64,000 nt of DNA from Halichondria panicea (lineage: Eukaryota > Porifera > Demospongiae > Suberitida > Halichondriidae): assembly GCF_963675165.1 (NCBI RefSeq), contig NC_087388.1, positions 5,861,651 through 5,925,650 on the forward strand. The letters are read 5' to 3'. The first letter of the stretch is position 1, and the number at the start of each line of letters is the position of its first letter. The position numbers and the translations under genes are program-made. The notes under the pieces are model-generated. The model was not told the origin of the DNA and did no database searches. It worked only from the letters and a program-made list of their open reading frames with translations. Shown here in pieces: positions 1 to 64,000 of the stretch.

Positions 1-354
1 GATACACTGTAGACTAGTCAAGTTACTGTTAGATGTACTGTACAGTGTATTGTGTACAAGAGTACAGAGTGTTAGACCAGGTCTAGCAAGGTGGCCACAC
101 TGTAGGGACAATGGATGAGCAAACTGTTAATATATATCCAAGCCTTTGTGAGCTGTAATTGTACAATGTGCCTGGCCTCTTTAGTGGAGTCTGAGGTGAC
201 CTGCTGTAGGGTGACCTCACTAGACACACTGTACTGTACCTTACATGTACTAAAACCACACACACTCCACACATCCCACACACACACACTCGCTCACCCA
301 CCCACACACACTCGCTCACCCACCCACACACCTCATACACACACACACACACAG

Positions 355-2526
355 CAAATTGCCGAGTTGAATCTGATTCGTCGGCAGATGTCCGATGTCC
401 CACTACTCTTCTCCATCATATCACAGGACTTCATGAGCACACGCAAACACTCATCAAGCACCGACCCCCTCTCAGGTGAGAACAACCTCTCGTTCTTTAC
501 TACCTCCACTCCAAATACATAATTATAGCTCTACATGTGGTGCTGTTAGATTGCTATGTATATATAGTATGGCTGTTACTAAACTGTGTATTACTGTCAT
601 ACTAGCTACTGTGATATTTTCTGTATAATAATTATGACCGTGATAATATTATTGTCGAATACTACTATGATATCACCGCGATACTACAGGTCCCCAGCAT
701 GGCACTGTCTCCTACATCCACGAGCAGCTCTGCAAGATTGGCTACCTCAATGATATGACCGAGTCCCAGGGAAGTCTATCACTAGGAGCAGCTACAATAT
801 CGCCACACGACGACCCTGACCTCAACACTGATCCGTTCTTCAACTTCATTCCCGTGGATACAATGGTGACCAATTTCCTCGATTTCAATCAAGAGCTTCT
901 CAGTTTCGTACAGTGCAATATGAAACAGCAGATCACGAGTGCAGCCTCGTCACTACATGACGCCCACGCTCGTTGCCTGCAGACGCTTATCTTGTACGCC
1001 CACGATCTTGCCCGGGATAATCTCGTAACGCCGAAACGCATTAAGTACGCCCGTACCAAAGAGGAGGAGTTATACACGCAGCTGATCGATCTAGCCTCGA
1101 GAAAACAGTCGGAAATTAAGGAACTTGTGAACAAAGCTCTCACTGACGTTGCTGACCCAATTATACAAGAGGTTTTAGAGATGGAATTTGATGAAATTGA
1201 TCTAAGCGAAAGCTTGCAATCGAATCAAGTCACGTCTAAAAGTTGTCAGCAGCAGATTCAAGAGGTGGTTTTTCGGGAGCTGAGTAAGCATATTTCCGAG
1301 AAGCTTGTGAATTCGGTGAATTATCTCCGGGAGAGCGTGATTGGTACGCTGCAGCGTTGTTTGGAGCGGCTGGAGGGCGGGTCGGCGTCGGCAACGGGGG
1401 AGTCCTTCGGTGAGGGTGGGTCCGGGTGACATGTGTGGAGTGCCTTGTGTGTGTGTGTGTGTGGTGTATGTGTGGAGTGTGTGTGGTGTGCCCTATGTGT
1501 GTGTGTGTATTATAATTATCGTATAGCGGGTAATTTCGTTGGTGCAAATTTTCGTACAAACTACCCATTTTAAATATTCGTACTGGCGTTCAAACATATT
1601 GTGCCAGATTGCGCAGTTTTAATCTTCGTATGATGCTCTACTGATACGAAAAATACGAAAATTTCCACCATACGAAAATAACCCCGCTATACGGCATTTA
1701 GCTTCTGTAGTGATTGTGTTGTACAATGTACAATGACATTGTTTGCAGTGTACTTTCACTTATTTACCGACAATAATAGACATAGTAAATTGCAATTTAC
1801 GTGTGCTAGTTCTTTATGTTTTGACTTTGTTGTGTCCCTACTCTTGATCAGTTAAACCACAAGTTACCCCACACACACACACCACAGCTGATTTGTCCAT
1901 GAGCTTTGAGGGCGGTGGTGAGACAACCAGAGCACTCAGTCAGATCTTGGACACTGCCTACAACCTTGAGTTCAATGAGCGCACCTCCACCTCTGCTGTC
2001 AGACTGTTAGTGGAGCGACTCAGACAAGCCTTTCAGGTATGTGTGTGGATGGGGAGGAGTGGAGTGTGTGTGTGGAATGTGTAAGGGGTGAGGTTGTGTA
2101 CGTGATTGATACATTTACATATAGAAGAGAAAATGTATTGTTTGGGCTGAAAAGATAGCGGCTCCAGAATTAATAATTTGTTTGCCTGCACTATAATATG
2201 TAGAACTTTTTTGTTTTGAAGAAATGTGTTCTAACCTTCCCCCACTCCCCCTCACACTTCCCCCACCCCCCTCACACACACACACACAGGGTTCCTCCCC
2301 CAAGGGCCAGAAGTTTGACAGTGAATGGCGTACCAAGTACGTCCGCACACTGATTGGTGGGCTGAGTGCGACCCGCCTCTCAAAGAGTATCTGTGCTCAG
2401 TTCAGAGGTAAAGTGACCTCCTCCCACGAGACCTTCCTCACGGCCATCAAGCAGCTGGAGATGAGGCACTCGGGTAGACTCAAGGAGACTCAGGACCAAA
2501 GGAACACCATCAGGAAGGTGTGTGGG

Positions 2527-2561
<35 letters not shown>

Positions 2562-4262
2562 ACTGTGGTATGTGTGTGGTGTGTGTGTGTGTACTGTGGT
2601 GTGGGCCGGTAGCTGTAGGAGCATACCTGATGCCAACCTCATTAGAACCCTATTGTCTGTAATGTAGCTCCTTGTTTATCGTGTGGATGTAGTGTAGGAA
2701 AGGTCTAAACCACCATTAGTTTCAATATGTGTAGCTCCTCTGTATTGTGTGTATGTGGAAGCTTCTATAATTACATGAAGTTGTACATGTAGCTATTATT
2801 TCTCATCTTTTTCTTATGGAAGCCTATACTGGTACATATATATAACTTTACTATCATGTGACTATTATGTGATGCAGGTACTGACCCCTCGTATGGCCAG
2901 ACTCAGTCTCTCCTCGGTGGCTCTCAGGGATGGTATTGTACACGGACTACCAATCACTGGTCAGTCTTACTACAGTCTACAGTACTTGTATTGTTGTGTA
3001 CATACATGTACTTCTGTATTGGCTGCAATGTGATCCTTTCAACGACCATAACTTTTCTTCTGGTGATCCAATTTCTATAATATTGTGATTTTCTGAAAGC
3101 TTAAAATGAGCTCTTTCAGATGGTACATTAAAATTTGTAGCGTACCAAAATTTCTCATTTTCAGTAAAAGACCATGGGCTATAACCCATGGTATTTTGCC
3201 GAAATTGGGTCGAAATATGATTTTTAGTTTGAACACACCATTTGCAAGAGCTCACTTCAGGCTTTCAGAAAATCATTAAATCGTTGAAATCGGACCATCC
3301 AAACCCTAGTTACAGCCTTGCAAAAATAGCTAGCCTACTACTTACATGATTGTATTGTGCATGTATATACTTCATACTTCTGTCCCTTGTTTCCCTCAGG
3401 TCGTGAGTTAGGGCGTGGTCAGTATGGGGTGGTGTTCCAGTGTGCAGAGTGGGCGGGTAAAGGTCCTTTAGCCGTCAAGTCTGTGGTACCTCCTGATGAG
3501 AAACACTGGAACGATCTGGCTCTGGAGTTTCACTACACTTGGTAAATACAGTACTACATAGGGGGGCTATTATATAGGCTGTACTTGTAGGTAGGGTACA
3601 CAGGAGGCACTATTACATACGTGTAGGATATACTTGGTGGCACTATGCATTTTAGTAAGGTTGCATAATTAACATTAACTTTTTGTAATCGGCAAAAATA
3701 TTGATGTTACACAAGTGCATGTACTGTATACATGTACAGTGTAGGTCTTTGCCTTCTTATTTTGCGAGGCCATTACCAGTTCAAAGTTCACATAATTATG
3801 TTGGTCACAAAACATTGCAGATAATACGTATACGATATGTACACGTTTACAAAAGTTTTGAACTTCTAATCCCACTCTGTCCATCCTGTACTAATGGAGT
3901 TCCCCCTAACTTAACCCCCCCTAACTTAACCCCCCCCCCACTCCAGGACCCTCCCTAAGAACGAGCGTGTTGTCAACCTAGTGGGTGCCCTCATCGACGA
4001 TGACTACTCTAACGGGTCCAACGCAGTGGTCTTGCTCATCATGCATCGCTACCCCAGGGACCTCCACGCTGCCCTCAAGGTTAGGGGGTGTGGTTACTGG
4101 ACTGTGTGTGTGCAGTGTGTGATATTGTAGTTACTTGTACAAGCGCGTAAAACTGCTTTGTGAGGAATTATAGGGATTTTGTTGTGATGACCTTTACCCA
4201 CTCATTTTTTTAGCTGGTTTTCGTGTTTCTGTATAGACTTCCTCACATACACCCACACATCT

Positions 4263-4293
<31 letters not shown>

Positions 4294-5155
4294 ACACACA
4301 CCACACACACACACACACACACTCTCAGGTGGGACTGGACTTCGGCACTCGGATGCAGATAGCGGCTGACGTGGTGGATGGGATCAGGTTTCTGCACAGT
4401 CAGGGCCTCCTACACAGGGACATCAAACTCAAGAACGTTCTGGTGAGCTTACCTGCATATAGCCATCCCGTTTTATAAGAATTATTAGTGATAGTGAGCT
4501 TCTCTTTCCCTAGCTAGCTACACATATTGTACACCTGTTCTATATGAACTATACTAGCTGTTTTACAGTCCAAGAATGTTAGGCTTAGTTACACATGTAC
4601 ATAGGCACACAATCCCTCTCACGCTACTACTAACGCCCCCTCCACACACACACACTCACTACTAACGCCCCCTCCACTCCATGCACACTCACACACTCCT
4701 ATACTAACCACTATACTAACGCCCCCTCTCCTCACACACCCACACAGCTGGACAACACCAACAGAGCCTGTCTCACAGACCTTGGGTTCTGCAAACCAGA
4801 AGCCATGATGACCTGTACCATCGTAGGCACACCTATACACATGGCTCCCGAACTCTTCGGCGGTAACTATGACAACTCGGTGGATATCTACGCCTTTGGT
4901 ATCCTTTTCTGGTACATATGTGCTAACGACACTAAGTTACCCGGAGCATTCGATGCTTGCCAGAACAAGGAGCAACTTTGGACGGCAGTTCGGAAAGGGT
5001 TAAGACCAGAACGTCTACCGAGATTTGACACAGATTGCTGGGAGTTAATGACGGCCTGTTGGCATGGCGACCCGATACAAAGACCCTTAGTAGGAGATAT
5101 AACAATGAGACTGCATTTGATAATGAAGAGAATTGGCAGGAAGCCACTCAAGTGA
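355..5155 (+). CDS. DSTYK: DSTYK (dual Ser/Thr and Tyr protein kinase), 3' part
   Basis: Nine exons join in frame to 698 codons plus stop: 355-475, 690-1409, 1888-2036, 2290-2517, 2878-2959, 3400-3541, 3947-4079, 4329-4442, 4748-5155. All junctions are GT-AG. The kinase domain occupies about the last 270 residues. It shows a Gly loop (GRGQYGVV), the VAIK-type lysine (LAVKSVV), [11 protein letters not shown] in place of [13 protein letters not shown], and the DSTYK-typical [16 protein letters not shown]. The upstream helical region contains [13 protein letters not shown], also typical of DSTYK. Vertebrate DSTYK is about 930 residues, so roughly 200 N-terminal residues lie left of the window. 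The family is known as a cytosolic kinase in FGF/ERK and cell-death signalling; the role here is unknown. All catalytic motifs are present, so it should be active. Confidence 0.95.
1521..1692. mobile_element. Small inverted-repeat element in DSTYK intron 2
   Basis: The ends GTATAGCGGGTAATTTCG and the inverse CGAAAATAACCCCGCTATAC bound about 170 bp without coding content. Similar AGCGGGTA-type ends occur near 34760 and 58600, so this is a dispersed non-autonomous family. Confidence 0.6.
4261..4322. repeat. (CA)n microsatellite before the exon 8 acceptor of DSTYK
   Basis: Nearly pure CA dinucleotides run up to the CTCTCAG acceptor at 4322-4328. The donor end of the same intron (4080-4130) is GT-rich, so the two intron ends are complementary in the transcript. 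Confidence 0.9.
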
Positions 5156-5214
5156 CAATTTTGTGTGTTTATTATTATTATTATAATTTATAGAGACAGT
5201 TAATATTATTTAGA

Positions 5215-5218
<4 letters not shown>

Positions 5219-5250
<32 letters not shown>
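5219..5250. repeat. (GT)n microsatellite in the DSTYK 3' flank
   Basis: About 16 TG units directly after the AT-rich sequence behind the DSTYK stop codon. The rest of 5156-5850 holds no gene that I can see, only the small MULE-like element at 5556. Confidence 0.9.
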
Positions 5251-5256
<6 letters not shown>

Positions 5257-5555
5257 TTGTATTTCTTTTGCTCACCAAATTATTTGAGTGTACTGTACAT
5301 ACAGTGACGCCACTTCAATTGTTATTCTGTTATATTCACCAGAAAACTTTAATAGTGCTTTTTTGAACTTATAATATATATCAGTGTATTGTTATTTGAA
5401 CCTTTGGTTGAGTGCATGTCGTATGAATCTTAAAATTATCGTGCAGTACGGTTCACTATATAGCACGTACGTATAGATAAGGCATGAGGTTATCTATGGT
5501 ATATTTATAATTATAATGATGCTATAACTTGCATGTATACATGCAGCTTTATATA

Positions 5556-5624
5556 TAGCCTCGATTCCAAGCCGCTGAGAAAGGCGCCACTATTCAAGCT
5601 AGGGGCTGCATGGAGTCGAGGCTA
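5556..5624. mobile_element. MULE-like foldback element, 69 bp
   Basis: It starts TAGCCTCGATTCC and ends GGAGTCGAGGCTA. It is flanked by a perfect 9-bp duplication, CTTTATATA, at 5547-5555 and 5625-5633. This is one of the cleanest examples of the TAGCCTCG family in the window. Confidence 0.85.
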
Positions 5625-5850
5625 CTTTATATAGAGCATTGAAGTGCTAAATCCTCATGCATCAGTGCAGTGGTTTTACATTTCACAAGTACGTGAAAAT
5701 CATATAAAGCTACACACAAGTGATCAGCTAGTGAACACTGCTTTAAAAACGGCAATATGCATGGTCAGATATGTACGAGGTATAGGACACATGCATACAC
5801 TGATAGACTGTGTTGTTTTTAAGTATATATATATCTGTGTTGACGTTGAG

Positions 5851-7438
5851 TCAGTAGGTGCATAAGCTGCGCTGGCAGACTGCATGAGGAAGGGGGCGTG
5901 GCTGGTCCACCACCTCATAGGTAGCCTCCTCCTGTACTTTGCCCAACTCCTCGTAATCGTGAGAGGGGAGATGACTCATCACCACTGGAGTCTGAGCATT
6001 TACTCCAATGAGAGCGTAGCCAGTGTCACAGGTGTAGGTAGCAGTCACCATGAAGGTGGTTCCAGAGGATGTGTCCACTGCTCCATTGGAGATGTTGGCA
6101 AGTGCTTCACAGTTGACAACTGTAACATAATTAATCAACCAATGCAAAGGGTTCAGTCATAAGATTGTATGAAATATGCAAGGCCACATGCAGACATTGG
6201 AACATACGTTCACAAACTGGTGCAGTTGGACTCCAAACTCCATCAGTTAGTGTAGTTGCTCCACTTGTTCCACTTGCTCCACAAGTTCTGCTCACACTAC
6301 CAACAATGTTGTATCCAGTGTTACAGGTGTAGGTAGCAGTCATCATGAAGGTGGTTCCAGAGGATGTGTTCACTGCTCCGTTATTAATAGTCAGTGGTCC
6401 ACAGTCAACAGCTGTGGGGAGATCACCATTATTTCTAACCCACCATTGCTAACTCACGTGGACAAGTTGGTGCCTCCCCTGTCCACAGACCAGTAGCTTG
6501 ACATTGTCTAACAGTATCACTATACTATTACCAGTGAGGACGTAGCCAGTATCACAGCTGTATGTAACAGAGGTGAGGTAGTCCCGACTAGTGGTGGACA
6601 AGGCTCCATTGGTAGGGGGGGTTAGGACAGGGCAGGTGACGACTGTGTTTGGGAAAATAAACACACACTAACTACATAGTTCTGGTCTTACTTGTACAAG
6701 TGGGAGGTGGTGGAGACCAGGTACCAGCACTAGTACCATCACTCATACAAGTTATCGGAGTAGCTCCACTGATGGTGTACCCAGTGTCACAGGTATAGGT
6801 GGCCATATTGGTGGCTGAGTCGTATGAGATCATTCCATTAGACACAGGAGGCAGTGGGGGGTGGGGGTTAGTATTGGACACTCGACAATAATATAGTCAA
6901 CACTCACTGAAGGTGACACATCTCCTCACAACCTCCATAACCGGCACAGTGCACCGTCTATAACAATCCTCGCACAGCAGTGTTCTCCATCAGGACTGAA
7001 GTGTGTGGGACCACGATGCAGAACAACAGCAGCAGGATTAACAACACCACTGATGAACAGTTCATCCCCAACTGCATCCCTGTCGGTAACTATGGGCAAT
7101 TCACTCATACCAGGACCCTGCCACACTACACCACCAGGCTCGATGTAGCAATACCAGGGACGCAGTAGATCTGCTAGTCCTGATCCAATATCAGAGAAGG
7201 AGATAATTTCTCCAGTGTGATCAGTGCCATTGGGCTCATTGGATGCTGCCAGTCGCACTGAGTAATGCCATATATATGTGTTTACTTTTGACCTTAGCTA
7301 GACTACAGAATCTCTAGAGTATATAATGTAGCTATTTAGATACAGAACTACACATAAAAACTCACCCATTGCATGCACCCATACAACACACACTGTCAGT
7401 CCTAGTAGTAAGCTCAGAGCAAGTCTTGAGAAGGCCAT
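5851..7438 (-). pseudogene. Sushi/CCP-domain surface or secreted protein, frame-broken
   Basis: Exon 1 (7438-7366) encodes a signal peptide (MAFSRLALSLLLGLTVCVV) and joins in phase to 7257 onward, an unrecognised domain containing HRGPTHFSPDGEHCC. Four sushi modules follow, with repeated YTCDTGY: about 6890-6692, 6641-6460, 6412-6210 and 6121-5851. Frames break at three places: a stop soon after HCCARIVIDG, a C run near 6860 that is one base out of frame with the module's first Cys, and two extra bases near 6527 that separate the start of the third module from its Trp/Cys end. The last module runs into a tail with HDYEELGK and ATYEVV and no membrane segment. Either a decaying gene or local assembly errors; a functional relative probably exists elsewhere. 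Confidence 0.65.
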
Positions 7439-8172
7439 AGCTGCACACGTACATATACTCAGGTAGACGATATAGATCTATAGGTTAACGCAGATCTAAG
7501 CATTATAAAGTTGAAGATACAATATAAAGTTTAGACTGTAAACAACGCAGATTTCTTGTAATGATTATATGTCGTGACAATAAAGTGTCTTTCACCCAAA
7601 ATGTATTGTAGACATAAATACCATTAACTTGATAACACTATTACCGTGGGCATGGTTACTTACTATCCTTTTTGTGTGATTCAATAATGACTGACCTTAC
7701 ATTTAGAAAATGCATGCTTCCAATAGATCTACTTGTTCTTGGTGAGATTGTAGATATTTGGTATGAGATCATACTCTGATTGCAACAGCATTCAATAGTT
7801 CACAATTGCAGCAACTGATAAAAATGCTGAAAAATGTAAGCAAAATAGCCATAACCATAGATATTACCATGGATATTCTCTGCCATAATGCATTATTTTG
7901 CAAATTAAAAATCGTTAAAAAGCCTATAATTAAGCAGTGGTATGTTTAAACAATCTACACTTAAGACATAAGACATAGACATACACAAACACACTGTGTA
8001 CCTCGCTTGCGCTTGCACACACCAAGGCAGCATAAAAAATAATATCAGGAGTTCACAAGGTGTACAGTAATATTATGTAGTCATTCTGATGTGTGCAACT
8101 GAGACATACTGTTCACCGCAAAATATTCTACTAGTAATACGGTAGTATAATTAAAATACGCACATAATAAAG
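7439..8172. other. Intergenic spacer
   Basis: AT-rich sequence between the sushi gene start and the MTIF3 stop. No open exon, tRNA or clear element end was found. Confidence 0.6.
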
Positions 8173-9006
8173 CTATGCTACTAAATCTTCAGACTGTGGA
8201 TTATTAACTGGTCTAAAGTCACATCTAAGGTTTCTTCCTTCTGGCACACCATCCTTAGTAACTTTTGACCCCATGCCTGTCAGCTTCGTCTCAACACTCT
8301 TAAGCAACTCTACGCGTCGTTTCTTCTCTTGAGCTACTTCAGAATCGCTGAAAAACCGTCTAAACTTGCCCTCAATGGAAACTCGCACTGTGTGACTCTT
8401 TGCTAGAAACTGTTCAATTCGATGCAATTTAATATCCAAATCGTGCTCGCCAATTTTTGTCGATATTTGGACAGTTTTCATGACATTTAGCGGATCTTTT
8501 TTAGTTCTTTGTTTCTGCTCCTTTTTTTCGTCGTACAGTTGTTTCTTTGAGACGAACTTGTAGACAGCATTCGAACCTTCACTTCCTTTCTGCACTTGCG
8601 TAAGTTCCAATCCTCTTCCTCTGGCCATTTGTACGGCCATGGTTGTTGAGAGTATGCCCAAGTTTTCACCCGTTTCGTCTATAACCAGAACTTCTTTCTC
8701 TTTGATGCTCTTGCCTTTTCGGTTCGTCTTTTTGATCAGTCGAGATTTGCCGACATCTCCTTTGTTTGTTACTAGCAGTGAGGTTGAGATGGAGCGTGTG
8801 GGGGCGGGTAGTGTGTGAGCGTGGAGTGGGTTATGGAACAGTGACCGTACAATCCATTGGCTGCTTGAGTGGTATGAAGTTGGTTTGAATTGTCGACAGT
8901 GGATGGGCTGATGGATGGGAGGTGCTGATGAAGGAGAGATGGTGAAGATTGATGAGATAATCACATGTGGCCTTCCTCTGGTCACTAACAATGAGGAGCT
9001 GAACAT
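8173..9006 (-). CDS. MTIF3: Mitochondrial translation initiation factor IF-3
   Basis: Single-exon frame of 277 codons. Residues 1 to about 85 are rich in Ser, His, Arg and Pro and poor in acid, as in a mitochondrial targeting presequence. The IF3 N-domain follows at about 95-165 (VLVIDETGENLGILS, VYKFVSKKQLYDEKKEQK). The IF3 C-domain covers about 170-265 (MKTVQISTKIGEHDLDIKL, RIEQFLAKSHTVRVSI). IF3 binds the small mitochondrial ribosomal subunit and helps select the initiator tRNA. The length is close to vertebrate MTIF3 (about 278). Copies of its 5' end lie at 23500-23695 and 60003-60203, but only this copy is complete. Confidence 0.9.
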   Translation of the reverse strand: MFSSSLLVTRGRPHVIISSIFTISPSSAPPIHQPIHCRQFKPTSYHSSSQWIVRSLFHNPLHAHTLPAPTRSISTSLLVTNKGDVGKSRLIKKTNRKGKSIKEKEVLVIDETGENLGILSTTMAVQMARGRGLELTQVQKGSEGSNAVYKFVSKKQLYDEKKEQKQRTKKDPLNVMKTVQISTKIGEHDLDIKLHRIEQFLAKSHTVRVSIEGKFRRFFSDSEVAQEKKRRVELLKSVETKLTGMGSKVTKDGVPEGRNLRCDFRPVNNPQSEDLVA

Positions 9007-12000
9007 CTTTCATGGGCAGGCATTAAACTGGTAAAGATCATCATGTCATGCTGCACACAGGGGGTGGGGCTCATGAAGCAGGCAGCAGGCTTAGATGGAT
9101 GGAGACTGACACATCTCCAATTGTGTAAATAAAACAAAGGAACAGACTCCGGAGAGGCAAAACAACGAATAAGAATTGTGATGAGTCTATCTTAGATGAT
9201 TGAGCACCAGTGTGGCTACTTACCACACCACCAGGTGCAATGCTCCATCTATTACCACTCTATGCAGCTACCATGATGCAGCCACCATGATTGAATGGAG
9301 TGAGTATGAGGCATAAATTAATAATAATATTGATCAAAATGTCTTGTAGATTTTTGAGGGAGCAAACTATTGTGTTCGTGATGAAATGTTTGTGGCATAA
9401 TTACCATCATCATAATTATAGAAATCATGCATGCATACCTAGAACACAGGTATGCTAGAGGAGGTTGGTCATGACTCATGTTTTACGACTCATGTTTTAC
9501 GGAGGAATATGCGTGAATGGAGAAACTTACAGAGAAAAGTAGCTATTCTAACTAAGCTAACATACTGCACATGATTGTAGCTCTCTATACTATGATGCTA
9601 ACAATGTGACACTAGAAAGTGAGTAGCATAGTTGTAGTACAGAGGAGGTACAACACGCGTGCCTCAATTTAGCAATTAGCCTCTGTAATAACGTTGAGCG
9701 TGGGCGGAATTATGCCTCGATTATCCGCCCACGCTCAACGTTATTGCAGAGGCTAATTGCTAAAGGCACGCGTGTTAAACTACTACGACTCATAAACTAA
9801 CAGGAGATGTTATACAAGAGAGATAAATGTTTGAGAGTAGATAAAAAATGCCCACTCAGCGAAACATAGGCGCACATACATGACTCTTAATTAATTGTGA
9901 CCAACCTCCTCTGCAGATGTGCCTTGTTGTATGAGATATTAGACATAATCGTACCACCGCATTGCCAAAGATCTATAAGGCTTCAGTGTGTAAGGTACAG
10001 CTAATATAACATTAGCCAGTAGCCACATTGTCTGACCACTATTGTGAGAATTATACACCATGCCTTCAATTTATGAGGCACGGTAATTGGTATAGCTAAA
10101 TATAGCAACTAGAGTATTCATAGACTTTATCCATACAAGCGACTTCCTGTGCATGACGGCGGGCTGTGTTTGTTTACTTATATAAAATTAGTATGTGTTC
10201 TCACTGTCAAGTATAATGTCTGAGTCAGCTGAGTACAAAGCATTCAAGGATTGTCACAGCAGTCTTCTTACTTGTATTAAGCAGTCTCCTAAAGATGTCT
10301 GTGATCATTTACTCCCTTTCGAGATCCTAGCACCGAACGATCGAGATTATCTTAAGAATGACCACCATGATGATGGTGACAAAGCTCGACGAATACTTGA
10401 TGCTGTGCTACTTCAGATAAAAAATGATCCACAGGTTTTCCATTCATTTGTTAGTGCTCTTGAAGCAGCTGGTAGGTTTACGAAGGCTGGTGTACAAGAA
10501 CTCAACCATGAATTACAGAGACGAAATCAAGAACAGTGCGATCAAACTCAAAGAATAGAAGATAATAGTGAGTTGTAATCCACTAAAAACCCAACTCATC
10601 GTCCATTTGATTGCCATTTGATTGCCATTTGATTGTCATGTGAAATAGCCAGTACCTGCATGGATGACATCGTAGATATTGAGTTACATCATGTAGGAGG
10701 ACCAGGAAGTTATGTGGCCAATTATGGCTTCATAATTATGCTTTACTTTATATGCTTTATATGCTTTATGTGGTTGCATAACTTTTACCTGGTTGAAGTT
10801 TAATATCGCCTCTAAAGCATAACTTTTAATAGTACTTAACAACATTATTATAGGCCTAACTCAACTCATGGTTCTAAAATCTGTGCAGGCTATGAGAACA
10901 GTCCAATGAGCCTACTACAACCATTACCCGGGTTAGCTGTGACTGAAGAAGCTGGGTCAGGTATTATAACTATGTCAAACCAAGTGTTAGAGTCCGTTCT
11001 TTTCTTCTTGTGTAGTTTTTGAGTTACCTACCATGGACGATGGAGATGGAGGGACACTACCTGATCCATTAGAGCACCCTCCTGATGACGCTGAAGTGGG
11101 AGCGGACCTCAGAGCAGCTGCAACAAGTCGACAAGTAGCACCCACTGGTATGTGATACATTTAATTATGATTATAACAATTATGACTGACTGATGTATTA
11201 TTATACAGCTGATTCATTTGGAGGACAATTGCTACAAACTTTCCAAAGTGAAGAAATTGAACAAGTCATTGAGCTTCTATCCCAGGCTGAAAGTCAGTCC
11301 ATTGATCTGATAGGTGTGTCTGATGCAGACGGCAAAACTCTCCTTCATCTTGCTTGTCGCAAAAACTGGATGGACTGGCATGGCATTGTGGGTAGCCTTG
11401 TCGAAAATCACCATTGTGATGTTGCAGCAGTGGATGAAGATGGGAACACACCCCTTCATGAGGTATATCAATGCGGCAATCTCCCATCCGTAGAGTACCT
11501 GCTTAGTCTACCTAGTTGTAATCCTGATGCAATCAACAAGCAGGAGTACACTGTACTGAGAATGGCCCTTGAGAAAAATGACAAGAAAACTGTGGCACAA
11601 CTTCTAGCGACAGGACGAGTTGATCCTAGAAAAGGTAGCTCATGCGGTCATACATACTCAGAATTGCTTGCAATGAATCAGCTCCAACCACAACCACAAG
11701 ATTACGATGGCTCAGCTCTTCAAATGGTGATCCAGTTTGCAGAATGCATGGAGGGTAACAATCACGTTCGCCAACCGTTCACTTCTTATTGCTTGCATAA
11801 AATGCTTCACAAGATCTTGAAGAATCGTGATCAAGTTACAATTACTAGAATAGTAGACCGCATTAAAGAGAACATGTTACCTCTTCCAGAAGAACCTGAT
11901 AAGATTCATAATTTGATTATTGATATTCAAAGCCTCTCAGACGAGTTTGACATACGTGGGGAGCCCACTAATGTTGTGGATATTCAAATAAGAAAGAAAG
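8810..12000. repeat. Segmental duplication, copy A
   Basis: From the MTIF3 5' end through the spacer and the CARD and ankyrin exons of R1, the sequence recurs in the same order and orientation at 60003-63830. Copy B carries an extra 663-bp element. Coding exons and non-coding spacer are both conserved, so this is a recent genomic duplication rather than selection on exons only. Confidence 0.9.
9455..9914. mobile_element. Inverted-repeat element containing a 125-bp hairpin
   Basis: Outer ends AGAGGAGGTTGG (left) and CCAACCTCCTCT (right). Inside, 9652-9776 folds into a long hairpin centred on the CGTTGAGCGTGGGCGGA arms. The same hairpin is at 61550-61674 and a diverged one at 47138-47279. No protein is encoded. 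Confidence 0.65.
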
Positions 12001-13492
12001 GTAAGTGAGTAGTAATTACTGTACGTGCAAAGTGTCATTACTCCACAGGAGGTAGAGAAATCTTTCAACGTGATATTCAACAAGAGAGCATAAACACAAC
12101 TCAGAATGTTACTGTTCCAGCTGATGTTGAAGATCAGGAAACATCTGACTACCCTAATGCAAGTGAGGTACTACCAAATGTTCAACATTCATATACTGAA
12201 ATATTTTATATCGTAAGAAAGGTGCATGTACGGTTATTACTTGATGCAGGAGAGTATGGGAAATACCCTAGGGCTTCAGAATTTCGTAATTCTAGCAGAT
12301 AATGAAGAACAGGAAATACCTGACTACTACTCTAATGCAAGCGATGAACTACCGATGTTGCAACCTTCACGTACAGAGGTACACTGTACTGCATGTAATG
12401 CATGATACTTTAGAAAAGGAATTAATGCAAGAATTAATTCATATAGAATTATGCTATAATTATAATAGCTACATTATGTAGTTTTTTTATGACACAATAA
12501 TTATGTTCTTCTTTGATCTTAAACAGGAGCAGAATACAACACAAAATGATGAGTGTTGCCAAATTACATTGAAAGCATGCGTATGCAGTTACTGTTGTTG
12601 TTTTATTGTCTCTTTAATTCTTGGAATATGCGGTGCAGTATTGTACGATGGCTATTCACTTGTTGGTACTACTAATGTGGTACAAATTCATCGGCAATCT
12701 GTGCCACTGATTGGAATACAGGATCCATCGACTAACTTTGTTAGGCTATCCGAAATAATTACTAGTGGAACAGACTTAGTTACCATTATCTTCTATAAGT
12801 TAAGCGATTGCTCTTCTTCAACTGCATTTATAGGCGTCGAGATCAATGAGATAATGACTGTAAACTTTAGCTCTCCAACTATCAAGAGCAAAGCTGTTAC
12901 TGAGTTGTATCTGGCAGGAAACACTACACTTACTGTAAATATCAATGTCATCCCCTCAACAAATTCTTTTACGGCCGTCGTTGTTTTTGACAATCTTAGA
13001 AACTACTTAAACTTCATTTCAAGCTCTTCGTTGGACAATTACTATTTTATGGATTGCATTGCTAACGAAACATCACAAACTAAGATCAATTTAATTTTCA
13101 ACAAAACATCGTACTACTATATTGGTTTGTACACAGACATTCCGACTGAAACTACTACTTTTACTGTACACATGGTTGGGACAATTCTTCAATATGACAT
13201 TACAAAAGGAAGCACTTTCTGCTTTATAAGCTCTCTTGATGATTTAAGTTGTGATTTTTCTCCGAATTCCAACCAGCAAACTTGTATTGTTGGTTCTGTG
13301 CCGCCTATATACACTGATACACCATTTGGAATAAGAAGAGCAACTGTAGAGTATTACACTGCTCTCAACTCAAATACAGCAACCAACACTTTATTTTTTA
13401 TTCCTTTAATGCTATCTTGTTTATGGGTTTGTTTTGTGGGCTGTTTTCTGGTAGTTATACCACCTCAGCAGCATCAGGCAGCACACAACTAA
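10216..13492 (+). CDS. R1: CARD-ankyrin-TM-ectodomain-TM receptor-like protein
   Basis: Seven exons, 853 codons: 10216-10567, 10889-10960, 11016-11147, 11209-12000, 12049-12167, 12250-12378, 12527-13492. All phases agree. Residues 1-105 are a CARD-type death fold (DHLLPFEILAPNDRDYL, FHSFVSALEAAG). Ankyrin repeats lie at about 205-330 (DADGKTLLHLACRKNW, DEDGNTPLH). TM1 is about 550-572 in a Cys-rich stretch. An ectodomain of about 245 residues has sequons and paired Cys, and TM2 is about 821-843 with a 10-residue tail. The start at 10216 is chosen because every paralogue begins MSESAEYK there. Exons 5 and 6 are duplicates of each other. CARDs recruit partners by homotypic contact; the ligand and pathway here are unknown. 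Confidence 0.85.
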
Positions 13493-13689
13493 TTACGTCA
13501 TACTTATGATTGCTATTTTTTATCTTTTTACTATAACAATTGATCAAGCCGCAGTGCAAAATGCCCGGGTCGAGCACATGTTGCCTCGCTCACAAAGTAT
13601 TACGTTAGAAAGAGGTTACTATAAAGTTTGAGGTGTAAATTATAATTATAGGGAAAAATTACTTAATTATGCGATCATTAGTTTAAACT

Positions 13690-13904
13690 AAAACTTTAAC
13701 TCAAGAGTGTTACGGAAGAGAAATGGAAGAGAAGAAGAGAAGGTTAATGGAAACAAAAGTAGCTAGAGATCATGTTGGATAGATTTTAGAGTGTAGCCTA
13801 CATTTCCTGTCATAGCCACGTCCCCAGGCCGATTTTATAAGACTTTTGTTTCCATTAACCTCCTCTTCCATTTCTCTTCCGTAACACTCTTGAGCTAAAG
13901 TTAA
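13690..13904. mobile_element. Inverted-repeat element between convergent R1 and R2
   Basis: Arms of about 75 bp: ACTTTAACTCAAGAGTGTTA on the left and its inverse at the right end (AACACTCTTGAGCTAAAGTT), continuing through AGAGAAATGGAAGAG. The centre contains a short CCAGGCCGATTTTATAAG piece like the MULE-like family. Non-coding. Confidence 0.75.
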
Positions 13905-14128
13905 AAAAAAAATGGAGAATGTGACGACTACCATGTGTTCAACATGCACTTTGTGAAATAACTATGAGGAGATCCACTGTGGCAAAATATTCTAGAATTC
14001 TACACAAAACATTTAAAAAATTTCGTGGTAACTATATACTAGGTTACACTAGTAATCTAATAGGACAACTCAACACCACACACAGATACTACAATACAGA
14101 TCTTGTTCAAACCATAATTATGTAGATA

Positions 14129-17100
14129 CTAAATTTGTGACTCGAATGAATTTGAATTCTGAAAGCTACGATGTCGCTTGGGACTGATTTGAAGTGAGTT
14201 TGTTGTGAACTTGGTGTTGGTTTTTATTTTGTAAAAGACTAGCACTAAAGACCACAGAAGAACGATTATAAAAAAACTTATCCAGAGTAAAATTATCAGT
14301 TCTTCTGTATATAGGAAGTTCGAATACGAATACAGTATTTCCGCTTCCGTTACTTCATTGGTAAAATTGCGTTTTGGAACAATTCCTATGATACACAACT
14401 TCGGTGTTACAGGAATGTATCTATCAAATACGACATTACATACTGTTGTGGATGATATCATAGAGCAAAGGCTTATAAAAGAATTTTTTGAATTTTCCTT
14501 ATTCCAGCCATTAATACGATATGATATGCTGTCGATGACGTTCAAATTGTCTTCTATGTGAACTCCAATAAAATAGTAACTACTCTTTTGGAGCGAGATG
14601 CTTATTGAGAAATTATCGTTCTTGATGCAGTACTCCATATAGGTAAACATCCAGGTTCCATTGTGCAAAAATGATTTATATTCGTCAACATTGTCAAAAA
14701 CTACCAAAACAACTGGGCATTCTGAGCTGTTATAGTTCGCTGATAAGTGAATTTCTAGCCTCAGAGAGACATTATATTGTGTGTAGAGCTCATAAATTGG
14801 AGTATTTTCTTCTGGAGTGAGTATTCCTTCCTCGTATATTGTGGAATTTTCTTTTCTGATATCATCACAATTGCTGATGTTGAAGTGAATTGAGATGTTA
14901 GTATTAGTGATCTCGTTAATTGTTAGTTGCTTTACATTCGGTCCGACTCGTGCTATAGGTAGTACTGATTGCTGGATCAGTTGAGTAATATGTACTGAAC
15001 CACCAAAAGGTTTTGATTCTTGGTCGTTGAGTATCGTGAAGGAGAGTGCACAAGCAAAAATTACCATTGTGAATAACACACCCATAACAAAGCACAAACA
15101 TATAGAAGCTGCTTTCCTCTCAATGATATTCAGAGTATGGCATTGACATATCTGTATAGGTTCAATGAAAAAGAAATGTGATACGTTATAAGTTATACAC
15201 CAGACACTGCATGCAATAGACATTAGCTCTTGTATTCACCTTGAAGCAAACATGACAGAAGTAGCTGGCCATGGCCTTCATGGTATCCCACTGCAATAAC
15301 AGTTATAATTATAGAGATACCACAATAACAGTTTTAAGATACCACTAGAATTAATTAGCTAATACTAGATCAAGCAAGCATAGACTATAGTAAGATTATA
15401 GCTATAGTTAGCAATCACAGCAAGGTGTCTAACAAATCAACGACCAGTGGTATTACAACTACAATACACATAATAAATGCTACTTCTTACCTGATGTTTT
15501 CGTTTTGAATTTATAAGGCCCTCCAAGTCTGAATCGTTGGGTTGTGTGTGGAGATCGGGAATGGAACCTCGCGGTATAGATTGCCATTGAAGAGAAGTCT
15601 TTGCTGGAGAACGAGGTGGATTGTATGTGGGAGGATTTTTTTCAGGAATTGTAGGATTTTTAATGCACTCTGAAGCTTTAGAATCTTTTGTCTGATCAAT
15701 TAAAGTGTACTGTTGATCTGGCTCTGAATCATCACTCTGAAGATTTCTTGATCGTATGGTACGGCCATACCTTTCAGCCCGGCTTTGATCTGTGTATGCA
15801 TGTGCATGCAGTTATTATATCACAGTGTGTATAATGAGCTGTGAGTATGATGTCAACCTACGTGGTAAACTGACACTGACTGCTGGTGAGGTACGTTCCA
15901 CTGTAGATACACCAGTCGTTGAATTGCAACTGTCCTCTTCAGTACTTGTGGATTCATCTGTAAGCACAATATACATGCATGCATGCATGTGCAGTCAAAA
16001 TCATTTTACCTGCACTTAGAGGCATTGGCAATGCATCTGTCAGTGTATTAATGCTTGTCCTGTGAATATCCTCTATCTTATTAAAATTCCCCATTGGAAT
16101 GTTGGCAAGTATTTCATCGCACTCGACCAGCCCTCTCAAAACGTTTTGATGTTGCTTTTGATGTGCAATGTTAAAGGCAGTTAATCCATCGTTATTTCTA
16201 GCATTGACATCACTGAGCTCAAGAAGATATTCGGCAGCTCCTTTGTTGTTGAATCGAGCAGCTGTGTGCAGAGGTGTGTCTCCATCTTCATTCACAACTG
16301 AGACATTATGATGGTGTGTTTTGACCAATTGGGTGACTAAGAGTCCCCATTTTGACCAATCCCAGCGACAGGCAAGATGGAGGAGGGTCATTCCATCACT
16401 GTCCCTGATTGAACTGACATCAACTGTCGGATCAAGCCCTATCAGTAAGGCTAAGGCAGAAGTCAGGTCACCACCATCTTGGCCAAACGCTTTTAGCAGC
16501 TTCTTTGTTGAATTAACTTCTGCCTGTACATACATGCAATGCCATGGTTTAGAAGTATATACAACTAGCTGTACAAGGTACAGAACAATTAAGACATGTA
16601 CACCATAAATGCAACCATGCACTTTAGTATTGTAAACCTAACGTGAATATACTTATCACCTTCAATATTAGATCTACTTGTCGACCGATTTTGACCTCAA
16701 TGAATGCATTTTCTTTCAGGTGCTGCATCTGTTTAGGACTCAATTGGCTGTATAAATGACTAAAACATGCTGGAACTCGAAACACCAGCTCTGTACAGCC
16801 TTCTTGAACATGCTTCAAATTCAGAACTTGATGTGGTAGTAGTTGTTCCCAGCATTCTATAAATACTAACTTCAAATGTTGAATTTGATCGTTGGTGATT
16901 GCATCAAAGTCAACATCGATCTTACATGTTATCTCCACTGATTCAATGTGAGACGGTTGAGGGCCAAAGTCATCAACAAATAAAAAGCATCGTCGATTAA
17001 CATATTGTCGAAAAAAACGTTCATATTTCTGTAATGCTTCATCATCTTCATATGGGAAAAGAACTTCTTCTCGTATTGCAGAAATAAGTGAGTAATTGAA

Positions 17101-18562
17101 CCAAGAGCAGAAATTATTCTGTAAAAACTCAATTAAATCATTAAAGCTGATAGCATCACAGAGTAAAATATGTTCAGAAGGGCTATGATACATTTGGTGA
17201 AAATACAAACCTTGTGGTGTTAACAACTTCTGAACGTGTTGCTTTAGTTGTGTAACATCATATTGTTTTTGTTTTTCCAGATTCATAATCGTGTTTGTAA
17301 GTAAGCTACAAAACTTTGAATGGATTTTTCGAGTTTCTTTATCTAGGGATTTCATGAAGAAGCTTTCAGAAATTTCTGTTGCTGAAACTGTATCGCTACA
17401 AGCAGTATCACGAGTGCATCTTTTAATTTGAGGTGGCTTGGAGCTTAAGCACTTATCTCTGCCAGTGACATGACCCAAGATAGTACACTTTCCACAGTCA
17501 CATTGGAAGCTAAAGAATTTAGAATCAGGTGCCGTGAGTGATGCAGATCCAGATGAGCTTGTACTGACGGACCTTGGTTGTAACTCTTCACCTGCCTGAC
17601 CTTCGTTATCTGCTATAACGAGGTGACAATTTATTGGCTCACTATCATGCATGGTGTGGTACAAACTACTGGATCAGTATAAATTATCTGATATATTTAT
17701 TGGCTCACTATAATTATTACGCATGTTGTATACAAATTATCTTATTCATCAGCCATGACAAGCCCAAACGGCTGGGGAAGGGTTGTAGCAGGTTTATTGG
17801 ATAGCTCTCATATCTTGTTAATCATGCAAAACCAGTGAATGCTTTGCACACACTTAAGTATATGCGACCCTTTTTACTCACGTGAAAATGCAACCTTTAC
17901 AAGCCTTATTAAAGTCAACCACTATATACAGTGTGCACAGTGACATTGCTCTCCTGAATTCTTTCTTCGATACATTTTTGCAGAAATGCCTTTATAGAAA
18001 GGTTTTCGTGGATTTAATTTTCGTGAAATAGCAGCCTTTTGCAGCATGCATGCATGCATGGGATATTAAGTTCGTGGTTATAACTGTTCGTGGTCCAGCT
18101 TAATCCGCAAAAACCACAAACATTTGCACCCTCGAAATATACCTGCTATACGATACATAGTGCAATACATGAGTTGAGTTTTCATAAAGCAATCTAGGAT
18201 TTATATTTATACAACCTACCTCCTATTCTTTGACTTTGATCGGACTGTTGATGTTGTCTCTGTAATGCATCATTGAGTTTTTGCACTGTAGCTTTCGTAA
18301 AACTACCAGCTTCTTCAAGAGCACTAACGAATGAATGAAAAACCAGTGGATTGTTTTTTATCTGGAGCAGCACAGATTCCATTATTCTTCGTGCTTTGTC
18401 ACCAGCATCATGAGTGTCATTCCTAAGATAATCTCGATCGTTTGGTGCTAAGATCTCAAAACGGAGTAAATGATCGCTGACATCTTTAGGAGACTGCTTG
18501 ATGCAAGTAAGAAGGCTGCTGTGACAGTCCTTGATTGCTTTGTACTCTGCTGACTCAGACAT
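14129..18562 (-). CDS. R2: CARD, Cys-rich/helical module, ankyrin, PPxY linker, TM-ectodomain-TM
   Basis: Eight exons in frame, 1092 codons: 18562-18220, 17612-16660, 16523-16010, 15957-15862, 15789-15491, 15290-15240, 15151-14129. The 16660 junction is phase 0 and the others are compatible. (Seven intervals are listed; an additional small exon is not excluded.) CARD 1-105; a module at about 140-430 starting QCDCGKCTILG and ending FIEVKIG; ankyrin repeats about 450-570 (DSDGMTLLHLACRWDW, NEDGDTPLHTAARF); a linker with PPTY; TM1 about 767-793; ectodomain with at least six N-glycosylation sequons and SYYFIGVH; TM2 near 1035-1058; basic tail of about 34 residues. Convergent with R1. Probably a membrane sensor; that role is inferred. 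Confidence 0.85.
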
Positions 18563-18749
18563 GATGCTTGACAGTAAATGAAGAATAAGCTTTAAGAATG
18601 AAACTTTAAAGAAGCAGTATCCCATGTCACATGGCACACCTGCCACACTCTACCATACCTAGCATTGTGTATCAACCATGCATGGTTGTAGAGTAATACA
18701 AATTAGTCGACAAACAAGTTCCCCAAAACGATAAATATTAGTTTAAGGA

Positions 18750-20200
18750 CTGTTAGAATTGTGAGATGGCTATGTGGTACAACCATATTCTACACTGTAG
18801 TTTTAATCAAACAATATGACTATTCTACTCGTCCGATCACGAGCACTATGATTATAATTATGAACACACTGTCAGCAAAGTAAGCCATTAACCCTACACA
18901 CACTGTATATACATGTAAGTATAGACAGTAAATGTACTCACACACACATCTCCGAGTCACCTGATCATGTTAGCGTAGAGTGTGATGAGTGCTTGTCTCA
19001 GGTACTGTATTGTGGGAGGTGTGAGGAGACCATTCTCCAGGAGTGTGAGGAGGGGGGTGCTCCGATGAGTGTTGTGGGACCTCTGGAACCGTTGGACCGA
19101 GGAGAAGGTGGAGTCAGAGTAGAGTCCGTCCAATCGATGGCTACTGCTCAGATAGTTGAGGTGTTAGAGGAACAGCTATATGTGTGTGTGCATGGATCAC
19201 TTCAATTCCTGTAAACACCACACATACCCGCCCCCCGTACCTCCTAAAAAGTAGTGTCAGCAATGACAGCCAGTTCCAATGGAGTGGGGGAACAGGAGAG
19301 TCTGTTGAGGGAATCCCCCACTTCCCTCAGGGCATCAGTCAGGTACTCAGTGTACAGGATACTCAAGTGGTCCAGAGAAAACAGAAAAGAGTGTCATTAC
19401 AGCTAATGTTGAAGTAGAGGCTAACAGGTTTGGAAGTGTATACAGTGTAACAATTTCACTGAGACAATGTGGTAAAAGAATGTACAAGGTCCTGCATGGC
19501 ATGGTACATTATTTTAAGCTCAGAGTCCCCCCCTATATAAGTAGATACTTCATAGCTGTCACTGAGTTGAACAAAATGTTACTATACTTTTTCCTTCATG
19601 CACTGTTGGGTTGGAGGTGAGTCCACTGGACTGGTGGAAGCCCCCATTGAACGGGGAGTCAATCTACACCAGAGAGAGAACAAGTCAATGCTAGTAGTCA
19701 CCGCCTTGCATATAAAGGTATAGTTGTGCACACACCGAGGCTGAATTGAATGTACATTGTGCTCAATAAGGAAAGTAATAGATACTGGCCTATAGTACAC
19801 ACATACAGGTGCATGCATATCATTGTTATATGTACCCTGTACTGTAAATGTTAGTACCGTTATGACAATGCTAGTAGTACCCAGGACAATGCCTTGCATA
19901 GAGTAATTGTGCACACTGAAGGCTGAGCTTCAAATGTTAGTACCCCTCTTCCCCCCTATGCAATGAGCCCCCATCATTCCTACAAAATGTGACATAATAA
20001 TTATAGACAAAATTAAGACGTATAGACATAAGACGGCAATCTTCTATTGAAGATCCACTATCAATGAAACATTCAATCAATAATTATTATTGTGTTAAGG
20101 TTACAGAAGATTGTTAAATTATTGGGATTGATTGTTCCACTTGTAATAGTGGATTTCCAATAGAAGATTGATCTTTACCAAAAATGGACTAATTATTTAT
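18750..20200 (-). pseudogene. Duplicated unidentified exon set, copy 1
   Basis: On the minus strand two exon-like stretches stand out. One at about 19680-19590 carries LTPRSMGASTSPVDSPPTQQ and ends at a GTATAG donor. One at about 19150-18965 carries LLENGLLTPPTIQYLRQAL and ends at a GTGACT donor. A stretch between them (19400-19250) reads LYTEYLTDALREVGDSL but hits a stop. I do not recognise the protein. The set is repeated at 21250-22390, where a base is missing. Probably remains of a gene copied here in part. Confidence 0.45.
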
Positions 20201-20529
20201 GCTAAAATTATTACAAGCATAATTTATCAGGGCTTATAGTCCTACTGTTGAGCGTAACGATGTAGCCGAGAAAATCGAAGACAAATATGTGAGGACATGC
20301 ATGTACCGTAACTATGTAGTTGCTATGTATAGTCTATAGCAGATTAACAAATTAAAACAGTTAGAACAGTTAGAACCATTGTGAAGAGTATAAGCATGTA
20401 ACACAAGGTGACATTTCCTTGTATAAATCATTGACTCACATGGCATGAAAATCTCTACATAATATACATAATTTTTTTATGATACTATACCAAAACATTA
20501 TAAAGTTGAATAATTAATTGATAACAATC

Positions 20530-20935
20530 TGCATGCAGTCTTTGCCAGAATATAAAGTTGCAGATAATCTTCCTGCTTCATGTACATTGACATGTACCAG
20601 ACTCTTTATATTGTATCCCAAAAAGGAGCTATCAGAATGATAGTCATGTGACAATTCAGTGCATTAATTGATACTACTATACACCTGCACATGCATGTTG
20701 CATAAAATCACATTCGATATGAACACACAATACACAATTATTTCTCAAACATGTCTCGTCTTATACAGTGTCTTCTACATAATATACTCCTAGCTGACAG
20801 CGTCCAATCAGATTGTTCAATTCTTGGAACTTCTGCATGTACACACTTCGTGAATAGATCCACATATCTGACGTCAGTTTAGGTGGGATCAAAGTTCACT
20901 CCGAGGTGTTTGTCAAAGCCAAGTCTGTAGAGAAA
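20530..20935. repeat. Diverged duplicate of 32880-33335
   Basis: Shared order of landmarks: GCAGTCTTTGCCAGA at one end, then CCCAAAAAG, then AGCTGACA-CGTCCA and GGTGGG(A/G)TCAAAGTT. In the other copy one minus-strand frame (33300-33076) is open and reads SLFKEHVQKFQKFLRIEQ. Unrecognised. Confidence 0.6.
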
Positions 20936-21249
20936 TAAGTATATGAAATAAGGGCACTATCTAGGCCTATCCCCTCCCCCATTATTCTATTCTGCCATGA
21001 TATTCTAATTATCTATAGACAAAATTAACGTATAGACATAAACACAGCACACAACTGACACACGACTTATCAGTGTTATCTTGCTGACTTGAACTGATCC
21101 AGAATATTTACCTTTTTGCACGAGGATGTTGTTATGCAAAGTAATAATTTTTACTTAATGATGTCTATTATCCCCAATTATTCTTTAGACACCTATTATT
21201 ATTCTGAGCTTGATTTAGCAGGGCCGAGCACTATCCCATGTACACAAAT

Positions 21250-22390
21250 GCACACCTGTACCACACATGATGATTAGCATTGTGTATCAACTATGGATGG
21301 TTGTAGTAGTACAGATGAGTCGACAAACAACTGTTCCCTCGGACTATGAATACCAGTTTAGGGACTATAGACTATTGTGAGATGGTGCTATCTTTCAACC
21401 ATTTAAGTACGCGGTACAACCATATTCTACACTGTAGTTTTAACCAAACAATTGACTATTCTACTCATCCGATCACGAGCACTATGATTATAATTATGAA
21501 CACACTGTCAGCAAAGTAAGCCATTAACCTTACACACAGTGACACTGCATATATTTACATGTAAGTGTAGACAGTAAATGTATACACACACACAGCGCTA
21601 TCTGAGTCACCTGATCATGTTAGCGTAGAGTGTGAGGAGTGCTTGTCTCAGGTACTGCATTGTGGGAGGTGTGAGGAGACCATTCTCCGGGAGTGTGAGG
21701 AGGGGGTGCTCCGATGAGTGTTGTGGGACCTCTGGAACCGTTGGACCGAGGAGAGGGTGGAGTCAAAGTAGGAATAGTCAAAATACTTCATAGCTGTCAC
21801 TGAGTTGAACAAAATGTCACTATACTTTTTCCTTCATGCACTGTTGGGTTGGAGGTGAGTCCACTGGACTGGTGGAAGCCCCCATTGAACGGGGAGTCAA
21901 TCTACACCAGAGAGAGAACAAGTCAATGCTAGTAGTCACCGCCTTGCATATAAAGGTATAGTTGTGCACACACCGAGGCTGAATTGAATGTACATTGTGC
22001 TCAATAAGGAAAGTAATAGATACTGGCCTATAGTACACATACAGCATGCATATCATTGTTATATGTACCCTGTACTGTAAATGTTAGTACCGTTATGACA
22101 ATGCTAGTATAGTACCCAGGACAATGCCTTGCATAGAGTAATTGTGCACACCGAAGGCTGAGCTTCAAATGTTAGTACCCCTCTTCCCCCCTATGCAATG
22201 AGCCCCCATCATTCCCACAAAATGTGACATAATAATTATAGACAAAATTAAGACGTATATAGACATAAGACGGCAATCTTCTATTGAAGATCCACTATCA
22301 ATGAAACATTTAATCAATAATAATTATTATTATTATTGTGTTAAGGTTACAGAAAATTGTAATAAATTATTGGGATCGTAATACGGAAGC
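21250..22390 (-). pseudogene. Duplicated unidentified exon set, copy 2
   Basis: Direct repeat of 18750-20200 with internal deletions. The exon with STPLLTLLENG in copy 1 has one C fewer here (G run near 21706) and runs into a stop. The 5' exon (about 21900-21820) is unchanged. This copy is broken even if copy 1 is not. Confidence 0.6.
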
Positions 22391-22404
22391 CCGTAGGGGC
22401 CATT

Positions 22405-23390
22405 CAATCCCACTCTAAGATTCCACTCTAGAATGCACTTCCACTCTGAAATTCCACTCTGGAATGCACTTCCATTCTAAAATTCCACTCTGAACTTCCA
22501 TTCTGGAGTGCACTTCCATTGTGCCAATCACATGATATCACGCGTCGGCCTCATCTTGTACCGAGATCGTGTCTACTATTAAAACCAGTGACTAAACAGC
22601 TCTGATAAATCGTTTGTGAGTATGGTATATTATTACTGTGTGTGTATAGTATTTATTAGTGGACTCTGCAGTTGAGAATGGTGCATGTTTTTGATAACCT
22701 CCCACATGCAAGTAGTTATAATTATTTAAATTACTATTCTGTAGCAAGGGCTACTGAAATTCTGCTGTTGTATAGCTACACATCTTTGAGATTATAAATC
22801 TGACCCCCCCCACACATAATTATAGTGTCGTATCTGTATTAAAGGAGTGTGCATGGGAGTATAGTGTCCTCATGCAGGATAAAGTCCCGCCCACCAGCTC
22901 TGCCCTCTCTGATGTTCAACCAGAGTGGAGCCTGGAGGTATATGTCAAGACAGCAAAAGTCAAATTGACATCATCTGGTCTGTACGTGTTCAGGCACTTA
23001 GTAACAGAACTGGCAGCTATGAACATTAAAACTGCACTAGAAATTTAGCGTTTATTGATGATTTGTAATAATAATAATAATTATCAATTTGTGCATGTGT
23101 TGGAGACAGCATTCATGTCCCCAATGCTGTCACCGTATAACAGTGGTTGTTTGATTGTGTCCTAACTATATGTTTCATTACAAGCAGTAGATCTAGCTGT
23201 TGGGGATTAACAAGATAAAAAACACAGGCCGGATTAGCCTGTATAAGAATACCCATGCACTCTCAAAATATTAACAAGTTTCTCAACTTCACTATAGCCA
23301 TTTTTTACACTGGATGAAGACAATAACACAATGGAATTTCAGAATGGAAATGCATTCTAGAGTGGAATTGCAGAGTGCCCTACAATGCCA
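22405..23390. mobile_element. About 1-kb element with iterated ATTCCACTCT ends
   Basis: The left end (22405-22525) repeats units such as ATTCCACTCTGGAATGCACT several times and finishes CCATTGTG. The right end (23332-23388) holds the inverse, starting CACAATGGAATTTCAGAATG. The interior has no long frame. The design resembles foldback elements with subterminal repeats. Confidence 0.6.
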
Positions 23391-23499
23391 ACAGTATTAT
23401 TAGCAGGGAGTTATACACAATGTGCATGTACATAGAGGTACTCACACATCTCTGTACTAGTCGAGTTACATGGTCATGCAAGGCAGAGACAGTTTTAGC

Positions 23500-23695
23500 A
23501 TTTCTTTCCTTAATGCTTTTACTTATTTGGTTTGTCTTCTTGACCAGTCGAGATTTGCCGACATCTCCTCTGTTTGTTGCTAGCAGTGAAGTTGAGATGG
23601 AGCGTGTGGGGGCGGGTAGTGTGTGGGCATGGAGTGGGTTATGATGGAACAGTGAACAGTGACCGTACAATCCATTGGCTGCTTGAGGAGTATGA
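23500..23695 (-). pseudogene. MTIF3 5' fragment 1
   Basis: Minus-strand translation contains SLFHHNPLHAHTLPAPTRS and GDVGKSRLVKKTN, matching residues 50-100 of the intact MTIF3, then loses similarity at the IF3 N-domain. No downstream IF3 sequence is present. It is a truncated copy made by duplication. Confidence 0.85.
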
Positions 23696-24689
23696 AGTTG
23701 TAAAAACATTTTATGAATCTCATTAGTAAGTTTTTCTTTTGAAAATGTACTTTTGAGAGCCCTACTCTTTCATCTGTTATTTTACTCCAAACTTCCATTC
23801 AACCAACTCATCTTTTGAAACACTTGCTAATACAAATCTGCCAAAATTAGTACCCTAAAAACAGAGAAAAATCTGAAAAGTTAACCATGCAGGTAGATCT
23901 ATAATTATTCTTTTTTGCCGCACAAAACTATTCCTACGAATGATTTGAGCTGCTTTAGTGTCGCTGAAAATGGTGTTGACGTCTCTCGTGTCACTGCAGC
24001 TATGTGCAGGAAGGCTATATCTACCTGCTGCATAATTTCGGGTGTGTAAAAACGAAGAGCTAGATCTAGTTGTCAGTTACACACTGCCTTTCCCTGTATG
24101 GATGTTTTTGCGAAGACTAAGCTTAGATAGTAAAAAGATTCGAAACTGCCTTCAACAGCATAAGAAAAATCTGCCCCCGACATGCCACACTAGAATTATT
24201 ACACTGTGTTACTGGAGCTGTCACATGCAGTGGCAGCCTTTTCAATACTAACTTTGTATCTCGCAGTCTTGCATCGGAACGGAACTCTATCATTTCTATG
24301 GGTTTGTTTTTTCGTGCATGGGCTTCCTTCCACCCACGTGTATTCGGCGGTTGGTGCTAATCTGAACTATAGGATGCAGCTTTGCGAAATTGTACAGCAC
24401 TGATGATAAAGTCAGCATGTGCGGAATTTGTCTGCATGCTTTGGTCATGTTATGTTTCAGTCACACCTGAAGTTACCAGCACGATTGTTCATTCTATCTG
24501 CTGTGAGCAATATTTATTGTTAAAACTGATGTGTCTATCTTTTACATACCTACACCTAATAGCTAGCTATATTCTTGCGTGTTCATTAATACAAGAGTTC
24601 GTAGTGATGCGTTTCTAACTGCTTTATTTACTAACTGGTATAACCCTTGATAGGTGTTTCTGGTCACGTGGTTGAGTCCTTATCGTTCT

Positions 24690-24800
24690 TCCTGTAGATA
24701 TAATTATAGGCTTGTGACAAATTGAGCTTGGTGAGAAGTGAGCCGTTTGCTAGTGTTGCAAATAGGTCTTCAAGTTTATGGGGTATAAAGGGGTATATAC
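24690..24800 (-). pseudogene. Gypsy-like reverse transcriptase scrap
   Basis: A short minus-strand frame reads LEDLFATLANGSLLTKLNLS followed by QAY, the pattern of the RT segment before the first catalytic Asp in Ty3/Gypsy elements. The usual KLDLS is KLNLS. No LTR or other pol domain is visible. The rest of 23720-25190 holds nothing I recognise. Confidence 0.55.
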
Positions 24801-25190
24801 TGATCAAGCAAGGGGTATACTGATCAAGAGTTGATCTATGACTATAAACAAAAAGTATACATGTATCGTGCAAGAATTGAAAGTTTCATGCTGGGAGGGC
24901 TTTGTAGGGGTTTGTCAAATAAAATTGCCCAGAGGAGAATAATGGAGTAATATGCATGGGTAGTTGCCCGAGTATTATAATTATAGGAAGAAAAATTAAA
25001 TAAGCATGCATGATGGGACAGCCTTATACTTCTGAATAATTAAACTGGCATGCAAGTACATGCGTAGCAGGTATAGGTATTTGCGATTTTATTCTTGCAA
25101 AGTTACGTAAGATAGTAAAATTAATGTTTGATGCTCGCATAATTATTATATTGACTTCCGTTATTTTCAACAATAATAATAATAACAAGA

Positions 25191-28100
25191 CTAAATAAAG
25201 TTTATAGTAAGAATAAAGGTTAAGTAAAAAATAAAAAAGAACATAATAATAATTATATTAATAATAATAAATATTATGAATTTGAGTGAATTTGAGTTAT
25301 GATGTGACTGTCGGCTGTGACGGATTTGAACTGATTTGTTGGTTTTCAGTTTCATGTAATAATTGTAAAAGATTGGCACTAAAAGCCACATGAGAAAGAA
25401 TATAATTAACATTAGCCACATAACAAGTGTTGAGAAGGTTGAATAGGAATACTGGAGTTCTGCTTTCCTTATTACACCACTAGCATTTCGTTTGGGAACA
25501 ACTCCTATGATACACAAATTTGGTGTGTCCAAAAAACTGTTAAAATTGTGATTACAAGCTGTTGTAGCTGTGGATGTTATTGAGCAAAGGCTTGTGAAGG
25601 AGCTAGTTGAGTTTTCCTCATTCTGGCCGTCGATAATATATGTTATGTTTCCCATAATATGTGAGTTGGCTTCAAAGTGAACACCCAAAAAATAATAGCT
25701 ATTTCCGGCAAGTATGATACTGATCGAGAAATTATCATTTTTGATGCAGTACTCCATATAGGTGAACGCCCAAGATCCATTGTGCAAAAAGGATTCGTAT
25801 TCTTTAACATTGTCAAAAACTACCAAAACAAATGGGCATTCTAGATCTGAGCTGTTATAGTTAGCTGATAATTGAATTTGCAACCTCAGAGAGACGTTAT
25901 ATTGTGTGTAGAGCTCATAAATTGGAGTATTTTCTTCTGGAATGAGTATTCCTTCTTCGTATATTGTGGAATTTTCTTTTCTGATATCATCACAATTGCT
26001 AATGTTGAAGTAAATTGGGATAATCTGAGTATTTGGGATCTCAGTGAGTGTTAGTTGTAGTACATTACCTCCGATCAGAGCTATAGGTAGTATAGATGGC
26101 TGGATAAGCTGAGTGATATGTACCGAGCCTTCATACACTCTGGGATTTGTTTCAGCATAGATTAGGGTGAAAAATAATGCTGCAAAGCATATTATCCCCA
26201 AAAAGAAAAAAAATCTGGATAGTCTTAGAGAGCTTCTTTGAGAGCTTTGTTCAGAGAATAATACCTGTAGTAAATGTTAGAACTTAAGGTATAGGCTAGC
26301 TAAGAAATGGACTGCATGCGTGCATCCAATAGCTATTTTACCTTGGAAATTACCTTCCCCCAATGATTGTCAACAATACTGATCAGGCATCCAGCACACA
26401 GGGTTTTTGCTGTTGAGGATACGGTATTCTGCAATGCATGTATGTACATAAATTATAGCTACATGTTATGAATTAGTATACACTGATGTAACTACATGCA
26501 TATATAGGTACTCATGGCATGCACTGATCTGAAAGCATGCACGACATCCTTAAGTGTATTGCACATACTAAACTTGGCACCTGTTTACCTGGTGTTCTTC
26601 ATGGGGTTGAGAATCATTACTTATAAGGGTTGTTTGGGAGTCTGAATCATCAGGTTGTGTGTGGAGATTGTTAATAGCTTCTGAATCTTGTTGTGAGGCG
26701 GGAGGCTGTTGGTTGCAATTGGTGATATATGCGGGAGGACGAATATATGGTAAATTGTATCTGGGAGGACCATTTTCATTTGATTCTAAGTAAGTTGGAA
26801 CAGTCGATAGCCTGGTACTTTCACTGTACTCCGGTGGATTATTAGTCTCATCATCATTATCATCATCAAGCTTGGACTTTAAAACAGGAGGTGGTGTATA
26901 ATGTTGACTTGGCTCTGAATTATCACTCCGAAGATTTCTTGATCTTATGGTAGAGCCATGCCTTTCAACCCGACTTTGATCTGTGTACATAATATAAGCG
27001 AATGCATTACACTCCAAGTGATACATGAATAGTGTGTGTACATTTAACAACCTACGGGATAATGTAGATATTGATGAGAGATCTTCCTTTGTAGAAGATA
27101 CATCCGGTACTAACTTCAAATTGTCCCCTTGGGGGCTGGTAGATTCATCTGTGAGCACAACACACATGCATGTTTAAAATCAAACGGTCTGTATTGTTAT
27201 ATATGCTTTACCTGCGCTGGATGACATATTTGAGTCACTGCTTGTCCTGTATATGGGTTCGTCTGACTGAAAAACTTCGGTGCTGATTATTGGGATGTTG
27301 GCAAATATTTCATCACACTCGACCAACACTCTCAAAACTTCTTGATGTTGCTTTTGATCTGCAATGTTAAAGGCAGTTAATCCAACGTTATTTCTAGCAT
27401 TGACATCACTGAGCTCAAGAAGATATTCCGCAGCTCCTCTGTTGTTGAATCGAGCAGCTGTGTGCAGAGGTGTGTCTCCATCCTCATTCACAACTGAGAC
27501 ATTATGGCGGTGTGTTTCGACCAATTGGGTGACTAAGAGTTCCCACTTTGACCAATCCCAGCGACAAGCAAGATGGAGGAGGGTCATTCCATCACTGTCC
27601 CTGATTGAACTCACATCAACTGTCGGATCAAGCCCTATCAGTGAGGCTAAGGCAGAAGTCGGGTCACCACCATCTTGGCCAAACGCTTTTAGCAGCTTCT
27701 TTGTTGAATCACCTTCTGCCTGTAAAGTTTAAGCGCTAGAATACATATACATTGTTTAGAAGTACAGCTAGCTGCATTAGAATATAAAACAAGGTACTTA
27801 TGTACCACTTCAGTATGTACAAGTCTAGTGAATATAGTTATTACCTTCAATATTACTTGTTGACCAATTTTGACCTCAATGAATGCATTTTCTTTCAGGT
27901 GCTGCATTTGTTCAGGACTCAACTGGCTGTAAACATGCCTAAAATAAGCTGGAACTCTAAACACCAGCTCTGTACAGCCTTCTTGAACATGCTTCAAATT
28001 CAGAACTTGGTGTGGTAGTAGTTGTCCCCAGCAATTCACAAAAACTAACTTCAATTTTTGAATTTGATCGAAGGTGATTGCATCAAAGTCAACATCGATC

Positions 28101-31100
28101 TTACATGTTATCTCCACTGATTCAATGTGAGACGGTTGAGGGCCAAAGTCATCAACAAATAGAAAACATCGTCGATTAATATATTGCTGAAAGAAATGCT
28201 CATATCTCACTAAAGATGGATCATTTTTATTCGAGAAAAGAAATTCTTCTCGTATTGCGGAAATGAGTGAATAATTGAACCAAGAGCAGAAATTATTCTG
28301 TAAGTAGTCAGACAATTCGCTAAAACTGGTAACATCACGGATCAGAATCTCTTCAGAAGGTTTGCGATAAATTTTGTTGAAATACGATCCTTGTGGTGTT
28401 AAAAGTGCCTGGACGTACTGCTTCACTTTAGTAATGTCATATTGTTTTTCCAGATTCGTAATCGTGTTTGTGAGTAAGCTACAAAACTTCGAATGAATGT
28501 TTTGTGTTTCATTATGTAGGGCTGTCTTGAACGTACTATAAGAGATTTCTGTGGATGATACTCTGTTTTCACTACAAGGAGTGTCACGAGTGAATCTTTT
28601 AATTTGAGGTGGCTTGGAGCTTAAACACTTATCCCTGCCAGTGACATGACCCAAGATGGTACACTTTCCACAGCCGCATTGGAAGTTAAAAAATGTCCGA
28701 TCTGTATTAGAATCAGAAGCCGTGAGTGATTCGATTCCAGATGAGCTTGTACTGACAGATCTCGGTGTTAATTCTCCACCTGCTTGATCTTCGTAGTCCA
28801 CTGTGGCAGAATGCATCTTGTCATATTAAGCGAATGGAGGCACATGCAATAAAATCTCACTATAATTGTAAGTGGTACCAAGGGCGTATAAAGAGAAGAG
28901 AGCATGCAACTACAATCTATCATATTATAAATGGACGGAGGCGTATGTCTAAAATACACAAAATTTATTGCATGTGCACTTTATACTCTTCGTCTATTCC
29001 CTAGTGGGCGGTTGGCTAAATACCTGCTGACTCATCAATAATATGACGCATGTATACACAGTATACATTACGAGTTGCATGCGCCCTCTCTCTTCTTATA
29101 TATAGGCCCTTGATGATTAATTTATAGTTGCACTTACTGGTTGCAACAATCCTCTGTGGTTCTACTGGAACTTCAGTTTCTGCATGCAATTGCAATACAA
29201 AAACTCATACACAATTTATAGCGTAAACTGTAGCTATAATAATACTGCATATGAATTACACCATGAGTTCAGTACGCAACTCCAATAGTATATAGAATGC
29301 CAAATAGGTCTAAAATACATCCCACTCATTCGGATGTCCCACATGCTACATCAATCTTTACCCGCGGCCATGCCCAACTAAGAACAGTTTTATATACAGT
29401 ATTATCAAATAGGATTGAGGAGAGGGTAGCCGATAGATGTCAAGTAGCCGATAGATGTCAAGTAGCCGATAGATGTCAAGTAGTGTATACGTGGGTAGTA
29501 GTGTGGGACACCCAAATGAGTGGGATGTGTTTTTTTGGCGTTCCATACAATAGACTGTACACAAAAGGTATTCAGTCTGCCTAAGACCCCCATTATTTGC
29601 AAGACAAGACAACATACCACAAATATTTCATAAGGATGACATCATAAAACAGTGTTTCATATAGCCTTGATTCCAGGCCGCAAAGAGAAAGGCAGCCTGG
29701 TATACCTATGCGCATGCGCGAAATAGTTGACAGCAATTTCATCATAATTATACAAATTCTAAAAAAAACGGACAAAGTTACAAAAAGGAAGAATACGTAT
29801 GACAATGTGACCACAATGGCAGCTTTCAGAGACACTTAATCAAAGTAGAATAATTATGCTGCAGCAGTGTTGCTTCTTTTAGCTCTGTTTATCAAAGAGA
29901 GAGTTCAAGAAGGCCTCCCAAACAGCTAGAGCTGCCAGCTGGGAAGAGTGGTGCATGGACTCTTTAATACATCAGTAGATCTTGAGTGAATAACTTCCTG
30001 AGTGTCAAGCACGTTAAAGCTCATTAAAAGCTTTCAGGAATGATCATTAGCTTCTTTATCTTCAGCAATGACTATCTTGTCGAACATAAAGGCAAGATTT
30101 GGTAGCAGAAGACTTGCCTGGTCCATATTACCACAGCCTCATCAGGGGACCCACAGGAACACATCATGCCTTTCCTATAACATCTGTAGACTTACAGTGT
30201 AGGGTGTCGTTAAGTAGAGACTTGGCTTAATACAATAAAGGGGGTAAGAACTCAGTCGTCTCTTTGCACAATACTTCTAAATAAGTTCTATGTAACGGAC
30301 TGTAACTTCAGAATACAAACAGTATACGGTTTATTTTACTGACAGTATCCACAAATACACGGACTACCCCGGCCCTTTTTGGGGTAATGTACGCGCATGC
30401 GCCAGTGGCGTAGCTAGGATTTTGGGAAGGGCAGGGCTCAAATCCGTTGAGCAGGGCCAGAGCAGGCGCTGAATAGCAGCAGTAAGCATGCGCAGTAGAT
30501 GGCCCTGCCTACATTTACATTTCCATTGAATGACATCATTCTAGTAACTACGCATTTGGAGTTGATGAAGCACAAAAGGGGGGGGCTCTAGCCCCGTCAG
30601 CCCCCCTCTGCCTATGCCACTGTGTGCCTACTAGGTATAACAGGCCGCCTTTTTCTTCGTGGCTGGAATCGAGGCTATGTTTCATAATGATACCCCGAAA
30701 ACTCTACCAGATTGTAGTGAAGGGTGATTTTTTTCTAAATTTCCAAAGCTCATAACACTGAACTCGAACTTGTTTCTAGGAGATGAATTAGGAATGTGTT
30801 GACTCAGCAAGTTTAAGATTAGTGTGAGCAAAAAGTCAAAGTTAAGCTCTTTCTGAATAGTCTTTGTGGTTGGTGGAACTCATGGCTAGCTGCATATCTC
30901 CAGATGTGAAAGGAACCATGCAGTGACTGCCAGTCTCTAACGTATCAACTAGTGCATCTGATGCATGTGATGCTTTGCAGCAAGCTAGAAGGCTTGAAGT
31001 CATTCACGATGTGTTCTATGCTATTGCCAAATTGTGTATTAATGTCAAAGTTTGTGTAACTGCTTTGCAAACACGTTCATTTGTATGGCATTTACCTTAT

Positions 31101-32804
31101 TTAAACCAATTTTTAGCTTGCTACATTGATGGTGAACAGCTTGCTCAAAAAGTCAATGTATTTATTGTATGTTAACCTGCATGTCTTCTTGATACATATT
31201 TCAACTATCAGAAACAAAGAAAAACGGTATATGCAGCTGTTTGCATAGACCTTGCTAAATCAGCTCATTGCATTACCATGCACAAAACCATAAAATCACC
31301 ATACAATGTTGCTATGCAAACAACATGTAGTCCTAAGCAATGATGGCTTCTAGCACTTGTATGGTACTTTTAAGGCTACAAAAATGGCTAATGCGAGACC
31401 CTCGAAAATTACCCGGTATATATATATAAGGTGGTATCAAGTAAATGCTCTATCTACTCTTGGTGGTATGGAAACTCGTGAGGATCTGAAGTGGAGAATG
31501 AGCTGGGACTAGCTTGCATGCATATGCCAGCAGATAATTATGATATACATGTATAGCTACTAATCTGTCCACTGAATGTATGGAAAGCAATGTGAAGGCT
31601 GAAGAAACTGTTAGTACTGCAAAGGACCTCAAACACTGACAGATCACAAAAGATAGTTTAAGCCTGCTGCTTATACGAGAAATGTGAAATATGTTCGGAC
31701 TTGTTGGTCAAAACCGATATACCACAGTGAGCAATCAGCTTCTTTAGCGTAAACATTTTTCGTTCAGCATGCAAGTCTCAGCACAAGGTGTTGATAGACC
31801 ATTCTCTCCACTTCAAATCCTCCCGGTTCTATGAGTTTCCAATAGTCTAGTTCTAGAAGCCACCATTGCTCACTTTTACATGTACATGTCTAGCATAGCA
31901 ACATTGTATGGTTTTGTGGTAATGCAGTGAATGGTTTTGCAAGGTCTGTGCAAACAGCTGTATTCATGAGCAACTTGTAGCACTTCTTCCTGTCTTGGTT
32001 GGGGTCTTAGGGCAGACTGATTGTCTGACCTAGGCACAGATACTCACTATTGTAACTGCAACTAGTATAGGACTATGTTATTCCAGGAGCCCATGCAGAA
32101 GGAGCAGCTGACTACGGGGATCACGTTTTGTAAGTGGCTATATACGGCTGCATTTCCATATAATTATGTGCAGAGTCACTAAGTGGTTGAATCCCTACAC
32201 GTGTTATACCGCAATACAGGGCTGTGGTTTGTAAGCACTTAGTCGCTTGCATAAAATTACGAAACATGATCCCCGAGGTGTAAAAATTACGAAACATAAT
32301 CCCTGAGTGTACGTTGAAGTTTAAACTTCAATGCAACGTACACTCAGGGATCATGTTAGCCGCTCCTTCTCATAATTTATTTATGGGCTCCTGGGCCTTT
32401 CCTACTGGCAGTTGTAAATGAATAACATTAGTGATAATTATGAATAAACTCTAGATTACACACATACCTGCTGAGTTTGTTTGATCCACAGCTTCTAACT
32501 CCTTGTACTTATCTGTAAGCGCTGAGATGAGGTCGTCATCATGTCGCTCATTCCTTTCCCGAAGTATTGTAATGAATTTATCATAAGTTCCCGGAAAACT
32601 TTTGACTTTTGCCTGCAATTCTAGTACTAGCATCCTGGCTTTTGCCGTGTTTGTCTTGTCAAGCTGGATTTCCTGATTTGTTTCTTCTGATATCAGATGG
32701 TTTTGAAACAAAACTCCAGCGTATCCTCTAGGATCTGAAGCGAAGTGAGTAACTAGCTGCTCGTTGCAGCTCACCAATACAACGTTACCAATATTTGTTG
32801 TCAT
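25191..32804 (-). CDS. R3: CARD (subtype B), Cys-rich module, ankyrin, triple PPxY, TM-ectodomain-TM
   Basis: Exons: 32804-32468, 29179-29138, 28800-27845, 27719-27212, 27148-27056, 26980-26589, 26428-26354, 26265-25191. Phases fit up to the last exon. There an 8-T run (26206-26213) throws the frame by one between the acceptor and TM1, so either the assembly has an indel or the gene is broken. CARD subtype B starts MTTNIGNVVLVSCNEQL; the module has QCGCGKCTILG; three ankyrin repeats; PPEY, PPRY and PPAY in the 26980-26589 exon; TM1, ectodomain with SYYFLGVH and CIIGVVPK, TM2 and a hydrophobic C-terminus. Joining the 32.8-kb exon over a 3.3-kb element-filled intron rests on phase and domain order only. 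Confidence 0.7.
29312..29536. mobile_element. Inverted-repeat element with internal 19-bp tandem repeats
   Basis: Ends ACATCCCACTCATTCGG and inverse CCAAATGAGTGGGATGT. Inside, GTAGCCGATAGATGTCAA is repeated three times head to tail (29427-29484). It sits in the first intron of R3. Confidence 0.7.
29662..30677. mobile_element. MULE-like element, about 1 kb, 9-bp target duplication
   Basis: Starts TAGCCTTGATTCCAGGCCG and ends GGCTGGAATCGAGGCTA. It is flanked by perfect TGTTTCATA copies at 29653-29661 and 30678-30686. No transposase frame is visible, so it is non-autonomous. A second element (30409-30624, CAGTGGCGTAGC ends) is nested inside. Confidence 0.85.
30409..30624. mobile_element. Nested element with CAGTGGCGTAGC ends
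   Basis: Left end CAGTGGCGTAGCTAGGATTT, right end CCTATGCCACTGTG. The GGGGGGCTCTAGCCCC run near the right end is typical of such short non-autonomous elements. Confidence 0.65.
31234..31961. mobile_element. Inverted-repeat element, long copy
   Basis: Ends CAGCTGTTTGCATAGACCTT and inverse AAGGTCTGTGCAAACAGCTG, with extended internal complementarity (ACCATACAATGTTGC, GGCTTCTAG). A shorter member lies at 58227-58775. No coding frame is shared between the two. Confidence 0.7.
32093..32394. mobile_element. Foldback element with CCAGGAGCCCAT ends
   Basis: Perfect 12-bp inverse at the right end (ATGGGCTCCTGG). Inside, a stem around GTACGTTGAAGTTTAAACTT and CCCTGAGTG makes a second palindrome. Confidence 0.7.
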
Positions 32805-33863
32805 TTTGCACCTCTCACAGACCTGCCATGCAAATGAAGCATTCTTATACCAATGTTGTCTTAATATTAATAACTTACTTATACATGCAGTCTTTGCCAG
32901 AGTGTAGATCGATATATAGAGATTCTAAGTTGCAGCAGCTAATCTCTCTAATGCTTCATGCACACTGGCACCAAATTCTTACTAGTATATCCCCAAAAAG
33001 AGCTGTATTATAGTTTCTCATTACACTTCACAGGGTAGAAGATCTATGTAAGTTAAGGTCACATGCATGTCAGTTTTATGTATGCAGCCATGCATGAGAT
33101 TGAGTGACCACTGTCCCACACACATGCATGCACTGCACATACCTGTTGCATAAAAAGGCTCCATAATTATGGCACAATTCAATTAAGACATATAAGCCTA
33201 GCTGACAACGTCCATTCCAATCGGATTGTTCGATTCTTAGAAATTTTTGGAACTTCTGTACATGCTCTTTGAATAGAGACATCAGTTGAGGTGGGGTCAA
33301 AGTTTACTCTGAGGTGCTTGTAAAAACCGAAACATGATGTATGCATGACTGTGCAGATATAGTTGCTACACTACAGCAACATACCAAATGCCAAATGCCC
33401 ACCTGGGCTGATTTAATTAAAAATTTAATTAATAAATTAAAAATTAATAACAAAAACGACATTTATTAGCTAAACATGCACAAACACAACTCCCTCATAT
33501 AGCCGCTATGAATATTATTCTCAGACCTAGTCTACAACGCCAACAGCTAGTATTTCAGGGAGTTATAGCAGCACAATCAATGTGTGTACATACAGGTACT
33601 CACACATCTCTGTATGCTGGCTGAGTTACCTGCATGGAGGCTTGAGTGGTACAAAAGTTGTTTGATTGGACAGATAAATGTTAGGACAGGAGGGTTGTGT
33701 ATGGTATTATAAGAGCTATAGTTACTTAATGATCATGAGATCATGAATAATTTTGGTCCAATAGTCAGATTATTACACTACTTCAGGCCCTCTGCTATAA
33801 GATTGGGAGTGGGGCTCATTCTCATGCACAAAGCTTAGTATTGTTCACTTTTTGTCAAGCATC

Positions 33864-34062
33864 ATGTCTGAGTCAGCAGAGTACAAAGCATTCAAGGACT
33901 GTCACAGCAACCTTGTTACTTGCACCACACAGTCTCCTAAAGATGTCAGCACTTCCTTTTGAGATCCTAGCACCGAACGATCTGCCTTGATCGCACTGTT
34001 CTTGATTTCGTCTCTGTAATGCATCATTGAGTTTTTGTACAACAGCCTTCGTAAAACTATGG
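33864..34062 (+). pseudogene. CARD exon scrap, half of it inverted
   Basis: 33864-33985 starts ATGTCTGAGTCAGCAGAG like the CARD exon of the R genes and breaks after CACCGAACGATC. From 33986 to about 34062 the sequence is the 3' end of the same exon on the opposite strand (minus: TTACGAAGGCTGTTGTACAA). The plus frame also stops early. No linker or ankyrin exon follows. Confidence 0.85.
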
Positions 34063-35265
34063 AGTCCAATCAGATTGTTCAATTTCTGTACACACTTTTT
34101 GAATACAGTATAGACTCTCGCTATTCTGGCTCTCTAAAGTATGGCCACTTCGATATACCGGTCATTTGGTTTGGCACGGATTGCTATAGCTCCTAATTGT
34201 ATGCAGTTGCTAGGATATGCCCATGCAGTGGTACCACTGTGATAATTCCCTCTGATATTTCTCCAGACATAATTATTTGGTAACAATAAAGACAGCATTG
34301 CTGTTTATACGAATAAAGATCAAATAGTTTGATACCATCAGGCATGCATGTACAGCACAAATAACTCCATATCGAAATAACAATAGAACATAAAATGAGT
34401 GGGCATATTTGTAGAGTGGGATGTCATTTTCAAATTCAATGGACATCAAAGGAAGGCGAATATTTCCTGCCATATATATGTAAACTACTTTGTTGCTTTG
34501 AAAACGTATATATAGAAACCAGCATAGAAACCCTTGTTGCATATAGACCTATACATTAGTTTTGTTTGCAGTTGGTGAACGATACAGTATTGTGTATATA
34601 TTTTGTGGGTATTAATGTTCGCGGTTCGCTGATTAAGCATATACCGTGAACATTTATGCCCACAAATTTAATATTGCATGCATGCTGCAGAAAGGCTGCT
34701 ATTCTGTGAAAATCTTTCTAACGGTTAATCTGCGAAAATTGATATATACCCGAAATATACCCGCTAACGGTATGTAATACTGCATGGAACCATCCATGCA
34801 TGTATGCTGCATAGCAAACTTCCCACAGGAACCATAAATATCTTAGAAAGAGTCCCTATATAAAAGCAATCTTTTGCAGTTTTGGGTGGAGGTCTCAAAG
34901 GTCAGCATATTGCAGTCTGGACAAGTGACCTTTTTGATATATGAAGCAAATGAGTTTCAAGGCAACAAAGTAGAAGTTACATAATTTCATGTACAACTAA
35001 TAGCTACATAATAATATTATTATTGTAAAAATTAAACAAAAATGTATACAAATCACTGAAACTAATTATTGATGTTCGAACATACAATGCGCATGAAATA
35101 ATTATTATGGCATGGGTATTGGCCAATCCTGTACTGTAAGGTAGGGTCATTGATTTTCCTTAAAAGCAACTCCTACCAGTGCCTGCATGAGCGCATGTAA
35201 AACTGGATGTTGAATTCAAAATAACAGAGTTCACAATTTACTGAAACTGCAACTTTGGAATCAGT

Positions 35266-36532
35266 ATGGCTGCTGTGAATGTGGTGAGCAAATAGCTATA
35301 TACGTTTGTGTAAAATGTATTTCTACATAATTATATCTACGCAGATCAAGCTGACACTGGTTCTTCTTGCTGGTGTATGTCTTGTACAACAATTAGCCAA
35401 TGGTGCCAGAGATCAGGAAAGCTTTAAATGTCTGGCTGAAAAAATATCAAGCTTTAGTGAGGCGGCATTCAAGGAAAGCACATTAATTTATTGCTTATTA
35501 ATTTTGTTTTACTTTATGCTTATAATATTTATAGGTTCGAAATCAAACATGCTGCTACGAAGATGAAACTCTAATATCAAACTTTACTGAGACAATCGAG
35601 GAATGCAGGAATGTCACATTAGTATGTTAATAATTCATCGTATAGAATTTACTGATCATGCATGCATATAGCCTCATTCCCAGGCCGATTTATCTCGCTA
35701 AGTCAACAACTAGATCTAGTACTTTAGAGACAAATCGGCCAAGCTGGGAACGCATATATTGAATGTTTATATTATATAGGAGACAAATGAAACTTCATTT
35801 ATCAACGGTACCAAACTAGACGGCCTTTCCTGTCTGGCTGAAAGGATACCAAGCAATAACAAAACATTCCAGGATTGCAGGACTCTCGGAATAGTATGTG
35901 AATTATATTTCGAATTTGTCATGTATATAATTATAATGCTTTATTGCATCAAGAGGGACCAAACACAATTCTGCAATAATGCCACATGTCTAACGTATTT
36001 CTCATCAGCCTACGAATACTGTGACCTATGCAATCCATTTAAGTTAGGTAAGCCCATGCATGCATCATAAAATAATTTTCATTATATCAATTTGTACAGC
36101 ATGCACTGAAACAAACCGAAACTGTTACAATTGGAGGTATGATAACTTGACATGCTTGTTTAAGGAAGCTGCTAGGGATGGCTTGAAAGAGTGCCAAAGA
36201 AAAAGATTAGTGAGTTACTAGCTATGTTTAAATATCAGTAACATACCTTCAATAGGAGGAAGGTATCGGAGCGTACTGTCTGGATAAGAGCTGCTATTTT
36301 GTTGAGGAAGCCTACAACAAGTGCGGGTTTGCTTGGTATGGGTGTAATCCTGTTCGAGAAAGTAAGTGGAAAATTAAATGAAACATGTAATTAACTATAA
36401 TTTTAAACAGCTTGCAATAAGCATTTCAAATCTAGTTCTGTGCTGCGTCAACAATGCAGCAGTGGAGGAAAACCAGTCACTACAATAACAGCTGTTATGA
36501 TTCTGGTCATTTGCTCCGTGCTCATGATTTAA
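35266..36532 (+). CDS. Cys-rich secreted protein, probably GPI-anchored
   Basis: Exons: 35266-35283, 35345 to about 35482, 35535-35621, 35780-35893, 35954-36047, 36100-36209, 36256-36361, 36411-36532. The first two give a signal peptide (KLTLVLLAGVCLVQQLANG). Each following exon carries a related Cys module (KCLAEKISSF, SCLAERIPSN, TCLFKEAARDGLKEC, SCYFVEEAYNKCGF). The C-terminus is ITAVMILVICSVLMI with no tail, as in GPI-anchored proteins. By alignment with its neighbours exon 2 should end at ACATTA, but the next bases are AT instead of GT, so this donor is unusual or lost. I do not recognise the family. Confidence 0.65.
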
Positions 36533-37538
36533 GGATATGCATGCCCAAAATTTGGAAGAACAGTTCAAAATTACTGTAACAATAAAATATCTTAGCATTG
36601 TGCATGCATAAAGAACTATAGTATAGACAATTTAGTCGTTGGCATACATATTTTAATTACATATTTGTACTTTGCTGAACGGGGAGCATTAATTTCATAG
36701 TTGAATGCCTATATATACAAGTTTCCAGGAAGTGCACCAAGTCTTTATAATAGTTAGTAAGAAGTTTCTATGATTTAGAAGCCCAAAGGGCTGTTTGTAG
36801 TATCCCAGACATAGTGAGGGTTCTAGCAATAAAATAGTTGATCTCAGATCCGGAGATACTATAGAGCAACAACACACAGTTCCTGAGTCGTATACATAGT
36901 GATAGTGAAATAGTCAGCAACAACTGGAAGTTTCTGGCTCATTGCTTCGAGTGACTATGCTACTCACTTTCTAGTGTCACTGAGATTGTTAGCATCATTT
37001 CCTACTATAGGCTATGATAAAACAGTAACTTATGCTACCCTCAAAAGCAGTACAAATTAGTCATACAAGATCACTAATTATAGTATCAGCAAACTAAACC
37101 CTTAATTAAGCTATATATAGCTATATATAGAAGTTGCATCATCAGTGTTTCCGGACATGACAAGTAATGAAGGGTATATATACTATCATTGATATCCTAG
37201 ACACACTACTACCTCTGGCTAACAATAACTGGTGCATCACTGCCTTGTTGCTATGTATATAATTATTACTCAGCACATGGCCTAGTGCATATGGGTTATA
37301 TGTAAGCAGGTAATAAGACTAAATCTACATGAAATGTGGAGTTGATTTCCACATGCACACACAGTGACACAAGCCCAATAATATTATTACGCTTACTTGC
37401 AGACCATAATTGCATGCAATTAGGGGGGATTATTAAGAGGGCAGCTTTGTTTGTATAAGAGTAATTGATTCACATTGTACAAGCAATCACAATCATCATG
37501 CATATATACAATAATTATATGATAAACTACACGACTGT

Positions 37539-39215
37539 TTATCCTGAAACTGAAAATAATAATGTTATTGCACATAACAAAATAAAGAAATTAGAAGTGC
37601 ACTGTTTGCCATGGTTATCAGTAGTAGTAGCAATAGTAGTAGTAGCACTAGTAGTTGGTCTCGGAGGTACTATGGCAACAACACACAGTTCATCTTTTTC
37701 ATCAGTCATACTAGTAGATATAGTGAAATGGTACAGCGGACGATGTTATCGCCATAAAAAATGACAGTGCACGTACTCAAAGATTTCTCCGCAATCTCAT
37801 GAATATTATATTGGTGAGAAATTCCAGAGATGCGTAGATTGATGGTAGTAGGTACAATAGTAGTACAGATCACCAGACCAGCATATAAATATAGGAGTTT
37901 TTATTGAGCACTATCTTCGCAGACAACCGACTTCGGTTTAAGCAAAATTTGAACAGAAAACCAGTTTGTACATCAGTCTTCTCATTCAGAAACTTGATGT
38001 ATTCTTCCTGGTTATCATATACCACTAGAATAACTGGGCAATCACATGAGCTGGACACAATACCTTGAGATGGGGTAATTGAATATGTTAGACTGGACCC
38101 ATTCAAATAATAACCTTTGTCAACGTGTTGTATTGGTCTAGTTACGCTGAAGGAGATCGGTTTATTCACAGCAACACGGTCAACATCCAATTCTTGACAA
38201 TCGTTGACTGTGAAGTCAATGAGAAATCCTCGAGAAATCCGGTTCTTTTCAATTACACTGAAACTTATCGAGTCATGGGTACTCTTGATAAACGAGCTAA
38301 CAAAGATTGCTGACATTTCAGGAAGTTGATATATGCTGTTTACATTGATGTTTAGGGGTGATGCAGAAAGAACAGTATATTCATGTCTGTTACAGCAAGA
38401 GTTGTAGGAAATGTAGGCTCTTCAAAACCAGTAGTACCAGTAGTTGGCAGAGTTGACGTATCAGAATGAGATAGTTCTAGTGTGAGAACAGGCAGTAAGA
38501 CTGCTAAGACCACCACTGTTAGTACCACAATGACAACCAGTAAGATTATTATCGTCAACAGCCACGACCATTTGCATCGCCTTGAATGCTGATGAAAAAA
38601 GTTGAATTAATAATACATTCAATGTAATGCTAGTTTAGGCTTACCGTTGTTACTAGAGACTGATCGCCAGTGCTGGATATTTCTCCATGATTGGTGTCAG
38701 CTTTGCTTGTGTGATCTGCATTCAGTGCATTCATGTTGTGAATAATTATATAGAAGTGTCTAGAGTTAATATACCTTTGATGAGATCAATGGAACTTCTT
38801 CGCTTCACTGAATTGATGTTGGTCATTTCTATTATGCCGCTATCAGACGCTTAATAAAAATGATTGTAATTCCGAGCAGGTATGTACTATAGCACTAACC
38901 ATTAGTTGCCAGTGAAGAGGAACTCAGTCTGTATTCAGTATTTCCGGTAGCTTTAGTGAGACGTCTTTCGACCACCTTAGCGAGATCATTGTGCCCAACA
39001 CTAGAGCGTGAGAGAGCCTCAAACATGTCTGTTCAGCTTCTCTCACCACCTTTTAACCACTCTGATAGACCCTCAAGATAGCAGTTATCAGGATCTTCAC
39101 GACATCTTATATTGATAGTTTCAAATAGTAGCATTGGAGCTAAGAACATCTGCTTCCATTTGGCTCTAGCTTGAAATATTACTTCATAGACTGCACTAAG
39201 ATTATTGGAATCCAT
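37539..39215 (-). pseudogene. R4: Death domain-TM-ectodomain-TM, decayed
   Basis: Exons 39215-38900, 38849-38775, 38715-38645 and about 38588 to 37539. The first encodes a Death domain (ARAKWKQMFLAPMLLF, LSEWLKGGERS, SSVGHNDLAKVVERRL) split by an in-frame TGA right after GGERS. The last has TM1 (TIIILLVVIVVLTVVVLAVL), then the family ectodomain in at least three frames (breaks near 38370, 37885 and 37715), ending ELCVVAIVPPRP and a terminal TM (NFFILLCAITLLF). Related to the R genes by the membrane half but with a different N-terminal adaptor. Confidence 0.75.
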
Positions 39216-39497
39216 TTATTATTTATATCTATAGCTACAAACTGATCCTTTGCATGTGAATGCATGTGTTGCAATTGACCCAGTATAAACAGAGCCCTAA
39301 TTGCAGTCCACGCGCGCGTAGCCTCGAATCCAGGCTGATTATTTTAAGCTTGGATTCGAGGCTAGCGCAACACATCTTTTTATTTGACACGCCCACTTTC
39401 TAAGGTCCTCTGGCCCCCCCCTTCTCTACTGCAGCGAGCCCCACCCCCAAAAGTTAAATGTTTGTTTGTTTATCTAAGTTGTCTAATACCACAATTT

Positions 39498-41440
39498 ATG
39501 GCCCAATTGAACATAGGTTATGAAGCTCTTGTGAGCTGTCATGAAAAGCTGGTCTCTGAAATTGCTCAAGACCCAAAGCAGATGGCTGTCTCATTATTCC
39601 AGCATCGCTTTATATTCGAAGATACGAAAGCTAAAATCAATGAGCTAGACCGAACCAAAAGAGATAAGGCAATATTGCTAGTGGACAACATTGAAAGCAA
39701 AGTCAAGTGTTATCCAGAGTTCTATGAAAAATTTCTGTTAATTCTCGGTAAAAATGAATTGCTGTATTGCGACCTTGTGAAGTCGCTCCGGGAGGAATAT
39801 GAAAAGATTGAAGCTGAGTCTAAATACGGTGATTTGAATGCCTACCATCACATGCCTGTATACTATGCGTCTACTTCATATAGCTATAGACTACAGTGTG
39901 TATAGCTACTACTGAGCTCACTAGATTAGATTTTATGGATGCTATATAAAAACTTTATAATTATACATGCAATCACTAATCAAGTTTAGCCCCAGTGTAT
40001 ATCACACATTTATGCAGGATACGAAAGCTATCCATTGAGCCTGCTACAACCATTACCTGGGTTTGTCATGGCTGAGGGAACTGGCACAGGTATTTTCGCT
40101 ATTATTATTATGATAAAAGTCATAAATGCAGAACTCAGCATTATTTCTTGTAGGCTTTCCTGAGTTACCCTCCAGGGACGATGATGATGGAAATAAACTA
40201 ATCAGAGCAGCTGCAACAAGTCGGCAAGGAGCCCCTACTTGTATGATGTACAGTATATCTGCTATTGATGACCCTGGTAATGATATAGATGAGGGAGGAC
40301 CTGACCACAATACCGATGCAAGTTATTCAGACCCTCATCTGCATAGGTATGGCAATTCAGTGTAACTGATGATAATCCAGTATCTAATTAATCTCCAGCA
40401 TTAACAGGGAGTTCAACATCCAAGTAAACGTGAACATAAGAAGCCAAACAAAACCTCAACAAAAGCGTGAAATTACAAAGCCAAAAGAAAAGCTAGCCCA
40501 TAAAAACAAATGTTACAATTGTTTCTTAAGCTTATTTGTTGGATTCTTGTTCTTGTTTGTACTAGGCTTTTTAGGTTCACTATTGTACGATGGCTATTCA
40601 CTCGTTGGTACTACCAATGTGGCACAAATTCACCGGAAATCTGTGCCACTGATTGGAATACTCGACAATCCATCAACTTTTGATAGTCTTAGATTCTCAG
40701 TACCAACCAACCGAACAGACTTTGTCCCCATTAGCTTCTATACATTGAGGAATTGCTCTTCTTCAGCTGCGTTCATAGATGTTGATATCAATGAGATTGT
40801 GACTGCAAGCTTTGACTCTCTGACTGAAAAGAGCAAGGCTGTTACTGAGTTGTATCTGGCAAGTAATACTACACTTACTGTAGATATCACCACTGAAGTC
40901 CTCTCAAACTATTCAGTCGGTCATTGTAATGCATTTCTCCTCGTTTTTGATGATTTTAACAATTTCTTAAACTTCATTTCAAGCTCTTCTTTAGTCGAAA
41001 ATTTCTATTACAAAGGATGTATTGAGAACAACAAATCACAAGCTATGATCATGACATTCGACAAACCATCATACTACTATATCGGTGTGTACACAGACAT
41101 TCCGATTGAAGCTACTACTTTCTCTTTACACTTTCTCGGAACATATCTTCAATACAACATTTCAAACGAGAATGCTGGTTGCTCTATAGACTCTCGTGAC
41201 GATTTAAGTTGTGAAATAAAATTATATCCGAATACCAACCAGCAAACCTGTATTGTTGGTTCTATACCACCTAGTGCTACATTACTTGGAATAAAAGTAA
41301 CAGCTGTAGACTTTTACGCCGCTGTTAACTCAGACACCAGCATTAATTTTTATTTTTATCTTCCTCTAATATTCCTTACGATTGTTATTTGTATTGTGTT
41401 TTTTGTTTACTGCTATCCAAAGTTTAGGCTTTTGCACTAA
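39498..41440 (+). CDS. R5: CARD (subtype B)-TM-ectodomain-TM, no ankyrin
   Basis: Four exons, 545 codons: 39498-39828, 40018-40089, 40154-40346, 40399-41440; phases 1, 1, 2 agree. The CARD is like that of R3 (GYEALVSCHEKLVSEIAQD). Linker exons share SLLQPLPG and RAAATSRQ with R1. Then come a basic stretch, TM1 (FLSLFVGFLFLFVLGFLG), an ectodomain close to R1 (YDGYSLVGTTNVAQIHRKSV, SYYYIGVYTDIP, TCIVGSIPP), TM2 and a short tail. It lacks ankyrin and the Cys-rich module, so it is the minimal intact form of the family. Confidence 0.85.
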
Positions 41441-41599
41441 CTGTTCATTATCATGCACTTTATGTTAATTGGTTTAAATTGGTTCATATTGAGAAAAATA
41501 TACATTTGCATCTATAGTGAATTAAGTCATAGTTGCAGCTAATTTAGCTACTATATATATACGGCTGTACTGTCACTAAGTTAAACGAAAATTAATTTC

Positions 41600-41690
41600 T
41601 CCTTCATGCACTGTTGGGGTTGGAGGTGAGTCCACTGGACTAATGAAAGCCCCCATTGCACGGGTAGTCAATCTACAGCAGAGAGATAAT
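41600..41690 (-). pseudogene. Third copy of the unidentified LTPRSMGAS-type exon
   Basis: Minus strand carries the same TGCATGAAGGAG end and GTCCACTGGACT core as 19590-19680 and 21820-21900, with several changes. The rest of 41441-42692 shows short GGGGCTGTTTTGCAG repeats (42143-42225) and no gene. Confidence 0.6.
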
Positions 41691-42692
41691 AATTATACTT
41701 ATATCCCGTTGCTACGTTGTTGCCAAGTGCAATATGAAGCATATTGCACTGCTGAAAGTCATATTGCACTGACCGCAAAACGCCCCTCTGGCAATTAGAC
41801 AGACAATTAAATTAAAATTAAATTAATACACATGAGAAATAACAAGTATCAAAGTATGTCCAGCCATGCAGGAATGAATGTTCAGCACTGCTGGAGTTTC
41901 TTCTTGCAACCGTGCAGGTTTTAAAATTGTCCAAGATTTATTTTGTGGAAGATTCTGTGTTCCTAGATCGACCTAGTCCTCGACATCGTGATGCATGTCA
42001 ATTCTGCTTCACCGTAGCACTCATAAGAAGTGGCTCTTTTTGCTGGGGGCATGAGCTGTTTTGCAGCAGTGTAGAAGCGAGCTTTCTTGGCTTGGTTATG
42101 AGGCCGAGCGTAGACCAGCAGCTAGTATTCACTGAGTAGTGGGGTGGGGCTGTTTCTTTGCAGCAGTAAGTGGGGCGGGGCTGTTTTGCAGCACCAGAAG
42201 TGGGGTGGGGCTGTTTTGCAGATTTCAGTTAAAACTCCAACAATTTTATGTCAAGCCATTCGTCGGTCATGCCAATCTTATACGCTGCAGATACTGGCGT
42301 CTAGAAGAGAGAAGAGATGGAGCTGTGTCTAGAGTTGTCTCTGTCTTATATTGTGTTACTAGGACAGTGTTATGTTGCTATGCCCTCGGGATATAAACTA
42401 GTTATAACACGTTCACTCGGGCTGCATGGCATATATTGCACTCAGCCCTCGGGGCTGGCGCCCTTGTGCTTCAGTGCAATATATTCCATACATCCCTTGT
42501 GCCCGTGTTATAACTATAACTTACAAGCCACAAACAGAATTGTTATGTAACCACAAGGAAATTTACTCACTATGATGCAAAACCACAATTACATCATTTG
42601 AAGCCAAATTTGTAGTCTTATAGACGTAGACTGAGTACCTAAGATTGGGGGTGGGGTTCACTCACCTAAAAGCTCACTTACTGTCAAGCGTC

Positions 42693-44232
42693 ATGTCTGA
42701 GTCAGCGGAGTACAAAGCAATCAAGGACTGTAACAGCAGTCTTCTTACTTGTATTAAGCAGTCTCCCAAAGATGTCAGCGATCATTTAGAGATCCTTGCA
42801 CCAGACGATCGAGAGTATCTCAAGAATGACACTCATGATGCTGGTGACAAAGCACGAAGAATACTTGATGCTGTGCTGCTCCAGATAGAAAACAATCCAA
42901 AGGTTTTCAATTCATTCATTAGTGCTCTCAAAGCAGCTGGTAGTTTTACGAAGGCTGCAGTGCAAAAACTTAACGGTGCATTACAGAGACGAAAGAGCGA
43001 TCAAACTCAAAGAATGGAAGATGATGGTGAGTTGTAACAGCTTAGAAAACCCAACTCATGGTCAATCCGCCATGTATATCTGGATGACCTTGTATAGACC
43101 TCTTTTATGTCATCAAAGGTTGTATAAAAATATTTCAAGAAGGGATCTCTTTAGTGCACGCGATTCATACATTTACTTACAAGTCATCCAATAATCTTTG
43201 CAGGATATGAGAACGATCCAATGATTCTACTACAACCATTACTCAGGCCAGTGATGACTGAAGAAACTGGGTCAGGTATAATTATAATCAATGTCTATAT
43301 CAGTAGTCATAATAATAATATAATTATATAGTCATATACTTGCTTTTCTTGTATATAGTTCTTGAGTTACCTACCATGGACAATGGAGGGACACTACCTG
43401 ATCCATTAGAGCACCCTCTTGATGACACTGAAGTGGGAGCGGACCTCAGAGCAGCTGCAACAAGTCGACAGGAAGCCCCCACTGGTATATAAATTATGTC
43501 ATATTATTATACCATAATATAAAGCAATATCACAATTGCAGTTGATACATTCAAAGGACGATTGCTACAAACCTTCCAAAATGGAGAATTGGAAACAACT
43601 GTTAAGCTTCTATCCCAAGCTGAAAGTCAGTCCATTGATCTGAGAGGTGTGTCTGATGCAGACGGCAAAATTCTGCTTCATCTTGCATGTCGCAAAAACT
43701 GGGTGGAATGGTATCATAATATTTTTATTGTGTATAGCCTCATTGATAATCACCATTGCGATGTTGCAGCAGTGGATGAAGATGGGAACACGCCCCTTAT
43801 AAAGCATATCAATGCGGCAATATCCCAATAGTAAAGTACCTGCTTAGCTTACCGACTTGTAATCCTGATGCCCTTAACAAGCACGAGTACACTGTACTGG
43901 GATTGGCCCTTGAGTTAAATGACAAACCAACTGTGATAGATCTTCTATATATAGTGTCAGGGCGAGTCGATCCTAGAAAAGGTAGCTCACACGGTCATAT
44001 ACTTACTCAGAATTGCTTGCAATGAATCAACTCCAACCACAACTACAAAATTACGATGGCTCATCAGCTATTCAAATGGTGACCCAGTTTGCAGAGTGCA
44101 TGGAGAGTAGCAATCATGTTTGGCCGCCGTTTACTTTTTATTACTCGTTAAAAGCAGTTCACAACATCTTAAAGAAATTTCAATCGCTGGAATAGTAGGT
44201 CACATTAAAGAGAACATGTTGCCTCTTCTTGT
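42693..44232 (+). pseudogene. R6: CARD-ankyrin paralogue, broken and truncated
   Basis: Exons 42693-43026, 43204-43275, 43359-43484 and 43542 onward match R1. In the ankyrin exon one base is lost (CCCCTTAT near 43795 where R1 has CCCCTTCAT), giving a stop at 43828-43830. Another indel lies near 43945. Similarity ends at AACATGTTGCCTCTTCT (about 44232), where unrelated and element sequence begins. TM and ectodomain exons are absent. The CARD exon itself is open. Confidence 0.85.
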
Positions 44233-44303
44233 TGGCAGGGGATCTAATGCCTCGGTAGACTGGAAACCACTCCCCTTCTCTCGGGAGAAAGGGACTGGCA
44301 AGC

Positions 44304-44528
44304 TAGCCTCGAGACCAGCCATTCGTTATCTGAAAGAACGCATGGTCAAGTTCCAATGTACAACTCGCCTAGCTGAGTCAGCGGTTTACAGCATCATAAT
44401 GATATATTCATGGGTAATACACCTTAATTGTGCGGGCAATTATTGGTCCAAGAAATTCCTGGACCAGTTGTACATTGGAACTTGACCAGGCGTTCTTTCA
44501 GACAACGAACGGCCTGGTCTCGAGGCTA
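44304..44528. mobile_element. MULE-like element downstream of R6
   Basis: Ends TAGCCTCGAGACCAGCC and GGCCTGGTCTCGAGGCTA, with about 60-bp arms (CAAGTTCCAATGTACAACT and its inverse). Flanks CTGGCAAGC and CTGCCAAGC match at 8 of 9 positions. Confidence 0.8.
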
Positions 44529-44655
44529 CTGCCAAGCTGCTGTGTTGACCAGTGCATGAAGAATGTCACGCTGCCACAAGAATGTAAATGTCACAAATAC
44601 TCATGTGCCACCGCCCACACTCTAACTACATGCGCTATGCATGACCGTATTTATA

Positions 44656-44699
44656 TAGCCTCGAATCCAGGCCGATTAATTGGCCTGGTCTAGAGGCTA
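44656..44699. mobile_element. 44-bp MULE-like hairpin
   Basis: TAGCCTCGAATCCAGGCCGA to GGTCTAGAGGCTA, flanked by perfect 9-bp GTATTTATA copies (44647-44655, 44700-44708). Little more than two joined ends. Confidence 0.8.
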
Positions 44700-45040
44700 G
44701 TATTTATACTGCACAAAATATTATCGGCCTCGAGTACAAGTACATCACTGGCGGTCTGTTATCGAGGCTGAAATAATATCACCCACTCATTACGCATTTT
44801 GTGGTTTGTTCTAATTGCATTCCAACGGGACAACTCTCAACACAGCAACTTTCCAGTCCCAGAGCCCAGAGCGAAGGGAGTAGTTTTCAGTCTAATGCCT
44901 CTATTAGATTAGCTAGGTCAGACGGACAGAGGTTCAGATAACAACAAATCGGAATCAGTAAACACACAGAGACACACAATGCTATTTATACAAAACGGAA
45001 AACCAGAAGAAATTTCTAATACAGAACTTACTAAATAAGG

Positions 45041-45235
45041 TCATGCAACTAAAGCTACCACTAGAACTAACAAGAATATAGTGACAGTGCAAAAAGGCCT
45101 GCACTTAAGGGCCACAGCATCCTTTTTTCTTCTTGTGAGTCTCATGTCTGACAATTCCACATCTGTGGTAATCTTTTCCTGTTTTCCTTTCATTCCGTGA
45201 CCTGGGGGTTTGTACCCAAGCATATAGTATCGCAT
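45041..45235 (-). CDS. Possible small tail-anchored protein (64 aa)
   Basis: Open frame from ATG at 45235 with a charged N-terminal part (GYKPPGHGMKGKQEKI, RLTRRKKDAV) and a C-terminal hydrophobic segment (TVTIFLLVLVVALVA) ending at the stop. Arg/Lys before the segment fits a cytosolic N-terminus. It could equally be the last exon of a larger gene. No homology recognised. Confidence 0.35.
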   Translation of the reverse strand: MRYYMLGYKPPGHGMKGKQEKITTDVELSDMRLTRRKKDAVALKCRPFCTVTIFLLVLVVALVA

Positions 45236-45612
45236 TCCTCAGTATACTCAGAAAAAGCATATATGACACAGTTTACTCTTTAAAGCGTTTACTGATGTAA
45301 AAACTTCCTTCATGTTGATATCATTGACCAGTACTTCACCTCCTTTGTTCTTTGGATTAATGATTCAATACGTATATGTAGCAAAACCACCACTATAGCA
45401 CTGTCATCAGCTGATGAAATCTGCACACAAACAAGACAATCACGCAACTTTAGAGTATTTAATTGTTGGGAGGGGTGGTGTGGAGTATGGTATATAGCAT
45501 TGATATTAACCTTATCAATAGCTAATGAGGAGTATAGACCATAATAGATCCTCTACTGTCTATGAATAAATCAGTAAAGCGTAAAAACTATCATTTTTAA
45601 CTAGGCGTCTAG

Positions 45613-46236
45613 TAGTCTCGCGAGCAGCTGTCAAAGGGGGAAGGACGTCTGGTTGAACCCACCGCTTTTCCGTGATACTCAGGAATGTGACATGTGTATA
45701 AATATCATTATTATTGTTGTCATACCACGTCACTATAATTGATTAATGTTAAGTATTGTCAGAGCACGTCATAATAAATATTGAACAAAGAAAAACACAG
45801 TATTTTAATAGTCTGCAAAGAGTATTATTCTCTAAAAGAATGGCTACAGAACACATATTTCCCTCAAGAGCTGTTCCCAGACAAACAAGTTTCTAGGTAC
45901 CATTCCACAACATTCTTCACAAAATCTTTTATCAACACTTTTACAGCAAGCTTTTGATTGGGTTTGAGCTCCTTATAACCTAGCTTTATGGCAGCAACAC
46001 TGTCACGAATAGCAGCAGCTGACTCTTTTGTGCAGAGTAATCTAGCTTCTAGGCTTCTGATCTAGCTGCTTATCTTTATAGCACACACTTCCTTTCTACA
46101 GGTTACGTAAAACCACACCCTTAATTATTAGAAATCTGGCAATCTGATTGGTGCGACAGCATTCCGAAACAGGGCCATGGAAAGCGGCGGGTTCGACCAG
46201 GCGTCCTTCCCCCTTCGACGGCTGCTCGCGAGACTA
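45613..46236. mobile_element. MULE-like element carrying a RecQ-like helicase fragment
   Basis: Ends TAGTCTCGCGAGCAGCTGTC and the inverse GCTGCTCGCGAGACTA, arms of about 60 bp, perfect 9-bp duplication GGCGTCTAG (45604-45612, 46237-46245). Inside on the minus strand, about 46040-45893, a frame reads AIRDSVAAIKLGYKELKPNQ and continues KLAVKVL, the first motif of Q-type helicases. This is the layout of a Pack-MULE. The fragment lacks the Walker A part and is not a gene by itself. Confidence 0.75.
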
Positions 46237-46659
46237 GGCGTCTAGCTAATAATTAGAACACAATAGCTTTAGTCACCTTGATTTCCTCATTTTCAAAAGA
46301 GACTTCAGTATTTTCACTTTGCTGCACAGAAACACTTGCTGAGTTAACAGAACACGCTACACGGCCAGACGTTAAGACTGAGAAATAACAAGTCTATACA
46401 AGCAGAACTGAAGATTGGCTTTCCTCAGCGAAGAATTCAGCTATTGATGACAATAGCAAGAAAAGGTAAGGCCTGGGAACGAGGCTAGTGACTATCAACG
46501 TTGCGCCCAAAATGTTGCGAAAGTGATTCAGGAAAAAGGGTATGATCACCAGTGTTGCGGATAATTATCACACAACTAGCTCAGCCACCTACGCAAACTT
46601 AATTTCAATCACAACTGCTGCAAAACTTAAAGATGTCCGAGTCTGGAGCTAGCTGTCAC

Positions 46660-46858
46660 CTGGATGTACCGAGTTCTTGTCTTGCCTGTGGCAATGATAC
46701 CACTGTAAATAGAATCCCATCAAATATTGCTGGAAATAGGGCAAAGCAAAGGGACTTGCCATAACCAGTTGGCAGAGAGACAAATATACATCTTTGTCAC
46801 TAACAAAGTTCACAAAAGCTTCTGTCTGTTCTTTTTGCAGTGCCTTGTAGCCAGCCAA
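46660..46858 (-). pseudogene. RecQ-like helicase fragment with Walker A
   Basis: Minus-strand frame AGYKALQKEQTEAFVNFVSD then KDVY; the next frame continues SLPTGYGKSLCFALFP, the Walker A segment. One frameshift lies between. No other helicase motif (DEAH, motif VI) follows. It is a degenerate copy related to the piece inside 45613-46236. Confidence 0.7.
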
Positions 46859-47137
46859 GTTAGCTGCTTGCAGAGTAACTCAGTTTAGCAATTGATTCTT
46901 GAAAGTACTGGTAGACAACTTATCCAACTAGACTTATCCAAACAGCTTCTTGTATATATCTTATGGTAGTAGCCATATAATTTATACTGGCAGTGCTGTA
47001 CAGCTATTAGCCTACATGTACTCGAAAAAAATCAAATTTATGTTTAGTGTGCAATAATTGTGGTTTAAATTTCTCCCACGCATTCATGCCACACTACATT
47101 CCAAACATTCCTTTGGGACGAGTCGTTGGTAGTCACC

Positions 47138-47279
47138 CAGAGGAGGTACGACAGGCGCGGTGCAGCTCAAGCAATAGCTTTTGATTGAGCAATAATTATC
47201 CGCCCACGTCGTATGTTTTTGCTGAGAGTAATCAGAGGCTAATTACTTGAGCTGCACCGCGCCTGTTGGACCTCCTCTG
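47138..47279. mobile_element. Foldback element, diverged copy
   Basis: CAGAGGAGGTACGACAGGCG to inverse CGCCTGTTGGACCTCCTCTG with a centre ATTATCCGCCCACGT like the hairpins at 9652 and 61550. Confidence 0.75.
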
Positions 47280-47601
47280 TAGTCTCGCGCAGCCAGCCCC
47301 GGATGTTTTCTATTTGAACGCTAGGTCGATAACATGGGTCTGGTGAACTTCCTATGTACAAGTTGTGTCGACACGCCGAAGATTTCTTGGCGTGTTAACT
47401 GCTGCGGTCAATTGGAGGCAAAAAGAAGGAAAAGAAGTTATGCAAAGCAGCCTCTTGTTGCCCAACTTGCTACAGTTTCCAGCTACAATAATGGCTTATT
47501 TATGTTATAAGACTATCCCAGAAGATCACAGAAAGAGAGAGAAGTGTCATGGGTAGTTGGTTTTCACATTATTGTAACCACTTAGGGCTGGTGCGAGACT
47601 A
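47280..47601. mobile_element. MULE-like element abutting the foldback
   Basis: Ends TAGTCTCGCGCAGCCAGCCC and GGGCTGGTGCGAGACTA. Flanks CCTCCTCTG and CCTCCTCTA match at 8 of 9, so it inserted at the edge of the foldback. The interior has an open stretch (47333-47506, starting MGLVNFLCTSCVDTP) that I cannot assign; it may be captured host DNA. Confidence 0.7.
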
Positions 47602-47745
47602 CCTCCTCTAGTAGTCACCTGGCCAGTCTCTTTCCCTAAAGAAAGGGGCGTGATTTCCAGTCTAAGCACGAGATTGGGAAATTAACAGTACACAGCTTCA
47701 CTCGTGCGTGTGCGCACATTGGATATTATTGGCTCAGTATAGTCC

Positions 47746-49197
47746 AGGGCGTAGCCAGGGGGTGCTCGAGCACCCCTAACCAGCCTGAGTCCAGTATACA
47801 AATCACAGAGAAATGTATCTGATTATCCAGCTGAGCACCCCTTCTCTTCCAGATTTTCTCCCTTTTCTCTGATTGGACGGGGGCGGGAGAAAAGGGACTT
47901 GGGCTACAGCTTATGTAAATCAGGAATGAATAATGTCACGTGCAAATTATATTCTGATGCGTCAAAGTAGAGTCAAAGTTAAAGACAAGTACACAGATCT
48001 ATCTAGCCAGCCTTTTGATATTATAGATCCTTGTACCACAGTATCTGTTGTGCCACAACTTGTGGATTAGCATGGAACAGCTGATGAACGTAGAAATCTT
48101 GACAGTCCTTTTTTGTAGTCTCATAGACCAGCCAATATGTTTAATATTGTCTGGCAAATTACACATTAGCTACTTGTGCAGCGGTCTAAGTGGCTGTTTG
48201 CATTGATAAGTGGTTAGTGGGTGGAGGACAGATGTGTGAAACCAGATTTGCCAAATCTATTTTAGCTAGCGGTGCAGCTGTGCGGTTTCATAACTTACTA
48301 CAAACACTTATCAGCCACTTAGAGCGCCACAATATTTGTGGTGCGGTCAACACAACTCTGTACGGTGAAATTCACCTGACCCTTCCTTATTCAGGGTCTG
48401 GATCCGCGAGACTACCTTTTTTGAACCGAGGAGTGGCAGCCTGACAACTACTCCATGGCTGTCTCAATTTAACTGCTGCCCTCTGCCATTATCTGTATTG
48501 TATTAATTGTACAGGTTATTAAAAGCCTTGGGCAACCAATGTAACACACTGACTTTCGGGTGCCAGTTCACATCATATAGAACTGAAACACAGCTAATCT
48601 CTGCTGGTCTCTTATGACTATATCCTAGCTGAATGCCTGATGTCGTTGTTACTCTTTAATCTTCTCTTTTCTAGCACTAACATCCATTCTCAAACTGTAG
48701 CTAAGAGGCCCGCGAGCATTTTTGCAGGCTACACAATTCTATTTAACCTCACGCAATTTTTGAATCACGTGGAAAAACCAATGAATAATCTCTACCCAAA
48801 TTCTGGTAGAGACAGAAGGCTCAAGCTGTAGCCCAGAGTCACTAGTCCCGTTTCTCTCGCCCCCGTCCAATAGAGAAAAGGGAGTGGCTTGCGAGTCTAA
48901 TTTTGCTGCAGTTAGGCTGTTATAGCAAGGAAAACGATTCAGTCTCTAAACTGTGAGCTATTCTGGCTTAAATCGTTCCTCTTTTGTGATCGTGGCCAGC
49001 TTCTCTTAGGCAAATAAAGGTTCAGCCAGCCCAATTTGACAGATAAGTTAATTATAACGTCATTATAAGAGGTGTGGCTTCTGGTTAACCAAGTTTCAAA
49101 AGTCAAATTTCGGCGCTGTGCGGCTAAAAATTGGGTGCTTCGCGTCCTCTTTCATCTATACATGCACCCCTTTCTCCAAAATCCTGACTACGCCCCT
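47746..49197. mobile_element. Large non-autonomous element with GGGCGTAGC ends
   Basis: Left AGGGCGTAGCCAGGGGGTGC; right end reads inward as AGGGGCGTAGTCAGGATTTT and GGGGTGCATG. Related to the CAGTGGCGTAGC end at 30409. No transposase frame was found. The interior includes a piece with CTTTTCTCTNTTGGACGGGG-like repeats on both sides (47880 and 48865). Confidence 0.55.
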
Positions 49198-49441
49198 TAG
49201 TGCCTTTGCCCTTGGGGCCGGGCCTAAGTCACTTACTGAGTCAATATATCCCATGTGGCATTCGTGTGTGTCACAACTATTACACAAAGCAAAATAATTA
49301 CCTCTTCTAATACTTTTAAGCGAAAGCGAAACATGGTGAGAGACATTAGCACAGCGCAGCTTGCAGCACTCGTAGTGTAAGAGTGTCCGTAATTTTATAA
49401 TTATAGTGACATTTTATTGTTTTTGTATCATACCCATGCAG

Positions 49442-51024
49442 GCCAAGAACTAAATGAGTCACCCCGGTGTTGTAACTGTTGTACTCGTATTAGTGTAACT
49501 TTCAGTGTTACATTGATTGGCTTAATTGCCCTTGCTGTCTACTCTTTCACTCCACAAAAAGGTGAGTGTGCATGGATGGTACAATGTACATGTACGTACA
49601 GCGATTTTCAGAGTTCTTGCATCTCAATGTCTAGAGCGGAAGTACCTGTCACGTGATATTTTTGTAACATTACATCACACTAACATTAATATTGCTGAGT
49701 CAGGCAAGTGTTTTTACTCTGACTTGTAAATTTTCGATCTATTTAGTACTAACTAGAGACTACTGAAAATAGGAGTGTAGCTTCCCAGTATTAAAGAACT
49801 GTTTGAAGTGGCTTTACCCGGCCTGTCCGCTCATTTTGTTTTGCTGCAAGCTATTAAATGAGAGTCATATGGACATCAAAATCTGTCTTAGCTCCAGACG
49901 TCCAGTCCTGTGTGTCTAGTAGTAGTAGCTCACAAAACTATTGGAACTGCTCAAAGATATAACTTTCAGCTTCAGCTAGCTAGAGCTAGCTGTGGTGCAA
50001 AGATTTGCAAAGCCTTCCTAGATCGATTTTCTCCCAGCTTAACGCAAATCGAGAAAACTTGGTTTTGAATGGCTAGTGTATTACGTAACCATTCACGTGA
50101 CAGGTACTTCTGCTCTAGACACTGAAATGCAAGAACTCTGAAAACCGCTGTATGTCCTGATATAAATTATAATTGGGGGTGGGGGCAATAGTATCTATTG
50201 TAGAGCATGCAGTGTTTACCAGAGGAGGAAGGACTCATTTTACCTTATAGGCACTAATTTATTGTAACAGTTTAATGAACTTCTTTGAGCGTTTCATCTT
50301 TTTTCTTTATAAATCCACATGTTGGACACATATTTCCATCTTATTTCGATTATGGATGTTTCTTTAGCCTTTGCAGATCCTCCACCTCTTGAAATGGCCA
50401 CAATCCCTCCCAGATATTTTACCACTGCAGACCCGCCTAAAACCGCACCCTCTGTAATACCAGCCTACACTGGCAAGCTAACTGGCACTATCATTACTAG
50501 AGGTATGCAATTGCAGTACCATTCAACTTAATAGCATCTTGATATTTATGAGCGTAATGATAGCCCATAGTATACATCACCTTCATCAGATCTCCCATGC
50601 ACTCCTTAGCTCTTTCACTGGGAGTACTCTATTTTTCACAACTGCTATAATTATAGTATTAATTTTTGCACTGTGTTCTATTATACATGTAGGTGATCGT
50701 CCTAAAATGACACAGCTTCGTAGCTTCAAACTGAGGACTGGAAAAACAATCGATTTCGCCTCCAATATTGTCCTTGACTACAGAAAAGTGGGCCAACTTT
50801 TGCTTGAAGGATCCAATGACGTTGATATTCTAGAAACGAGTCATCATCATGAAACCAAGGATATTGCTGATAGAATTCTAAGGGACTGGCTGAGTGGGAA
50901 AGGCAAACTCCCTGTTACATGGGGAACATTGATTGACGTTATAGAAGAGTCTGGTTTGAGTAGTTTAGTATATGATATTGAAGGTCAGCTGTCAGATCTA
51001 CATAGAGATCATGATGAATTGTAG
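49442..51024 (+). CDS. TM-PPRY-Death domain protein (5' end not found)
   Basis: Exons 49442-49561, 50377-50502, 50693-51024 join in phase 1. Exon 1 has a Cys-rich start (PRCCNCCTRI) and a TM (VTFSVTLIGLIALAVYSF). The next is Pro-rich with IPPRYFTTADPP. The last is a Death domain (FKLRTGKTIDFASNIVLDY, ILRDWLSGKGKLPVTWGTL). No initiator Met lies in the first exon, so one or more 5' exons upstream were not identified. The Death domain should be cytosolic. It resembles the R genes in having a TM, PPxY and death fold, but in reverse order. Confidence 0.75.
49599..50150. mobile_element. Tc1/mariner-type MITE in the intron of the TM-Death gene
   Basis: 552 bp with about 58-bp inverted ends (CAGCGATTTTCAGAGTTCTT left, CAGCGGTTTTCAGAGTTCTT read inward from the right). 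Flanked by TA on both sides (49597-49598, 50151-50152). No transposase. Confidence 0.8.
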
Positions 51025-51280
51025 GCATTTGTAAACGTATATATATAGAACAATGTTTGTGTGCAAATTATAATTATGGCCAAATACCTATCTACGTAGG
51101 TATATCTTAATAATTAGTGAGTCGGGGCCATGCAGTGACAGACGCGCAGTTGGAGTCAAAGAGATCAGCCATAGTTTCTAAAATTCAATCTGTGAAAAAT
51201 TAATTACTACATCAGCTACTCATGATAAGCTGATGTGTGTGAAGGCAAGTTTAAATTTGCAAATATAGAAACTATAATTG

Positions 51281-51800
51281 CAGACCATAATCACATTTAG
51301 GGGGGAGAGGATTATTAAGAGGGCAGCGTATAGGGAATGTTTTGAAGCCTGCAAAGGTAGTCATGCCTTGAGGCTTAAATGCAATTATGTGACCAAGAGG
51401 CATTAATAACCATCCCTGCCGGTAGATGAATACAGCATGTAGCCACCAAGATATAGCGTGGGAGTCATGCAATAGATGCAGGGATTCATTTACTATTCAT
51501 GTGTGTATACGTATAGATATAGATCTAAGCAAAACGATTCAAGTATAGTGACATCATGCATGTACTCAGTTTTGTTTGTATATAATTATAAGAGTAATTG
51601 ATTCACATTGTATATAGGCAATCACTAAAATTAATAATGCATAATTATATAACATAGTGCAATATAATTATGATAAACTACACGACTGTTTATCCTGAAA
51701 CTGAAAATAATAATGTTATTATATTGCACATAACAAAACAAAGAAATTAGAAGTGCACTGTTTGCCATGGTTACCAGTAGTAGATTTAGCTACAGTGCAT
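51281..51800 (-). pseudogene. Remnant of an R4-type 3' end and its flank
   Basis: Shares GCAGACCATAAT, GGATTATTAAGAGGGCAGC, GATTCACATTGTA and GATAAACTACACGACTGTTT with 37400-37560. The minus strand keeps the CAGTGCACTTCTAATTTCTT that encodes the last TM of R4. Only the tail survives, placed directly before R7. 51030-51280 shows no gene. Confidence 0.75.
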
Positions 51801-52034
51801 CCAGCTTAGAGAGTAGATTACCACAAATTTGTGAGTAGCTGTACTTAAATGTAAATATCTTTCGATTGGAACATTTCTAAGAAATGGTGTTGATACCAAT
51901 GTGTAGGTGAATGACCAAGCTACAACATACTCAAAATGTTTCCATGGAAACATAAGGTGGTGGGTTTGTGGTGATTAATAGAACAACAGCAAATTGTTAT
52001 AGTGGGTAATCGGTTAGAGTAATAAAACAGTAAT

Positions 52035-53723
52035 CTTGTACAGATAGTGACCCAGTTTGCAGAATGTATGGAGGGTAGCAATCATGTTCGCCAACCGTTC
52101 ACTTCTTATTGCTTGCATAAAATGCTTCACAAGATCCTGAAGAATCGTAATCAAGTTACAATTCCTAGAATAGTAGACCGTATTAAAGAGAACATGTTAC
52201 CTCTTCCAGAAGAACCTGATGAGATTCATGATTTGCTTACTGGTATTCAAAGCCTGTCAGACCAGTTTGAGTTTGTATGTGGGGAGCATACTAATGTTGC
52301 AGATATTCAAATAAGAAGGAAAGGTAAGTGAGTAGCTATACTGTATGTGCAAAATGTCGCATTACTCTACAGGAGAGACAGAAGTCTTTCAACAACAAGA
52401 GAGTATAAACATCCCTTAGAATGTTACAGTTCCAGCTGATACTGAAGATCAGGAAACATCCGATTACTCTAATGCAAGTGAGGTACTACCAAATTTGTTT
52501 TATATTGTAAGAAAAGTGTACAGTAAAGTACTATTACTAAACACCCCTCAGAATTTCGTGATTCCAGCAGATAATGAAATACCTGGCCACCACTCTAATT
52601 AATGCAAGCAGCAATAAACTACCGTTTTTGCAAACATCACATACAGAGGTATACTGCATGTAATGCATGATGCATGTGCACATTAGTATAGGCAAGAATG
52701 TAGTTTTTTTATAATACGATAATTATGTGCATTTTATGTTCTTCTTTGATCTTAAACAGGTGCAGAATACAACACAAAACTATGAGACAAATGAATGTTA
52801 CCAAATTACATTGGGAGCATGCTTTTGCAGTTGCTGTTGTTGTTTTATTGTCTCCTTAATCCTCGGAATATGTGGTGCAGTATTGTACGATAGATATTTA
52901 CTCGTTGGTACTACTGATGTGGTACAAATTCACCGGCAATCTGTACCACTAATCGCAATACAGGATCCATCGACTAACTTTGTTAGGCTATCCGAAATTA
53001 GTGGAACAGACTTAGTTACCATTATCTTCTATAAGTTAAGCGATTGCTCTTCTTCAGCTGCATTCATGGACGTTGAGTTCAATGAGATGGTGAATGTAAG
53101 CTTTAGCTCTCCAACTATCAAGAGCAAGGCTGTTACTGAGTTGTATCTGGCAGAAAACACTACACTTACTGTAAATATCACCACCAATGTGCCCTCAACA
53201 AATTCTTGTTTTATAGCTCTCGTTGTTTTTGACGATTTTACCAATTACTTAAACTTCATTTCAAGCTCTTCGTTGGACAATTACTATTTTATGGATTGCA
53301 TTGCTAACGAAAAATCACGAACAAAGATTTTAATGTTCAACAGACCATCGTACTACTATATTGGTGTTTATACAGATTTTCCAACTGAAGCTACTACTTT
53401 CTCTTTACACTTGGTTGGTTGGGACATATCTTCAATATGACACTTCAGAAGGGACCCCTGTCTGCTTTATAAGCTCTCTTGAGGATTTAAGTTGTGAGTT
53501 TTCTCCGAGTACCAACCAGGAATTTTGTATTGTTGGCTTTGTGCCACCTGCTAATCAGCAATTTGGAATAAGAGGAACAACTGTAGAATATTACACTGCT
53601 GATAACTCAGATACAGCAATAAACACATTTTTTTTTATTCCTCTAATTTGCTCTGTTTTTGGGTGTTGTCTTCTGCTATGTTTTATTAGTTGTACAATGT
53701 ATAGACCAGACCAACGCCAGTGA
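52035..53723 (+). pseudogene. R7: 3' half of an R1-type gene, broken
   Basis: Starts abruptly inside the ankyrin exon (GACCCAGTTTGCAGAATG; donor at 52324), so CARD and ankyrin repeats are missing. The next exon (from about 52373) has TAG where R1 has CAG. The membrane exon (about 52760-53723) keeps TM1 and the ectodomain but carries a 4-base GGTT repeat near 53413 that shifts the frame; the 3' part continues in another frame with CIVGFVPPAN and TM2. Very similar to R1 otherwise, so decay is recent. Confidence 0.85.
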
Positions 53724-55029
53724 AGCTCAATGTTTAATTATTGTTTGATCTTGTTAATTACAGTACACTCTCGTCACCCTTGGGTATGAGGCAGCAGCTT
53801 GGCCGCAATATATTTTAGAAAATAGCCATGGCTAAATAGCTGGTCCTACCTATAGTCTCAATTCAAGGCCGATTAAAATACGGCCTGGGGGTGATAGTGC
53901 GCATGCGCTTCAAATTACCTAAGTAATAAATCAGTTGTTGACTGGTTGCCTAGTAAATTATAGTCAACCAGTCAATAATAACATGCATGTACATCAGTAA
54001 AAGGAATTATTGGTACAAACGGCGCCCCATAGTTGCCAGCCCCTGCATGGCAATAATTATGATAAACAAATTCATTTCTATATAAACAGAAAGAGAGCAT
54101 GCAACTGTATAGCTACAGAAATTCTATATAGGCATGCATGCACAAAACAATTCATCTGCAACACAAAACTGACTACATACATATAACCATGCACTTTTAC
54201 ATAATAATTATAACAAAATAAATACTGATATCAAACTTAAAAATATTAGAAGTGTAGTGCAAGCCATCGATCTTAAAGCAGCTGCTTCAACTACAGCAAG
54301 AAGACAAAATTCAGTTGAAGTTGAAGCCTCCAAAATCTCTAGTTGAATTGTACAATTGTCCACAGAGTTATAGGTTTCACATTTACCATACAAATTATTC
54401 CTAAGTTTCTTGATATCATATTTATACACAGTTCCAGAAATCTTAATATTAAAGGTGAATTCGTTTGTAGATGTATAAACGTACAGACCAGTAGAGTAGT
54501 ACGAATTCTTCTTAAATATTACTGTTTTGGATGTTTTATAGTCATTAATGCAGATCACACTGAGCGAGTTATTATGTACTCCAGCGTCAAAAAACTCCAA
54601 ATAAAGTTCTTGATCATCGAATATTACTAGAACAGCTAGACAGTCTGAAGAATTTTTAGGGATACTAAATGATGTATGAAACACAGTAATACTGTACGAC
54701 AGAGTAGTCCCACTCAAATAATATGCTTGATCTATATGTTTGCTTGAGGTTAGTTCTGAATATGTTGTCTTCACTTTAACCATGTTGATGTCATCACCTT
54801 GACAGCCAGTAAGAAAGAATACCATGATAAATCCGTAGTAAATAATCACATTTGGATGATTATCCCAACTTTCCGATAAAATAACTCGTATGTCTAACGA
54901 GTCATATGCACCACTTAGGGTTAATTTTTGAACAAAGATCACAGATATAGGGCTGGCAGTGGATATACACCAGTATATCTTATAGTATATCTATCTGGCA
55001 TGCCCTTGGTATTCAAAGCACATAGTTCT

Positions 55030-55160
55030 GTTCGAATAATCCCTTTTATCATCTGCTGATACTCAGTACTCGGTTCTATTAGAATAATCCTCGGCTGATA
55101 CTCGGTACTCAAAGTACTCGGTTCTGTTTGAATAATCTTCTGCTGATACTCAGAGGGTTT
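55030..55160. repeat. Degenerate tandem repeat in the R8 linker
   Basis: About 40-bp units built on GATACTCAGTACTCGGTTCT and GAATAATC, three times in whole or part. Read on the minus strand they encode the repeated EYQQ/TEPST motifs. Confidence 0.7.
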
Positions 55161-55385
55161 TAATGTTGTACCCTGTGTGATAGCCAAAAAAAAAGCCCAA
55201 CTAGGATCAAGATGAAAAATAGTAAACAAATATTGTTATCGACCTCCAGCTTAATAATAGGTTGATTGATTCCTGCTTTGATTCCTGCTACGTTGACCTA
55301 TATATATATACATTATGTTGAAATGCAGTTAATTTATAGTATAATTATACTGAAACATAAAACAAGTCTGTCTACATGTCATCCC

Positions 55386-55488
55386 TAGCCTCGATCCCAG
55401 GCCGAGTTTTCGCTTTTATAACGGTTAGGCGAACCAGTTGTTCGCCTAACCATTATAAAAGCGAAAACTCGGCCTGGGATCGAGGCTA
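55386..55488. mobile_element. Near-perfect 103-bp MULE-like hairpin
   Basis: Arms of 49 bp starting TAGCCTCGATCCCAGGCCG with one mismatch and a loop of about 5 bases. ATGTCATCCC occurs immediately outside both ends (10 bp, overlapping the outermost base by one). Confidence 0.9.
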
Positions 55489-55929
55489 ATGTCATCCCAT
55501 AATTATAACTACTATCATTGACAATCTACAAGTTAGATTCTGGGATTGATTATACAACTCACATTGTTCTAATTAATTTTGTCTCTGTATAAATGCATCA
55601 TCGAGTTTTTGCACTGTAAACTCCGTAAAATCACCAGCTGTTTTAAGAGTACTAACGAATGAATGGAATACCTGTGGATTATTTTCTATCTGACTTGCCA
55701 CAGCATCAATTATTAATCGTGCTTTGTCACCAACATCATGAGTGTCATTCCTAACATATTCTTGATTGGCTGGTGCTAGGAACTCTAATATCTTATCACT
55801 GACATCTTTAGGAGACTGCTTGATGCAAATAAGAAGACTACTGCGACAGTCATTGAATGCTTTGCACTCTGCTGACTTAGACATAATGCTTCTTGATAGT
55901 AAGGCCACACAAAGTCAATTTGTACTTTT

Positions 55930-56607
55930 AAAATAATAATAATATTCATATAATTTTTAATTGAAACACACCCCCAACTTCCTCAATAAGCGGAAGTGCA
56001 TAATTATTTTTCTGTGATCTCTCATTATCTACTTGATAGAGCAAAACAATCTCTTCTTTTATCTATGCTTCAGTGTATTTCTGAAATTTGAAAGCCATGG
56101 TATACATGGCGACTTAATTGCTGAAGTGGTTTCAGGCCTTTCTAATGAATAATAGGGCATGCATAAATCACTGCTACTCACAATGGTCCAGCGTCACATC
56201 TGGGGTTCCCCAGGACTCAATCGTAGGCCTACTAACTAGTATACATTAATGATACGTAACATCCAAGGCCAGGCTGTTTGCAGACGATTATGAGAAGTCA
56301 GAACACTGGCCATGCAGTGACTCCAAATTACTTCAAAGTGACCTCAACAAATTGGTCTAACAGATGGCAACTCACCAAAATTACAGTACGTGTGTATTTC
56401 CAATAACAAACCACCACTTATCAATACCTCAACAATGCCAACCTTGAATGGCTTCAAGCATTCCTTTGCCTTCACCGCCCTTGTACTCCCACACCTGGAG
56501 TTCTCAGCCCCAGTCTGCATGCATGGTCGCCACACTTGAAAAAACATTCGAGCACAAGCATGAAACGGTGCCCAAAGCTATCGCTCTATAGTGTAGACTA
56601 GAGCTAG

Positions 56608-56638
<31 letters not shown>

Positions 56639-58982
56639 CACTATTGTAAGTAGAATAGCAACCTCCTACTGACAAACAGCTATTATTGATTTTGGAGAGA
56701 ATCTGAGACTGCAATAGCGTTCATTGTACTATAGTAGTCTTTGCTCGAGAAAAAGCTTTTGTTTGCAAGATAGCATTGCTAAAATCACTTAGCTATACAA
56801 TAGACTCTCGCTAATCCGGCTCTAGGTTTTAAGTTAAGTGCCTGCAGCTGATCAAATCATGATCTAACCGTGTACCCAGCCTTCTCAAATAGTACAATGC
56901 ATATTACTCATACTGACCTATAACTGAATTCAATGCAATATAGGGGGGAGGTTGAACTAGGGGGATATCCCCCTTCTCTCTCCCTGTATGAAGGGGCGTT
57001 TCTAGAAATTGAAACAGAGGGTGCTCAGGGGCAGATCGGGTTCTAAAAGCGTTACTGAGAATTTGCTAAAAGTCGTCAACTGCCTATAATTATAGCTACA
57101 GGCTTGTGACAGTCAAGATTGTTCTTTTGGATGACTAATTAGACGACAGAAGGAAGTCACTGCACTATACATGTACATGTACATAATAACATTGCCAATG
57201 CTGATTGTGCATACTCAATTAGGCGTAGTCATGGACTTATAACACGAGCCAATGCAGTTTGATGTGCATCAGTCTAGAATTCGAGAGACAACTGCTAGAC
57301 CAGTACTACTGATAGCTATAGATTAGTCACATGGTTGTCTGGGAGGCCATGGGGTGCTCAAGCCCCGTTAGATCGATTGACACGCCACTGCTGTAATACT
57401 GTACTTTCGTGCCATGTACACCCTGATTGCAATTACAGACAGCGCATGCAACTGTTTGCAATTTGCAAGCAGTTGCTTGCGCTGTCTGTAATCAGTGGAC
57501 TGGACTACTGGACTGAACTTTGACCTGACATAACAAGACCACAATGACAAAATGGTTGTAAACATAAAACACATACTTTTACCACATAGATATCTAGCTA
57601 TACATACCCAATAACACAATGATAAGCAGCATTCTTGCTTGCATGGACAATTGTTTATAGGCTCAAAGTAGGGGAAATTACACAAACACAGGAAACGTTA
57701 CAGGTAGATCTACAGTGAGTAAACATTTCCCAAGTGTGCCTTTTTCAAACCCCTTCTGAAACAGCACCCCCTTTTTCAAGTGATTTTCCTTGTACAGGAA
57801 CATCCTTTGTATCTACTACGACCGGATCTGATACAAATAGTGAGGGGGATGCTCATCCATCTTGTTTGTGATTTATAGTTTACTAGAAAAGATAAGTGTG
57901 TATGTGCAACGGCTTCATGGAAAGTACGACAGCAGTATGCACACAGGTAGAGCATGCACATAGACTCGATCTTCGTACACTATGAAAAATGGCTAATATT
58001 CACTCTCCACGGCTCAACAGAGAAGCAACCTACGTTTGAGCCTAAAAGCAACAGTTCTATACAATTGTGGTTCAATTAAAGCAAGAATGCATCATGGCAG
58101 CTAAGCCCCAGTTACCTGTCCTCCTATACAGAAAACTAAACATGCTCTTCCATCATCATGCAAACCTAAAGACAAGCATTACTTTTTGTTCTTGCTACAG
58201 TAGGTGTTTTGTAATGTAGCTAGATGTACTGTTTGCACAGACCTTGCAAAATACTAAATCATTCACTGCATTTACCACAAACCACCATACAATGTTGCTA
58301 AGTATAAATACATGTACATGCATGCATGTAAAAATAAAAGAGCAATGATGGCTTCTAGACTAGACTATGGGAACTCATAGAACAGTAGGGATCTACCAAT
58401 TAACGTTTTATGCTGAGACTTGCATGTTGTTCAGTCTTCACACTGCTTTCCATACATGCAGTGGACGGTATAATTATCTGCTGGTATATGCAAGCTAGTC
58501 CCAGCCCATTCTCCGCTTTAAATCCTCACCATAATTTATATGTGAGTTTCCATACCACCAAGAGTAGATAAGAGCATCTACCATTGATACTACCTTATAT
58601 ATAGCGGGTAATTTTTGAGGGTCTAATTTTATCTCGCAGATCAGCCATTTTTGTTATTAGCCCTCAAAGATTCTATAGAAGCCATCATTGCTCAGGACTA
58701 CATGTTGTTTGCATATTGTATGGTGATTTTGTGTAATCAGTGAGCTGATTTAGCAAGGTCTATGCAAACAGCTGTACATGTGTCCAATCATTTGTCATTG
58801 TGGTCTTGTTATATATGAGGAAAAGGAATGTAATTGGTGTTGCAATAGTCAGGTCAAAGTCCAGTCCAGTCCAGTCCACTGATTACAGACAGCCTGCTAG
58901 TTGCATGCCCTCTTCTCCTTTATGGTGATACATTAATTTATTCATGAGTTGGGTTTTCACTAACGGACTATTAGTCTGTAGT
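55930..58982. other. Gene-poor stretch with element debris
   Basis: No supported gene. Contains a (TA)n run at 56611-56638, a partial element with GGGGCGTTTCTAG / GACACGCCACTG ends (about 56993-57390), and a palindrome GCGCATGCAACTGTTTGCAA (57442) with its inverse. The short frames here have no domain signal. Confidence 0.5.
58227..58775. mobile_element. Inverted-repeat element, short copy
   Basis: Ends CTGTTTGCACAGACCTTGC and inverse GCAAGGTCTATGCAAACAG; related to 31234-31961 with internal deletions. Confidence 0.7.
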
Positions 58983-59318
58983 CTACAACTCATGACATAT
59001 TTTACACTTTCCTCTCAGCAATGCATTGTTGAGTATTTGCGCGGCAGCCTTCGGAAATCCATCAGTTGCTTCAAGTGCACTAACGAATGAATGAAAAACC
59101 AGTGGATCATATTCTATCTGAAGCAGCACAACATCAAGTATTCGTCGTGCTTTGTCACCGTCATCATGAGTGTCATTCCTATGATCTCGATCGGCTCGTG
59201 CTAAGATCTTAAAAGGGAGTAAATGATCACTGACATCTTTAGGAGACTGCTTAATACAAGTAAAAAGACTGCTGTGACAGTCGTTGAATGCTTTGTACTC
59301 CGCTGACTTTATAGACAA
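58983..59318 (-). pseudogene. R9: lone CARD exon, start codon lost
   Basis: CARD similar to R1 (SAEYKAFNDCHSSLFTC, FHSFVSALEATDGF). The paralogues' ATGTCTGAG is here TTGTCTATAAAG, so the start is lost. Three residues are missing in the DRDYL region and the frame runs to a stop at 58983 without a good donor. No linker exon follows. It faces R10 head to head about 160 bp away. Confidence 0.75.
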
Positions 59319-59480
59319 TCTATGTTTTAGATCTAGATCTATCTACATGCAGTCATGCATGCAGGAAGTGAAATAATTAATATGTGTAATTGAGAGGTGT
59401 GTGCTTAGCCTTTGTCTTTGGTCAGATATATGAAAGGGAGTGGTTTCCAGTCTATAGATCTATTTACTGGCATATGCATC

Positions 59481-59807
59481 ATGTCTGAGACAGCCCAGTA
59501 CAAAGCCTTCAAGGACTGTCACAGCAGCCTTCTTACTTGTGTTAAGCAGTCTCCCAAAGATGTCAGCGATCATTTACTCCCATTTGAGATCCTAGCACCA
59601 AACGATCGAGATTATCTCAAGAATGACACTCATGATGATGGTGACAAAGCACGAAGAATACTTGATGCTGTGCTGCTCCAGATAGAAAACGATCCACGGG
59701 TTTTCCAATCATTCATTAGTGCTCTCAAAGCAGCTGGTAGTTTTACGAAGGCTGCAGTACAAAAACTCGACTCTGCACTACAGAGACGAAGTCGGTGTGG
59801 TGGATAG
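59481..59807 (+). CDS. R10: CARD-only protein
   Basis: ATG at 59481 opens 108 codons: a complete CARD of the R1 type (MSETAQYKAFKDCHSSLLTC to AAVQKLDSALQRRSRCGG) and a stop at 59805-59807 where paralogues splice to the linker. No R-type linker, ankyrin or membrane exon is present before the duplication boundary at 60 kb. Known CARD-only proteins act as decoys that block CARD receptors; that role is only a possibility here. It may instead be a truncated copy that has kept an open frame. Confidence 0.6.
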   Translation: MSETAQYKAFKDCHSSLLTCVKQSPKDVSDHLLPFEILAPNDRDYLKNDTHDDGDKARRILDAVLLQIENDPRVFQSFISALKAAGSFTKAAVQKLDSALQRRSRCGG

Positions 59808-59970
59808 TGCACAGCCACTTAACTTGTACTTAACTTTGATTGCATGTGTAGAATATTATTATAGCTGCCTGTTAATTAATGACACTTGTTTAGTGTTAAT
59901 TGGAGTTTATTAGCTATTTTTGTGTTTTGTAGATTTGGCCCTATATATAATTATATAGACATAATTATAT

Positions 59971-60052
59971 GGATTGTACGGTCACTGTTCCATCATAACC
60001 TAAAGTGTGTGAGCGTGGAGTAGGTTATGATGGAACAGTGACCGTACAATCC
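59971..60052. repeat. Perfect 32-bp inverted repeat at a duplication boundary
   Basis: Left arm begins GGATTGTACGGTCACTGTTC (59971), right arm ends with its exact inverse at 60052, spacer 18 bp. The right arm belongs to the MTIF3-derived copy; the left arm has no counterpart at copy A. Confidence 0.9.
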
Positions 60053-60203
60053 ATTGGCTGCTTGAGTGGTATGAAGTTGGGTTGAATTGTCGACAGTGGA
60101 TGGGCTGATGGAGGGGAGGTGCTGATGAAGGAGAGATGGTGAAGATTGATGAGATAATCACATGTGGCCTTCCTCTGATCACTAACAATGAGGAGCTGAA
60201 CAT
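60003..60203 (-). pseudogene. MTIF3 5' fragment 2
   Basis: Minus strand from ATG at 60203 reads MFSSSLLVIRGRPHVIISSI and on to NLLHAHTL, matching the presequence of the intact gene, then stops at the inverted repeat. No IF3 domain remains. Confidence 0.9.
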
Positions 60204-60456
60204 CTTTCATGGGCAGGTTCTAATGGTAAAGATCGTCATGCTAGGCTGCACTTTGGGGGTGGGGCTCATGAAGCAGAGACTGACACACATCTCCAACTTG
60301 TGTAAAAGTAAAACAAAAGGAACAGACTCCGGAGAGGCAAAACAACAATTTGAGAATAATATTATGATGAGTCTATCTTAGATGATTGAGCACCAGTGTG
60401 GCTACTTACCACACCACCAGGTGCAATGCTCCATCTATTACCACTCTATGCAGCTA

Positions 60457-61119
60457 CAGTGGTTTTCCATACCCTTTGCAGGCTATACTCCAAGAGCACA
60501 GCAACCACAATGTAGTGATTACCTGTCTGTGTTATTTTAGTCCACCCACACATCACAAAAATCAATGATGGGTAAAATACTGGCTATTGCAGACTTTTCA
60601 CACAACTCAAGGGGTTACTACTCTACTTTCACAGCACTCCTTCTATAATTATAATGCTTGAGGTCAACAAGCTGCTTTCGGAAATATTCAATTTTGAGCC
60701 TAGTAAATATAGTCCCTCCTCCGCTGCTATACATACAAGTTTTAGCTCATATCATTTTGCCACAATGAACCGAGCAACAAGTTAGCTGAGCTACCATTAG
60801 AGCTACCATCACTTCAGTCAGACAAAATATGAGACACCCGGAACATTTAGCGGCTATTATAATTATTTGGTGAGTGAGCTATTAGACTTTGGCGATTTTT
60901 AATTTGACTCTTAGGCTACTACAGCAATTAGGTCCACTAATTTGGCAGTTTTGAAATTGCCAAATTAAAACCAGATACAGTTTGCATTTTGCAGGCCATA
61001 CATGTAGCAAATAATTTTGTTGGCTTGTTACTAACAATCATAACAGAAGCCAACCAAAATACTACATTGTGGTTGCAGTGCTCTTGCAGTATAGCCTGCA
61101 AAGGTAAGGAAAACCACTG
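60457..61119. mobile_element. Tc1/mariner-type MITE inserted in copy B
   Basis: 663 bp; inverted ends of about 57 bp starting CAGTGGTTTTCC, TA on each side (60455-60456, 61120-61121). Copy A at 9266 has the empty site (GCAGCTACC). Because the empty site is known, this is the best-defined insertion in the window. No transposase. Confidence 0.9.
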
Positions 61120-61549
61120 TACCACCATGATCGCACTGGTGAGTATGAGGCATGAACAATAATATTATATAGATTGGGTGATCAAAATGTCTTGCAGTAA
61201 TTTGAGGGAGCAAACTATTGTGTTCATGATGACATAATTTTATAACTGAATCATGTTTGTGGCGTAATTACCATCATCATAATCATAGAAATCATGCATG
61301 CATACCTAGGACACAGGTGTGCCAGAGGCCAGGAGATTGGTCATGACTCATGTTTTACAACTCATGTTTTACGGAGAAATGTGCGTAAATGGAGAATATA
61401 AAAAATTAATTAATATACAGAAACTTACAGAGAAAGGTAGCTATTCTAGCTAAGCTAACATACTGCAAATGATTGTAGCCCTCTATACTATGATGCTAAC
61501 AATGTGACACTAGAAAGTGAGTAGCATAGTTGTACTACAGAGGAAGTAC

Positions 61550-61674
61550 AACACGCGTGCCTCGATTTAGCAATTATCCTCTGCAATACCGTTGAGCGTG
61601 GGCGGAATTATGCCTCGATTATCCGCCCACGCTCAACGTTATTGCAGAGGCTAATTGCTAAAGGCACGCGTGTT
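61550..61674. mobile_element. 125-bp hairpin, copy B
   Basis: Same hairpin as 9652-9776, arms AACACGCGTGCCT and GTTGAGCGTGGGCGGA. It travelled with the segmental duplication. Confidence 0.85.
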
Positions 61675-62086
61675 AAACTACTACGACTCATAAACTAACA
61701 GGAATGTTTGAGAGTAGATAAAAAATGCCCACTCAGCGAAACATAGGCGCACATACATGACTCTTAATCGTGACAACCTCCTCTGCAGGTGTGCCTTGTT
61801 GTATGAGATATTAGACATAATCGTACCACCGCATTGCCAAAGATCTATAAGGCTTCAGTGTGTAAGGTACAACTAATATAACATTAGCCAGTAACCACAT
61901 TGTCTGACCACTATTGTGAGAATTATACACCATGCCTTCAATTTATGAGGCACGGTAATTGATATAGCTAAATATAGCAACTAGAGTATTCATAGACTTA
62001 TCCATACAAGCGACTTCCTGTGCATGACGGCTGTGTTTGTTTAGTTATATAAAATTAGTAAATATGTGTTCTCACTGTAAAGTATA

Positions 62087-63974
62087 ATGTGTGAGTCAGC
62101 TGAGTACAAAGCATTCAAGGACTGTCATAACAGTCTTCTTACTTGTATTAAGCAGTCTCCTAAAGATGTCTGTGATCATTTACTCCCTTTCGAGATCCTA
62201 GCACCGAACGATCGAGATTATCTTAAGAATGACCACCATGATGATGGTGACAAAACTCGACGAATACTTGATGCTGTGCTACTCCAGATAAAAAATGATC
62301 CACAGGTTTTCCATTCATTCGTTAGTGCTCTTGAAGCAGCTGGTGGCTTTACGAAGGCTGGTGTACAAGAACTCAAGGATGCATTACAGAGACAACATCA
62401 GCAGTGCGATCAAAGTCAAAGAATGGAAGAGAACCGTGAGTTGTAATGCCCCCCAAAAAACCCAACTCATGGTCCATTTGATTGCCATTTGATTGCCATG
62501 TGATATAGCCAGTACCTGCATGGATGACATCGTAGATATTGAGTTACATCATGTAGGAGGACCAGCTGCAGGAAGTTATGTGGCCAATTATGGCTTCATA
62601 TGCTTTATGTGGTTGCATAACTTTTACCTGGTTGAAGTTTAATATCGCCTCTAAAGCATAACTTTTAATAGTACTTAACAACATTATTATGGAGGCCTAA
62701 CTCAACTCATGGTTCGAAAATCTTTGCAGGCTATGAGAACAGTCCAATGAGCCTACTACAACCATTACCCGGGTTAGCTGTGACTGAAGAAGCTGGGTCA
62801 GGTATTATAACTATCTCAAACCAAGTGTTAGAGTCCGTTCTTTTCTTCTTGTGTAGTTTTTGAGTTACCTACCATGGACGATGGAGATGGAGGGACACTA
62901 CTTGATCCATTAGAGCACCCTCCTGATGACACTGAAGTGGGAGCGGACCTCAGAGCAGCTGCAACAAGTCGACAAGTAGCACCTACTGGTATGTGATACT
63001 ATATAACAATTATGACTGATGTATTATTTACAGTTGATTCATTTGGAGGACGATTGCTACAAACTTTCCAAAGTGAAGAAATTGAACTAGTCATTAAGCT
63101 TCTATCCCAGGCTGAAAGTCAGTCCATTGATCTGATAGGTGTGTCTGATGCAGACGGCAAAACTCTCCTTCATCTTGCTTGTCGCAAAAACTGGATGGAC
63201 TGGCATGGCATTGTGGGTAGCCTTGTCGAAAATCACCATTGTGATGTTGCAGCAGTGGATGAAGATGGGAACACACCCCTTCATGAGGCATATCAATGTG
63301 GCAATCTCCCATCCGTAGAGTACCTGCTTAGCTTACCGACTTGTAATCCTGATGCAGTCAACAAGCACGAGTACACTGTACTGAGAATGGCCCTTGAAAA
63401 GAATGACAGAAAGTCTGTAAGAAATCTTTTAGCGACAGGACGAGTCAATCCTAGGAAAGGTAGCTCATGTGGTCATACATATCCAGAACTACTTGCAATA
63501 AATCAGCTTCAACCACAACCACAAAATTACGATGGCTCAGCTCTTCAAATGGTGACTCAGTTTGCAAAATGTATGGAGAGTAGCAAATGCAGTATTTGCC
63601 CGCCTTTCACTTCTTATTGCTTGCGAGATACCCTCCATAAAATCTTGAAGAATCGTAATCAAGTTTCAATCCCTAAAATAGTAGATTGTATTAAAGAGAA
63701 CATGTTGCCTCTTCCAGCAAACCCAGACGAGATTCATGATTTGCTTGTGGATATTCAAAGCTTGTCAGACGACTTTAACATACGTACTAATGAATTAGGG
63801 GAACTTCAAGTTCAAAGAAGAGACACAGCTTTAAGTATGTTACAGTAGCTCTATTGCATTATAACTATAACTGTGTCATAATTATGTATACAGGATATGA
63901 GAGCTATCCAGTGAGCCTGCTACAACCATTTCCTATGATGTCTGGATTTGTCATAGCTAATGAAACTATATCAG
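62087..63974 (+). CDS. R11: CARD-ankyrin receptor-like protein, 3' end outside window
   Basis: Exons 62087-62435, 62730-62801, 62857-62988, 63034-63834, 63894-63974, all phase 1. The protein is a close paralogue of R1 through the CARD (MCESAEYKAFKDCHNSLLTC) and ankyrin repeats (GKTLLHLACRKNWMDWHG). After the ankyrin exon it differs: the splice is at 63834 and the next exon encodes YESYPVSLLQPFP, a second version of the SLLQPLP linker that also follows the CARD. TM and ectodomain exons should lie to the right of the window. No stop or frameshift is seen. Confidence 0.8.
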
Positions 63975-64000
63975 GTACTTATGTTATACAGAAGGCTATG

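Follow-up and report, generated by a model that had tools for sequence, protein, structure and literature searches.

A cluster of about 310 kb in the sponge Halichondria panicea probably encodes a tandem family of two-pass receptors that assemble CARD/death-domain signaling complexes, most plausibly in innate immunity. The window, i.e., the whole 64,000-nucleotide stretch of DNA that was analyzed, is the left end of this cluster. As read from the sequence, the putative protein chain begins with an N-terminal CARD or death domain, continues through an optional domain referred to as U and optional ankyrin repeats, and ends with a first transmembrane segment (TM1), a predicted beta-rich ectodomain and a second transmembrane segment (TM2). 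In 43 of 48 cluster copies, moving upstream along the same strand from the ectodomain leads to a CARD or death-domain exon sooner than to another ectodomain (random placement gave a mean of 24.3 and a maximum of 32 in 2000 runs), a control that treats the copies as independent though they are derived by duplication, and 43 of 48 does not stand for 43 independent events. This order, which recurs on contig 6 in a diverged copy, supports the original prediction that the family is receptor-like and joins an inside death fold to an ectodomain between two TMs.

Results

The membrane half, predicted earlier as a repeated unit of TM1, an ectodomain of about 250 residues and TM2, was found as a repeated exon. 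The cluster holds at least 48 copies (19 of type A, 8 of type B and 21 of type C), and one further diverged copy is on contig 6; near-identical copies in these counts are either true duplicates or unmerged haplotypes. The underlying module table was compiled by hand, with a degenerate ectodomain piece (C12:6160956-6161448) omitted and short CARD fragments retained. As predicted, intact and dead copies are mixed: the membrane frame is open over at least 316 residues in 34 of the 48 cluster copies and broken in the rest, and the open set includes one copy, L025, that lacks its C-terminal end and one type B copy with an internal loss. The window itself contains seven ectodomain copies (12.5k+, 14.1k-, 25.2k-, 38k-, 40.4k+, 52.7k+ and 54.2k-) rather than membrane halves at the eleven loci previously proposed, and the extra loci (42.6k, 59.0k, 59.4k and 62.1k) are presumably CARD/ankyrin exons that have no membrane half nearby.

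Gene R1, on the forward strand, starts with a CARD-like exon of the alpha type (10216..10567), which has a Pfam CARD_2 match of 0.0049, below the cut-off, a profile match to solved CARDs and a second-ranked candidate donor, GTGAGT. A provisional short exon 2 (10889..10960), with splice candidates, belongs to repeat family D14, which has copies near 40007, 43193 and 62719. It is followed by a linker exon with provisional boundaries (11016..11147; MDDGDGG...) that belongs to repeat D17 and whose peptide is in frame with TM1 in locus L005, an ankyrin-repeat exon (11209..12000; Pfam Ank_2 2.4e-20) with a strong donor, AAAG/GTAAGT, and the repeated membrane exon (12527..13492), which has a candidate acceptor and encodes TM1, a type A ectodomain and TM2.

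R2 and R3, both on the reverse strand, are type B genes. R2 consists of an alpha CARD exon with a donor (18220..18562; Pfam CARD 0.00087, below the cut-off), a domain U exon that has no Pfam match (16660..17609), an ankyrin exon (16010..16523; Ank_2 5.7e-15), a linker with one PPxY motif (15491..15789; splice candidates) and the repeated membrane exon (14129..15151). The probable exon 1 of R3, a beta-2 CARD (32454..32801; Pfam CARD 7.1e-5, score 23.2 against a cut-off of 23.9), is the nearest upstream same-strand death fold, at a distance of 3.6 kb from the U frame. Domain U of R3 (27845..28825, its start taken as the frame start) is 77% identical to that of R2, and it is followed by an ankyrin exon (27212..27719; Ank_2 2.8e-22), a linker with three PPxY motifs (26589..26980; splice candidates) and the repeated membrane exon (25191..26264). 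R5, on the forward strand, has a beta CARD as exon 1 (39498..39848; Pfam CARD 0.00023, below the cut-off), which, together with its matches of at least 82% identity, makes up a set of 12 copies, and a type A membrane frame of a short form (40388..41440) for which no ankyrin exon was found.

The remaining copies in the window are broken, divergent or incomplete. A dead type C gene on the reverse strand retains a death-domain exon (39036..39215), whose frame ends in a stop and whose relatives give a profile match to FADD, and a membrane half with TM1 and a broken ectodomain (37870..38606). On the forward strand, CARD and broken ankyrin exons (42699..44228) have as their nearest same-strand membrane half the broken one at 52.7k, where an ankyrin fragment accompanies a type A membrane half whose frame is broken (52026..53723); the copy at C12:6023440 is split at the corresponding place. 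A divergent type C ectodomain on the reverse strand (54208..54990), for which TM1 was not found, has upstream of it a CARD-like exon that is alpha by alignment and has no Pfam match (55573..55881). Finally, CARD and ankyrin exons on the forward strand (62087..63848) belong to a copy that runs past the window end.

Among the death-fold heads, which were assigned by nearest position, the original prediction had named only a cytoplasmic CARD. Pfam PF00619 matches four of six CARD-like window exons (one exactly at the cut-off and three below it); of the other two, one has a CARD_2 match only, below the cut-off, and one has no match. A profile of nine CARD-like exons matches CARDs in the PDB at 4.5e-4 to 0.023 (ICEBERG 4.5e-4, caspase-1 0.0046 and NOD1 0.0087) and also some Sin3-type chains. 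The PF00619 and PDB profile matches speak genuinely, if weakly, for the predicted CARD; single exons stand at or below the cut-off, and a whole-genome PF00619 search listed 27 places with none in the cluster. Membership of the alpha, beta and beta-2 heads in the CARD superfamily is, on these comparisons, marginal. The CARD is more than 4.5 kb upstream of U in two type B genes.

A death-domain variant, which was unmentioned in the original prediction, occurs within 2.2 kb of 18 of the 21 type C copies (random mean 1.2, maximum 5). All 11 PDB matches at E<=1 to profile A8, built from two receptor exons and nine genomic relatives (nine of 12 relatives fetched), are FADD, the best at 0.0027, as are all five matches to the smaller profile A7 (E 0.2-0.67). 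Pfam Death, run on eight proteins, gave three matches below the cut-off (0.0065, 0.052 and 0.11) and none for the other five. By profile match, the predicted head of type C and of the contig-6 copy belongs to the death domains.

Ankyrin repeats and domain U were likewise not part of the original prediction. Ankyrin repeats are present in the long forms (Ank_2 above the Pfam cut-off in all four exons scanned, at 2.8e-22 to 5.7e-15), and type B genes also have, before the membrane exon, an exon for the unnamed domain U. The order CARD-(U)-ankyrin is found in 9 of 19 type A and 7 of 8 type B copies, and U followed by ankyrin in 7 of 8 type B copies (random mean 0.1, maximum 2). Domain U occurs at 60 places genome-wide, fragments counted, and 20 of the places outside the cluster were fetched and inspected. 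Pfam assigned U to no named family beyond sub-cut-off matches, NCBIfam gave nothing and PDB sequences gave a single match at 0.68. Short, weak PADLOC matches of U to a methyltransferase (0.012) and to Cas11 (0.0012, 34 residues) were taken as chance.

In types A and B, about 240-250 residues separate TM1 and TM2. The conserved cysteines that had been predicted were found, 13 of the 15 type A rows and 6 of the 8 type B rows having six per ectodomain, and the SYY and C[IL][IV]G.VP marks were both confirmed. Lysine and arginine per 15-residue flank average 3.1 and 2.1 on the presumed inside and 0.1 and 0.4 on the ectodomain side in type A, and 2.9 and 3.2 versus 0.5 and 1.2 in type B. A topology with both ends inside, as had been proposed, would fit the loop and tail charges in A, B and the contig-6 copy but not in C, where the second hydrophobic stretch is weak and forms the end of the protein. 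R3 has two main TMs and an extra hydrophobic tail. The proposed abundance of sequons is clear for type B only (7.5 versus 4.0 in shuffles), with a slight excess in A (4.8 versus 3.8) and a value below shuffles in C (2.2 versus 3.2).

Discussion

How might such proteins signal? One possibility is that the ectodomain binds either an external ligand or a second copy, and that clustering gathers the CARDs or death domains at the inner face of the membrane, where CARD/CARD or death/death assembly would be nucleated. Related ectodomains that bear different heads would pass similar signals on to distinct partners. PPxY motifs generally serve to recruit WW-domain ubiquitin ligases for down-regulation, and those of type B may do so here. 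The ankyrin repeats may hold or recruit an effector, as in the soluble CARD-ankyrin protein Caiap, in which the CARD is reported to self-oligomerize and the ankyrin repeats to bind active caspase (PMC5662874). The likeliest role for the family is to recognize microbes or symbionts as part of innate immunity.

An alternative is that the copies are allorecognition receptors, which bind each other or polymorphic partners so that a mismatch triggers death-fold signaling. The size of the cluster, its mixture of intact and broken copies, its near-identical duplicates and its head swaps speak for this idea, but in pairwise comparison the ectodomains do not show diversifying selection. Among 34 ectodomain exons (A 15, B 8 and C 11), pairwise dN/dS exceeded 1 in none of 179 usable pairs (101+28+50, out of 188; dS filter 0.05-1.5), and the medians (A 0.51, B 0.32 and C 0.60) are like that of the CARD exons (0.51). 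On average, these sequences are under purifying selection; the proposal of a fast-evolving family, taken as diversifying selection, was not supported, and gene-wide diversifying selection was rejected on the same count. We consider allorecognition unlikely.

Head swapping is an additional observation that the original prediction did not mention. Head type changes at least eight times along the ectodomain tree, where three is the minimum possible, and still tracks the tree better than shuffles (8 changes versus a mean of 18.1). The tree has 36 rows (A 15 of 19, B 8 of 8, C 12 of 21 and the contig-6 copy), 34 of them with a head label, and omits broken or partial copies except the partial type C copy at 54.2k.

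A second alternative, to which we give about as little credence as to allorecognition, is that these are endomembrane cargo or stress sensors, akin to p24 and other proteins with a GOLD domain, that alert death-fold adaptors to trouble in the secretory pathway. A secretory-pathway location in place of the cell surface would be compatible with the data, and structure comparison speaks for the idea. The top 10 VIA rows for the B-type core include eight GOLD proteins (GPR180 Z 10.1, SPF 9.7 and TMED1 9.3, with the GOLD chains spanning 10.1 to 8.7), and GPR180 and SPF score 8.3 with the A-type model; SPF/SEC14L proteins carry a GOLD domain. Against it, confidence in the ectodomain models is low (mean pLDDT of 50.5 and 55.6, with model block means of 58-85 over residues 71-170), a Bacillus pilin ties at 9.6 and capsids reach 8.9, and Foldseek ranks a lysozyme inhibitor and other sandwiches best, with the first GOLD chain fifth. 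Pfam gave no p24 match and no GOLD match, with a limit of E<=1 in the window and of 0.1 in the contig-6 copy. From these models, the ectodomain is tentatively a GOLD-like beta-sandwich, perhaps a known fold though of no known family.

The earlier view that the ectodomain falls in no named family is upheld by sequence searches, none of which gave a credible match. Pfam returned nothing for four of six window ectodomain frames, sub-cut-off matches only for two (E 0.08 to 0.96) and nothing for the contig-6 ectodomain, and P2X/ASC, CD36, p24 and NLR models were absent from its results. For three ectodomains, PADLOC gave nothing and NCBIfam only matches at E 0.02-0.06, far below the cut-off; against PDB sequences the profile gave nothing and a single protein one match at E 0.16. 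A search for prokaryote relatives with one B-type query confirmed none of 16 pattern matches, and a viral structure library gave generic beta-sandwich matches only.

It is also conceivable, though quite improbable, that separate CARD/ankyrin and two-TM genes lie side by side and were co-duplicated, with no fusion protein made. The fusion is read from genomic sequence rather than from RNA, and some CARD exons (42.6k and 59k) have no membrane half nearby. This explanation has to contend with the same-strand order in most copies, with shared phases and with two further genes. The contig-6 copy, 28-32% identical to the eight type B copies over matched parts, has a death domain, U, ankyrin repeats and a membrane exon in that order, and in the neighboring gene L044 a single open frame runs through U, a TM, a short ectodomain and one or more further TMs, so that no splicing has to be assumed there for the U-TM-ectodomain fusion. 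In R2 and R3, the U-ankyrin, ankyrin-linker and linker-membrane junctions, chosen among the three best candidates for each, can be paired at equal phase (0, 1 and 0) with like flanking bases. Phase-consistent chains had been proposed for R1, R2 and R5; three junctions are pairable in R2, together with R3, and the linker junctions between ankyrin and TM1 in R1 are ambiguous. The order seen in dozens of copies and in the contig-6 copy argues for a putative exon chain from CARD or death domain to membrane.

The two-pass receptors favored here share single features with several known systems. P2X, ASIC/ENaC and CD36 proteins have two TMs with both ends inside, a layout that the cluster genes combine with an inside death fold and ankyrin repeats; none of these families is among their Pfam matches. 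Two-TM ligand-gated channels of the P2X or ASIC/ENaC layout that acquired a death-fold head would share the two TMs, inside ends, ectodomain of about 250 residues and six cysteines in most A and B rows, but are very improbable; at E<=1, Pfam matched neither P2X nor ASC. Death receptors and UNC5-type receptors likewise tie an outside sensor to an inside death fold; they are single-pass with a C-terminal death domain, whereas the head in the cluster is N-terminal and the protein two-pass. p24 proteins have one TM. The predicted ectodomain core may resemble the GOLD beta-sandwich of p24/TMED proteins and of the seven-TM GOLD proteins GPR180, TMEM87 and TMEM145 (PMC12716839). The cluster proteins differ in having one TM before and one after the domain, a cytosolic death fold, ankyrin repeats and no family match, and their two main TMs contrast with the seven that follow the GOLD domain in GOST proteins. 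Caiap also has an N-terminal CARD followed by ankyrin repeats, but 16 of them, and the word transmembrane does not occur in the main text of its report (PMC5662874); in the cluster genes the ankyrin exon spans about 170-270 residues and the ectodomain sits between two TMs, and on the putative exon chain the proteins would not be soluble. Sponge NLRs, described as CARD- or DEATH-NACHT-LRR proteins (PMC12909245), are likewise an expanded family with CARD/death-domain heads, but the cluster genes have a membrane ectodomain and, by Pfam in the exons scanned, neither NACHT nor LRR.

A two-anchor layout wired to cell-death modules is not one that we recognise from known receptor families, and a literature search, with subscription journals and preprints outside its scope, found no printed description of such receptors. 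The cluster may thus exemplify an undescribed class of animal innate receptor (two-pass proteins whose ends both lie inside, with a CARD/death-domain head at the N-terminus that can be exchanged and a GOLD-like ectodomain, clustered, and with exon exchange re-wiring related ectodomains to different death-fold partners), a claim that we regard as a serious possibility falling somewhat short of probable. Possibly, it represents a branch of early animal immunity that has so far gone unrecognised. If so, an early-branching animal signals from the surface to CARD/death-domain assemblies without Toll or NLR parts, through about 50 gene copies, and the head exchanges are a natural experiment on receptors changing their signaling partners. 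Genes adjoining these copies carry other ectodomains.

Results

The membrane exon of these genes, which encodes a first transmembrane segment (TM1), an ectodomain and a second segment (TM2), occurs in seven copies in the window (contig C12, NC_087388.1:5861651-5925650) when stop-to-stop frames are read. A search of the genome (131 Mb, 39 contigs) with copies of the three ectodomain classes, types A, B and C, located at least 48 ectodomains on C12 between about 5.87 and 6.18 Mb and one outlier on contig 6; when this outlier served as the query, the matches listed were all either itself or places in the C12 cluster. On C12, at least 19 type A copies are all on the + strand, and at least 8 type B and at least 21 type C copies are all on the - strand. 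In 34 of the 48 the frame stays open for 316 residues or more, and 14 are broken or partial. The family is real and large, and no published description of it was found in the literature searched.

An IF-3-like gene lies at the cluster edge (window 8173-9009; Pfam IF3_N, 3.2e-13), and two pieces of this gene, 86% and 97% identical, lie within the cluster (window 23502-23700 and 60004-60206) as a trace of local duplication. A 257-base direct repeat (window 19545-19801 and 21783-22039, 100% identical) is close to the gene of R2, a type B copy. Left of the cluster are a protein kinase frame (window 4634-5152, +; Pfam 1.1e-10) and a Sushi-repeat frame (window 6134-6448, -; Pfam 1.2e-7).

The main evidence for a predicted single gene product, running from the head (an N-terminal CARD or death domain) through the membrane exon, is that the same module order recurs, also at the diverged contig-6 place. 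The genome was searched for CARD exons of kinds alpha (that of R1, type A), beta (that of R5, a short type A form) and beta-2 (41-43% identical to beta), the death-domain exon, the unnamed domain U and ankyrin exons, and each of the 48 ectodomains was followed upstream on its own strand for up to 9 kb. A CARD or death domain was met before another ectodomain in 43 of the 48, versus a mean of 24.3 and a maximum of 32 in 2000 random placements, a control that scatters modules by place and strand, leaves whole-gene duplication outside the model and so shows order rather than the number of independent events. Type B reads CARD-U-ankyrin-ectodomain in 7 of 8 copies and has U only in the eighth. Type C has a death domain 0.66-1.7 kb upstream in 18 of 21 copies, a CARD in two and neither in one. 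Among the 19 type A copies, seven have a CARD and no ankyrin exon found, eight a CARD followed by at least one ankyrin exon, one CARD-U-ankyrin, two ankyrin only and one no module. On contig 6 the order is death domain, U, ankyrin, ectodomain.

For the U-ankyrin, ankyrin-linker and linker-membrane junctions, R2 and R3 (both type B) offer candidate pairs of equal phase (0, 1, 0) and with like flanking bases, each pair drawn from the three top-scoring candidates in each gene and not always ranked first. In R1 the ankyrin donor is strong and the linker exons before TM1 are provisional. In the copy at locus L005, the CARD exon of which contains a stop, the linker peptide (MDDGDGG...) shares one frame with TM1.

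ICEBERG, caspase-1 and NOD1 are among the 17 PDB chains listed for a profile built from nine CARD exons, some others being Sin3-type; the Pfam CARD search of the genome gave 27 places, none within the cluster. For the death-domain exon profile, all 11 matches are FADD. On the ectodomain tree (IQ-TREE, with a long-branch warning) types A, B and C each form one group, and head type, assigned by position, changes at least eight times where three changes would suffice, a count that depends on the exon chain being right. Shuffled head labels gave 18.1 changes on average versus eight, so head type also follows the tree. As an example of a change of head, two sister type B copies have an alpha CARD (at 5.876 Mb) and a beta-2 CARD (at 6.040 Mb).

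In 4 of 18 cases, a type C gene lies head to head with the next + strand gene, its death-domain match starting 283-363 bases from the start of that gene's CARD match (window 39215 (-)/39498 (+); C12 6001764/6002127, 6126332/6126659 and 6141808/6142150), an arrangement that looks as if a two-way promoter were common to both. At window 50482-51021 (+), a transmembrane segment is followed by sequence with a weak likeness (24% identity) to the death-domain exons; Pfam gave no match there.

The median dN/dS of the ectodomain is 0.51 in A (101 pairs), 0.32 in B (28) and 0.60 in C (50), with no pair above 1; it is 0.51 for CARD alpha (21 pairs) and 0.33 for the type A ankyrin exons (9 pairs). To judge from their sequences, the genes are maintained as proteins, and pairwise dN/dS of these three parts revealed no gene-wide diversifying selection. 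Towards the C-terminus of the ectodomain, raw, descriptive pN/pS values of single segments reach 1.2 in types A and C.

TM1 and TM2, taken as the best 19-residue windows of a simple hydrophobicity scan, were found in A, B and the contig-6 copy, with a TM misplaced in some rows, as the 140-266 range of ectodomain length in A indicates. K and R concentrate on the flanks away from the ectodomain (15 residues; N side of TM1/C side of TM2), a pattern consistent with both termini lying inside: the means are 3.1/2.1 versus 0.1/0.4 on the ectodomain-facing flanks in A (15 rows) and 2.9/3.2 versus 0.5/1.2 in B (8 rows), and the contig-6 copy has 2/4 versus 0/0. In C (11 rows), TM2 is weaker (mean 1.8) and the median tail is 0; that end may carry a short anchor or a lipid-anchor signal.

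The ectodomain gave no credible family in Pfam, NCBIfam, PADLOC or PDB sequences. AlphaFold2 models from window sequence only had mean pLDDT 55.6 for the A lead and 50.5 for the B lead (block means 58-85 over residues 71-170, the rest mostly below 50), and in both the domain is beta-rich, a single helix lying between strands. GOLD proteins, which include SPF and SEC14L, make up 8 of the 10 top VIA-align rows for the B model, among them GPR180 (Z 10.1; 3.1 A over 109), SPF (9.7), SEC14L3 (9.3), TMED1 (9.3) and p24 (9.2 and 9.1). Bacillus pilins score 9.6 and 9.1 and capsids 8.9, rows less than 1 apart being tied. GPR180 is described as a GOLD protein in PMC12716839. In Foldseek, the top rank for the B model went to a lysozyme inhibitor, with TMED1 at rank five and GPR180 at rank eight; for the A model it went to phage tail proteins, with p24beta1 at rank four. 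For the A model, VIA-align placed a collagen-binding domain (8.4) and GPR180 (8.3) on top. The fold may tentatively be called GOLD-like.

Discussion

What is new here, so far as the literature searched shows, is the layout and the swapping of heads; apart from U, the cytoplasmic parts all belong to known kinds. The likeliest reading is that binding of a ligand or a neighbour would cluster the receptors, that their N-terminal CARDs or death domains would then assemble, and that the ankyrin repeats would hold an effector. Caiap, as presented in PMC5662874, is the closest documented parallel to this mechanism. In two sponges, genes with ankyrin, DEATH and CARD domains are reported to be raised upon exposure to microbial products (PMC6208332). 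By analogy, such a response would fit an immune role; it is not linked to these cluster genes.

The layout itself appears in further genes. In L044, a locus 8-9 kb left of the window, one 501-residue frame holds U, TM1 and a short ectodomain together with more hydrophobic stretches (four windows in the hydrophobicity scan), and a CARD-like exon immediately precedes it. At L045 and L052, which lie 23-35 kb to the left of the window, a CARD and U go with a different kind of two-TM ectodomain. As these loci carry U with other membrane ectodomains, the layout, as read from their frames, is wider than the A/B/C ectodomain alone. U also stands beside apparent Roc GTPase, ankyrin and SH2 frames, identified by eye among 20 U places read outside the cluster.

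The three loci span C12 5.826-5.856 Mb as CARD-U genes with differing membrane ectodomains, and relatives of one of them are present in pieces at 16.05-16.06 Mb of contig C1. Among the matches listed, relatives of the death-domain exon of type C number at least in the dozens in one other region, C1 15.5-17.4 Mb, which is perhaps another receptor or NLR cluster.
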